From contig OY727095.1 of the NCBI GenBank assembly GCA_963402885.1, positions 17,117,001-17,181,000 of the forward strand: a DNA stretch of 64,000 bases. Direction: 5' to 3'. Each line of letters starts with the position of its first letter. Position 1 is the first letter of the stretch. Position numbers and translations under genes: made by a program. The DNA comes from Antedon bifida (taxonomy: Eukaryota > Echinodermata > Crinoidea > Comatulida > Antedonidae). Of the stretch, positions 1 to 64,000 are shown piece by piece. The notes below the pieces were generated by a model, which was given only the letters and a program-made list of their open reading frames with translations, was not told where the DNA came from and searched no databases.

Positions 1-290
1 TTTGTTCCCCGCCTACCCAGTACAGAGATAGGGACTAGAGCTAGGCTATAAGATAGATCATCTAGGCTAGTCCAACATAATATGAGTAAGACAGGTTTAA
101 TCATGTCTATCAATGAATATTATCTGCCATTCTAAAGAATTCCGGGCGCTTTTAAGTTCATAATAAGGTAAATACTTACTAATACTAGCCTAGGCCAGGC
201 CTATTGTAAAAAAAAGGAGAAGAGGAGAAAAGAAGAACAGTTTCGTTGGCGGCGTAAACCACATCCGGGTTACTATTTGCCTTCAGAGCG

Positions 291-331
291 AGGTGGCGCA
301 CTTCTTTTTCGCTAGAAGAAGTGCGCCACCT
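291..331. repeat. Perfect short hairpin
   Basis: A GC-rich inverted repeat: the arm at 292-306 (ggtggcgcacttctt) is the exact reverse complement of 316-330, with a 9-nt loop and one further A-T pair outside. It stands out against AT-rich surroundings. It could be a transposon tip or a small structured RNA; nothing else supports either. Confidence 0.7.
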
Positions 332-1405
332 TCAGGCGTGGGTAAGGTAAAACTTTCAGCGAATGACGTGCGACACCACCAAAATAAACTTAACCATGGG
401 TAAACGTTTCATAGATTTCCAAAAGACCATGAAAGGTAAACTATATATATATTTCTTATATTGAAATGTGATAGATGTAAAATTAGGTTAATTTAGTTTG
501 TTTATGCTTAGTTAAAGTTAGGAGGGAGTCTTTATTTTTTAGTTGATCCTATTTATTAATTATTATAGTATTACTCTCCTACACTAAACTAGTAGAGCGA
601 TCGCAGCAGTAGAGCACAGACGCGAGAACACATCAGATCATCACGATCCATCCAAACGTGGGATTAGACGGGAACCATATCTAGAGCCCGCCGTCGTTCG
701 GCTGCTGGATTCTTACACGTCCATGAAAGCACGTCCGCGTTTCCTATCCTTCTATGTATAACAGCGCGTACTGTTGATTCTTTACCTATTTATATTCTTT
801 GGTTTTACATGTTGTCAAAAAACTTTCCTTATGGTGTGGTATGTTGTTGAAATTAAACTTTATTGAGGGCGCAATCAATGTTTACATCAAAATTAAAGAG
901 CCTTAAAAAAAAATACATTTACCATGATTTACTGTAATTGGCCCGATTGGCCACATCGCGGTAACATAAAAACTCCAGGTTAATAATTAATATCATATTT
1001 CTCCATGGTAAAATGGATAAAAATATTATATATATATATTATATAAATTTTATTAGGCCTACATTTCTCTTCTTCCTCTTCCAAAATAATCCTTCCTTAC
1101 AAATTTGTATAAAGAATAATATTCAGTTTTATATTTGATTTTGTGATCTTGTCCTGTTTTGTTTTTGTTCTTCAAACAATGAAGAATGAAGAATTAATTC
1201 TAATTCCAAGTTATTTTTACTCTTTTTTTACTCATTTTATTAGAAAAGAAAAATTGAATTGATTTGTTTTATATTTTTGTATTATGGTAGATAAAACAAA
1301 AAGCAGCTTCAAGGCTGAAAATTTTTAATTGCAAAATAGGAAAAAAAAAGATATTTGTATTCTAGACAAATGTAGCACCTATTATATCAATTAAGATATA
1401 GAGCT

Positions 1406-1475
1406 CTCCTTATAGAAGCCAAACACACTTGATTAGAGATCTCCTTATAGAAGCCAAACACACTTAATCCAAGCT
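1406..1475. repeat. Two-copy 35-bp direct repeat
   Basis: The word 'ctccttatagaagccaaac' followed by 'acactt' occurs at 1406 and again at 1441, a local tandem duplication with period 35. Confidence 0.7.
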
Positions 1476-2310
1476 AAAAAGTATGATTTCTTAAAAGTAT
1501 TTTATAAAAGAATGAAAGGAATTCTGGTCTTTAAAATCGTCTTGTTAAGAGTTTTCATGAATTTTTTGGGTTGGGAGAGTTGACTGTATTTTACAGTTAC
1601 AATCTCAATGTAGCAGACAATGTAACACACAAATAATCCTTTATATTGCTATACACACAAAACACAATGACTGATAAAATGAATCAAAATATAAATTATT
1701 TATTATTACAATTTTCTTTATACAAAAATAAATCATCTTATTCACATTTTATGTTATATTATTTTATCACTGTAATGTACAAATATATATGCCATATCCC
1801 AATGATTGCTTGCATTGCTGCTTGTAAATATTCCAGTATTGTTATTTTAATAAAATTTAAAATGATTACCTTTTATTTTAACACATTTTACTATAATGGG
1901 TACTTTCTTTCCCCTTTTTCATTTTTTAAGTTCACACTTTTTATGTCATTGATTAAAAGGTTAAAGGTCAACAAATAAATAAACTGCATTCAAACCAGTT
2001 ACTTTTCAATGTTGAACTACTCACTAGATAGGTATAAAGGGTGGGTCATTTATGCTAAATTTAAATGTTGAAGTTGAATTCTTAATTGCATTATTGTTTT
2101 ATGCAGTTAGTTTCTTAGTTTTTCCAAATAATGTTAAGGGCGATTAAACACATACATAGCTTACATTATTCAAATTCATTTAAATAAACAAATACTAAAT
2201 TAATAAAAATGGAAAACAATAACAGCAACCAGTATTAAGAAAAGCTTTAATTTGTGTCACTGCCAGAAATAATTGCATAAAATATGTATAATATAATACT
2301 ACTGTATCTG

Positions 2311-2700
2311 TACATACACTGAGGTATGACACGCTAACTTTACATTGACAAATACACGGCTGCTCATTCAACTATTAGTGTACTACCTGCATTGTGGTAT
2401 TACAATACATACACTGAGGTATGACACGCTAACATTACATTGACAAATAAATGGTTGCTCATTGCTCAGACTATAGTGTACTACTTGCATTGTGATATTA
2501 CAATACATACACTGAGGTATGACACGCTAAAATTACATTAACAAATAAACGGTTGCTCATTGCTCAGACTATAGTGTACTACTTGCATTGTGATTTTACA
2601 ATACATACACTGAGGTACGATGCATATACATTATATTGCTAAAGAAACGGCTGCTCATTCAAGATAGACAATAGCGAACAAACTTGCATTGCGGTATTAG
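2311..2700. repeat. Four-copy ~98-bp tandem repeat in the 3' flank of the gene
   Basis: Units start with 'tacatacactgaggta' at 2311, 2406, 2504 and 2602 (periods 95, 98, 98). The fourth unit is more diverged. It lies 240 bp or more past the predicted stop codon of the minus-strand gene, so it is 3'UTR or flank. A single similar unit is found at about 63371-63402, which helps link the two ends of the window. Confidence 0.75.
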
Positions 2701-2888
2701 AATAATATTATATATAATAATATTACAATTATATCGTAAAAGAAATAACAGCTCAATTTGAAAAGTTTAGTGATTAATATTTTCCAAATATAAAAACAGT
2801 AAAAATGAATGGCTTTAAATCTCATTAGCTGCAATAGGCCATGTGAACTATATTTGTTATTATTTCTGTTTGTTATTGCAGTCTATTG

Positions 2889-2894
2889 TTTATT
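2889..2894 (-). promoter_or_regulatory. Candidate poly(A) signal AATAAA
   Basis: AATAAA on the minus strand, about 47 nt after the predicted TGA stop at 2941-2943. The position suits a polyadenylation signal, but the motif is common by chance in AT-rich DNA. Confidence 0.35.
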
Positions 2895-2940
2895 GCACTA
2901 ATGGTGAACTAAACCATCACAACGTCATCTTCATTTCTTT

Positions 2941-3440
2941 TCATTTTTTCAACAACTTATTAACCTCATCTATTTTGTCTTCGCTCAGCAACCCTCGAGG
3001 AACAAAATCCAATATCAGACTCCAGCTGTCTGCATACTTCTTAAGGACAGGGAAGTTGTGTCTTCCATCAAGAGCTTTGATAGTGGAATCCTTAAGATTT
3101 TTTCCTAGATTAACAATCTTCATTGTGTGTGCAGGAAATGATACTACCTCACGTTTCTTGATGTCTTTGAAAGCAGGAAGCTTTTCTGTGATAGTTGACT
3201 CGAAGCCAAATTGTTCAGTTACTTTTATTGTGTCATACAGGACAGAAAGATCTGTTTGACTCAATCGCCCATTCGCAGATAAAAAAGTTAACAAGTCAAT
3301 TGTACTGGTAACTTTTTTCAACTCTTCAATGTCGTCTACTATTCCTATGAATAGAACTTGTAGCCTGTTAAGGAGTCCACGTTCATCAAACCATTGTGCA
3401 AAGTCTGCAATCAAGTGTTTAAAATCATCCTCTGAGAAAT
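2941..3440 (-). CDS. Module B terminal exon: DED-like death-fold region with stop
   Basis: Begins after the acceptor 'ccatatag' and ends in TGA at 2941-2943. It encodes about 165 residues starting (D)FSEDDFKHLIADF. Hydrophobic spacing such as GLLNRLQVLF, IDLLTFLSANGRLS and DLSVLYDTIKV suits a six-helix death-fold, closest by eye to a death effector domain. A second helical stretch (LKKYADSWSLILDF..RGLL) may be part of the same fold or a second one. It is a clear paralogue of the exon at 9321-9806, but this copy ends in a stop where the other has a splice donor. The codon at 3412-3414 is TTG, not a true start, so this is an internal reading frame. The exact death-fold subtype is uncertain. Confidence 0.75.
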
Positions 3441-6400
3441 CTATATGGTTGAAGAAAAGTTTTCAATATTATCATAATTGTTAAAATCATAATCAATGTT
3501 TGAATATGATTATGAATATGAATTATTAAAACACCATAATAATTTTCTAGTAATAAAATAAAATTGATAACAAAAATGATGATGCTACATAAATCAATCA
3601 ATAATAATTCAATCAATCAATAATTTTTATTTCTCAAATAAAAACAAAAAACAGTTAACATTTTCTAGAAATAATAGATAATAAATGAGAAAAAGGGGTA
3701 CCCCACTGGAAGCTTAAGCTTTAAAATGTGGGGTCCAGGCAGCATATTTAAAATAAGAAAATATGTAATGTCCAAAAGATGTACATACAAGGTAGTTTAT
3801 TTGAAAATGTGATCACAAATATTGTTGATCATAGGTGTCATCAAGTGATTACATGAGACCTATGGTAGAAAATTGTTGTGATCAAATTTTCAAATAAACT
3901 GTGGAAAATCAACTACCTTTCAACTGTACTTTTTTAAAATAATGTAGAAAAATTAGCTACTACAGTAAACAAATACTCACTCACATTATTTTTGTTATCT
4001 TATGTTAATAATTAGTATTATTCTTTTTATTATATAATAATATAATCCCAGAAATTCATCATTTAAACATCAATTTCTTTGTCAGTATCATATCATCATG
4101 ACTATAATATATGATTATATTGTTTAAAGGTTTTCATAGAGTGCAAATAAACACTAGTAAAGTCAGGGTAGGGGTATATACCATGTGTTTCCATAAAGGA
4201 AGTAAAGTTGTAAGGTTGAGAAACAGTTTCATATTATAAACTTTATCTACTAGTAACTTACCTTCTCTTGGCTGAGATTGGTGACTGGATGATGTGCCTT
4301 CATTTTGGTCCTCATCACTACTGCCTAAAAAGGATCAAAATGAGATGTATATTTTCAAATTAGGAAAATATTTATAGTACACAATACCTTTTTACAGTTG
4401 TCTGTGCTGTTGAATATGTTGACAGTGAGTTCTTTATGAAGAAATGAGTACATTTACTTATGCCCATATTCTTAAACCGGACTTTAGTTGTAGTTCGAGC
4501 TAAAATGACGTCATTTTAATTCATATACATAACTTCGACTAAATCAGGCCAACCTTGACTAGACGGATATTGATCGATTTTTTTAGTCCTCGAGGGGGGC
4601 AGGCTAAATCGCCGACTAAATGGTTTTCAAACGAGGTTTATAAAAAATGTAACAGTTATTGCCAAGATATTGAGGAATGAAATAATATCTATTTTTATAT
4701 TAGCTAAATTCGATATCCATTGGTATATGTTATAATAATGCAAATAATGTTTATTCAAAGACCCATTCCCTACGTTTTTTAGATCTAATTTAAGGTCACA
4801 TACTACATTAATGTAAAAATAAATACTATATGGTCATATTGAGATAACTTTTTTCGTCTTTAAATGGTTAAAATGTGAAAAATAACGTGATTCTAATAAT
4901 TTTACCGGTCCGCTATAAATCCCAACATGCATTGTGTGCGGATTGATATATTTGTTTTCTTCTGTAGTTCACCCACTTTTCGACCGATCATGAGGCCAAA
5001 ACAAATTAAAATAGAAGAACTTTTCAGCGAAAATACTGGGTTTCCCCAAATTTGTATCAACGGAGTCTGTCAAAAACTGAAAGATAATTAATGCAGCAAC
5101 TATATAACGTCAGGTTAGGCCTATAGCTCGCGCACGATGTTCGTACGTTACTGATGTTTACCAGCTAGGTCTACAAAACTAAGCCTAACTAGGCTAGGCC
5201 AAAAAGACGGCCAACGAGAGGACATTCACCGCGAGCATTGTTTCTCTCTTTTTATCATAATTTACTATAAAATTTAGGACAAGGAATGACCTGGTTTAAT
5301 GTTTTTATACATATAAGTAATATACTGTATATGCATTATTTTTACAAAACGTCACAAATTGTAGGGAATGGGTCTTTAAAACCGTATACAAATTACATTC
5401 TTTTCTTCGCGGCAAGTCCGACTTGAACTACGTCATGTCATAGCAACAATGGAAATGCGTAAATTTACCACACAATGGAATGTTTAGGGGGCCTAGCGCT
5501 TTCTGGTCACGCTATGAAGTATGTGGTTCGTCGCGATCATCATCACTTTGTTGGAGGCCTAGAGAATATGAAAGTTACCGTACCGCCATGGTTCCTACAC
5601 ATATTTTGAAGATTTTGTTTGTTGTTAATCAAAAGTACTTCACTGTTAAATTAATACTGGTCTTGTTCTAATAATTAACGTTTAAAATTATGTTTCATGT
5701 ATATAATAACTCAAACCAGGACTTTTTCAAGTTGAACTTCGAACAAACTAAAGTTTGGTTTAAGAATATGGGCGTTAATATCGACTTTACTCCATTATAA
5801 CCAAACATAACATACCTTGATTTGAACTTTCTGTTTCAACAACACCTGCAACAAATAAAATATACAATAATTCATTCAATGGATGCTATACAAATTCCAG
5901 ATTTTGTATGGTAGGATGAACTGTTATCATCAAGGCAACAATAGAGAGGTTTCGCAATCTTACGAATACGATAACGAAAACGGATACGTCACGCACACGT
6001 ATTCGTTTTCGTAAGCCAGTAAAAATCTGTTTCGCATGGCAACGAAATATTGAGGGCGTCGTCCAAAATATGACTGGTAAATTTGAGCGCTTGGCTGCCT
6101 AGGCCTAGCGTAACATCAAAGCGAGTGAGGACTTTAAAAACTGCTATTTATCAAAATTGACCTGGCATTTTAGTAAATTACTTTAGTAAATTACTTTCAA
6201 TAAATCTATAATTATATTATAATCATGAATCATTCCTGATTCAAATGCAAAATGTGCAAAATAGATCAAAAACTATACTCGTTTTGTAGTTACGAATATG
6301 ACTGGTGATATTTGTCAACACGAATACGCTTTACGAATATGAAATGGGGATCAGCTCAAAAGTTTCACAAATGTGTGACGTAACCGTTTTTGTTATCGTA

Positions 6401-9400
6401 TTCGTAAGGTTGCGAAACCTCCCTAATGTACTTTATAAACTATTGTGGTTTTTTTTTTGTTTCATCATAAAAGTAGACATGAATTGTTAATTAAATTATA
6501 TTACTGTTAGCATTTTAAATACTTACAATTCACTTCCACTGGATCAATATCATTTGACTCTTGTGAAAGTGATACTTTTACTTTTAGGACCTTTACTGAT
6601 GGATTACCTCTTCGTAAAAGAAATGTTTTTAAAGGTCTTGTATACCATAGGCATTCAGCCTTGACAGTCTAGAATAAAAAAGTCATACTAAAAAAAAAAG
6701 GCTATACACTACAACTATGCATCTTCCAAAATGCAATAATCAAGAAGCAAAGTAGTATCATGGCATAGTTCACTCAATTAGATAGTAATAGAGATTTGTG
6801 TTATTCTATTTATCTAGTTCTGATCTTTACAATGCCAAACTATTAAAAATACTGTGATATTGCGCCTGTCATTTTTATAATACATATATAACGAACAAAT
6901 ATTACTTACTTCTTCTTCCTTCTGAACTTCCCATTTCTGTTCTGTTACAGTAATTTTCATGTCCTTATACATGGAAAGTATATCTACAGGTGCTATTAAA
7001 GGCTGCTCACCAATTTCTTTGTGCGCTTCTTTTATCATCTGAAATACATATATATTTAATATGTTATTTGTGTACATAGAAAAATAATGCACTTTAACAG
7101 AAAATATAAAATGCCAGAAAATCCGTAGCAGGTAAACCATAAAGTTACAACAATCTAGCCATGGTGTGACTCCACGAAAAGTAAAAGCAACCTTCCCCTT
7201 TCAGAAGAAATTATGACAAATCAACTTATTATTACACCTGTATAATTTCAGAAATTTAATGTAAGTAAAATAATAGAACTATAGTACATAATTAAACTAT
7301 AATTTTTAATTAATTATAGTAATTACCTTTTCATCTGACGGCTTACAAAGTCTTGTTAGAAGTTGATATTCATAATTTCCAAGCATCTTTCCAAAAACTC
7401 TTAATACCATATTTTTCTTACCACAAAAGAGGTTTATTAGGTAACCCTTTAGTACATACCAACAGAAATGATTTAAACTTATACAACATCGACCATTGTT
7501 TAAAGTAAACTGTATGTCCTTTTCATCACTTTTCAATGCTATTTGTTTCCATTCATTTTGAATGCGATCTTTAACAAGTAGAGTGAATTCCCAATTCTCT
7601 TCACTTACAGCATCGTGTGGAAATGACAGTAAACAGGGCTTGTTGAAAGTGGTGCCTTCTGGTCCACATTTAACAATAGGTGATATTATTGATTCATGAA
7701 GATGAGATACAGGCATGTCTGTTTCCTCAAAACAATGTTCTAGAGATATTTTAACTGTTTTTCCTTCTTTTATTGATCCAGGTTGTATCTCCAACTTTAT
7801 GTCTTCATCCTTAAGGTGAAGAGTTCCACCAGTAGAATCAACAATTAACTCTATTTGATGATCTGCGAATGAAAATATCAGATATTACTTTTATGGTGTT
7901 TTTCATATCATAATCTTTATCTACTAGTAAGTTGGTGACTCAATGATGTGTCTTCATTTTGGTCCTCATCACCACTGCCTAAAAATGAACAAAATAAGAT
8001 GCCCGTTTTTCAAATTAGAAACATTTTTATAGTACATAATGCTTTTTTACAAAATGTGGAATGATGTAGACAGTGAGTTCTTCATGAAGAAATTAGTGCA
8101 TTACTTAATATCCACCTAATCTACATCATTAGCATAGTAAATATAACATACTTTGCCGGAACTTACCATAAAACTTTTCACATTGGCCGGAATATAACCT
8201 TTATTGTATTAATTAAATTCTAAATATTGTACTCTGTTTATGTTAAGCAGTGTTGGACCTGGTTGGAGCTTGGATGGGAGACCATCTAGGAATGTCAGTG
8301 CTGTATATATGAAGCTGGGGTTCCATCAGGCATTTGAAATCAACACAGGGGCTGACCCTTATGGCAGCAGCTACATCTAGTATCTGCCTCAGACGTATTG
8401 GCTCATGCGATTCCTCTGGTCAAGGTAAAAACGTACTTAATCTACATCATTACCATAATTAATATTATAACATACCTAGATTTGGTCTTGATGTTTCCAC
8501 ATTGCCTATAACAAATAAAACATATAATCATTATTTCAATAAAAAAAGAAACCAGATCAACCCTATTAAGGGGACACTTTCTCATGAAACAAGGGGAAAT
8601 ATTATATGTTTTAACACTACAGCCAACACCTACTCAGGGGACACCCATATTAAGCGGACAGGGACAAAATTGATAGTGCCAAATGGTTTTATTCTATTTT
8701 TTTCCCCATTAACAAAAACAACAAAAAATACAAATAGTTATATTCATTTATATCAAAAAATGAATATCATAATAATTATGATAAAAATTATGATACTTTC
8801 TCTAGCTTGACAGTTTTCATTGGTGAAAAGTGGGCTGCTAAATTATTAATTCTTCTCAATTTTTTTAGTTCAGATTAAATATTGTTTTTGGTATATTTTT
8901 CCCCCGGCCAAGCACCTTCCCGCATCCCAAAAACCTCTATTAGGGAACAATTGTTTGGGTCGCAAAGGTGTCCCCTTAATAGGGTTTCTGTAATAATACA
9001 ATTGAATTTATTCAAAATCAAGTCAAAGAGGCCACGAAGACATTGTTGTAAAGTGGTTTTTGCCAGGTTTGTTACCTTCCATACATATGATCATCAGATG
9101 CTATCTATTAAACAATAATGAGTCTAGTCCAGTGGGTAGATAAAGAGGCCACAAAAACATAGAATTGTAAAGCTGTTTTTGCCAGTTGTTTGTTGCCTTC
9201 CATACCTACATGATCATCGGATGCTATTTATTGTAAATAATGCGTATGGTAGGTAAATAAACCAAGAGTTCAAGCAATATTACATAAAAAATTAAACATC
9301 TCAAAAGTCTATTTTCTTACCTCTTTTAAACATTAACTGATTTGATTTTGTCTTCTTCAATAACCCTCGAGTTTCAAAATCCAAAATCAAACTCCAACCG

Positions 9401-12400
9401 TCTGCATACTCCTTAAGGAAAGGGGAGTTGTATTGTTTATCAAGATCCTTTACATCCTGATGACTAAGAGATTTTGCCAGATTAAAAAGATTGACTGTGT
9501 GTAGTGATACTACCTTACACTCCTTGATATTCTTGAAAGGAGAAAGCTTTTTTGTTATAGATGACTGAAAGCCAAATTGTTCCGTTACTTTTAATGTGTC
9601 GTACAGGACAGCAAGACGTTGTCGACTCAATAGCTCAGAATTGATTAAAAGAGCTAATAGGTCGCTTGTATTGGTAACCTTTTTCAACACTTCAATGTCA
9701 TCTACTATTTCTATAAATAGAACTTGTAGCCTGTTAAGAAGTCCACGTTCATCAAACCATTTGGCAAAGTCTGCAATCAACTGTTTGAAGTCATCGTTCG
9801 AGAGAGCTAAACAGTTTAAGAGAAGCAAAGTATCAAATATTATGTAATAAATTCAATAGTATATTTATAATAATCATAGAAATAATAATTTATTATTAAA
9901 TTGACAGATTAAACAAAGATAACAGTATAAATTGTCTATATCTATAATCAGTTTTCCAAATAACAAACCACTCTTAATTTGTTATTATTGTTTTTATGAC
10001 AAGCTGCCGACAATCATTTGTTTATAATTCAATTCATGTATTTAAACAGCAAGTTTGTAAGGTCACTTCAGAATCACTGGTTATGAAGCTTTATATACTG
10101 TATCAAAGAATATATATCAGAAAAATGAGCGATTGTTACCTTCACTTGGATGACATTGAGTACTCAATGATGCTCCTTCATTTATGTCTTTACTACTGCC
10201 TATAAATAATCAAAATGAGATTTTGAATAAGGCATGGCTTATAAGTACAGGTAGCACTAAATAAGTACATTTTTGTAGTATAGAATGCCAGTTTTCTGTG
10301 CTGTGGAATAGAAAATTATAACAACGTATATAGAATAGTAGCGATTCTGATAGTACTACTGGCAACAGAATAAACAATAGTATAACATACCTTGGTTTTG
10401 TTTTGATGTATTAACAACACCTGTAACAAATAAAATAATTATTTCAATAGAAAACAAACAAAGATTCTTTTTGCGACCAAAGACATTAAATGTACATTAG
10501 GAACTATTACTGTGTTACACATCATATTCGTTACGGCATAAATGTAGATTCAATTTTTTCCCATTATCACTTTAAATACTTACAAAACACTGGAACTGGA
10601 TCAATTCTATTTGACTTCTGTGACAGTAACACTTTTGCGTTTAATACTGAATTACCTCTTATTAAAAGAAACGTCTTCATTGGTCTTGTAAGGCTGAGGT
10701 ATTCAGCAGTGACAATCTAGGAAAAACACCATACTCATATAAAAATATTGGAGTGGAGTTGTAGTTTGTTCTAGGTTCTAGGTGTAACTCCTATCAGATG
10801 TCACTTTATGTTTGTATTTTAAACAAGACTGCCACATTTGAAAAAGATCCTTGAAAATTTGCCTAAATAAATATACTGTATAAAGCAATACAGTGATTAT
10901 TCTGACTGACCTGACAAGCTGGAGAGTTCAAACCATAGTTGGGCTAAGCTTAGCAAATTTTTGAAAGTATGGCACCTCATACTGTAGAACTCTTTTTGAG
11001 AGTGTGCAATATTATTGTTGATGGACAATGGGGTACTCTTACTGATGAAAATAGTTATCTAGGGGAGGGTTCAGGATTTTATGGTAGCGGCTTTGATAGA
11101 GAAACCCTATAGTCACAACCATGTTGGGACTAAGAAAAAGAAAGAAACTTTTAGTTTCTTTGACCGTAGGTGATGTGGCATCTACTGTACCTATAATGCC
11201 GCAGTCCTTTCTATGGTATCCTCTTCAGTGGTGGATCTAGCAGGGGGTGTATGGGACGTACAATGTTTCTTTTATTTTTGAAAAATAAAATAGATTTTTA
11301 AAAACACACATCGTTTCGACGGTCATCAATCAGCTGTGGTTTACACATTAATTCATACTGAAATAGGACGTCAGTACACTGATAAAGCACATGGTCAGCT
11401 TGATCACATTCAACCAAGCAGGTACGTCGACATACCTTGTGTAATATCAATCTCTAGCATTACCCCGACGAAAAAAGAGCAAGTACAATAAAAACAAAAA
11501 CTAGCCTTATTAATATTGAAATATTTGGTTTAAAAAAAAAATTTCATCTAGCATTATTTTACTCTTGTTAATTTTATTTGCTATTCCGTCATTCTCATTT
11601 AAACAAATCGCCATGACAAAAGTGTTGCAGCTTGGTTTTTTCCCCAAATCACTAAAGTTGAGATTAAATAACGGTAATGATGGTCAAGTCGGACCACTAA
11701 TTTTTATTAGATTGTTTAAACCAGGCCGGATGCGATATTTCTTTTCGTACATAATTTGGGGACCACTCATGAAACGTCACAAATTAAACATGAACATTAA
11801 AAAGATCTTTCAAGTATTTAGATGGAAAAAGTTTATACATCTCTCTATAAATCTCTGATTAGGCCTATTATAGAATATATCTAAGTGCTTAGATTATAAG
11901 GTTCTAGAAAGATTTAAATTTGCTTGTTCAACAGCAATCCACTTGATTAGTATCTGATTTAAAAGGCACTGGATATGTTGATAGGCTCAAGATTCTGAAA
12001 CTACTAAATGGATTACTGAAAAAAAGGGCAGACATTATCCAAATATACAAGATAATTAACAATATAGATCCCATTGAAAGTAACAGGCTACTTTGGAAAT
12101 CAACTTTTACAAAAACAAGGTAATTCCTTAAAGTTGTCAAAGCTCACAACAAAACAGGAAATAAGGAGACACTTTTTTACATCAGTTGAGGATTGGAACT
12201 CACTTCTACATGTTGTTTGCCCTTCTTCCATAAATAGATTAAAATCTGGGTATGCTGTTCTGATCACCATTAAAATTGTCGCCTATATACAAATGAAGAA
12301 TGATCACGAGGAACAAACAAGTGTAGTTCTCAAAGTCCTACAGCTCAAAATAAATAATTATATTCTTCACCATTTTAACCTACCACAGCTGTTATATAAG

Positions 12401-15400
12401 GTCTATAATTATAATATTATACAGTTTTACATTTTTATTCAACAAATGTTTTTACCTGTGGTTCTTTAGAGACCTCCTGGATTTTCCATTTCTGGTCTAA
12501 TATTTCAACAGCAATTTCCATGTCCTCAGACATACAGAGTATTTCTATAGACTGTCTTAACATCTGCTCACCATCTTCTTGGTGTTTTTTTTCTATCATC
12601 TGAAATATATATGTAATACTGTACAAACAACACATTTAATATATTTATTATTCTGTGTACAATGCTTCCTAATTATTCAAAGGAAAAGCAAACCAGACAA
12701 TGCAACCATGTTTACATCTTGACATTGTACAGTCTTGGTCTCGCATTTTTAATACTGTACCATTTTAAAATAAATAAAAATATTGGAAGTATTATGTCAA
12801 TTTAATTCAATGTTTGCTTTAATCTAACATGATAATCAATGAAATACAAGATCCACTCAGTAACAACAACTATCCTTTGTGACAAAGCAACTACTGTATT
12901 GTATATTTGAACAGCTATAATATAATGTAAGTAAGAATACATTATTCAAATACAGTTCAACAACAAATTATAATAATTACCTTTTCATCTGACGGCTTAA
13001 AAAGTCTTGTTTGAAGTTGATACTCATCGTTTGCAAGCATCTTTCCAAAAAATCCTAATAACATTCTTTTCTTAGCATGAACGGCATTTCTGACATGACC
13101 CTTTAGTGCATACGAACTAAAATGATTTAATGTTATACAACATAGACCTTTGTTTAAAGTAAAATGAACGTCCTTTCTATCATTTATCAATGCTATTTGT
13201 TTCCATTCATCTTGAATGTGATCTTTAACAAGTAGAGTGAATTCCCAATTTTGTTCATTTACAGCATCGTGTGGAAATGACAATGAAATGGGTTTGTTGA
13301 AGGTGGTGCCTTCTGGTCCACATTTAACAATAGGTGATATTATTGATTCATGAGGATTAAGTACAGGAAATTCTGTTTCCTCAAAACAATTTTCTAGCGA
13401 TACTTTAACTTTCTCCCCTTTAATTGCTTCAGAAGGTATCTCTAACTTGATGTCTTCATCCTTAAGATGAAGTGTTTCACCAGTAGATCCCACAATTACT
13501 TCCATAATTTGATCTGAAAAATAAAAATCTAATGTAAGATATTACTTAATGGTATTTGATATATAGCCATTGCCACAATTGTCTTCATTACACAATGCAA
13601 ATTCTTTCAACCTGTTGTATCATACACGTGTGTTTATTTATATCATGCAGAAATTATTTATATATATTATAGTTATATTTATAGCAAAGTTACATAACAA
13701 AAAAGTTTTTCATGGTTTTTTTTTTTTTATTTTGGCCAGTTTCTGTTGTGGATCAACACTACACTAGCTTATTCATAATTATATGAACAGTATAATATCT
13801 CATTCTATTGTAGATATTTACACTGTGTTTTTAAATTATGTTTAGACTTTTTACTTTCTAGACATGATGAACGTTAACAATTTATTTCACAAGATTTATA
13901 AATTGATTAAATAGAACGGATGACTCTCCACATGACTGAACTACTTTACAATGTATTTATATGCAATTATATTTATTAACAAACTAGTTTTATGTTATAA
14001 TATTTTGGAAATAACTTGAAATTGAAACAATCTTTATTCCTATTATTTCATTGCATTTTCTAAATCTGCAATCATATATATGCATATAACACACTGTAAC
14101 TCACCATTCTGTTTTTGAACAGGACTTGGTAAATCTGAAAAATTACCAAAAACAAAACAATTACATATAATTTTATATAAAAAGTCACGTCAACTTGGCA
14201 ACACTTTTATATATTCATGACACAGATCATTGGGGAGGGGGACGACAAGGGGGATTTTATCCTATTAAAGCAGGGGCGCATCTAGCGCTAAATTTGAGAG
14301 GGGTTAAGTAATTGTGGGAGGGGGACCAGTACACAAAAACAAGAATATCCCACTCATATTTGAACTGTATACATAATTGAAAATTCGAAAACATCTATTA
14401 ACATTATACACATAAAATTCAGTATAACAATCACACCCTGCAAACCGAAGATGAAGCATCACTGCTATGGCAAGCAATTTTATCAGTTACCTCCAAGTTA
14501 AACTTAAGACAAATACATTGCATTGAAGTACAATTGTATTCAACTAAGTATAATACATTTGACTTAAGTGCAATACATTTGATTTAAGTGCAGTACATTT
14601 TATTTCCACTAAAGTTGAATTGTATTTAACACTACTTGTAAAACTCAACTGCAATTGCGCATAATTGGACTTAAGTGTTATATGATTGGTTTTAGCCTAT
14701 AAAAGTTTGTCAACTTTCACTTTCACATTCAGTTTTGGTTCCCTTTTTAGTTAGTCCTAGAACAGTACCACCAAGGCAAGGCTAAATATATATTTAGTAA
14801 ATACGTGAATGTGATTGGTTGAAACTGCATCACATGACTACCGCTGCGAGGATCGTAAATCGTATATATCCTCGAGTACGATGATATTGACTGAGTAATT
14901 TTCGCGTAATTATGGTGTCTCTGTCATTGAACATATAAATTCCAGCAAATTCTTGAGTACGATGATATTGACTGTGTAATTTTCGTGTGGCAACACTCGC
15001 GTTTGGAGATAATTAAACAAAAGTCATCTACTGAGACTTGAACTCGCGATATTTTGTCCATCATCACAATACAATGGTGTGCTGAACATCCGGTGATTCA
15101 GCTCCTCGAAGAAGACGAATTATTATTTATACGGCCTACCTCATAATAATATTATTATCATTAATGTAGGCTTATTGATGGAAATTCTTCTGTTAATTTA
15201 AACAACATAGGCCTAAGTGAATATTTTATTGCCAAGGAATCATTAATTAGTAATTATCTGTATATTATTCTTCGCAAGGTAAGGTGAATGCAACACCTAA
15301 CTAGGCAGGCTTATTACAAAGGAGGCCTAGCTACACCCGACCCTGCAGTAGATATTCAACTTGTTGTTGGCTATGTAATATAACAGATATCGCCTTTTAT

Positions 15401-18400
15401 ATTGGTAAAATATAAGATATAACATCCCCTTGGGAATGATATTATGTTCTCGAGAAATATATTTCCTTGAACAAAATATCATTCCCTCGGGGATGTCAAA
15501 TCTTACATTTAACCTCTAAGCAGGCAATATCTGTATAATATTCTATTATTCTGTGTGTACTCTATAGTATTATTGTTTTCTGAAGCTCAATTTTTAAATA
15601 ATTTAACTGCTAAAATATTACGTATTGCTTTGCATTGCACTATTTGTTTGGGAAGTTGTATACAGTGGAAAATTGGGGGGTGGGGGGGTGAGGGGGGTCG
15701 TATATTCTTTTAAATGTCATTGACAAGCCACCCATTTACATACAACGATTTTACATGAAGATGAGGTAAAAACAATTAAAAATCGTTAAAATCTTTAATT
15801 ATTGAACCGAGTTCAACTTCAACTTCAATCAAATAGTTCACAAATCACGTCATCACAGTTTGTGAAAAAATATGTACGCGCTGACAATTCTTGAATTTTT
15901 AAAAACACAACAATGTTTTTCACCTTTTTTGTACACTTTTCTGATATTTCAAAATAACAAGTGTAAGTCAAAATAATTATAATATAAAAACAATTTAATT
16001 TAATGTGTCTTTAGTGTAAAGCCTAGATTAATAAGCGAATACATGCCCTAGGCTGGATTGAAGCATCAAAACCCGTAACTTTTTCAATTTTCACGCGACC
16101 ACAGCTGCCGTGGCCGGTCTTGGTTCTACAACACTTTACGTCGGCGTATCACTTTAACGCTCGAGAGAACCAAGAAACTATGAAGGATCATGTAATAATG
16201 TGTAAATATTAAAAATCCGGATCGATCATCATTATTATTTTTTTTTTTTGAAAATTTGAAAACTCAACGTAAATCAACGAAACTCGCTGCCTTTACATAG
16301 ACAAGAAAACAGGCTTTAAAACCAAATATATTTAGATACCATATTCCACTTATATTCCCAGTTTCCTGGACTTTCTGCATTCTCTCTCCTGACGACAATC
16401 AAAGAATATTGATCGAAACGTCGAGAAACTCAATAGTCCTTTTTAAAATTTATATACATGGTGTACCGCAAACTTTATATCAACATATATTTAGATAATT
16501 ATATGACAAGAATCGACCGACCAAAACGCTTTAGATGCTATCTCGGGGCGTCTAGGAAAAAAAAAATTGTTTGTCCAATATCGACAATCTTAAAAAAAAT
16601 CTACATTTTACATTTATATGCAATTAATAAACTTCAAATAAAAATGACTAGATCCGCCCCTGGTATAAGATAATACAATTGTAAGAGTGAAGGTAAAATA
16701 CATTATGCATGATGTTTAATTTTACATACAGAGAAATAGTATTCTTAAGCAGGCTTTAAAATGTGTGAAGGAAATTCATCCATTGTGGAAACAAAAACTG
16801 GGATTTAACAAGAAAATTAGATTTTTATATTCAATATTTATCTCCTCCTATCGTAAATTGTTTGCCTTGAATGCGAATACCAATTGCACATAGCATTATA
16901 TATAAAATAGATTACATTTAAAAAAAAAAAAATCTACTTTTACATTTATGTGCAATTAATAAAGTTCAAATATTCCTTAACAATGCATGTCCCCAGTCTG
17001 ATTATTGTAACTAGTTTAAAGTAAAGCCTCCTATCAAAAGCCCCTTGAGGTTTATTGAAGGTCCCTTTCATCTTAAAGGGCAGGTGCGGGCAAAAAATTT
17101 CTATTGATCATACATTCCAATAATTATCGATCTATAGTTTTCCCTATGTTTCATAATTTTTGGAATTTTATTTGTGTTACACAAGTTGAAAATAAGCACT
17201 TTCTTATCAGTGGGGGGATAGTTCAAATTACACAGAAAAATCTCTATTATTTTGTACACAAATGTTGTAAATAGAGAGGCATTTTTGAAAAACTATGAAA
17301 AATAAACGGTGTAGTAAAAAATGTTATCAGATGACTAAATATAGGTAATATAACTTGAATTTTACGTTTCTGGTATTTTCATTCAACTTCAGAGTTTTAT
17401 TTTCATGCTATAGCAAAAATTATCCACCGTATATCCACCATCTTTTTTCACCTTGTAGGGAGTCACCAGACATGTTATTACATTAGGTTAAACTACCTAA
17501 CTACTGAAAAAAGGTCTTCCTGGTTTTTATAGCAGAATTTTGCCAAATTTTGTATTTGACCATTTTAAGGGAAATTCATCTTTTTTCATCTTGATTTCTG
17601 TTACAAATATTTGATTTATGTACAATTAACCAGATATTAAATTAAAAATTCATGCCTGTACCTGAGCTTTAAAATCATCATCATCATTAAAATCTCTTTA
17701 TTTTTGTTAATGTGTACTGTTTTGATGTATTGAATAAAGAGATTGATTTGATTTGAAAAATGATTTATTTAATATTTTTATTTCAAAGGAATTTAAAAGT
17801 TTGCATTTTTGTGTTATTTTTATCGTAATGGCAAAATAATTTTTCTAATTTATTTGTAATTTTCAAATCATAAAAAATAAGGTTTTTACATCTTGCAACA
17901 TATCACAACTTATATATTGTATACTACTATCCCACTGAATAATTTAATCTGTAATAAACCTGTGAATGATATATCATAAATGTTAATTTTTTTTCAGATA
18001 GTATCTGGACATTCTTCTTCATTTGGGATGAGAAATCAAATCTTTATTGTTTGTGATGAAAACTAGTTGATACTAAAATGTTAATAATTAAAACTTCACT
18101 TACTTTTTAAGAAGTTTAAAATTTCAGTTTTTCTTTGCTTCTCTATCCACCTGTTTTTTTCTAACATATAGACGGGTGTATGTCTTTTCTATTAAAAAAA
18201 ATGGGTTTAGTTGGTATTAGTAGTTTTGAGAAATTATTGATATACAATATAACACACTTTAATTACGCATCACATACATACAGTATTATATCATGGCTCA
18301 AACATTTACCATCTAGAGATAGGATGAAAGAGCATCACATAACAACACGTAGATTTACTATTTTTTAACATTGGCAAAATAGTAAATTGTTTTTCTTTTG

Positions 18401-21400
18401 TCAATATAAAAAACAATTACTGCTAAATAATATGGTAAATAATCCTAATTGTCATTATTGATAAATGAGAACAAAATAGAATATCTTACCATGATCTAGT
18501 GATTGTTAGCCTATTACTTAATGTAAGTAATCATTAAAATCTACTTACTGTACAATATCAATCACAAAGTGAGAACAATAATAAAATACATATTTCATAA
18601 AATTGTACAAACAAATGTTGAGATATTAAAAATATGAGGCCAATAAGCAGTTTAATGAATGTATATATAAATTTACATAATGGGAAATTTCAGTAAATTA
18701 AGTGCAACTTCTAGGCTTTTTACTCAATGGTAGAAAAATTGGTACATACTTTTGGTACTGATTTTTAACACCCAATAACCAATATCATAATTAAGTTGAG
18801 ATAAATATTAGATAATAACTATTAAAACAAATTTAGTTTAAACCATTTGCCTCGATGAAAATCATATCATATCATGAAGCCTGATACCATCCCATCATCA
18901 AATGTACCAAGACAGGAATTTGTTGAACAATACCATGCAATAAACTACTGCAGAAAGCCACTCCGAGAGTGCATACCTCCGCCTACAGTAAAATTCTCCT
19001 ACATAAGATTTCTCCGGTAATAAAAAAATATATATATATATTTGTGTGTGTCTTAATTCTGTTTCTGATTTAGGCTAATTTCACTACAAGCATGGAGTGT
19101 ATGCGAGTTTGGTGTAATGGTTATGTAACAAGCCTTTCAACAATTAACAATAGCTTCAGTTGACTAACAATAGAACAGCAAAGCGAAAATCTAACGAGTG
19201 AATTTGAAAAGAAATAGGTTTTTTTTAAACTACTCGCATAAAAAAACGTGCACATTAAATCAAATTATGTTTTAATATTACGAATCAGAAATTATAACTC
19301 TTGCCTCTTGTACAAAAATGAAGTTTTTTGGACAAGTAGTTTTCGAGAAAATGCAATTACAGTTTACTTGTTACTTTAAGACTGCTCGCCGGCTTTTGAA
19401 AAATTTTGTCCTATCTTTTAACACTAGTAGGTCTGAAAAGTATACTAAAAAGTAGTCCAGAATTGGGACCGTGGTCCGAAATGGTCCCAAAATTTAATGG
19501 AATGGTCCTTGACCACATATCTGTACATTCATTTTGGTAAAGATCTTGTATTTATTTGCTGTGTGTACAGTGCGACTAAAGGTCTGTTTCTGCTGAAAAA
19601 ATAAAAATAATCAATTTTTCCTAAGTACCACAAACCACATAATTGGTTCTCTGACGTTAATCGGTTATCTGGTAATCGCTTTTTAAAAATCACTTCATCC
19701 ATACCCACAATGCAGTTCAAGTTATGGAAGGCCGATGAGAGTTGGTTTGTTTACATCCTATCGCTGCCTAAAACTCTCACATGTAGGATTACTAAAAATT
19801 TAACTCTACGTAAAGCTATATTATTTCAATATTATTATTAAGGACAGAAGCATTTTTAGTTGTTGAGTAGTTTTCGCATTTTATTTCATATTTACAATTA
19901 AGTAGATCATTGTCAATAATTGTTAATTAATAACTGAATATATAAAAAAAATAGATTTTTTTGTTGTAAATGATAGGTAACTGTACACTTTAAATCAGTT
20001 ATCATAAATCATATATAACTATTTAGTTATTTTTTTATTTGGTTTGTTTTAATCAAATTTGATTGTTGTAAATGTGCTTACTTTTTTCTCAAATTGAATG
20101 GTTTACTTCAGCAGATCTATAGAATGTTAGCCTATTACAATAGCAAATCCCTGTACATTACCTTATTTTGCAATGCTACTGGTGCCCCATGCTGAATGAG
20201 ACACGTCACTATTTCTAAAGTAGGGTCTCCATAACACAGATATTCATGTAATGGAGTGTTCCCATTCTGGAAAGGAATCGTAATCATGAAGTTTATAAAT
20301 ACTGACAACAGACATTATGTGAAATTTTTTGTTAATACAAACAACAACAATTACTGCTAAATAATGTGATAAAATCCTAATTATCATTATCGATAAATGA
20401 AAACAAAATATAATATATTACCATGGATCAGATCTAGTGATTGTTAGCCTATTACTTTATGTAAGTAATCATTAAAATATACTTACTGTACAATATCAAT
20501 CACAAAATTTGAACATTAATAAAATACATATTTCATAAAATTGTACAAACAAATGTTTAGATGTTAACAATATGAGGCCAATAAGCAGTTTAATGAATTT
20601 ACATATAAATTTAGGTAATGGGAAATTTCAGTAAATTAAGTGCAACTTCTAGATTTTTACTCAATGGTAAAGAAAGTTGGTACATACTTTCAGTACTGAT
20701 TTTTAACACCCAATAACCAATATCATAATTAAGTTGAGATAAATATTAAATAATAACGATTAGAAAAATTTAGGTTAAACAATTTGCCTTGGTGAAGATC
20801 ATATCATATCATGAAGCCTTATACCATCCCATCATCAAATGTACCAAGACAGGAATTTGGTGAACAATACCATGCAATAAATAAAATTAAGGTAATTCTC
20901 AGGATGACAATTAATTATAATTGACTACATAAATTCCATAATTTATTTATTTATTTGTTTTGTGTACAGTGCGACTTAGACAATTTAAATAAAAAAGATA
21001 AGAGAACTTTTCTTAAAAACATTCAGTTTGAAAAGAATAATTTCATATTACCTTTCTTTTTGAAATTGCATTGCTAAAACAGTTTTAGATTTGGAAACTA
21101 AACATTATTTACATTTCTCTTCAAAAGTTTTGCACAAAAAGATCCTAGGTTGGAAAAGTACGTTTTTAAGGCCATGTTGATAATTAGCTGGATAGACTGA
21201 CAGAAGCATTTTTTTATAAGGTGAGGGAAGGAGCAGATTATTAACAATTAATAATTCTTTTTAACTGAAATCCAATTCTATTAATTTTTTAAACATAAAC
21301 ATTTTTTTATTTGTTATTTTATTATTATTACAAATAAATGTTGAGATATTAAAAATATGAGGCCAATATAATAGGCAGTTTAATGAATTCATATATAAAT

Positions 21401-24400
21401 TTAGGTAATGGGAAATTTCACTAAATAAAGTGCAACTTCTAGACTTTTTACCCAATGATAGAAAAATTGGTACATACTTTTGGTACTGATCTTGACCACC
21501 TAATGAAAACCAGTATACTAAGTTGAGTTAGATATTATATATTGATGATTAAAACAAATTTATTTATTTGCCACAATGAAGATCATATCATGAACCCTGA
21601 TACCATCCCATCATCAAATGTACCAAGACAGGAATTTGGCAAACAATACCATGCAATAAACAAAATTTAGGTAATTCTTTGGGTGTCATTTATATTTGAC
21701 TACATAAATTCAATCATATCTGTATTTATTTGCTTTGTTTACAGTGCGAGTTTTAGTTATTTAGGTGTAAGTTGTGTTCATAATTAGCTGGATAGACGGA
21801 CAGATGCGTTTCTTTGTAGGGTAAGAGAGGGAGCAGTTTATAAACAATTAATAATTATTTTTTATTGAAATCAGATTCTAATAATTTTTTTTTTTTGGTT
21901 TGTTTTAATCAAATTTGATTTTTGTTAATGTGCTTACTTTTTTCTCTCATTAAATGGTTTACTACAGCATATCTATATAATGTTAGCCGACACACTAGCA
22001 AATCCCTGTACATTACCTTATTTTGCAATGCTACTGGTGCCCCATGCTGAATGAGACACGCCACTATTTCTAAGGTAGGGTCTTCATGGCACAGATATAA
22101 ATGTAATGGAGTGTCACCAGACTGGAAAGGAATCGTAATCATGAAGTTTATAAATACTGACAACAGACATTATGTGAAATTGGTTTTTTTTTTTGTTAAT
22201 ACAAACAACAACAATTACTGCTAAATAATGTGATAAAATCCTAATTATCATTATCGATAAATGAAAACAAAATATAATATATTACCATGGATCAGATCTA
22301 GTGATTGTTAGCCTATTACTTTATGTAAGTAATCATTAAAATCTACTTACTGTACAATATCAATCACAAAATTTGAACATTAATAAAATACATATTTCAT
22401 GAAATTGTACAAACAAATGTTTAGATGTTAACAATATGAGGCCAATAAGCAGTTTAATGAATTTACATATAAATTTAGGTAATGGGAAATTTCAGTAAAT
22501 TAAGTGCAACTTCTAGAATTTTTACTCAATGGTAGAGAAAGTTGGTACATACTTTCAGTACTGATTTTTAACACCCAATAACCAATATCATAATTAAGTT
22601 GAGATAAATATTAAATAATAACGATTAGAAAAATTTAGGTTAAACAATTTGCCTTGGTGAAGATCATATCATATCATGAAGCCTTATACCATCCCATCAT
22701 CAAATGTACAAAGACAGGAATTTGGTGAACAATACCATGCAATAAATAAAATTAAGGTAATTCTCAGGATGACAATTAATTATAATTGACTACATAAATT
22801 CCATAATTTATTTATTTATTTGTTTTGTGTACAGTGCGACTTAGACAATTTAAATAAAAAAGATAAGAGACGGAACTTTTCTTAAAAACATTCAGTTTGA
22901 AAAGAATAATTTCATATTACCTTTCTTTTTGAAATTGCATTGCTAAAACAGTTTTAGATTTGGAAACTAAACATTATTTACATTTCTCTTCAAAAGTTTT
23001 GCATAAAGATCTTAGGTTGGAAAAGTATGTTTTTAAGGCCATGTTGATAATTAGCTGGATAGACTGACAGAAGCATTTTTTTTATAAGGGAACTTTTCTT
23101 AAAAACATTCAGTTTGAAAAGAATAATTTCATATTACCTTTCTTTTTGAAATTGCATTGCTAAAACAGTTTTAGATTTGGAAACTAAACATTATTTACAT
23201 TTCTCTTCAAAAGTTTTGCATAAAGATCTTAGGTTGGAAAAGTATGTTTTTAAGGCCATGTTGATAATTAGCTGGATAGACTGACAGAAGCATTTTTTTT
23301 ATAAGGGAACTTTTCTTAAAAACATTCAGTTTGAAAAGAATAATTTCATATTACCTTTCTTTTTGAAATTGCATTGCTAAAACAGTTTTAGATTTGGAAA
23401 CTAAACATTATTTACATTTCTCTTCAAAAGTTTTGCATAAAGATCTTAGGTTGGAAAAGTATGTTTTTAAGGCCATGTTGATAATTAGCTGGATAGACTG
23501 ACAGAAGCATTTTTTTTATAAGGTGAAGGAAGGAGCAGATTATTAACAATTAATAATTCTTTTTAACTGAAATCCAATTCTATTAAATTTTTTAACATAA
23601 ACATTTTTTTATTTGTTATTTTATTATTAGTACAAACAAATGTTGAGATATTAAAAATATGAGGCCAATATAATAAGCAGTTTAATGAATTCTATCTTTC
23701 GGTACTAATTTTTAACACCTAATGAAAACCAGTGTATTATATTGACGATCAAAACAAATTTATCATTTGCCTCGATGAAGATCATATCATATCATGAAGC
23801 CTTATACCATCCCATCATCAAATGTACCAAGACAGGAAATTGGTGAACAATACCATATAATAAACAAAATTAAGGTAATTCTCAGGATGACAATTATATT
23901 TGACTACATAAATTCCATCACATCTGTATTTATTTGCCTTGTGTACAGTGCAATTTTCAGTTATTTACCAAAGTTCATGTATTCGAGAAGCATCTGTGAG
24001 CACTTACTAGTATATTATATTTTAACGAGAAATCATTTTTCCAAAAAAGTCATAAGATAAGAGACGGAACTTTTCTTAAATCATTCAGTTTGAAAAGAAT
24101 AATTTCATATTACCTTTCTTTTTAAAATTTCATTACTCAAACAATTTAGATTTTGAAAACTAACAAAACATTGTTTACATTTCTCTTCCTTTTGTGGCAA
24201 AATGTTTGCACAAAAAGATCCTAGGTTGGAAAAGGATTTCTTTAAGGCCATTTTCATAATTAGCTGGATAGACTGACAGAAGCATTTTTTGTAAGGTAAG
24301 GGAAGGAGCAGGTTTTTAATAATTATTTTTTATTAAAATCAGATTCTATTAATTTTTTTAACATAAACATTTTTAGTTGTTTAGTAGTTGTCGCATTTTA

Positions 24401-27400
24401 TTTCATATTTACAATTAACTAGACCATTGTCAATAATTGTTAATTAATAACTGAATATATAAAAAAAATTGATTTTTATGTTCATTCAGAAAATTAAAGA
24501 TTTATGTTATATGATAGGTAACTGTACACTTTAAATCACTTATCATAAATCATATATAACTATTTAGTTATTTTTTTATTTGGTTTGTTTTAATCAAATT
24601 TGATTTTTGTTAATGTGCTTACTTTTTTCTCTCATTAAATGGTTTACCACAGCATATCTATATAATATTAGCCGACACACTAGCAAATCCCTGTACATTA
24701 CCTTATTTTGCAATGCTACTGGTGCCCCATCCTGAATGAGACACGTCACTATTTCTAAGGTAGGGTATCCATGGTACAGATATAAATGTAATGGAGTGTC
24801 ACCAGACTGGAAAGGAATCACAATGAAGTTTATAAATACTGACAACAGACATTATGTAAAATTGGGTTTTTTTGTTAATACAAACAACAACAATTACTGC
24901 TAAATAATGTGATAAAATCCAAATTATCATTATCGATAAATGAAAACAAAATATAATATATTACCATGGATCAGATCTAGTGATTGTTAGCCTATTACTT
25001 AATGTAAGTAATCATCAAAATCTACTTACTGTACAATATCAATCACAAAATTTGAACATTAATAAAATACATATTTCATAAAATTGTACAAACAAATGTT
25101 TAGATGTTAACAATATGAGGCCAATAAGCAGTTTAATGAATTTATATATAAATTTATGAAATGGGAAATTTCAGTAAATTAAGTGCAACTTCTAGGAATT
25201 TTTACCCAATGGTAGAGAAAGTTGGTACATACTTTCAGTACTGATTTTTAACACCCAATAACCAATATCATAATTAAGTTGAGATAAATATTAAATAATA
25301 ACGATTAGAAAAATTTAGGTTAAACAATTTGCCTTGGTGAAGATCATATCATATCATGAAGCCTTATACCATCCCATCATCAAATGTACCAAGACAGGAA
25401 TTTGGTGAACAATACCATGCAATAAATAAAATTAAGGTAATTCTCAGGATGACAATTAATTATAATTGACTACATAAATTCCATAATTTATTTATTTGTT
25501 TTGTGTACTTAGACAATTTAAATAAAAAAGATAAGAGACGGAACTTTTCTTTAAAAAATTCAGTTTGAAAAGAATAATTTCATATTACCTTTCTTTTTGA
25601 AATTGCATTGCTAAAACAGTTTTAGATTTGGAAACTAAACATTATTTACATTTCTCTTCAAAAGTTTTGCACAAAAAGATCCTAGGTTGGAAAAGTATGT
25701 TTTTAAGGCCATGTTGATAATTAGCTGGATAGACTGACAGAAGCATTTTTTTTTATAAGGTGAGGGAAGGAGCAGATTATTAACAATTAATAATTCTTTT
25801 TAACTGAAATCCAATTCTATTAATTTTTTTAACATAAACATTTTTTTATTTGTTATTTTATTATTAGTACAAACAAATGTTGAGATATTAAAAATATGAG
25901 GCCAATATAATAGGCAGTTTAATGAATTCATATATAAATTTAGGCAATGGGAAATTTCACTAAATAAAGTGCAACTTCTAGACTTTTTACCCAATGATAG
26001 AAAAATTGGTACATACTTTTGGTACTGATCTTGACCACCTAATGAAAACCAGTATACTAAGTTGAGTTAGATATTATATATTGATGATTAAAACAAATTT
26101 ATTTATTTGCCACAATGAAGATCATATCATATCATGAACCCTGATACCATCCCATCATCAAATGTACCAAGACAGGAATTTGGCGAACAATTTATGCAAT
26201 AAACAAAATTTAGGTAATTCTTTGGGTGTCATTTATATTTGACTACATAAATTCAATCATATCTGTATTTATTTGCTTTGTTTACAGTGCGAGTTTTAGT
26301 TATTTAGGTGTAAGTTGTGTTCATAATTAGCTGGATAGACAGACAGATGCGTTTCTTTGTAGGGTAAGTGAGGAAGCAGTTTATAAACAATTAATAATTC
26401 TTTTTAACTGAAATCCAATTCTATTAATTTTTTTAACATAAACATTTTTTTATTTGTTATTTTATTATTAGTACAAACAAATGTTGAGATATTAAAAATA
26501 TGAGGCCAATATAATAGGCAGTTTAATAAATTCATATATAAATTTAGGTAATGGGAAATTTCACTAAATAAAGTGCAATTTCTAGACTTTTTACCCAATG
26601 ATAGAAAAATTGGTACATACTTTTGGTACTGATCTTGACCACCTAATGAAAACCAGTATACTAAGTTGAGTTAGATATTATATATTGATGATTAAAACAA
26701 ATTTATTTATTTGCCACAATGAAGATCATATCATATCATGAACCCTGATACCATCCCATCATCAAATGTACCAAGACAGGAATTTGGCGAACAATACCAT
26801 GCAATAAACAAAATTAAGGTAATTCTTTGGGTGTCATTTATATTTGACTACATAAATTCAGTCATATCTGTATTTATTTGCTTTGTTTACAGTGCGAGTT
26901 TTAGTTATTTAGGTGTAAGTTGTGTTCATAATTAGCTGGATAGACGGACAGATGCGTTTCTTTGTAGGGTAAGAGAGGGAGCAGTTTATAAACAATTAAT
27001 AATTATTTTTTATTGAAATCAGATTCTAATAATTTTTTTTATTTGGTTTGTTTTAATCAAATTTGATTTTTGTTAATGTGCTTACTTTTTTCTCTCATTA
27101 AATGGTTTACCACAGCATATCTATATAATGTTAGCCGACACACTAGCAAATCCCGTTACATTACCTTATTTTGCAATGCTACTGGTGCCCCATGCTGAAT
27201 GAGACACGTCACTACTTTTAAGGTAGGGTCTCCAAGCCACAGATTTAAATGTAATGGAGTGTTACCATACTGGAAAGGAATCACAATGAAGTTTATAAAT
27301 ACTGACAACAGACATTATGTAAAATTGGGTTTTTTTGTTAATACAAACAACAACTATTACTGCTAAATAATGTGATAAAATCCAAATTATCATTATCGAT

Positions 27401-30400
27401 AAATGAAAACAAAATATAATATATTACCATGGATCAGATCTAGTGATTGTAAGCCTATTACTTAATGTAAGTAATCATCAAAATCTACTTACTGTACAAT
27501 ATCAATCACAAAATTTGAACATTAATAAAATACATATTTCATAAAATTGTACAAACAAATGTTTAGATGTTAACAATATGAGGCCAATAAGCAGTTTAAT
27601 GAATTTACATATAAATTTAGGTAATGGGAAATTTCAGTAAATTAAGTGCAACTTCTAGAATTTTTACTCAATGGTAGAGAAAGTTGGTACATACTTTCGG
27701 TACTAATTTTTTACTTGAGAATTCTATATCTGTAAGTCTGATTAAATAATACTGCTCTTTGAGGTAGTAATACTATTGATTTATATGGTACTAATTGATA
27801 CTGAAGTTGAAGTTTATAAATACTCATGATAACAATAAAATGTGAAATTGTCCTGACAATTCTTTGTAAGCCTACATTACCCTATTTTGCAATGCTGTAG
27901 ATGTACCATATATGAGACAATACAGTAAAAATTACTGCTAAATAATGTGGTAAACCAGAACAAAATAGAATGGTTTACCACATCAGATGTACAGAATATT
28001 AGCCTATTACACTAGCAAATCCCTGTACATTACCTTATTTTGCAATGCTACTGGCTGACAGAAGCATTTTTTGTAAGGTAAGGGAGGGAGCAGGTTTTTA
28101 ATTAATAATTATTTTTTATTAAAATCAGATTCTATTAATTTTTTTAACATAAACATTTTTAGTTGTTTAGTAGTTGTCGCATTTTATTTCATATTTACAA
28201 TTAAGTAGACCATTGTCAATAATTGTTAATTAATAACTGAATATATAAAAAAAATAGATTTTCTTGTTCATTAAGAAAATTAAAGATTTATGTTATATGA
28301 TAGGTAACTGTACACTTTAAATCACTTATCATAAATCATATATAACTATTTAGTTATTTTTTTATTTGGTTTGTTTTAATCAAATTTGATTTTTGTTAAT
28401 GTGCTTACTTTTTTCTCTCATTAAATGGTTTACCACAGCATATCTATATAATGTTAGCCGACACACTAGCAAATCCCTGTACATTACCTTATTTTGCAAT
28501 GCTACTAGTGCCCCATCCTGAATGAGACACGTCACTATTTCTAAGGTAGGGTATCCATGGCACAGATATTCATGTAATGGAGTGTTCCCATGCTGGAAAG
28601 GAATCGTAATCATGAAGTTTATAAATACTGACAACAGACATTATGTGAAATTGTTTTTTTTTTTTGTTAATACAAACAACAACAATTACTGCTAAATAAT
28701 GTGATAAAATCCAAATTATCATTATCGATAAATGAAAACAAAATATAATATATTACAATGGATCAGATCTAGTGATTGTTAGCCTATTACTTAATGTAAG
28801 TAATCATCAAAATCTACTTACTGTACAATATCAATCACAAAATTTGAACATTAATAAAATACATATTTCATAAAATTGTACAAACAAATGTTTAGATGTT
28901 AACAATATGAGGCCAATAAGCAGTTTAATGAATTTATATATAAATTTAGGTAATGGGAAATTTCAGTAAATTAAGTGCAACTTCTAGAATTTTTACTCAA
29001 TGGTAGAGAAAGTTGGTACATACTTTCAGTACTGATTTTTAACACCCAATAACCAATATCATAATTAAGTTGAGATAAATATTAAATAATAACGATTAGA
29101 AAAATTTAGGTTAAACAATTTGCCTTGGTGAAGATCATATCATATCATGAAGCCTTATACCATCCCATCATCAAATGTACAAAGACAGGAATTTGGTGAA
29201 CAATACCATGCAATAAATAAAATTAAGGTAATTCTCAGGATGACAATTAATTATAATTGACTACATAAATTCCATAATTTATTTATTTATTTGTTTTGTG
29301 TACAGTGCGACTTAGACAATTTAAATAAAAAAGATAAGAGACGGAACTTTTCTTAAAAACATTCAGTTTGAAAAGAATAATTTCATATTACCTTTCTTTT
29401 TGAAATTGCATTGCTAAAACAGTTTTAGATTTGGAAACTAAACATTATTTACATTTCTCTTCAAAAGTTTTGCATAAAGATCTTAGGTTGGAAAAGTATG
29501 TTTTTAAGGCCATGTTGATGATTAGCTGGATAGACTGACAGAAGCATTTTTTTTATAAGGTGAAGGAAGGAGCAGATTATTAACAATTAATAATTCTTTT
29601 TAACTGAAATCCAATTCTATTAATTTTTTTAACATAAACATTTTTTTATTTGTTATTTTATTATTAGTACAAACAAATGTTGAGATATTAAAAATATGAG
29701 GCCAATATAATAAGCAGTTTAATGAATTCTATCTTTCGGTACTAATTTTTAACACCTAATGAAAACCAGTGTATTATATTGACGATCAAAACAAATTTAT
29801 CATTTGCCTCGATGAAGATCATATCATATCATGAAGCCTTATACCATCCCATCATCAAATGTACCAAGACAGGAATTTGGTGAACAATACCATGTAATAA
29901 ACAAAATTAAGGTAATTCTCAGGATGACAATTATATTTGACTACATAAATTCCATCATATCTGTATTTATTTGCCTTGTGTACAGTGCAATTTTCAGTTA
30001 TTTACCAAAGTTCATGTATTCGAGAAGCATCTGTGAGCACTTACTAGTATATTATATTTTAACGAGAAATCATTTTTCCAAAAAAGTCATAAGATAAGAG
30101 ACGGAACTTTTCTTAAAGCATTCAGTTTGAAAAGAATAATTTCATATTACCTTTCTTTTTAAAATGTCATTACTCAAACAATTTAGATTTTGAAAACTAA
30201 CAAAACATTGTTTACATTTCTCTTCCTTTTGTGGCAAAATGTTTGCACAAAAAGATCCTAGGTTGGAAAAGGATTTCTTTAAGGCCATTTTCATAATTAG
30301 CTGGATAGACTGACAGAAGCATTTTTTGTAAGGTAAGGGAAGGAGCAGGTTTTTAATTAATAATTATTTTTTATTAAAATCAGATTCTATTAATTTTTTT

Positions 30401-33400
30401 AACATAAACATTTTTAGTTGTTTAGTAGTTGTCGCATTTTATTTCATATTTACAATTAACTAGACCATTGTCAATAATTGTTAATTAATAACTGAATATA
30501 TAAAAAAAATTGATTTTTTTGTTCATTCAGAAAATTAAAGATTTATGTTATATGATAGGTAACTGTACACTTTAAATCAGTTATCATAAATCATATATAA
30601 CTATTTAGTTATTTTTTTATTTGGTTTGTTTTAATCAAATTTGATTTTTGTTAATGTGCTTACTTTTTTCTCTCATTAAATGGTTTACTTCAGCAGATCT
30701 ATAGAATGTTAGCCTATTACACTAGCAAATCCCTGTAGATTTACCTTATTTTGCAATGCTACTGGTGCCCCATCCTGAATGAGACACGTCACTATTTCTA
30801 AGGTAGGGTCTTCATGGCACAGATATTCATGTAATGGAGTGTTCCCATGCTGGAAAGGAATCGTAATCATGAAGTTTATAAATACTGACAACAGACATTA
30901 TGTGAAATTGTTTTTTTTTTTTGTTAATACAAACAACAACAATTACTGCTAAATAATGTGATAAAATCATAATTATCATTATCGATAAACGAAAACAAAA
31001 TATAATATATTACCATGGATCAGATCTAGTGATTGTTAGCCTATTACTTAATGTAAGTAATCATCAAAATCTAATTACTGTACAATATCAATCACAAAAT
31101 TTGAACGTTATAAAATACATATTTCATAAAAATGTACAAACAAATGTTCAGATATTAAAAATATGAGGCCAATAAGCAGTTTAATGAATTTATATATAAA
31201 TTTAGGTAATGGGAAATTTCTGTAAATTAAGTTCAACTTCTAGAATTTTTACCCAATGGTAGAGAAAGTTGGTACATACTTTCGGTACTAATTTCTAACA
31301 CCTAATGAAAACCAGTGTACTATATTGACGATCAAAACAAATTTATCATTTTCCTCGATGAAGATCATATCATATCATGAAGCCTGATACCATCCCATCA
31401 TCAAATGTACCAAGACAGGAATTTGGTGAACAATACCATATAATAAACAAAATTAAGGTAATTCTCAGGATGACAATTATTTTTGACTACATAAATTCCA
31501 TCATATCTGTATTTATTTGCCTTGTGTACAGTGCAATTTTCAGTTATTTACCAAAGTTCATGTATTCGAGAAGCATCTGTGAGCACTTACTAGTATATTA
31601 TATTTTAACGAGAAATCATTTTTCCAAAAAAGTTTAAGATAAGAGACGGAACTTTTCTTAAAAGCATTCAGTTTGAAAAGAATAATTTCATATTACATTT
31701 CTTTTTTAAATTGCATTACTCAAACAATTTAGATTTTGAAAACTAACAAAACATTGTTTACATTTCTCTTCATTTTTAAAAGATCCTAGGTTGGAAAAGG
31801 ATTTCTTTAAGGCCATTTTCATAATTAGCTGGATAGACTGACAGAAGCATTTTTTGTACGGTAATGGAGGGAGCAGGTTTTTAATTAATAATTATTTTTG
31901 TATTAAAATCAGATTCTATTAATTTTTTTAACATAAACATTTTTAAATGTTTAGTAGTTGTCCCATTTTATTTCATATTTACAATTAATTAGACCATTGT
32001 CAATAATTGTTAATTAATAACTGAATATATAACAAAAATAGATTTTTTTGTTCATTAAGAAAATTAAAGATTTATGTTATATGATAGAAACTGTACACTT
32101 TAAATCAGTTATCATAAATCATATATAACTATTTAGTTATTTTTTTATTTGGTTTGTTTTAATCAAATTTAATTTTTGTTAATGTGCTTACTTTTTTTCT
32201 CTCATTAAATGGTTTACTTCAGCAGATCTATAGAATGTTAGCTTATTACACTAGCAAATCCTTGTACATTACCTTATTTTGCCATGCTACTGGTGCCCCA
32301 TGCTGAATGAGACACGTCACGATTTCTAAGGTAGGTGCATATAGAGGACTCCTCAGATATGAATGTAATGGAGTGTCACCATCCTGGAAAGGAATCATAA
32401 TCATGATGTTTATAAATACTGACAACAGACATTATGTGAAATTGGGTTTTTTTGTTAATACAAACAACAACAATTACTGCTAAATAATGTGATAAAATCC
32501 TAATTATCATTATCGATAAATGAAAACAAAATATAATATATTACCATGGATCAGATCTAGTGATTGTTAGCCTATTACTTAATGTAAGTAATCATTAAAA
32601 TCTACTTACTGTAAAATATCAATCACAAAATTTGAACATTAAAAAAATACATATTTCATAAAATTGTACAAACAAATGTTTAGATGTTAACAATATGAGG
32701 CCAATAAGCAATTTAATGAATTTACATATAAATTTAGGTAATGGGAAATTTCAGTAAATTAAGTGCAACTTCTAGAATTTATACTCAACTAGCAATTATA
32801 CCCGCCCCAGGGCGGGTTTCAAAATTAGTTTAAATCCTTCTCAGTACATAACACCCAACGCCAGTATCTCCCTATACTCACCAACCTCCACCCCTCTTCA
32901 ATAACACCCCACACTCTTTTTTAAAAACAAATTCTTCCCACAAATTCAATTTAACTTTAGCTTTAAATTGGGAGGAGTATACATTGCTGAGGTAGTCGTT
33001 ATAATGGTTTAAGTACGTTGTAAACTGTGTAAATGAATAGGTGTCATATTGGCTAATAATTTAGATACTGTGGTCCCCCAGCCTTCTTTCTCCACTCACC
33101 ATTCCAGCCACAAACAACAAACCTTAGCTCCTCCCCTGGACAGTTCAAATATAGTAACTTTTCCTATTACATTTCCAATCATATAGGCTACTTCATTACG
33201 CCAGTATTTTCGCTGCTCCTCCTCCTCCCCAAAACACACCCCAGATACTAGGTGATGTACAAATTATTCATCACTCCCATTCCATAATCCCTCAGTGGCA
33301 GTTTTCAAAAGTAGTTTAAAACATTCCTAATACAGTTAGAATAGGCCTACATCCCCACCCCAAACTCCCAGCCCCTTCCTAGTGAATAATTAAAATACTT

Positions 33401-36400
33401 TTTCCAACCACAATTTGATAGCCTCTAATACCCCTAGCCTAAGCAAAATCCCCACTATCCCTGAACCCCAACTCCCAACTCCCCCCCCCCCCCCCCCACC
33501 CCCCCAATCAAATTCCCAGACTTTTTTGAAATGTAGTTTAAAACCTTCCCGGTACAATTGCGATCATTTTGATACCCCATATGAATGGTTACATGCAGAA
33601 ACAGAAATTTTTATAATGAACAAACATCGCAAGTGGGAAAAAGTGGGCCATTTTGGCCCCTAACTTGGATCCTAGATGGCGGATGATGTTCAAATATAGT
33701 TTAGAACATTCCCGGTACAATTCCGGTCATTTTGATACCCCATATGTAAGGTTACGTGCAGTAACAAAAATTTGTATAACAAACAAACAGACGTACAAAC
33801 TCTCTCACTTATAATAGATGGTAGAGAAAGTTGGTACATACTTTCGGTACTGATTTTTAACACCCAATCAAAGTAAGATTGTTCATTGTTCTCCTATTAA
33901 AGGCACTATGGGCGTGCCATAAATACGCTCGTTTAGTTTCAGTTTTTGTTGCTAAATTCATCGTTTTTAACATAAATTCGGACGATTTTTGCTATAAAAT
34001 TTGGGTTTTCATAATTAATTAACCATTATCTATTCTCGTTTGGTAGGTATTTGCAACATTCTGAGTCCCTTTTGTTTCCGTTTTGGTGTTTATAGGATCA
34101 TACCCTTCTCAAATTGTTTAACTTGGGTATTTCGGAACTCCACCCCGAATTCCTCTTTTACTTTCGCAAAAATGCTCTTATATATCTGTGAATCTTTTCT
34201 ATTGCCTGCCATCCTTCCCCGTACTTTCTCTTCTCCCCCACAACTGAATAACATATCTTGTGATTTCATTCATCCACATGCATGTTCACTTCTTCGTTCG
34301 ACTGTCAAAACCACGAGGAAAACACACATGGTTCGCGACGGTATCTGACCCGGGGTCACAACTGTCAATCAAATAACCGTTATTTCGTGTTGCAGCTAAG
34401 AATTGCTCAGCGATAACCGGTTAAACGGCGTTCTAACACCGATTTAAATTGGTGTTTTTAACCACTTATTTTGCGCTGCCTTTTAACCGGTTACCACAAA
34501 TTTGTCCTGTTTCTGCTGCCAAGAAAATGGAGTTAATTTATTCACACCGATTTTAATTTATTCACACCGATTTTAACCGGTTATTTTGTATGCAGCAGAA
34601 ACAGACCCTTAGACAATATTCAGTTATTTACGGAAGTTTATGTATTCGATAACCATCTGTGGGCACTTAATTACCAGTATATCAAATTTTAACTGGCAAC
34701 TTTAATAGAATCATTTTTTCCAAAAAGTCATAAGATCAGATACGGCACTGTTTGAAAAGAATAATTTCATATTAAATTTCTTTTTGAAATTGCATTGCTC
34801 AAACATTTTTACTAAACTAAACATTATTTACATTTCTCTTCCTTTTGTGCAAAATGTTTGTTTGGAAAAGGCCATATTCATACTGTGTGTGATAAGACTG
34901 ACAGAAGTATTTTATTATAAAGTAAGTAAAGGGCGGGAGCACGTTATTGAAATCAGATTCTATTTTTAACATAAACATTTTTTAATTTGTTAGTTTATTA
35001 ATAGTCAATGTAGTTGTCCCATTTTATTTCGTATTTACAATTAATTAGACCATTGTCAATCGTTATCTTTAAAGTACATACAGTAATAATGAGCAATTTA
35101 TATTTGTTTTACGGTCATAAAAATGTAAACAACATTGTAGGTTACTATTAGGAAGATTTTTCATTGAGAAAAATAAAGATTTATGTTATTTGACAGGTAA
35201 CTGTACACTTTAAATCAGTTCATAAATCAAATAAACTATTTAGTTTTTTATTTGGTTTGTTGTAATCAAGTCTTTACTTTTTCTCTCATTTTAACATTTT
35301 TCACAAAATCATGTTTTGTATGCTTCATTTAGATTCTGCTAAGCTTTGATTTATTTATATTATTATTTTTAGCCTAATGTGGTTAATCAGTGCATGCAGG
35401 TTATACCCCCATCATCAGTGTGTATTTATATTATTTTTAGCCTAATGTGGTTAATCAGTGCATGCAGGTTATACCCCCATCATCAGTGTGTATTTATATT
35501 ATTATTTTTAGCCTAATGTGGTTAATCAGTACATGCAGGTTATACCTCCATCATCAGTGTGTATTTATATTATTATTTTTAGCCTAATGTGGTTAATCAG
35601 TGCATGCAGGTTATACCGCCATCATCAGTGTGTATTTATATTATTATTTTTAGCCTAATGTGGTTAATCAGTGCATGCAGGTTATACCCCCATCATCAGT
35701 GTGTATTTATATTATTATTTTTAGCCTAATGTGGTTAATCAGTACATGCAGGTTATACCCCCATCATCAGTGTGTATTTATATTATTATTTTTAGCCTAA
35801 TGTGGTTAATCAGTGCATGCAGGTTATACCGCCATCATCAGTGTGTATTTATATTATTATTTTTAGCCTAATGTGGTTAATCAGTGCATGCAGGTTATAC
35901 CCCCATCATCAGTGTGTATTTATATTATTATTTTTAGCCTAATGTGGTTAATCAGTACATGCAGGTTATACCCCCATCATCAGTGTGTATTTATATTATT
36001 ATTTTTAGCCTAATGTGGTTAATCAGTGCATGCAGGTTATACCCCCATCATCAGTGTGTATTTATATTATTATTTTTAGCCTAATGTTGTTAATCAGTAC
36101 ATGCAGGTTATACCTCCATCATCAGTGTGATATTGCAAAATAATTGTAATTCATTATATAAAAAAATGTTATAATAACTAATAAAGAAAATTACATTCTC
36201 TATAATTTTAAACTTTAATTAAAAGAATTTCTTCTTTGATAATATTATAAAAATAATGTACATCTTGTTTTAAATACCTTATCGATAGATTTCACAAGAT
36301 CTGGTTGCGTCTTACAAATTTGTTTAATTGTTTGCAAATCATTGTTGGACAACAAAGCTTTTTCTAATTTGTTCCTGTTAAAATGTAAGAAATAATGAAT

Positions 36401-39400
36401 TATTACATTATTTTATGAAAATGACGATTGATGGAAATAATAATATGATGAGAATGAGCCCTTTAATTATGGCAAGCCTCAGCTGTCTGAAGTATTCAAA
36501 ATATTATATTATTATATCATTTTTTTATTATATTATATCTTGTATTGTAATGAAATATACGTTTTGCATTATATTACTTAGTTTTAGCATTATATTATAT
36601 CTATTTCTAATATATTATGTGAAAAATGTAACAAATTATTGACTATTTGTATTATATTATTCGGTTTTGGCATTATATTATGAACATTTACTATTATATT
36701 ATTAATAAAATACATTATATTATAATATAATTGTATTATATTAAACGCATTTACCTTACTTTATAACATACAACATTATTATATTATACGGATTCGTTAG
36801 TTATATTATTATTTTGTATGATGTTTATTATACGTCACGACTTATTCAGTTCTTCTAACTCTTTCTCTCCCTCCCCCTGTTCACTAGCAATCAGCGGCAG
36901 AATCTGAATTGTGTGACTGTTGAAGAATAACTAATTATCTTGACTACGTACTAGGCCTAGGCCTACTAGGGGATCTAGCCTAGACGTAGCTAGTTAGACA
37001 AGTGACCAAGGACCACCGGACAGCTACAACTAATACTACAATACAATAATACTACTACAATAACTACTACTGCTACTACCTAGGCCTAGCTAGTAGAGTA
37101 CTAGGTAGCTACTACTAGGCTCTAGGGCGTATGTATGATGTTAACTACTAGGCCTAGGCCTACTAGTACTAGGCTAGGCCTAGACTTAAGTTGTAGTAGG
37201 CTAGGGCCGGGCCTGCTGCCTTAGGCTAGGCTACTACTACTACTACTAGGCAGTCAGCCCATGGTGGGTACGAGTGGGTGAGTGAGCCAAAATTTTGGAT
37301 AAGTAAACCAAAATTTGGGTACGAGCGAGTTGGCATGGGTACGGGTTGACCTGTATCCTTCTAGCTAATCGTACTAGGCCTCAAGTAAGTCTACGCTACC
37401 CAGTCCGGCTACAATATGGTTTATTTTGTTTTATAGCTTTATTGATAGCTGGGTTCAAATCTGGGTTAGGATGGCTTTTTCTCATTCTAAAACAGATTTC
37501 CTTATCATAATAAAATAATATATGAATTTATTTGTAATATTGTAATGTATACATAATATAAGTAATTGCCATTGCATTTATTATTATTAATTATATATTA
37601 TACGGTTACCCCTTAATTATACTATAGTATAATTTCCTTGTTATATTTTACAATATTTTCTTCATAATTCTACAATTTTGTCTTTCACAGCACAAATTTA
37701 TCATACTGAATCATCACACACCAAGTCTCATAAATTTCTACTGTATTTGTCCAAGCTACTCCAGCTACATGGTATTGCCTTGAGGCTAAACTACACGGTA
37801 TACTGGCACTACCATCATCCCTGGCTCGTCAACCTGGACCACATAAGCACAGTTTCAGTTTATTTACCATTTCAATTTCTGAACATAAGAGATGAACAAC
37901 TTATATGGATGGATAACCGTAAGAGCGAAGCTCGTTTACCGGTCACCCATTAGTGCAGTGACATTACAGACAACATAAAGACAGGACAAAGGTGCAATAC
38001 ATAACAAGACATGTGAACACTTGTGTTTGCAACCCCTTGGATAAAATAATATATTTATATAAAGGAGAAAGTTAGATATTATAATATTTCTTTTCGATCA
38101 TACAATGATAATTTTAAAATTATTTCCTAAGAAGTCATACTACTGATTCAAAATAGTGACTTACACCCTGTGGTCAAGGCTTTATTTTCTCTTATGCTTA
38201 TTTCCTCCAACATACAGAGTACATAGGACTTTTTTATTCATAACTGTTGAATTGCATCCCAATACATAGTACCTGGTATTGGTATTATATCTAAAAATAC
38301 AAAGGCGGCTAACACAGATAGTTCCATATACAGTACTCTCTTATAAATAGATGTATCTCTCCAATCTACTTCCAACTACCTAATCTAATAATAGTACTAT
38401 TAGCATACTACTATACACTTTGTAGACAAGAAGTAAGTTGTATACACCTAGAGGACTTATGGTAGTACAGTCGAACGCCCTGTCACTGGCCCGGTCAACA
38501 TAATCTATACCTAGATTATTACAGTAATTAAAGTACATTATTACAGAGATTTTTTTTTTTTTTTGCAGAAATCAAAGTTATGTGTATAGAAAGCAGTACT
38601 GTTATTAAAAACTAAGCAGGTTGTACTCTTGAACGCAAACTGGCAGGATATTTTGAATATTTTTTATTGTTGAAATGAATGGAATTTTAACTTCATTTTC
38701 TACGAACTGGAGACGAAGACATATTATGACACTTTTATTTAAATTTATTTGAATAGACCTCCATGTAAATTCATTAAAGGCTACATGATTGTTTTATATT
38801 TTAATATGTGATAGTAGAAAATCATTGTGTATAATGAGGACTATGAATCTGATATTCACTTGCATTCTCATCTTTTTAAAATTGTATTTATAATGTTGGT
38901 AATGAGTTTAAAATTTAATTATATTGACTAGTTTTGATAATCATTATGTCCATATAAATTCATTTCCATTTCTTTTGTGGAATATAGTTCATATATTATG
39001 TATTAAATAAATTGGTAAGGCCCTATACTGTTATTATTTAAGAAAAGTTTATATACACTTATTTTATGCCTACCAATATTAGTATAATTGTTTATATAAA
39101 TATTTTGTCTAATTGCCTTGATTTTTTGTATAGGCCAATGGCATCAATGTTTTTCTCAAAGCAAATTAGCCTAATAATGCCACATTTAGAAACATGATTC
39201 ATTGATTTCTGATATTCTGTACTTGTGTATGCATTACTAAAATAACCTAGTAGTTAATATATTTCATTTGTAATGTATGTATAAACATTCAGTTTTTTTT
39301 CACATTTTTAAATTTAAACATTATTACAATACCTACCTTTCTGATATTGTTACTATTGTATAATTTTTTTTGAGGCAGATTGTTTTCAATAAAAACAAAT

Positions 39401-42400
39401 TTTAAACAATTATTTTGACTTATACTGTACTATGTTAGTTCAGGAGATGAAGTGTGTGTGGGCAGAATCTGGTGTGAGGTGTATATTTGTCACTTTAAGA
39501 CCTAAATTAGATGTTTCTGAAGAAAAGAAGTAAAAGGATACGCTTTCAAACAACTTCAAGAAGATTCACACAAAAATAATTACTTTCCAATAAAATAGTA
39601 TAACAGTGTATATTACAGTACATTGAATAAACTCGAGCGGAATAATAACGCACATAAAAAAATATTCATTTTCTTTTCGAAAAGTGCCCTCTCTAGTTTT
39701 CTATTAATTTATTAATAATTATTATTAATTAATGAGTAATATGAACATATTTTTTACATTTAAGGCTGGAAGCTGTATCTACTCCTAACAAAGTTTCATA
39801 CCTCCAAATTTCATCAACGTATTCAAAGCACTTAAATAAATATCACATTTAACATTACAAATTCAGGTTTTGATAGAATTTTGCTTAAAAACATATACAA
39901 AAAACATCGATAAAAAATACTTTTCGTATTCAAAAACATGTGATACTTGGTATAAATGTTCAATATAGGTTGCTCCATCCATATTGCAAAAAAAAAATAA
40001 CTATCAAGCCATATCACTGATTTTTTAAATTTACGTTTTTACAAAATGTACACTTATGAAAGACCATACAATTCCAACTCATTTTTTTCAACCTAATAAC
40101 GTTTTTGAAAAAACAACCAACAAAAAACGTTCATGAATGCAATTTTGTTTCTGTGAATAGAGCAACATATAGTGAACATTTATACCAAGTATCAAATGTT
40201 TTTGAATACGAAAAGTATTTTTTATCGATGTTTTTTGTATATGTTTTTAAGCAAAATTCTATCCAAAACCCGATTTTTTATGTTAAATGTGATATTTAAT
40301 ATTGAAGTGCTTTGAATACGTTGATGAAATTTGGAGGTATGAAACTTTGTTAGGAGTAGAACCAGCTTCCAGCATTGAATGTTAAAAATATGTTCATATT
40401 ACTTATTAATTAATAATAATTATTAATAAATTAATAGAAAACTACAGAGGGCACTTTTCGAAAAGAAAATGAATATTTTTTTATGTGCGTTATTATTCCG
40501 CTCGAGTTTATTCAATGTACTGTAATATACACTGTTATACTATTTTATTGGAAAGTAATTATTTTTGTGTAAATCTTCTTGAAGTTGTTTGAAAGCATAT
40601 CCTTTTACTTCTTTTCTTCAGAAACATCTAATTTAGGTCTTAAAGTGACAAATATACACCTCACACCAGATTCTGCCCACACACACTTCATCTCCTGAAC
40701 TAACATAGTACAGTATAAGTCAAAATCATTGTTTAAAATTTTTTTTTATTGAAAACAATCTGCCTCAAAAAATATTATACAATAGTAACAATATCAGAAA
40801 GGTAGGTATTGTAATAATGTTTAAATTTAAAAATGTGAAAAAAAAATTGAATGTTTATACATACATTATAAATTAAATATATTATCTACTATTTTAGTAA
40901 TGCATACACAAGTACAGAATATCAGAAATCAATGAATCATGTGTCTAAATGTGGCATTATTAGGCTAATTTGCTTTGAGAAAAACATTGATGCCATTGGC
41001 CTATACAAAAAATCAAGTAGTAATAGCAATAATAATAGTACTATTATTAGATTAGGTAGTTGGGAGTAGATTGGAGAGATACATCTAATTATAAGAGAGT
41101 ACTGTATATGGAACTATCTGTGTTAGCCGCCTTTGTATTTTTAGATATAATACCAATAGGTACTATGTATTGGGATGCAATTCAACAGTTATGAATAAAA
41201 AAGTCCTATGTACTCTGTATGTTGGAGGAAATAAGCATAAGAGAAAATAAATCCTTGACCACAGGGTGTAAGTCACTATTTTGAATCAGTAGTATGACTT
41301 CTTAGGAAATAATTTTAAAATTATCATTGTATGATCGAAAAGAAATATTATAATATCTAACTTTCTCCTTTATATAAATATATTATAAGTGTTCACATGT
41401 CTTGTTATGTATTGCACCTTTGTCCTGTCTTTATGTTGTCTGTAATGTCACTGCACTAACGGGTGACCGGTAAACGAGCTTCGCTCTTACGGTTATCCAT
41501 CCATATAAGTTGTTCATCTCTTATGTTCAGAAATTGAAATGGTAAATAAACTGAAACTGAAACTGTGCTTATGTGGTCCAGGTTGACGAGCCAGGAATGA
41601 TGGTAGTGCCAGTATACCGTGTAGTTTAGCCTCAAGGCAATACCATGTAGCTGGAGTAGCTTGGACAAATACAGTAGAAATTTATGAGACTTGGTGTGTG
41701 ATGATTCAGTATGATAAATTTGTGCTGTGAAAGACAAAATTGTAGAATTATGAAGAAAATATTGTAAAATATAACAAGGAAATTATACTATAGTATAATT
41801 AAGGGGTAACCGTATAATATATAATTAATAATAATAAATGCAATGGCAATTACTTATATTATGTATACATTACAATATTACAAATAAATTCATATATTAT
41901 TTTACCAGCTATCAATAAAGCTATAAAACAAAATAAACCATATTGTAGCCGGACTGGGTAGCGTAGACTTACTTGAGGCCTAGGCCTAGTACGATTAGCT
42001 AGAAGGATACAGGTCAACCCGTACCCATGCCAACTCGCTCGTACCCAAATATTGGTTTACTTATACAACATTTTGGCTTACTCATACCCATCATGGGCTG
42101 ACTGCCTAGTAGTAGTAGTAGTAGCCTAGCCTAAGGCAGCAGGCCCGGCCCTAGCCTACTACAACTTAAGTCTAGGCCTAGCCTAGGCCTCTAGTACTAG
42201 TAGTAGGCCTAGGCCTAGTAGTTAACATCATACATACGCCCTAGAGCCTAGTAGTAGCTACCTAGTACTCTACTAGCTAGGCCTATGTAGTAGCAGTAGT
42301 AGTTATTGTAGTAGTATTATTGTATTGTAGTATTAGTTGTAGCTGTCCGGTGGTCCTTGGTCACTTGTCTAACTAGCTACGTCTAGGCTAGATCCCCTAG

Positions 42401-43026
42401 TAGGCCTAGGCCTAGTACGTAGTAAAGATAATTAGTTATTCTTCAACAGTCACACAATTCAGATTCTGCCGCTGATTGCTAGTGAACAGGGGGAGGGAGA
42501 GAAAGAGTTAGAAGAACTGAAATAAGTCGTGACGTATAATAAACATCATACAAAATAATAATATAACTAACGAATCCGTATAATATAATAATGTTGTATG
42601 TTATAAAGTAAGGTAAATGCGTTTAATATAATACAATTATATTATAATATAATGTATTTTATTCATAATATAATAGTAAATGTTCATAATATAATGCCAA
42701 AACCGAATAATATAATACAAATAGTCAATAATTTGTTACATTTTTCACATAATATATTAGAAATAGATATAATATAATGCTAAAACTAAGTAATATAATG
42801 CAAAACGTATATTTCATTACAATACAATATATAATATAATAAAAAAATGATATAATAATATAATATTTTGAATACTTCAGACAGCTGAGGCTTGCCATAC
42901 TTTAATTGTAATATTTATGATTTCATAATTTTTTAAGAAAGTTTTAAAGTATTGCTAACTATTCAAACATTTTAATCTGGTTATTTTTGTTGGATTTGAA
43001 AAAAAACAAAAAACGTACCTTTCCAT
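2941..43026 (-). CDS. ANK-(ZU5-UPA-DED-like)x2 gene, predicted 24 coding exons (overall model)
   Basis: Overall entry for the spliced gene; exons are listed separately. Order 5' to 3': 43019-43026, 36278-36374, seven ankyrin exons 32383 to 20162, 18104-18188, module A (14105-14134, 12981-13513, 12456-12599, 10584-10716, 10391-10420, 10140-10199, 9321-9806), module B (8476-8505, 7327-7862, 6910-7038, 6527-6668, 5816-5845, 4262-4324, 2941-3440). Every exon has AG/GT borders, all phases join, and the lengths sum to 3777 nt, divisible by three, ending in TGA. The protein would have about nine ankyrin repeats followed by two ZU5-UPA-DED-like modules. ZU5-UPA pairs occur in ankyrins, UNC5, PIDD1 and (as FIIND) NLRP1/CARD8. 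No signal peptide or membrane segment is evident, so a cytosolic protein is likely. A sensor or cell-death role is inferred from domains only. Alternatives: separate transcripts for the ANK-module A part and for module B, or alternative use of ankyrin exons. Confidence 0.6.
3788..3903. repeat. Small palindromic element in intron
   Basis: Arms 3794-3818 and 3876-3900 are reverse complements with one mismatch over 25 bp, and the loop contains a further short inverted pair (ataggt/acctat). It has the form of a tiny foldback or MITE inside the last intron. Confidence 0.6.
4262..4324 (-). CDS. Module B linker exon (63 nt, acidic/Ser-rich)
   Basis: Acceptor 'ttttag' before GCAGTAGTG and donor AAG|GTAAGT. 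Phase 1 at both ends; encodes (G)SSDEDQNEGTSSSHQSQPRE. A low-complexity hydrophilic linker joining the UPA part to the DED-like exon. Homologous to 10140-10199 in module A and to the broken copy at 7932-7978. Confidence 0.7.
4461..5774. mobile_element. Harbinger-like non-autonomous DNA transposon
   Basis: About 38-bp terminal inverted repeats beginning 'gcccatattcttaaacc' at the left and ending 'ggtttaagaatatgggc' at the right. The flanking trinucleotide TTA (4458-4460 and 5775-5777) fits the 3-bp target duplication of PIF/Harbinger elements. A further inner inverted pair (about 4763-4779 against 5363-5379, 'gtagggaatgggtcttt') lies inside. No transposase frame. A lone related end is seen at about 46935-46976. 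The superfamily call rests on TSD length only. Confidence 0.6.
5816..5845 (-). CDS. Module B 30-nt mini-exon
   Basis: Acceptor 'tttgttgcag', donor 'AAG|GTATGTTATG'. Exactly 30 nt, phase 1 both sides, encoding (C)VVETESSNQ. It matches the mini-exon at 10391-10420 in sequence, in size and in the donor context GTATGTTATA/G. Too short for function prediction; it belongs to the flexible linker before the DED-like region. Confidence 0.65.
5944..6423. mobile_element. Mariner-type MITE, copy 1
   Basis: Long inverted repeats of about 50 bp beginning 'gagaggtttcgcaatcttac' and ending 'gttgcgaaacctccc', flanked by TA (5942-5943 and 6424-6425). A second copy in inverted orientation lies at 57236-57737, where an empty site proves TA target duplication. 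TA duplication is typical of the Tc1/mariner superfamily. No transposase. Confidence 0.75.
6527..6668 (-). CDS. Module B UPA exon (C-terminal part)
   Basis: Acceptor 'ttctag', donor T|GTAAGTATT, 142 nt, entering in phase 0 and leaving in phase 1. It encodes 47 residues with TVKAECLWYTRPLKTFLLRR and KVKVSLSQES, which reads as the last strands of a UPA domain (W..TRPLKTFLL... V.VSLSQ). Paralogue of 10584-10716. Confidence 0.7.
6910..7038 (-). CDS. Module B UPA exon (middle part)
   Basis: Acceptor 'gtatttcag', donor GAA|GTAAGTAA, 129 nt, phase 0 both ends. Encodes 43 residues starting MIKEAHKEIGEQPL and containing MKITVTEQKWEVQ, the central UPA pattern (hydrophobic strand, then W). Paralogue of 12456-12599, five codons shorter. 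The ATG at the exon start is internal. Confidence 0.7.
7327..7862 (-). CDS. Module B ZU5 domain exon (with start of UPA)
   Basis: 536 nt between acceptor 'tttcattcgcag' and donor AAG|GTAATTACT; phase 1 in, phase 0 out. ZU5 landmarks in order: (G)GTLHLKDEDIKLEI, SIISPIVKCGPEGTTFNKP, LSFPHDAV, WEFTLLVKD, EWKQIAL, and the end GRCCISLNHFCWYVLKG. The site corresponding to the FIIND/PIDD cleavage serine is cysteine here (TGT at 7462-7464; HFC instead of HFS). The UPA domain starts after it (KNMVLRVFGKMLGNYEYQL). Roughly 178 codons, near full length for ZU5 plus the UPA start. Paralogue of 12981-13513. Confidence 0.85.
7932..7978 (-). pseudogene. Broken copy of the acidic linker exon
   Basis: Starts with an intact acceptor (tttttag before GCAGTGGTGATGAGG) and reads SGDEDQNEDTSLSHQ, like the exon at 4262-4324. 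About 20 bp are missing compared with that exon, including the end of the exon and the GTAAGT donor. It is probably skipped, with splicing from 8476 straight to the ZU5 exon at 7862; the phases allow this. Confidence 0.65.
8242..8312 (+). mobile_element. 5S rRNA-derived fragment (SINE3-like or 5S pseudogene)
   Basis: The stretch contains 'gttaagcagtgttgg', 'cctggttgg', 'cttggatgggagaccatct' and 'aggaatgtcagtgctgt', which follows the 3' half of 5S rRNA including the box A, intermediate element and box C internal promoter region, with substitutions. The 5' half of 5S is not recognisable. The following ~100 bp (caggcatttgaaatcaacac...) may be the SINE body. It lies in the intron between 8476 and 7862, antisense to the gene. 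Confidence 0.6.
8476..8505 (-). CDS. Module B first mini-exon (30 nt, bridge from module A)
   Basis: Acceptor 'tttgttatag', donor TAG|GTATGTTAT; 30 nt, phase 1 both ends, encoding (G)NVETSRPNL. It resembles the pre-DED mini-exons at 5816 and 10391 (V-E/N-T-S pattern, same donor context), yet here it precedes a ZU5 exon. In phase it joins the DED-like exon of module A (AGA G|GC) to the ZU5 exon of module B (G|AT CAT CAA). Confidence 0.6.
   Translation of the reverse strand, partial: AMWKHQDQI
8559..8986. mobile_element. TIR element with 'aaccctattaaggggacac' ends
   Basis: 428-bp element with about 22-bp terminal inverted repeats: left 'aaccctattaaggggacac', right 'gtgtccccttaatagggtt'. No coding capacity; the plus-strand frames here are fortuitous. 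Part of its body (schematically ggggacactttctcat, then gccaac..ct, then gtgccaaatggtt) recurs at 63148-63265, next to a tandem array built from a similar 'aggggacacacccct' motif. Target duplication not clear. Confidence 0.55.
9025..9245. repeat. Two-copy ~117-bp tandem repeat
   Basis: 'aaagaggccac' with a following 'tttttgccag ... ccttccatac ... gatcatc.gatgctat' occurs at about 9025 and again at 9142. Intronic; the second unit is slightly diverged. Confidence 0.65.
9321..9806 (-). CDS. Module A DED-like exon, reads on into module B
   Basis: Acceptor 'cttaaactgtttag', donor AGAG|GTAAGAAAA; 486 nt, phase 1 both ends. Encodes (A)LSNDDFKQLIADF, GLLNRLQVLFIEIVDDIEVL, TSDLLALLINSELLS and LKEYADGWSLILDF..RGLL, the same pattern as the terminal exon at 2941-3440. 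Where that copy has a stop, this one has a good donor in the matching region. If the donor were ignored the frame would stop at 9301. The donor and its phase support continuation to 8505. Death-fold assignment is by hydrophobic pattern. Confidence 0.75.
10140..10199 (-). CDS. Module A linker exon (60 nt)
   Basis: Acceptor 'atttatag', donor GAAG|GTAACAATC; phase 1 both ends; encodes (G)SSKDINEGASLSTQCHPSE. Paralogue of 4262-4324, hydrophilic linker before the DED-like exon. Confidence 0.65.
10391..10420 (-). CDS. Module A 30-nt mini-exon
   Basis: Acceptor 'tttgttacag', donor CAAG|GTATGTTATA; 30 nt, phase 1 both ends, encoding (C)VVNTSKQNQ. Paralogue of 5816-5845. Confidence 0.65.
10584..10716 (-). 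CDS. Module A UPA exon (C-terminal part)
   Basis: Acceptor 'tttttcctag', donor T|GTAAGTATT; 133 nt, phase 0 in, phase 1 out; 44 residues beginning IVTAEYLSLTRPMKTFLLIR and containing AKVLLSQKS. Same UPA end as 6527-6668 with three fewer codons. A true exon rather than a plus-strand gene: the opposite-strand frame at 10490-10720 is its shadow. Confidence 0.7.
11870..12260 (+). mobile_element. LINE reverse-transcriptase C-terminal fragment
   Basis: Plus-strand translation, with at least one frame change, gives YVDRLKILKLLNGLLKKRAD, IIQIYKIINNIDPIE and then KLSKLTTKQEIRRHFFTSVE, DWNSLL, SSINRLKSG. This is the usual tail of jockey/CR1-type non-LTR reverse transcriptases (RL..L.LL...R.R.DII..YKI ... 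FF....DWN.L....S.N..K). The fragment lies in the intron between 12456 and 10716, opposite to the gene. A possible unrelated transposon tip ('cagtggtggatctag') sits at 11226. Confidence 0.6.
12456..12599 (-). CDS. Module A UPA exon (middle part)
   Basis: Acceptor 'atatatttcag', donor CAG|GTAAAAAC; 144 nt, phase 0 both ends; 48 residues, MIEKKHQEDGEQML... with MEIAVEILDQKWKIQ. Paralogue of 6910-7038. Confidence 0.7.
12981..13513 (-). CDS. Module A ZU5 domain exon with HFS triplet (FIIND-like)
   Basis: 533 nt between acceptor 'tttatttttcag' and donor AAAAG|GTAATTATT. ZU5 landmarks: GETLHLKDEDIKLEIPSEAI, SIISPIVKCGPEGTTFNKP, ISLSFPHDAV, WEFTLLVKD, EWKQIALI, GLCCITLNHFSSYALKG. Counting from the internal Met at 13503-13505, H128-F129-S130 lie at 13116-13124. 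HFS is the autocleavage triplet of PIDD1, and SFS/FS of NLRP1/CARD8, so this copy may cleave itself between Phe and Ser. The UPA domain follows (KKRMLLGFFGKMLANDEYQL). Cleavage is inferred; the catalytic His and Glu need a structure-based alignment. Confidence 0.85.
14105..14134 (-). CDS. Module A leading mini-exon (30 nt)
   Basis: Acceptor 'ggtaatttttcag', donor AATG|GTGAGTTAC; 30 nt, phase 1 both ends; encodes (N)LPSPVQKQN. It connects the last ankyrin exon (phase 1 end at 18104) to the ZU5 exon (phase 1 start at 13513). Small, so called from splice sites and phase only. Confidence 0.55.
14135..18103 (-). other. Large intron between last ankyrin exon and module A
   Basis: No exon I can support. 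It contains matching but imperfect transposon-like tips at 14271 ('caggggcgcatctag') and 16662 ('ctagatccgcccctg' on the plus strand), without a clear target duplication; a 14.5-14.6 kb patch with the word 'taagtgcaatacattt' repeated; a hairpin at 15421-15496; a short duplicated word 'gagtacgatgatattgact' at about 14874 and 14956; and a duplicated 'tttacatttat.tgcaattaataaa' block near 16610 and 16943. A motif 'cctgacgacaatca ... cgaaacgtcgag' near 16390-16430 is like the ends of Penelope-like elements. Confidence 0.45.
15421..15496. repeat. Hairpin, ~28-bp arms
   Basis: Arm 15421-15449 and arm 15469-15496 are reverse complements with about three mismatches, both containing 'gggaatgatatt' or its complement; loop about 19 nt. 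It may be a small foldback transposon or a structured RNA. Confidence 0.6.
18104..18188 (-). CDS. Last, divergent ankyrin-repeat exon
   Basis: Acceptor 'ccattttttttaatag', donor AAAAA|GTAAGTGAAG; 85 nt, phase 0 in and phase 1 out. Encodes KRHTPVYMLEKNRWIEKQRK followed by TEILNFLK: an ankyrin repeat with TPVY in place of TPLH and the EIL..L helix kept. It is the only exon in the 14.1-20.2 kb gap that accepts phase 0 from the ankyrin array and delivers phase 1 to 14134, so it completes the reading frame. It occupies the equivalent place in a divergent copy of the array unit. Confidence 0.65.
20162..20266 (-). CDS. Ankyrin-repeat exon 7 (105 nt)
   Basis: Acceptor 'cctttccag', donor AATAAG|GTAATG. 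35 codons, phase 0 both ends: NGNTPLHEYLCYGDPTLEIV.. ending GAPVALQNK. TPLH, the LEIV..LI helix and the GA turn are the ankyrin signature. In the next exon the residues K|(K/N)G continue the repeat, so consecutive exons give uninterrupted repeats with a 35-residue period. Confidence 0.8.
22017..22121 (-). CDS. Ankyrin-repeat exon 6 (105 nt)
   Basis: Same borders and phase as the other copies. Reads SGDTPLHLYLCHEDPTLEIV then ACLIQHGAPVALQNK. The longer open frame to 22163 runs into intron on both sides; the splice sites define the exon. Confidence 0.8.
22871..23520. repeat. Triplicated ~216-bp intronic segment
   Basis: The stretch from 'gaacttttcttaaaaacatt' to 'gacagaagcatttttttt' appears three times head to tail ('attcagtttgaaaag' at about 22890, 23107 and 23323), almost identical. 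Other array units hold a single copy (for example at 29345), so this is a local, recent amplification. Confidence 0.85.
24702..24806 (-). CDS. Ankyrin-repeat exon 5 (105 nt)
   Basis: Borders TTCCAG|TCTGG and AATAAG|GTAATG, phase 0. Reads SGDTPLHLYLYHGYPTLEIV then TCLIQDGAPVALQNK. Confidence 0.8.
25800..27000. repeat. ~604-bp tandem duplication inside the ankyrin array
   Basis: The block at 25800-26403 is repeated at 26404-27000, nearly identical (compare 'taactgaaatccaattctat' at 25801 and 26405). It has no ankyrin exon and so lengthens the intron without adding a repeat. Confidence 0.8.
27165..27269 (-). CDS. Ankyrin-repeat exon 4 (105 nt)
   Basis: Borders and phase as in the other copies. 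Reads YGNTPLHLNLWLGDPTLKVV then TCLIQHGAPVALQNK. It differs most in the first helix and loop (LNLWLGD), the positions that usually face a ligand. Confidence 0.8.
27881..28054 (-). pseudogene. Two ankyrin-exon relics
   Basis: At 27881-27925 a degenerate copy keeps 'cattaccctattttgcaatg' but has lost the rest of the exon. At 28034-28054 the 3' end of an exon with its donor (cattac|cttattttgcaatgctactgg on the plus strand) is cut off and joined to intron sequence. Neither has an acceptor. They record failed or rearranged duplications between exons 3 and 4. Confidence 0.65.
28488..28592 (-). CDS. Ankyrin-repeat exon 3 (105 nt)
   Basis: Borders TTCCAG|CATGGG and AATAAG|GTAATG, phase 0. Reads HGNTPLHEYLCHGYPTLEIV then TCLIQDGALVALQNK. 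Confidence 0.8.
30745..30849 (-). CDS. Ankyrin-repeat exon 2 (105 nt)
   Basis: Acceptor as in the other copies; the donor is slightly different (AAG|GTAAATCT rather than GTAATG) but still suitable. Reads HGNTPLHEYLCHEDPTLEIV then TCLIQDGAPVALQNK. Confidence 0.78.
32273..32383 (-). CDS. Ankyrin-repeat exon 1 (111 nt)
   Basis: Acceptor TTCCAG|GATGG, donor AATAAG|GTAATG; 37 codons, two more than its neighbours. Reads DGDTPLHSYLRSPLYAPTLE then IVTCLIQHGAPVAWQNK. The junction with the preceding cap exon gives SIDK|DGDTPLH, the usual D..G.TPLH ankyrin transition, which supports splicing from 36278. Confidence 0.78.
32789..33817 (-). mobile_element. Non-autonomous Helitron
   Basis: On the minus strand it starts TCTATTATAAGTGAGAGAG and ends in a GC-rich hairpin (CCCGCCCTGGGGCGGG at 32801-32816) followed by TATAATTGCTAG. 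The 5'-TC and 3'-CTAG (CTRR) ends fit Helitrons. It sits precisely between A and T: joining the flanks gives 'actcaatggtagag', the sequence found uninterrupted in the other array units. No Rep/helicase frame. It contains a C-rich run (33480-33506) and an internal ~160-bp imperfect duplication (about 33530-33640 and 33690-33795). Confidence 0.85.
33818..35350. other. Intron between cap exon and ankyrin exon 1
   Basis: No exon supported. About 33860-34610 is unrelated to the array units and includes repeated 'taaccggtta'-type words and the word 'cagcagaaacagaccctta', suggesting another small transposon. The remainder (34620-35340) is a diverged array-unit intron. The 102-residue plus-strand frame at 34040 has no recognisable domain. 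Confidence 0.4.
35351..36130. repeat. 71-bp satellite, 11 copies, with three-unit higher order
   Basis: 'agcctaatg' occurs at 35371, 35439 and then every 71 bp to 36078. Unit variants (gtgc/gtac and ccccc/ccgcc/cctcc) follow the order gtgc-ccgcc, gtgc-ccccc, gtac-ccccc twice (copies 4-9), a 213-bp higher-order repeat. It lies in the intron just downstream of the cap exon. Confidence 0.85.
36278..36374 (-). CDS. Ankyrin N-terminal cap exon
   Basis: Acceptor 'cattttaacag', donor GATAAG|GTATTTAAA; 97 nt, phase 2 in, phase 0 out. Encodes NKLEKALLSNNDLQTIKQIC then KTQPDLVKSIDK, a typical first ankyrin half-repeat (L..AL...D...I+.I....PDLV..ID). It joins in frame to exon 43019-43026 upstream and to 32383 downstream. 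Confidence 0.7.
36468..42899. mobile_element. Giant foldback (long-TIR) element filling intron 1
   Basis: The left arm starts 'tatggcaagcctcagctg' and the right arm ends with the exact complement 'cagctgaggcttgccata'. The flanks are a perfect 7-bp duplication 'ctttaat' (36461-36467 and 42900-42906). The arms are close complements to near the centre (~39985 and ~40145), so almost all of the 6.4 kb is a palindrome. The left arm has about 0.7 kb (38400-39117) absent from the right. Each arm holds AT-rich 'tattatatta' DNA, a 'ctaggcctag'-rich patch, and the same 91-93-residue open frame (37678-37953 and 41456-41737). No transposase is recognisable. Confidence 0.85.
43019..43026 (-). CDS. Candidate first coding exon (start codon)
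   Basis: ATG GAA AG|GTACGT on the minus strand. The 2-nt overhang joins G AAC AAA of the cap exon to give MERNKLEKALL. An in-frame TGA lies 21 nt upstream, so the frame cannot start earlier in this exon. Without the foldback element the intron to 36374 would be only about 205 bp, similar to other short introns here. The call rests on a start, a donor and phase only; a different first exon is possible. Confidence 0.4.
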
Positions 43027-43181
43027 TTCAAAAATACAGTGTGTTCATTTAACAATTATTATTACTGATAGCTTCTAGTGTAAAAGTAAGCCTACACATT
43101 CTGTTCTGAAAATATGAAAGGTAAAACATAATTAATCAGACATAAACCTTTGCATTAAAGGCTACGACAATTAAATTGCAC

Positions 43182-44822
43182 CTGTATGCTGGCATTACTG
43201 AATGAAGATGACCTGTATGCTGGTGTTAATGAATGAAGATGACCTGTATGCTGGTGTTACTGAATGAAGATGACCTGTATGCCGGTGTTACTGAATGAAG
43301 ATGACCTGTATGCTGGTGTTACTGAATGAAGATGACCTGTATGCTGGCGTTACTGAATGAAGATGACCTGTATGCTGGTGTTACTGAATGAAGATGACCT
43401 GTATGCTGGTGTTACTGAATGAAGATGACCTGTATACTGGTGTTACTGCATGAAGATGACCTGTATGCTGGCATTACTGAATGAAGATGACCTGTATGCT
43501 GGTGTTACTGAATGAAGATGACCTGTATGCTGGTGTTACTGAATGAAGATGACCTGTATGCTGGTGTTACTGAATGAAGATGACTTGTATGCCGGTGTTA
43601 CTGAATGAAGATGACCTGTATGCTGGTGTTACTGAATGAAGATGACCTGTATGCTGGTGTTACTGAATGAAGATGACCTGTATTCTGGTGTTACTGAATG
43701 AAGATGACCTGTATGCCAGTGTTACTGAATGAAGATGACCTGTATGCCGGTGTTACTGAATGAAAATGACCTGTATGCCGGTTTTACTGAATGAAGATGA
43801 CCTGTATGCCGGTGTTAATGAATGAAGATGACCTGTATGCTGGCGTTACTGAATGAAGATGACCTGTATGCCAGTGTTACTGAATGAAGATGACCTGTAT
43901 GCTGGTGTTACTGAATGAAGATGACCTGTATGCCAGTGTTACTGAATGATGATGACCGGTTTGCTGGTGTTACTGCATGAAGATGACCTGTATGATGGTG
44001 TTACTGAATGAAGATGACCTATATGCTGGTGTTACTGAATGAAGATGACCTGTATGCTGGTGTTACTGCATGAAGATGACCTGTATGTTGGCGTTACTGA
44101 ATGAAGATGACCTGTATGCTGGTGTTACTGAATGAAGATGACCTGTATGCTGGTGTTACTGCATGAAGATGACCTGTATGCTGGTGTTACTGAATGAAGA
44201 TAGCCTGTATGCTGGTGTTACTGAATGAAGATAGCCTGTATGCTGGTGTTACTGAATGAAGATGACCTGTATGCTGGTGTTACTGCATGAAGATGACCTG
44301 TATGTTGGCGTTACTGAATGAAGATAGCCTGTATGCTGGTGTTACTGAATGAAGATGACCTGTTTGCTAGTGTTACTGCATGAAGATGACCTGTATGCTG
44401 GCGTTACTGAATGAAGATGACCTGTTTGCTGGTGTTACTGAATGAAGCTGACCTGTATGCCGGTGTTACTGAATGAAAATGACCTGTATGCCGGTTTTAC
44501 TGAATGAAGATGACCTGTATGCCGGTGTTAATGAATGAAGATGACCTGTATGCTGGTGTTACTAAATGAAGATGACTTGTATGCCAGTGTTACTGAATGA
44601 AGATGACCTGTATGCCGGTGTTACTGAATGAAGATGACCTGTATGCCAGTGTTACTGAATGAAGATGACCGGTTTGCTGGTGTTACTGCATGAAGATGAC
44701 CTGTATGATGGTGTTACTGAATGAAGATGACCTGTATGCTGGTGTTACTGAATGAAGATGACCTGTATGCTGGTGTTACTGCATGAAGATGACCTGTATG
44801 TTGGCGTTACTGAATGAAGATG
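43182..44822. repeat. 31-bp minisatellite, ~53 copies
   Basis: The unit is 'atgacctgtatgctggtgtt' plus 'actgaatgaag', period 31, with scattered substitutions (cc/ct, tgttact/cgttact, gaatg/gcatg). Blocks of variants recur (compare 43720-43960 with 44450-44690), showing internal segmental duplication. 31 is not a multiple of three, so it is not coding. It lies about 160 bp upstream of the candidate start codon, so it may be in or near the promoter or 5'UTR. Confidence 0.9.
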
Positions 44823-47762
44823 ACTCCTGTGCTAGCAACATATTATACTTTAGATTTTTAAACTGTTATACTTGTACAAATAAAGCATATTGTGTACATT
44901 GTGCGATTGTAAAATCTAAGTTTATCACCAAGTTAATATTAAACTGGCCATGGTCTCATCTATAAATATTTAAAAAATTATTTTGTTGACATATCTTGTT
45001 TTGTGGATTCATTTTCCCAAATGGCAATTATGACTTATCTTTAATTAATACACAACAAATGGCTGCCATTCAGTTTGGCAGCTATACTTTACACCCCAAA
45101 AAAACAGAAAACAAGGCCAATAGCCATAAGTCGCGTGCTAAAACGCATAGTGATACCGGACCGACAGACAGACCGACCGACCGACATAGTGAACTATAGA
45201 GTCGCGTCCACGCGACTAAAAACATCCCTCTAGGCAATTGTGAGTATCAGAAAAACGTATCAGTTATTTGGTCAACAATTTTGTTAATATTCTACATACT
45301 ACATAAACTATGAACCATCTATTTTGAAATGAGCTTTGCCTGAATATCTTGTTGCTAGGGGTAACAGACCCACATAAACACAGCAAATCATTGTTATTAA
45401 TCAATACCCTGGATTTTTCAAATTACACAATGCATGGTGGGAAGGAATCTGGTGAAATTATTTGCAATTAACCTTACTGCACAAAATATCTATCCTATAT
45501 CGCAGCAAACTTCAATTTAAACAGAAAAAAGTCTCACAACAGCGGTGGCGCCAGGATCTTCCCTGACGTGGGGGCTACATCCCGCATCGAGGGGGCTATG
45601 CGAGCAAAGCGAGCATCTTTAGGCTGGGGGCCAGGGGGCCCTAAGGGCCCCCGGTAGGGGTCCAGAGGCTGAATCCCCCAGGAGCAACGCAAAGCGAGCA
45701 TCATTTGAGGCCATTTTAATCAAATTTACAGTGGGGTAGCCACTTTTTCCATTTTTCATAAATAAAATACTGCATGCAAAAAACCGATGCACGTTGACTG
45801 TGTCACTTTAAAGTGACCTTTAAAGTTCAAAATATGCCTATATTTATCGGGTAAATTGTAGCATAGAAAACATACGCGAATGTAAAACGTACCCACAGGC
45901 CAAGAGGTATATTGTTTATCACAGAGGCGTGGCTGGTTGCTGTCTGGGGGTGCAAAAATTGTAAATACGCACCTTGAGCTGATCTGTAAGAAAATTTTTA
46001 AAAATAGAGCTGCTAGGACCCCGGAAATTGCAATTATACATTGATATATGAAACGAAATTACAAGTCTACAGAACCAGACAACCGTGGTTGGGATGGAGC
46101 TAAGAAATTTTTCAAAAATAGAGCTGTTAGGTCTCGGAAAATGCACTTATTGTACTTCGAAATATGAAATGAAATTCATAAGTACCTATGATCAGCTTTA
46201 TGGTTGGGGCTAAGCTAAGACAATTTTGAAAACTAGAACTGCAAGTCTTCAACAATTGCATCTTATAATTTGATAAAATCAGGCCTAGAGGCTTAAAAAA
46301 GTAGTCCGTTTGGCTTAATTTGGGGGCGGGGAGGGGTGCGTCCACAAGCATAGACCATTTTCAGTCGGGAAATTCAGTATACCTTGCAAGTGTATGCATG
46401 CATAACATCTGGACTTCCGAGTACGAGAAGTTCATGACATACAGGACAAACTTAATAATTTGGCTATAATAAGATGTTGTTGGCTAAGCGAAAATGGCAT
46501 GTTTTTTGTTTAGTAATGTATGAAATATTTATTTAAGGTGCCCCACGTTACAGAGGGTTAATCGTAAATTAAAAAATTGGTGAACATACGAACAATTAAC
46601 CAAATTTGTTTTTGCTGTAGTGTACGTCGATACACAGTACACGAAGTAACGCATCGGTAAACTTCACCTGGAAAGTAACTACACTACACATTTTGGTCCC
46701 TGGATGGAACATGATATCACGCGAAAACCACAATGGGCCCAATGTTGAACGATTCGTACAAGGGGACACCGGCAGAGCGTACCTATTGTAGTAGTTAGAT
46801 CGCTGGCCATAATGAATGCATATAAAGTGCATAATAACCCTCTGAAGTGAACGTGAACGATTTGTACTGTATATTATATTCCCCTTGCCGGGGAGGCTAG
46901 CCCCGTAGCTCGAATTAGCATTTTTTTAAGTCGAAGTTCGAACTACAACTAAAGTCTGGTTTAAGAATACAGACGTATCACTGTACTATCTGGCTAATAC
47001 ACCTGTTTTTATTTTCACGTCAGACATGTTTTGTTCAAAGTATACTTAGTACAAGATATTCAGCAGCCTAACTTCTGTGACTTTTGTACTCTCCAACAAC
47101 AGACATTAGTAGGTTTGATATTAACATTTTAACACAAGTTTATTGAACAATTCATGTGCTATTAAACGAAAGGCCTGAAAGGTAAGTGATAACATAGGCA
47201 GAATTTAAGCAAAAGGTAGTGATCACCCTTGTAGTATTCACCAAGATTAGCTTTTAAGCCTCTGAATTTCGAATTAAAATCTGTAATTTAATTGTATTGC
47301 AATTTTTGCTGTAAAAATAAAATAGTTGAGAAACACTTCAATGGATGCAACTGGTTGCCATAAACCAACATTTCCAAACAAAGTATTGCTATTCCTGTAA
47401 TTGTCATAAAACAAAGCACAATTCTGTAAGTCAAATGAAATATTAAATAAATAATATAAAAACTCACACTACAACTGAATCTGAACAACAGAATTGTTGG
47501 TACCCTACCCTGGAAACAATCCTCAATCCACTGGTAAATCAGTTCGACTGAAAAGCTCTACAAACATGCTACTTGACTATAGGGTGTTTATAATTCTCAC
47601 TGCTTCTGTGCATCACATGACTTCCTAATCAGTCTTGCATGCTAGCCTATAATAGAAAATATAAGTCTTGTTTACCTATCTACAGTTTGCAAACTTCATA
47701 TAAACAAAGATAGTGTTAGAAAGATATCATAATTCATATTCAACCAATGTAAACGAATGAAT
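44823..47762. other. No gene seen; dispersed repeat fragments
   Basis: Contains a run of GACC/GACA units followed by 'agtcgcgtccacgcgact' (45158-45216), which looks like a transposon end; a GC-rich dispersed-repeat fragment at 45546-45710 with 'ggggccctaagggcccc'; three degenerate ~115-bp repeats with the core 'aaaaatagagctg.taggtc' (about 45980, 46105 and 46215); and at about 46935-46976 one end of the Harbinger-like family seen at 4461. The minus-strand frames here look like chance. Confidence 0.45.
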
Positions 47763-49788
47763 TATGGGCGGAGCCAGAGCCATATATAAAGAGTTACGAC
47801 ATTGGGTTAAAGTCGCATGATACTGTATATAGATCAAATTGTGTCAAAATTATCTCCATTAACACATAGTATAGATTAGGAGCAACAAATACTTTAAACG
47901 TTTTCTTATATTTTTAAAAATGTAATTGAATTTTTTGACGGTGAATTATTGATGTGCACAGTGGCGTATCCAGGATTTTGAAGTTGGGGGGCCGGGAATT
48001 GCCAATTTGCCGACAAAATTAGTGTCATTACCTGTATACACTTGATCAATATATGTTCTAGGATTGCATAGTCATGTTGTCTTATAGGGATAACGATGCA
48101 AAATTAAAACCAAATTAAACATCTGTTAGTCAGTTGTATTAATAAACAATAAAGAAAGAATTACGAAAATCTGACTTGTAGTTTTCGAAATATAGGGTCT
48201 AAAACATCGCCGAAAATGATCGTTTTTAGCCATGAAAGTAAAACAATTTTCGGCCTCAGTCGACAATTCTATTAACTACGCCATTTTTGGTTACAATAAT
48301 TACATATAACTACGTTTTTTAATAATTTATTTTATATATCACCATTGGAAATATCAAGTAAACATGTTATCAAATGCTTATAAAATATATAAAGTTGTTT
48401 ACTTAACGGAATTCGGACAAATTCATTGCTCTAACTTTGTGTAGTAACGATCAGAGAGATGACTTCATGGTACACGCGTGAGAGAAAACATTCCGCTGCG
48501 GGTGATTCGCATCCACCAATCAAATCAGCCAGAATCCAAAATCATTCAACCGTGAACAATGCCAATCACAAGAAAGCTCAGATTTGATTGGCTTACGATG
48601 ACATCATATCACAAAATGGTGGTTTTGTAGTTGAGTCTCACGGAATATTCTGTTCCAAAAATGAAATACATGGATATTTTTTATGGTATGTGTTTTCGGG
48701 TTTTTGGCACTTATAATAACAATATCTTAGAGAAAAAAGCACATGGCATGTGGAACTATATAATCTTAGCGTAGGAAGACATACAAATCCCAAGTCATGA
48801 GAGGCTCAACTGCAAAAACAAGGTTGAATAGGGTAAGGTCACCGGACCGTTCAAAGACTTTTGAGTAAACAATCTAGCACGTAGATGATAAGATATTTTA
48901 ACCACATTTTTTACGTGTTTGGTTGGATGTAATGAAAATAAAAAATAGTTGATCTGAAGGGAATGATATTATATGTAAATAAACAAACATTCAAAAGAAT
49001 TATGTTTACAGTTCAATTATTGTCAGAATAATAGTTTATTCTTATTTGCCTAACTTTATTTTTTTTCCCCGGCACAGGGGAGGCCCGCCCCACCACACCG
49101 CCCCCACCCCCCCACTGGATACGCCACTGGATGTGCAAAGTGTACAGAAGTACTTGCGACAAAGAATAATTGCATGTGCGCTTGCGCTAGTACATTATAA
49201 GATTGATTGATTTTGAATAATTCGCGGTACTAGACGTACCGGTCATTTATTTTGTAACAACAGAATATATATATACAGTATAACTATGTAATATTTTTTA
49301 ATTCATAATGCATGCTCTGCTGACTAAATAAAATAATAGTGTCGTGGATATATTTGTTAATAAACTGAAAAGTGTATGAACAATATTAAAATAATAAAGG
49401 CAAATTATTACAAATGAAATGATGAATGAGTCTTTAAAATGTAATCAAGTTGGCGGCGCACTTTGTGTCAAAAACACAGAGCCATATATAAAGAGGGATG
49501 AATATGTGTGTTATAGCTTTGATTTATCCCAACTTGCATGTAGCATTTATTTTGTTAATTATAAAAAAATATATATAGGCTACCGAATCAAGACCATTAA
49601 TAAAACAAATTACTAAAATAAAAACGGAATCTAAGCATTATTTCATAGATAAAAATAATGCATGAACTACGGGAAAACGCTATACAAAATAAACGAGCAC
49701 GCATGCAGCGTGCAATCTTTGACACAAAATGGCTTCTAATCATTCAATGTTCAACTCTTTATATCTCTGGGCTGAGCCATTTACTCAA
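47763..49788. mobile_element. Possible TIR element hosting a nested hAT
   Basis: The left end 'atgggcggagccagagccat' plus 'atataaagagtt' and the right end 'aactctttatatctctgggc' plus 'tgagccat' form imperfect inverted repeats of about 40 bp. Similar 'agagccatatata' words occur at 49480 and 61405. The hAT-like element at 47959 is inserted inside. Target duplication not clear. Confidence 0.35.
47959..49129. mobile_element. Non-autonomous hAT-like element, 8-bp TSD
   Basis: Termini 'cagtggcgtatccag' (left) and 'ctggatacgccactg' (right) are exact complements, flanked by a perfect 8-bp duplication 'gatgtgca' (47951-47958 and 49130-49137). An 8-bp TSD and CAGTGGCG-type ends are typical of hAT elements. 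1171 bp, no transposase frame. Confidence 0.85.
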
Positions 49789-50224
49789 TTTAAAGGACAC
49801 CTTGCACATTGAGTAGGTAAAGTAATAGGATAACATGTAGAATTACAACTGTAAAATAAAGATGAACACAAAAATTAATCATATAATATAATGTTAGCTT
49901 TATAAAAAAAAGTGCAAATTCATAATATTTTATGTTTTAGGGTAATAATTTGTATTTTGATTACCAGGAATTGTTTAGGTATAAAACACAATTTGTACTA
50001 TAAGGCTAATTAGGAGGCTCTGTTTGTTTAATAGAGGCCTATAGCGTATGCCATTTTATGTTGTGATAATAATATTGATAATATTATTTATAGGCCTACT
50101 GATACTGATTAATTATTGAAAAAGGATATCCGTGGGGAGGCCTATCTTACTTCACATCACATTAATATAACTTTTTTATCATCATGTGAAATATAAAGCA
50201 TTATAACTACAGAACTAAACTACC
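49789..50224. other. No feature seen
   Basis: AT-rich sequence without a recognisable gene or repeat, ending at the 89-bp satellite. Confidence 0.5.
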
Positions 50225-50639
50225 GTATTATACTCCACACAAATACCCTGACTAACACTCAACAGCCCTGGGGAAGCAGTGCATTTTAGTCTATTAATAA
50301 ATGGATCATAAAGTAAGGTAGTACAATACCCCACACAAATACCCTGACTAACAGCCCTGGGGAAGCAGTGTATTTTAGTCTATTAATAAATGGATCATAA
50401 AGTAAGGTAGTACAATACCCCACACAAATACCCTGTCTAACAGCCCTGGGGAAGCAGTGCATTTTAGTCTATTAATAAATGAATCATAAAGTAAGGTAGT
50501 ACAATACCCCACACAAATACCCTGTCTAACAGCCCTGGGGAAGCAGTGCATTTTAGTCTATTAATAAATGGATCATAAAGTAAGGTAGTACAATACCCCA
50601 CACAAATACCCTGACTAACAGCCCTGGGGAAGCAGTGTA
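50225..50639. repeat. 89-bp satellite, left block
   Basis: About 4.6 units with 'cagccctgg' at 50262, 50352, 50441, 50530 and 50619 (period 89-90). It continues on the other side of the retrotransposon at 54568. The open frame at 50464-50682 is a by-product of this repeat. Confidence 0.9.
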
Positions 50640-50819
50640 TGTAGTGGTTCTCCCTTGACACAACAATAAAGTACTGACACACAACTTATCTTTAAACTAT
50701 AACTTTAATGTATTCCAAGTATACGATTGTATCGCCATGTTATGTGTGTCTTATCAAGAGTCGCCATAGGTGGCGCTATACTAGTTTTATTAGTTATTTT
50801 ATTAATTAGTATCATTACA
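50640..50819 (-). repeat. 3' LTR of the gypsy-type element
   Basis: On the minus strand it starts TGTAATGATACTAATT and ends GAACCACTACA (TG...CA), 180 bp. The polypurine tract GAAGAGGGAAGG lies directly before it (50820-50831). The other edge meets the satellite. A short LTR; no matching 5' LTR in the window. Confidence 0.8.
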
Positions 50820-53800
50820 CCTTCCCTCTTCAAATGAAGTGGTTATTAACTTTTATTTTGTGTTTATGTTCTGTATGATTTATTAAAGTACTTTGGGTTT
50901 GGTTTTGGTATGCGGTCACTTCTACGCAATGTTGTAGTTGTGTTGCTTGCTTCTGAGTGACTTTTCTGCTTTTGTGCTTTTGATTGATTTTGCTGCTCAT
51001 CTTCCTCCTCCTCTTCAGTTTCAGTTGTGGTGGTTGGTTGAGTTTTGAGAAGATGTTTCCGGTTTCGTCTGATGAGTTCTCCAGTTTCTGTTTTAACTAT
51101 ATATGATCTGTTAGGCAAAATTTTTGTTACAATTCCTGTCTTTGCCCATAGTGGCCTGCTAGCTGTTGGTTTATCCATGTTCTGCACTCTCACTGTGTCT
51201 CCTACTTGTAGAGGTTCCATTGCCTTTTGTGTAGATTTTTTGTCAAAGTTTTTCTTTTGCCGCTGTTTCAACTGCATTGTCTTTTTCTTCAATGACTCTG
51301 TTTCTACAATTTTCGGTTTAAGTAGGGTAGGGTTTATAGGCAGATTGGACTTAATTTTTCTGTTGAAGAGTAGCTCTGCTGGAGACACTCCATGTTCAAG
51401 CGGTGTACTTCTATATACTTGTAAAGCCATATGTAGATCTTCACTACTATCTTTTACTTTACGGATCATAGTTTTCACTATTTTGACGGCGTTTTCTGCT
51501 TGTCCATTGCTTGCAGGATGATGAGGGCTTGAAGTTGTGTGCTTAAAATTCCACAATTCTGCAAACTCTCTGAACTCCCTACTGGCAAACTGTGGACCAT
51601 TATCACTGATCAATTCGATTGCTGTACCATGTCGAGCAAAGATCGATTTGATGTTTTTTATTACACTTTTACTTGTTGTATTAGTGAGAGTAGCCATCTC
51701 AATATATTGTGAGTAATAGTCAACTACTACGATATAATCTTTGTTGTTGAGCTCAAACAGATCAGCACCAACCTTTTCCCATGGTCGGGATGCTAGCTTA
51801 TGCTGTTGCAGTGGCTCTGTTGATTGCCGTTCTCTGTATTTAATGCAAGTTGAGCATTTCTCTATCATCTGGTCGATCTCTTTATTTATATTTGGCCAGT
51901 ACAACACCTCTCTTGCTCTACGTTTGCACTTTTCTCTACCCAGATGACCTTCATGTATCTTATGAAGCATCAAACGTTGGAGACAGACGGGAATGACAAC
52001 TCTTCTTCCTTTGAATATGATACCACAACTCACTGACAACTCGTCTCTATAGTTCCAGAACTCGGTAATGTTTGAGGGACATTGTTTTCGCTTTTCTGGC
52101 CATCCTTCTAGAATTGTTTGTCTTAGTTGTGTGAGGGTAGCATCACCTTCAGTTGCAGTTTTTATGTTCTGCATCTGATTTGGTGCTACCGGTAGCGATG
52201 TCAGTATCATGTTGATATATGCCTCAATGTCATCTTCTAAGTGTTGATCTTCTTCAGCTACAGTGGTCTTGTCCACAGCTCGTGAAAGTGCGTCTGCTGC
52301 CCATAGCTCTTTACCTGGAGTATAGGTTAGGTTTAGATCATATTTCTGAAGCCTAATGCGCATTCTTTGAAGTCTGAGTGGGCTGTCAGCAAGTGGTTTT
52401 TTAAAGATGGAGATAAGGGGCTTGTGGTCAGTTTCTGCTATTACCTTTTGGCCAAAAAGAAACTGGTGGAATCTTTCGCAGGCAAATGTAAGTGCTAGGC
52501 ACTCCTTCTCAATCTGAGCATAACGTATTTCTGCATCTGTCATTGACCGAGATGCATATGCAACAGGTGCCCAGTCATTGTTATGTCTCTGTTGTAGCAG
52601 AACTGCACCAATTCCATCCTTAGATGCATCAGCTGATATCTTGCATATCTTTGTTGGATCATAAAATGTGAGCACTGGGCTCGAAGTCAGAGCTGACTTA
52701 ACATTCAACCATGCCTTTTCTTGAGCTTCCAGCCACACCCAGTCATTTTTGTCAATCAGGAGCTGACGTAGTGGTGCTGTCTTCACTGACAATTCAGGTA
52801 AGAACTTCGCTAGATAATTGGCCATTCCAAGAAATCTTTGAAGAGCTTGCTTGTCAGTTGGTCTTTCCATATTGTTAATGGCTCTTACTTTACTAGGATA
52901 CGGTCGGATACCCTTATCTGTAATCAAGTCACCTAAGAAGATTAGTTTGTTCACTCCAAACTCACACTTTTTTCTGTTGAGCTTCAGGTTAGCTTTCTGT
53001 GCTGTATCTAGCACTTGCTTGAGTCTCTGATCATGTTCGTTTTGTGTAGATCCCCACACGATTATATCATCCATCATCGTGTTTACTCCATCAATCTTTT
53101 CAAATAGTCGATGGACACGTTGATGATATGCCTCAGGCGCCATATTTAGACCAAATGGTAATCTGCGATAGACATATCTCCCGTATGGTGTGATGAAACA
53201 TGTTAGTTTTGAACTTTCCTTGTCCAATTTAATTTGCCAGAAGCCTGATGAAGCATCTAGCTTGCTAAACACCTTTGCCCCTGCAAATTCTGCCATGATT
53301 TCTTCACGTGACGGCAACTTAAAATGTTCCCTTTTTATCGCTTGATTAAGATCTCTTGGGTCCAGGCAAACTCTAATGTCACCATTTTTTTTCTTGACAG
53401 TTACTAAGCTGCTGACCCAATCAGTTGGTTCCTCTTGTTTTTCAATTACTCCAATTTTTTCCATTCTATCTAATTCTTTCTTGACGTTTCCACGTAGTTT
53501 GAATGGAATTTTTCGACAAGCATGTTGTACCGGTGCCACTGACGTATCCACATGTACTTTGTGTTCTGTTGGCATACACCCTAAGCCAATAAAAACATCT
53601 TTATATTGGTCTACTATTCTGTGCGTATGTAGGTCATCCATATCAACATTCCATGCAGCTTTAATCAGTTGCAGTTGCTGGCATGCTTTAAGACCTAACA
53701 CTGGTTGATGTTGCTTTGTAGAGCTGGCATCAATTGTGGTCACAAGGAACGAAAGCTTTGCATTACGTCCTTTGTACGCTACTTTAGTAGTACAGCTACC

Positions 53801-54567
53801 ATCTATCGGTATAATGGTACCGGAGTATCCTCTAATTTTTACATCAGATCTGTCAAGTGGAGGTTTATCTATCAGCTTTCTGTAGAAATTAGCAGGGAGG
53901 ATATTTACCTGTGCTCCAGTATCTAATTTGAATGGCACTTCTACACCACCAATTGTCATCGTAAGAACCCAATCTGTATCATCATGCACTGTATTTAGTT
54001 CTAGTTCCACGGTATCTAGGAGAAGATCTATTTCTTCATCGGACTCACTTACTGTTTGAACTGATTTGGTTCGACAACACTTGGCCCAGTGGTTGAGACC
54101 ATGGCATTTATTACATTTTTTACCCCATGCTGGGCATGACTTTGGAGGATGTGTTGTGCCACATCGTTGGCATTTTTTTCCATTGGTAGGTCTGTGTTTG
54201 TTATGCCCGCCAGTTTTTTGTGACCTTCTATGTGACCTCACCATGTCTACGGGTTTGTCGGGGCTCATTACACTGAGACTGGTTTGCGATGTTTCATGTG
54301 TCAGGCCAATTTGTATAGCTTTCGCCAGTGTCAGCTCATCACCTTCCTCTAGACACCTTTCCTGCACTCGTTTATGCTTTGAACGCAGGACGATGGCGTC
54401 CCGTAACATTCTGTCTTCATCCTGAAACCCGCATGCCTTAACCAGTACACGCATGTCTGTGAGAAAGTTGTTAAAGGTTTCTCCATCTCTTTGAATTCTG
54501 TTGTTAAATTCAACAGTGGCTCGTATTTCGTTTCCTTTGGGCTTTGTATAAGCCTTAAATTTAAGCC
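50640..54567 (-). mobile_element. 5'-truncated Ty3/gypsy LTR retrotransposon
   Basis: Contains part of gag, all of pol, the polypurine tract (50820-50831) and the 3' LTR. The 5' LTR, primer-binding site and start of gag are missing: at about 54567 the gag coding sequence runs straight into satellite DNA ('taaaagtaaggtagtac'). Loss could come from truncation or from recombination between satellite copies. Inserted in the 89-bp satellite. Confidence 0.85.
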
Positions 54568-54634
54568 TTAAAAGTAAGGTAGTACAATACCCCACACAAA
54601 TACCCTGACTAACAGCCCTAGGGAAGCAGTGCAT
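50864..54634 (-). CDS. Gag-pol polyprotein, 5'-truncated, single open frame
   Basis: 1256 residues without stop or frameshift. Approximate order: gag C-terminal part to about 150; two zinc knuckles 155-188 (CQRCGTTHPPKSC and CNKCHGLNHWAKC); protease with LDTGA at 237-241; reverse transcriptase about 380-560 with LPFGLNMAP and MMDD (520-523) at the active site; RNase H about 665-790 (SADAS); integrase zinc domain HEGHLG...CSTC (894-930); integrase core with D958, D1011 (SDNGPQF) and E1047 (GQAENAV). The C-terminal tail is Glu/Gln-rich. About the first 20 residues come from satellite DNA, so the apparent start is false. The gag-pol fusion without frameshift resembles Mag/K02A2.6-like elements of invertebrates. 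The open frame suggests a young copy. Confidence 0.9.
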   Translation of the reverse strand: MHCFPRAVSQGICVGYCTTLLLRLKFKAYTKPKGNEIRATVEFNNRIQRDGETFNNFLTDMRVLVKACGFQDEDRMLRDAIVLRSKHKRVQERCLEEGDELTLAKAIQIGLTHETSQTSLSVMSPDKPVDMVRSHRRSQKTGGHNKHRPTNGKKCQRCGTTHPPKSCPAWGKKCNKCHGLNHWAKCCRTKSVQTVSESDEEIDLLLDTVELELNTVHDDTDWVLTMTIGGVEVPFKLDTGAQVNILPANFYRKLIDKPPLDRSDVKIRGYSGTIIPIDGSCTTKVAYKGRNAKLSFLVTTIDASSTKQHQPVLGLKACQQLQLIKAAWNVDMDDLHTHRIVDQYKDVFIGLGCMPTEHKVHVDTSVAPVQHACRKIPFKLRGNVKKELDRMEKIGVIEKQEEPTDWVSSLVTVKKKNGDIRVCLDPRDLNQAIKREHFKLPSREEIMAEFAGAKVFSKLDASSGFWQIKLDKESSKLTCFITPYGRYVYRRLPFGLNMAPEAYHQRVHRLFEKIDGVNTMMDDIIVWGSTQNEHDQRLKQVLDTAQKANLKLNRKKCEFGVNKLIFLGDLITDKGIRPYPSKVRAINNMERPTDKQALQRFLGMANYLAKFLPELSVKTAPLRQLLIDKNDWVWLEAQEKAWLNVKSALTSSPVLTFYDPTKICKISADASKDGIGAVLLQQRHNNDWAPVAYASRSMTDAEIRYAQIEKECLALTFACERFHQFLFGQKVIAETDHKPLISIFKKPLADSPLRLQRMRIRLQKYDLNLTYTPGKELWAADALSRAVDKTTVAEEDQHLEDDIEAYINMILTSLPVAPNQMQNIKTATEGDATLTQLRQTILEGWPEKRKQCPSNITEFWNYRDELSVSCGIIFKGRRVVIPVCLQRLMLHKIHEGHLGREKCKRRAREVLYWPNINKEIDQMIEKCSTCIKYRERQSTEPLQQHKLASRPWEKVGADLFELNNKDYIVVVDYYSQYIEMATLTNTTSKSVIKNIKSIFARHGTAIELISDNGPQFASREFREFAELWNFKHTTSSPHHPASNGQAENAVKIVKTMIRKVKDSSEDLHMALQVYRSTPLEHGVSPAELLFNRKIKSNLPINPTLLKPKIVETESLKKKTMQLKQRQKKNFDKKSTQKAMEPLQVGDTVRVQNMDKPTASRPLWAKTGIVTKILPNRSYIVKTETGELIRRNRKHLLKTQPTTTTETEEEEEDEQQNQSKAQKQKSHSEASNTTTTLRRSDRIPKPNPKYFNKSYRT

Positions 54635-55125
54635 TTTAGTCTATTAATAAATGGATCATAAAGTAAGGTAGTACAATACCCCACACAAATACCCTGACTA
54701 ACAGCCCTAGGGAAGCAGTGCATTTTAGTCTATTAATAAATGGATCATAAAGTAAGGTAGTACAATACCCCACACAAGTACCCCACACAAATACCCTGTC
54801 TAACAGCCCTGGGGAAGCAGTGCATTTTAGTCTATTATAAATGGATCATAAAGTAAGGTAGTACAATACCCCACACAAATACCCTGACTAACAGCCCTGG
54901 GGAAGCAGTGCATTTTAGTCTATTAATAAATGGATCATAAAGTAAGGTAGTACAATACCCCACACAAATACCCTGACTAACAGCCCTGGGGAAGCAGTGC
55001 ATTTTAGTCTATTAATAAATGGATCATAAAGTAAGGTAGTACAATACCCCACACAAATACCCTGTCTAACAGCCCTGGGGAAGCAGTGCATTTTAGTCTA
55101 TTAATATATGGATCATAAAGTAATA
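54568..55125. repeat. 89-bp satellite, right block
   Basis: About six units of the same 89-bp repeat as at 50225, with one unit carrying an extra 'cacacaagtacc' duplication near 54775. The two blocks were presumably one array before the retrotransposon arrived. Confidence 0.9.
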
Positions 55126-56195
55126 ACCAAACATTTCTATAACCTTTGTACATGTTTCAAACAATCAGATGATTTTTACTTTATCTTTTGTTTAAATACA
55201 AAGTTAATATTAAACTGACGTTAATGATTTGTTTGGCTGTATCTAGGGGCAACAGGCAAACAGTAAAACACAAACACACAACGGTCATTAACAATAATCA
55301 GGCCCCTTGTTTTTCTCAAAGTACAAAAACAATCCTGGCTAAAAAGATTCTGAGATAAAACACAATTCCTGATCAACTCCTACTGAACAATTACAGTACT
55401 TTTTTTCATAAGAAAAATCTCTGACAAAAATTGTTTTAGCTATGAAATTGTCAAACATTGAGTATGTTATATACAGAAAAATTATTAAAACATAATTTAT
55501 CCTCTTTTAGTTCTCTAGTTTCACATTTTTCTATTTTCTATTTCTTACTCAAAATGGGTTTGTTTCTACAAAGAAGAAATTAAATTTCTTTAAATAAAAT
55601 GTCATGAGGATTTTTTTCGACGTAGCCTCAGTGGCAAAGCCTTTGCACTTTATTTTCTTCTAAACTTGTGTAGTTTGCTTGGTTCACTTTCCCAAAAGTA
55701 TTTAGGCTATAAAGATTTCCTATACAAATTTTGTTTTTTTTTAGTGTCCAAACATAGTACTACACACTGTATTCTAAAACAGACCTAATCTTTTACTTTG
55801 CTGTTGACTAGCTAGTTCTAATTTGAAAGTCATGTCATTAATTAATTGGTTTTAATGACATTTTATGCATTTGCTGCAATTGTGTCATCCATTCTGATAC
55901 AAGTCCTCACACGCTAAGTGGGTGTTAAAACAGGTATTCTCAATACCTTAATTTAGTCATGTGGTATCCCATGTTAGATCTGGTTGATTGAGCTCTCTTC
56001 TTTCGGTTTCATGGGTCACTATATTTGTCAAAATTGGTCTTATTTGAAATTTTATTTTTGGTTAATCTTCTTTTGGGCTACAGGGACCTCTAATAAGTAA
56101 TTTGTTATCTCACATTTGATCTGGTCTGGTTCAGGGGCTATATACAGTCATAAGACTTCAGCAAGCATTTATTATCTTTTTTATTTTTTGTACAT
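55126..56195. other. No gene seen
   Basis: AT-rich sequence. 'gtagcctcagtggcaaagcc' at about 55624 is faintly like a tRNA box A and could mark an old SINE; there is no further support. Confidence 0.4.
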
Positions 56196-56361
56196 ATTGC
56201 TCTGGTCGGACAGTTTATATGATAAAAAGTTAATTATAACATTTATACAGAAAACCAGGGTAGAAATTGTTATTATTAATGATTTGTTTGTTTTGTTTAT
56301 TGAGTTCCTGTTATACAATTTGTTCTTATGATAAAAAGTTCATTATAACACATATACAGAA

Positions 56362-57206
56362 CAGGGGCGGTCGCAGGGCTATTTTAAGGGGGTTGCCCAA
56401 GAGTCCAGGGCCATAATAGAAACCAAGTATTTGCACCATGGGGCCTGTGACGAAGCGAATTTTGTTAAATGACACCTCTAGGTGGCCGGAAATGGTACAC
56501 TCGCACATAAAATTCACGAGAAAATGGCACCTCTAGTTTTCGCCGGAAATGACACTCTAATATCTATCAGCAGTATTTATCCCGCCTATTTTTTCCGCCG
56601 GTAAAACACATGCGACTATGGATAACATTTTTTTTGCGTTCAATATGAACGTCAGAGGAAGTCCCCGACGAAGGTACTGCCGGTAAGGTAATATTATTCT
56701 AGCAATTATGATCCATTAATACAAATTAATTACTAGGCCTATAAATTAATAATTTAAACAAGTTAGATAAAAAATGTGAAGCTGCTACTATAAATATATT
56801 GAGCAAAACGTTGAATTGTATTATTTTGAAATAAATGCTAAGTAAGTCAGTAAAACCACAATTTCCAAATTCATTTTCATTTATCCACTATACTGTAACT
56901 GTTATTTCAAAGTTCGGAACGTTCATAATTACTACAGAAATGCGGCCTAATTTTACGGACGTAGAGAAACGAAAAAATAAAATCCACTGGCCGCCGTTAA
57001 ATTGTGCGCGCACGGTTAATTTTACTCTACAGTCAATCAATTTACATATAGACTCTTCCAAACCTGGACTTCTATAACGACATTAATGGTTAATATATAT
57101 GATGAAATGGGATCTAAATTTTAATTTAGTGGCAGAAAAAAACATTTAGTATGAAATTAAGTGTGTTGCCCGGGCAACTGGGGCAACACCCCTGCGTCCG
57201 CCCCTG
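56362..57206. mobile_element. TIR element 'caggggcgg...', 5-bp TSD
   Basis: The left end 'caggggcggtcgcaggg' and the right end 'cctgcgtccgcccctg' are inverted repeats with one mismatch. The target 'cagaa' is duplicated (56357-56361 and 57207-57211), shown by the undisturbed site near 56248. 845 bp, non-coding. The ends are hAT-like, but the 5-bp duplication is shorter than the usual 8, so the superfamily is open. Confidence 0.75.
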
Positions 57207-57235
57207 CAGAAAACCAGGGTAGAAATGTATTATTA

Positions 57236-57737
57236 GGGAGGTTTCGCAACCTTACGAATACGATAACGAAAACGGATACGTCACACATTTGTGAAACTTT
57301 TGAGCTGATCCCCATTTCATATTCGTAAAGCGTATTCGTGTTGACGAATATCACCAGTCATATTCGTAACTACAAAACGAGTATAGTTTTTGATCTATTT
57401 TGCACACTTTGCATTTGAATCAGGAATGATTCATGATTATAATATAATTATAGATTTATTGAAAGTAATTTGCTAAAGTAATTTACTAAAATGCCAGGTA
57501 AATTTTGATAAATAGCAGTTTTTAAAGTCCTCACTCGCTTTGATGTTACGCTAGGCCTAGGCAGCCAAGCAACACGTACCTGCCGCTTCGCTCAAATTTA
57601 CCGCAGTCATATTTTGGACGGCGCCCTCAATATTTCGTTGCCATGCGAAACAGATTTTTCCTGGCTTACGAATAACGAATACGTGTGTTTGACGTATCCG
57701 TTTTGGTTATCGTATTCGTAAGATTGCGAAACCTCCC
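57236..57737. mobile_element. Mariner-type MITE, copy 2
   Basis: Same family as 5944-6423, opposite orientation, 502 bp. Ends 'gggaggtttcgcaacc' and 'ttgcgaaacctccc', flanked by TA (57234-57235 and 57738-57739). Comparison with the empty site 'tattattaatgattt' (about 56270-56285) shows that only TA was duplicated. The minus-strand frame at 57157 overlaps it and is not a gene. Confidence 0.85.
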
Positions 57738-57790
57738 TAATGATTTGTTTGTTTTGGTTATTGAGTTCCTGTTATACAATTTGTTATAGA

Positions 57791-58749
57791 TAATCTTAAA
57801 CCATAGATTTAATATTAACATTGTATTCTAATGTTCAACAAAGATAATAAATAGAACACACAGCTGTTTACTTGGTACTACTGTATTACCATTTTGGTTA
57901 TTTACACAGAGTGATAATAAAATGAAATATGTCAATACTCTGTCATTGTACACTACTATTACTAGTGATAATGAATAGGATGATAGTGAGTGGGTTAACA
58001 ATGCCACTACCTAACCCTAGTTCGAAATGATCAAAAGCATGGCATAGCAGATAGATTGTGGAGCGCCATATGAATACCAAAATTAAAGGTGACTGATATC
58101 CACTTAAACCAATATAAGTGAATGTACACTAGTTTGTTATTAAATATGTTTTATTAAATGTTTTATTTATTTATTTTTATTTCAAAAATATTTTATGAGG
58201 GTGGTCCATCCAGCCGAAGCTGACCATTAGGGACCCTCACAAAAATACAATATGACGATGTAGCAATATAAATTAAATTAAAAGAAATCAAATTTATATA
58301 TATTAATATTATCATAATTCTATTTAATATGACAAATCAAGTCTTCTTTAGTCTTTATACATCCGCGGGCATCCATGCTCTGTTACAAATTTCTAATGCA
58401 AAAATCGCAGATTACTCATTCTTGTGATATATATATTCACCGTTTTTACGCTCAGCTGGTCACGACTGTTTGTCTGCAAGATGGCTTCGGTAGCACAAAA
58501 ATTGTTTATTGATTTGAGTTGTAAGAGTCATTTAGACCATACATTTTTATTTTGTGCCCGATCGTCTCTTGTCCCAATCGTCTTACAACATTATTGGGCT
58601 CTCCGATCGCCTGGGCCTGATCGTCTGTGGTCCCGATCAACCGTCTATTGCACCCCTAACTAGTCTAGCCTAGTACAAGAGACTAGAGAGATTAGTAGGC
58701 CTAGATAGAAGGTTAGGCCTGACCCTAGCTGGCCTCTAGGGCCTAGGCC
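57791..58749. other. No gene seen
   Basis: AT-rich sequence. A fragment at 58195-58250 ('gagggtggtccatccagccg', then 'gggaccctcacaaaa') looks like a dispersed-repeat end with 'gagggt'/'accctc' inverted tips. The 79-residue plus-strand frame at 58424 has no recognisable domain. Confidence 0.4.
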
Positions 58750-60482
58750 GGCGCTAGTTCCGTTTCGCACCTGTTTTATTTCGACTAAAAATTTATTAAG
58801 TAACTTATTGTGAATACCACACCTTAGAATTGGGCCTCATAAGTACTTTTATGAAGAAGAATCACATAAAAAGTGACAAATAAATCTTTAGTTTTTTTCT
58901 TTTTTTTTTAATGATTTTACGTGTTTCTCGCACACCGTTCACGAATTTCGCACACAAAGAACGGTTTTCAAAGAACATTAACCGACCCTACATCTAATTA
59001 GTCCATGCCCGGGACTATGACTAAGAGGGATATTATTTAGATCATTGAGGTATATAAACCTACGCCGTGGCTAAAGATACGGTACCGTATCCTAACTTCT
59101 CTTTACTAAAGGTGCGGTAAAATTGCATTACGTCATAATCAGCCAATGGGGTGCTGGTACTTGTGTGACGTCATTGTATAAGGACTTTGGATTTTTTTTC
59201 ATATAGCGTCTGTAGAGAATGTCTATCGGCGGCGCCAGGCTGCATGGATGTGTGCACCGATTATGTGACTCAGCCCCGGGGCTAGACCTAGTAATGTTGA
59301 ATCCAGACGTTTAATAACGGGCGACGACGTCAATGATGTAGTAATAGAGCAAGTTCATGTGGTTGGTGGACGTTTCATAAAGCGTTTAAAACATGCACTC
59401 AATCTCAAATATTATTTCATTATACAACATACAGTAGTAGTATTATAATCCGATATGTTGATTAGAAGTAAAGGAATTATAATTCAATGTTGGAAATTGT
59501 GTTGCGTCTAGTTCATTCGTCCTTAGTTACTATGAGAGTTTTATTTTTATTCCAAATGGCCTACAGTATTTAGGCCTATATTTTTTATTAACCTTTGTTT
59601 ACAGATGATGACCATAAACAACAAGCAAATGCGGACAATAAAGGGGCTCTCAAATAATATGATTTAGACAGTAGCCCAGGGCTGAGTCACAGAAATCAGC
59701 GCACACATGCAGCTTCCATGGCACCGCTTTCCTTACACAAACTCACATAATGAGGTTATAGTAAATAGGCCTAGGCCTCTTTTGAAACAGTTTTCTGTAT
59801 CCTAGAATTAAAATCAACATGTTTTGGCTTTTCAATAATAATAACAGACGTAGGCTACATTTAGTTTTTGTCATCACACGACGGCGATAATAGCAAGAAA
59901 ATGCGGTTGATCACTGTTTTCGCGATATGAACAAAAATTCAAAGTCCTTATACAATGACGTCACACACCAGCACCCCATTGGCTGATTATGACGTAATGT
60001 AATTTTACCGTATCTTTAGCCACGGCGATAAACCTACAGTACATCTTATGATGATGAAATTGTCGATTTTTATTCTTAAAAGTCAACGAAAACCATGTAC
60101 AGTTTCAACAGTAACAATAACATTTTAGTTGTATTGACATTGACAAAATATATTGAAATTGAACGTAATTTTCACCAATAAATGCATTAAATATGCGCAT
60201 TCCACTGCCTTTTTAGCCCTCTATTATAGTTACTCTTTTGGCGCTCCATAGAAACGTCAATATTGAACATGGAGTAGGCCTAGGCCCTATGATGTGAAAT
60301 TCACAAACCGCCCATGTGCAAGAAACACATCTAAATTAAAAGGATTTATTTGTTACTTTTTCTGTGATTCTCCATTGTAAAGTACGTAAGTAAGTCTAAT
60401 TCTAAGGTGTGATATTGAGGATAAAGTTCCTTAACACACTTGGAGTCGAAATAAAAGACAGGTGCGAAACGGAACTAGCGCC
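58750..60482. mobile_element. Second foldback (long inverted repeat) element
   Basis: The left tip 'ggcgctagttccgtttcgca' and the right tip 'tgcgaaacggaactagcgcc' are exact complements. The complementarity continues inward with gaps: about 59060-59200 pairs with 59935-60035 (both with 'cagccaatggggtgctg' or its complement), and about 59225-59285 with 59665-59725. 1.73 kb, no transposase seen, target duplication unclear. Confidence 0.7.
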
Positions 60483-61735
60483 TCTAGCTAGGCTAGTAGT
60501 AGGCCCCTATTAGTAGTGTAGTCAGTACGTAGATGGCTAAGCCTAGGCTAGGCCTACTAGCTAGAATAGTTTGTTAGCTAGCTAGGCTAGGTAGGGCCTA
60601 TATCCTAGGATACGAATATAAGATCCAAATAAAGACCTGCTATTAAAACAATACAGTATAAAGAATTCCGTATATGATATGGTATGATAATAATGAAACA
60701 AAACTTACTTCTTGTTTTTGTCATTCTTCTGTATATATATAATTAAAAACGTGTGGTGGGCATGCCATGGGGGGGGTGATAAACTTTATTTTTTATAGAG
60801 GGCGCAATCACAATTTGTCTACATTTTATCGCTGCAATATTATCGAAGAACTTTATTACTCGATCTCCGGCGGCGGGTTGGTGAAATGAATAATATTATT
60901 CCTATAATAAACAATACATTTTTAACAATAGCTAGCACGTACAATTTGATATAATGATCTCCTCGATGTTAAAATCTCCCTCTTCAAAAAACACTATCCT
61001 TACAAATAAACAAATATGTTTTTCATTCATAATTTAGTATTTATTAAAAAATATGAATAACAATAAAACATAGCAGCATAAATACTGAATTGAGTTTTAA
61101 TTTACAAAATTGAATTGAAAGTAAAAAAATATCAAAATATAAAACATTTCATTTACCAAACAGACATTTAAAAATTAATTCATATAAAAAATATAATTAC
61201 TGTACAAAAAAATTGAACACTATAAACAATCATTTATCAAACATTAATTTAGATTTAAGCATTGTTTGTTTAACAATCAGATCAAATATGAAACAGAGAA
61301 GGAGGCGTTTGCAGCACAGTGGGATTCAACAAAGTTGTGTCTATGTCTAGTGTGGTAAGGGGAAGGATTAGAGGGCGCAAGGATTTAATTCTGTTGAGAG
61401 CCATATATATAGTTATGACTTTATATATATGGCTCTGATTCTGTTCTTCCGTTTACCTGGTCTCATTTGCATATATTTTTGTCCCGTTTTGTTTTTGTAA
61501 TTCTGCATATAAAAAAAATAAATTAACAAACTATATAATTAACTGGTTCTCTGAAGTTAAACAAAAAATTGGAAGACATTTCAACTACTTCCAGTTCCTA
61601 GGTGTTTTTTCCTCTTTATTTTTAATATTTAAACTCTGTCCATTTACTGTACTGTACTATAATGTTGTCAGTTGAATTCCTTCAGGGGAACATTTTTGTT
61701 TTTAATAAAAAGGGGAATCAAGAGTGGACTTTGAC
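60483..61735. other. No gene seen; related to the left flank of the window
   Basis: Words in the order 'gagggcgcaatca' (60799), 'ccttacaaat' (61000) and 'tcc.gttttgtttttgt' (61480) match those at 869, 1092 and 1152. An inverted pair 'agagccatatatat'/'atatatatggctct' lies at 61401-61440. Confidence 0.45.
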
Positions 61736-62090
61736 CTTTGGATTATTTTTCAAAACAGAAGAAACATTTTAAACAAAATTGGATCTCTTAATTGGAGAGA
61801 ATGTAATCAATGAAGTAGATAAAGGCTTGTTTGATAAATTTCTTTCATGGAAAAATAATATTCATAGTTTATTTCAAAATGTAAGAAAAAAAAATCTTAT
61901 TTAAGTTGAGATATTTTGTTCCTCAATACATCCTAATTATAATCTACAATTCATTTATTAATCCATTATTCGTTTATGGCATTGAGGTCTGGGGTAGCAC
62001 ATATTCTTCTTACTTAAACCAATTACTTATTTAAAAAATGTATGTTTGTCATTTGATTTTTGCCTGTAATCTCAACCTAGAGACTCTAAT
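61736..62090 (+). mobile_element. LINE reverse-transcriptase remnant
   Basis: With frame changes, the plus strand reads LTFGLFFKTEETF, LFDKFLSWKNNI and then YNSFINPLFVYGIEVWGSTY. The last is the conserved 'INP...YGIEVWGST' block near the end of non-LTR reverse transcriptases. Broken by stops; a dead fragment. Confidence 0.55.
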
Positions 62091-62183
62091 ATAAATGCAC
62101 AACAAAATATAAAAACAGTTAAAATGGTCTTATCTCTAAATATAGCAATAGGTAATGCCTGCAGGAACAGTAGCAATGCTTGT

Positions 62184-62520
62184 AGGCCTACTGTTATTTT
62201 TTGTAATATTCCAGTATTGTTATTTTGTTTTGTAGTCTTTCTTTTGTTACTAATATTCATGTACCGTTTAGTACACTGAAATCTTATAATAAATCTTTAT
62301 AGGCCTACTGTTATTTTTTGTAATATTCCAGTATTGTTATTTTGTTTTGTCGTCTTTTTTTTGTTACTAACATTCATGTACTGTTTAGTACACTGAAATC
62401 TTATAATAAATCCTTGTAGGCCTACTGTTATTTTTTGTAATATTCCAGTATTGTTATTTTGTTTTGTTGTCTTTTTTTTGTTACTAACATTCATGTACCG
62501 TTTAGTACACTGAAATCTTT
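62184..62520. repeat. Three-copy ~118-bp tandem repeat
   Basis: 'ggcctactgttattttttgt' begins units at about 62184, 62302 and 62419. The minus-strand frames at 62072 and 62297 are read out of this repeat. Confidence 0.8.
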
Positions 62521-62529
62521 CAACAGTAG

Positions 62530-63150
62530 AACCTCCTCTTTACTACTGGAGTAAACCTCTTCTTTAGGACACCCCTATTCAGGGGACACACCCCTCCTTT
62601 TTACTACTGGAGTAAACCCCTTCTTTAGGACACCCCTATTCAGAGGACACACCTCTCCTCTTTACTACTGGAGTAAAGCCCTTCTTTAGGACACCCCTAT
62701 TCAGGGGACACACCCCTCCTCTTTACTACTGGAGTAAACCTCTTCTTTAGGACACCCCTATTCAGGGGACACACCCCTCCTTTTTACTACTGGAGTAAAC
62801 CCCTTCTTTAGGGCACCACTATTCAGGGGACACACCCCTCCTCTTTACTACTGTAGTAAACCCCTACTTTAGGACACCCCTATTCAGGGGACACACCCCT
62901 CCTCTTTACTACAGGAGTAAACCCCTTCTTTAGGACACCCCCATTCAGGGGACACACCCCTCATCTTTACTACTGGAGTAAAACCCTTCTTTAGGACACC
63001 CCTATTCAGGGGACACACCCCTCCTCTTTACTACTGGAGTAAACCCCTTCTTTAGGACAACCCTATTCAGGGGACACACCCCTATTCAGGGGACACACCC
63101 TCCTCTTTACTACTGGAGTAAATCCCTTCTTTAGGACACCTCCATTCAGG
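62530..63150. repeat. ~61-bp minisatellite, about ten copies
   Basis: The unit contains 'ctctttactactggagtaaa', 'ccccttctttaggacacccc' and 'tattcaggggacacacccct'. One unit near 63060-63100 has a partial internal duplication. The array continues into a sequence (63148-63265) shared with the TIR element at 8559. Confidence 0.85.
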
Positions 63151-63265
63151 GGACACTTTCTCATAAAACGAGGGGAAATATATGTTTTAGCACTACAGCC
63201 AACTTCTAATTAGGGGACAACCCTATTAAAGGGACAGGGACACATTTGAGAGTGCCAAATGGTTG

Positions 63266-64000
63266 ATTTAATCCTATTATAAGGGGACAGCAATTTTTTT
63301 TTGGAAAGAAACCACCACAGACAATAACTAGTGTGTTTGAAGTCTGGGATACCAGGGTATCTATGCTATTGTACATTGAGGTATGACATGCTAACATTAC
63401 ATCGCAACCAAATCACTACTCAATTGGCAGATAAAAGAGTTCACAGGTAGATTGTACTGGTACCAGTTTTCAACACTTTAACGCCGTCTATGAAAGAATG
63501 AAAAACAGTATCAATCAATTTAGTATAACAGTTATCATGATTATTGTGGAAATTGTAATTGTTTTTTTAAGATTATGAATAATAAATATAAATTCATAAA
63601 ACACCACAATATTTTCCAATGTAATAAATTCAGTAGATTAGCATCATAATCATTGTTGAAATCATAATCATTATTTGAATATGATCACAGTATAATTCAT
63701 GAAATTACACAAAATCATTTCCAATTTCAGGAAATAAATTCAGTAGATAGCATTCTTATCATAATTACTGTTTTAAGGATTTTGAATAAAAATTTATGAA
63801 ACACCACAAAATTCTTTCCAATTTCAAGTAATAATTCAGCATTGTTATAATTATTGTTTAATAATCATCACTGTTTGAATATGATTATAATATAATTATA
63901 ATTCAATAATTTTCAATATCTATGATCAAAAAAATTTATGAAACACCACAAAATTCTTTCAAATTTTATGTAATAAATTCAGTAGATAGCATTCTTATCA
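63266..64000. other. Diverged copy of the 3' part of the main locus
   Basis: 63371-63402 ('acattgaggtatgacatgct') matches the 98-bp repeat unit at 2311. About 63530-64000 resembles the intron at 3460-3640 ('aaatcataatca.tgtttgaa', 'aaaacaccac.ataatttt.'), present here in about four diverged repeats. The DED-like exon that lies between these in the main gene (2941-3440) is absent. It suggests a truncated duplicate whose remaining exons, if any, would be beyond 64000. Confidence 0.45.

Follow-up and report, generated by a model that had tools for sequence, protein, structure and literature searches.

The minus strand of the window (the whole 64,000-nt stretch of DNA analysed) carries the exons of seven near-identical ankyrin repeats followed by those of two copies of a block containing a ZU5 domain. 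All 24 exons proposed by the first-pass annotation were rebuilt base by base with AG/GT borders and consistent phases, giving a coding model of 3777 nt, divisible by three (1258 aa plus a stop), that terminates at 2941 (Table 1). The encoded protein is predicted to consist of an N-cap, the seven repeats, a diverged C-cap and two tandem linker-ZU5-UPA-like-linker-DED blocks. That this is one animal gene for a receptor, presumably cytosolic, that works like PIDD1 and NLRP1/CARD8, with an ankyrin sensor, a doubled module and DED output, is an evenly balanced proposition.

Gene model, domains and surroundings

The ankyrin repeats were recognised by Pfam in seven stretches (121.8 bits against a gathering score of 21.1, E 3e-36), and ZU5 (PF00791) exceeded its gathering score of 21 twice (75.8 and 69.2 bits; E 2.5e-40). 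DED (PF01335) reached 19.3 and 14.2 bits in the two modules, below the gathering score of 35.9; when trimmed pieces were searched, that of module 2 scored 16.6 bits and that of module 1 had no DED match, and a PDB profile search with the DED exons returned 0 matches. The AlphaFold model of the module 2 DED exon, with a modest pLDDT of 51.7 overall and 59-75 over the first 70 residues, matched DED proteins in all 14 of the entries listed. The predicted fold thus suggests that the death fold at the module ends is likely a DED. In the tail after the DED, modelled at low confidence, Pfam found neither TRADD-N nor another domain, and a putative second half-DED suspected there by eye had no Pfam match. 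For the UPA-like regions, Pfam and PDB profile searches gave 0 matches and hhalign against the UNC5B UPA was negative, while a global alignment gave z scores of 2.5 and 3.2.

The exons, ankyrin repeats and ZU5 domains of the first-pass annotation were recovered, its DED was favoured by fold comparison though not by the Pfam threshold, and its UPA rests on a weak alignment signal. Its 8-nt exon 1, which contains the proposed ATG and so has no acceptor, was rejected as an unsupported guess. When donors were judged loosely, the 10 kb preceding exon 2 held 24 pieces running from an ATG to a donor in fitting phase, the proposed exon being one of them, and a large palindrome separates it from exon 2.

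Table 1. Features of the model and its vestigial exon, in order along the minus strand
Feature	Position	Strand	Basis
Proposed first exon (ATGGAAAG); not supported	43019..43026	-	borders; 24 rival pieces within 10 kb
Exon 2, likely N-terminal ankyrin cap	36278..36374	-	leads in phase into repeat 1; cap judged by eye
Ankyrin repeat exon 1, longer by 6 nt (37 aa)	32273..32383	-	rebuilding, Pfam, copy comparison
Ankyrin repeat exon 2	30745..30849	-	rebuilding, Pfam, copy comparison
Ankyrin repeat exon 3	28488..28592	-	rebuilding, Pfam, copy comparison
Ankyrin repeat exon 4	27165..27269	-	rebuilding, Pfam, copy comparison
Ankyrin repeat exon 5	24702..24806	-	rebuilding, Pfam, copy comparison
Ankyrin repeat exon 6	22017..22121	-	rebuilding, Pfam, copy comparison
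Ankyrin repeat exon 7	20162..20266	-	rebuilding, Pfam, copy comparison
Array end: C-terminal cap or diverged final repeat	18104..18188	-	rebuilding; cap role by eye
30-nt linker exon (phase 1-1) ahead of module 1	14105..14134	-	rebuilding; no blastn counterpart
Module 1 ZU5 exon, NHF-S at scissile position	12981..13513	-	Pfam, PDB alignment, module blastn
Module 1 UPA-like exon a	12456..12599	-	rebuilding, module blastn; UPA alignment weak
Module 1 UPA-like exon b	10584..10716	-	rebuilding, module blastn; UPA alignment weak
Module 1 linker exon a	10391..10420	-	rebuilding, module blastn
Module 1 linker exon b	10140..10199	-	rebuilding, module blastn
Module 1 DED-like exon; in-frame stop 9301-9303 if donor unused	9321..9806	-	rebuilding, Pfam below threshold, module blastn
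Linker exon ahead of module 2	8476..8505	-	rebuilding, module blastn
Vestigial linker exon b copy, donorless, outside model	7916..7978	-	low end set by comparison
Module 2 ZU5 exon, NHF-C at scissile position	7327..7862	-	Pfam, PDB alignment, module blastn
Module 2 UPA-like exon a	6910..7038	-	rebuilding, module blastn; UPA alignment weak
Module 2 UPA-like exon b	6527..6668	-	rebuilding, module blastn; UPA alignment weak
Module 2 linker exon a	5816..5845	-	rebuilding, module blastn
Module 2 linker exon b	4262..4324	-	rebuilding, module blastn
Module 2 DED-like exon, terminal stop codon	2941..3440	-	Pfam below threshold, AlphaFold model, module blastn

No additional copy of the gene was found in the 64-kb window by tblastn at E 0.01, and Rfam (gathering threshold) and tRNA searches of the whole window gave 0 matches each; a search of viral contigs for relatives of the ZU5 exons gave 54 pattern matches, of which 0 were confirmed. 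Between proposed exons 1 and 2 lies a near-perfect palindrome of 6.4 kb (36462-42905), either a true inverted duplication or an assembly artefact; of the nine arm pairs in the region, eight show 97-100% complementarity and the ninth 92%. Exon 2 is adjoined by a 71-bp tandem repeat (35287-36296), and a 31-bp minisatellite at 43056-44400 has at least 21 copies in the region searched, which ended at 44000, and the repeat runs on in the sequence to 44400. A minus-strand ORF at 50864-54640 resembles a Ty3/gypsy-type polyprotein (family assigned by eye) and at 1258 aa equals the receptor model in length by coincidence; further ORFs of at least 62 aa are present at 43.0-50.8 and 54.7-64 kb.

Variation in the ankyrin array

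Each of the seven repeats is encoded by a single phase 0-0 exon, six of them of 105 nt and one of 111 nt. When the six copies of equal length were compared in all 15 pairings, differences were counted at 133 of 1575 exon bases, against 114 of 4423 in the 300 bases of intron lying upstream; by columns, 19/105 are variable in the exon and 16/287 in the upstream intron (Fisher P 0.0004). This contrast is weakened by the downstream introns, in which 19 of 133 comparable columns vary, nearly as in the exons. When the introns were pooled, the difference from the exons had P 0.006 for the six copies and 6e-5 with all seven repeats. Nonsynonymous differences in the ankyrin exons (pN 0.095) exceeded both synonymous ones (pS 0.050) and the pooled intron rate (0.038). 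The excess over pS, seen in 87% of bootstraps, does not reach significance; that over the intron rate was seen in 99.5%.

The amino-acid differences are concentrated at the offsets corresponding to DARPin positions 2, 3, 5, 13 and 14 (39/98, above expectation, P 0.003), in a test that is not blind, as the variable sites were already known when the offsets were worked out from the residue numbering in an excerpt of PMC3602593. Position 2 is itself invariant in the array. Comparing unweighted variable codons with the DARPin positions gave P 0.003 for a chosen set of eight main codons and 0.05 for all 13, the latter scored as overlap with seven DARPin positions.

Blocks shared among the ankyrin introns combine into a mosaic, as would be expected if the exon variation were a by-product of unequal crossing-over and of gene conversion homogenising the introns, rather than of selection for binding. 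This explanation, which we consider plausible though short of even, also fits the variable near downstream intron and an excess of pN over pS that is no more than suggestive. Against it, even the most divergent upstream introns among the six copies (14/294) differ less than exon pairs do on average (133/1575), the changes gather at binding-face offsets, and pN lies above the pooled intron rate. Separately, the upstream intron of the last, diverged array exon (18104..18188) belongs to repeat family D3 (72%), and an ankyrin intron holds copies spaced 217 bp apart at 23004-23559 (families D6, D12 and D13).

The doubled module and the proposed join between its copies

Protein identity between the two downstream blocks is 65%. 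At the DNA level, blastn of region 14400-9300 against region 9299-2800, a comparison with the ankyrin exons outside it, gave eight islands of similarity, all of them located at predicted exons or at a single vestigial exon, with an overhang into intron of no more than 45 bases, and no match beyond these eight between the two regions at E 1e-3. Together with a dN/dS between the modules of 0.47-0.65 in the four larger exons, the island positions support those exons independently of the splice consensus, and the agreement found for the model goes beyond chance. The linker exon 14134-14105 has no blastn island in the module 2 region, and the linker ahead of module 2 resembles the later linkers, not this one. 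The duplicated block begins and ends in phase 1 and can therefore be repeated without a frameshift.

At the end of module 1, the exon closes on the donor GAG|GTAAGA, the second strongest of the 22 donors of the gene scored with a weight matrix; an equally good site occurs once per 8000 bases of the window. It fits the phase (phase 1) of the linker exon that follows (8505-8476). Unspliced, the frame reaches a stop at 9303-9301 that starts 18 bases behind the exon end. Since this stop lies so close behind a strong donor, the region may contain two genes, or isoforms. In a two-gene arrangement, an ankyrin-ZU5-UPA-DED gene would end at that stop, and module 2 would be a sensorless, partial tandem copy, either with a start of its own or decayed, so that each gene has a one-module architecture. 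The stop itself favours this, as do the donorless vestigial linker exon between DED-1 and ZU5-2 and the shifted end of the module 1 exon, which by eye shows an apparent 4-base deletion relative to module 2. The strength and phase of the donor speak against it, as do the AG/GT borders and phase retained by the linker ahead of ZU5-2, the inter-module similarity, which ends before the stop codon with no common 3' end visible, and the dN/dS below 1. We consider two genes rather unlikely, and a single gene, perhaps with an additional short isoform, is likely the better description. The vestigial exon, whose donor is lost, lies in the intron between DED-1 and ZU5-2, and its surroundings (8107-7901) are 75% identical to those of module 2 linker exon b (4324-4262).

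The putative scissile position, related proteins and a proposed mechanism

Module 1 carries NHF-S and module 2 NHF-C at the position where CARD8 and PIDD cut themselves. The F aligns to residue 137 of chain 3g5b, which corresponds to UNC5b Leu-677 by arithmetic (offset 540, anchored by the Cys-663/Cys-670 pair). D'Osualdo and others, in the part of PMC3210808 considered here, equate Leu-677 with the position of Phe-296, after which CARD8 is cut, and give the cut motifs as HF/S in PIDD and SF/S in NLRP1 and CARD8. The PIDD1 motif is hence present in module 1 only, module 2 having HF-C, and SF/S of the FIIND type is absent from both modules. By analogy, the Cys of module 2 may act as a nucleophile, as a passage of PMC13062082 on acyl-shift cleavages names cysteine alongside serine and threonine.

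The His required 27 residues before the Ser (H942/S969 in rat NLRP1, H270/S297 in CARD8) is replaced by Gln in both modules at the same, ungapped spacing, which counts against self-cleavage; the position of CARD8 Glu-285 and UNC5b Glu-666 is Asn in both. The ZU5 domains of UNC5 and ankyrins are not known to cleave themselves, so a ZU5 domain alone is no indicator of cutting. An AlphaFold model of the ZU5 domain was too poor for a structure search (pLDDT 42).

The closest solved ZU5 is that of UNC5B, the best PDB match, followed by ZO-1 and weakly by ankyrin-2/3 (E 0.08-0.44). UNC5B, a receptor with a transmembrane part (ZU5-UPA-DD), differs from the modules in having Q-L-G at the cut position and a death domain. 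Classical ankyrins have 24 repeats, ZU5-ZU5-UPA and a DD; they too place ankyrin repeats ahead of ZU5, but here the repeats are fewer (seven Ank stretches), the ZU5 domains are not adjacent, the end is DED-like and the block is doubled. A non-cleaving scaffold of the classical-ankyrin or UNC5 type, in which ZU5-UPA and the death fold have structural or autoinhibitory roles, would accord with this ranking of PDB matches, with the unpreserved NLRP1/CARD8 His spacing and with the missing Ser of module 2, but we judge it unlikely given H-F followed by S or C where UNC5B has Q-L-G, the PIDD motif of module 1, the DED-like death fold and, unlike in ankyrins, one ZU5 per UPA-like region.

The FIIND of NLRP1 and CARD8 (ZU5-UPA-CARD) shares with the modules the order of ZU5, UPA-like region, linker and death fold, the F at the cut and one ZU5 per death fold; it differs in its SF/S motif, its His 27 residues before the Ser, its CARD in place of a DED, its single module and the lack of an ankyrin array. 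PIDD1 (LRR-ZU5-ZU5-UPA-DD) likewise has a repeat sensor, two ZU5 domains, HF/S at the cut (PMC3210808, in part) and a death-fold end. Here, however, the ankyrin array replaces the LRR and a DED-like exon separates the ZU5 domains. Each ZU5 comes with a UPA-like and a DED-like part, where PIDD1 follows its ZU5 pair with a single UPA and a single DD, and module 2 has HF-C as its motif. Peptidase_S68, listed for PIDD1 in a table excerpt of PMC9573974, had no Pfam match in the receptor model.

The description of the protein as undescribed has to be narrowed. A 2021 survey, in the passages considered (PMC8195603), reports animal proteins that pair DED/TRADD-N with FIIND or UPA-ZU5, and others with ankyrins, as lineage-specific expansions for which an immune role is proposed. 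These share the combination of DED with ZU5-UPA; the present model has no Pfam match to TRADD-N, and a doubled module is not described in those passages. An excerpt of PMC3482391 reports ZU5 expansions in sponges as well, and the table in PMC9573974 includes XP_035662392.1, apparently an amphioxus protein in which a repeat stretch, seemingly ankyrin, precedes a single ZU5 and, unlike here, a kinase end. Among the literature matches listed, ankyrin repeats with a doubled ZU5-DED architecture were not found, nor was the doubled block with mixed HF-S and HF-C recognised.

The first-pass suggestion of an immune or cell-death receptor is reasonable, and gains strength from two findings: HF-S/HF-C in the ZU5 domains and the variation on the binding face of the ankyrin array. 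In such a one-gene receptor, a ligand would engage the ankyrin array; module 1, probably self-cut between F and S of NHF-S with its halves remaining bound, would be kept as a cleaved, closed ZU5/UPA-like pair, as the motif suggests. Once ligand had bound, or the N-terminal part had been destroyed or displaced, one or more C-terminal UPA-like/DED pieces would be set free to cluster, following the example of NLRP1, CARD8 and PIDD, and the DED could recruit DED-containing adaptors or caspases. With C in place of S, module 2 may cut itself at a lower rate or stay whole; a second, slower release from it could give two release steps, as in PIDD. A bolder version, which we regard as improbable, is a two-stage self-cleaving immune receptor with a diversifying ankyrin recognition surface and Ser/Cys switches of differing speed or trigger; that the surface arose by tandem duplication of one-exon repeats, with changes mainly at the binding positions randomised in DARPins, is a similarly doubtful part of it.

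If correct, the receptor reading would mean that the self-cleaving ZU5 switch known from PIDD1 and from inflammasome sensors has been coupled to an ankyrin sensor and DED output, and doubled. The two modules would offer a natural Ser/Cys pair for probing the role of the nucleophile, and the one-exon repeats, with a variable binding face beside near-identical upstream introns, make an evolvable germline recognition array a hypothesis open to direct testing.
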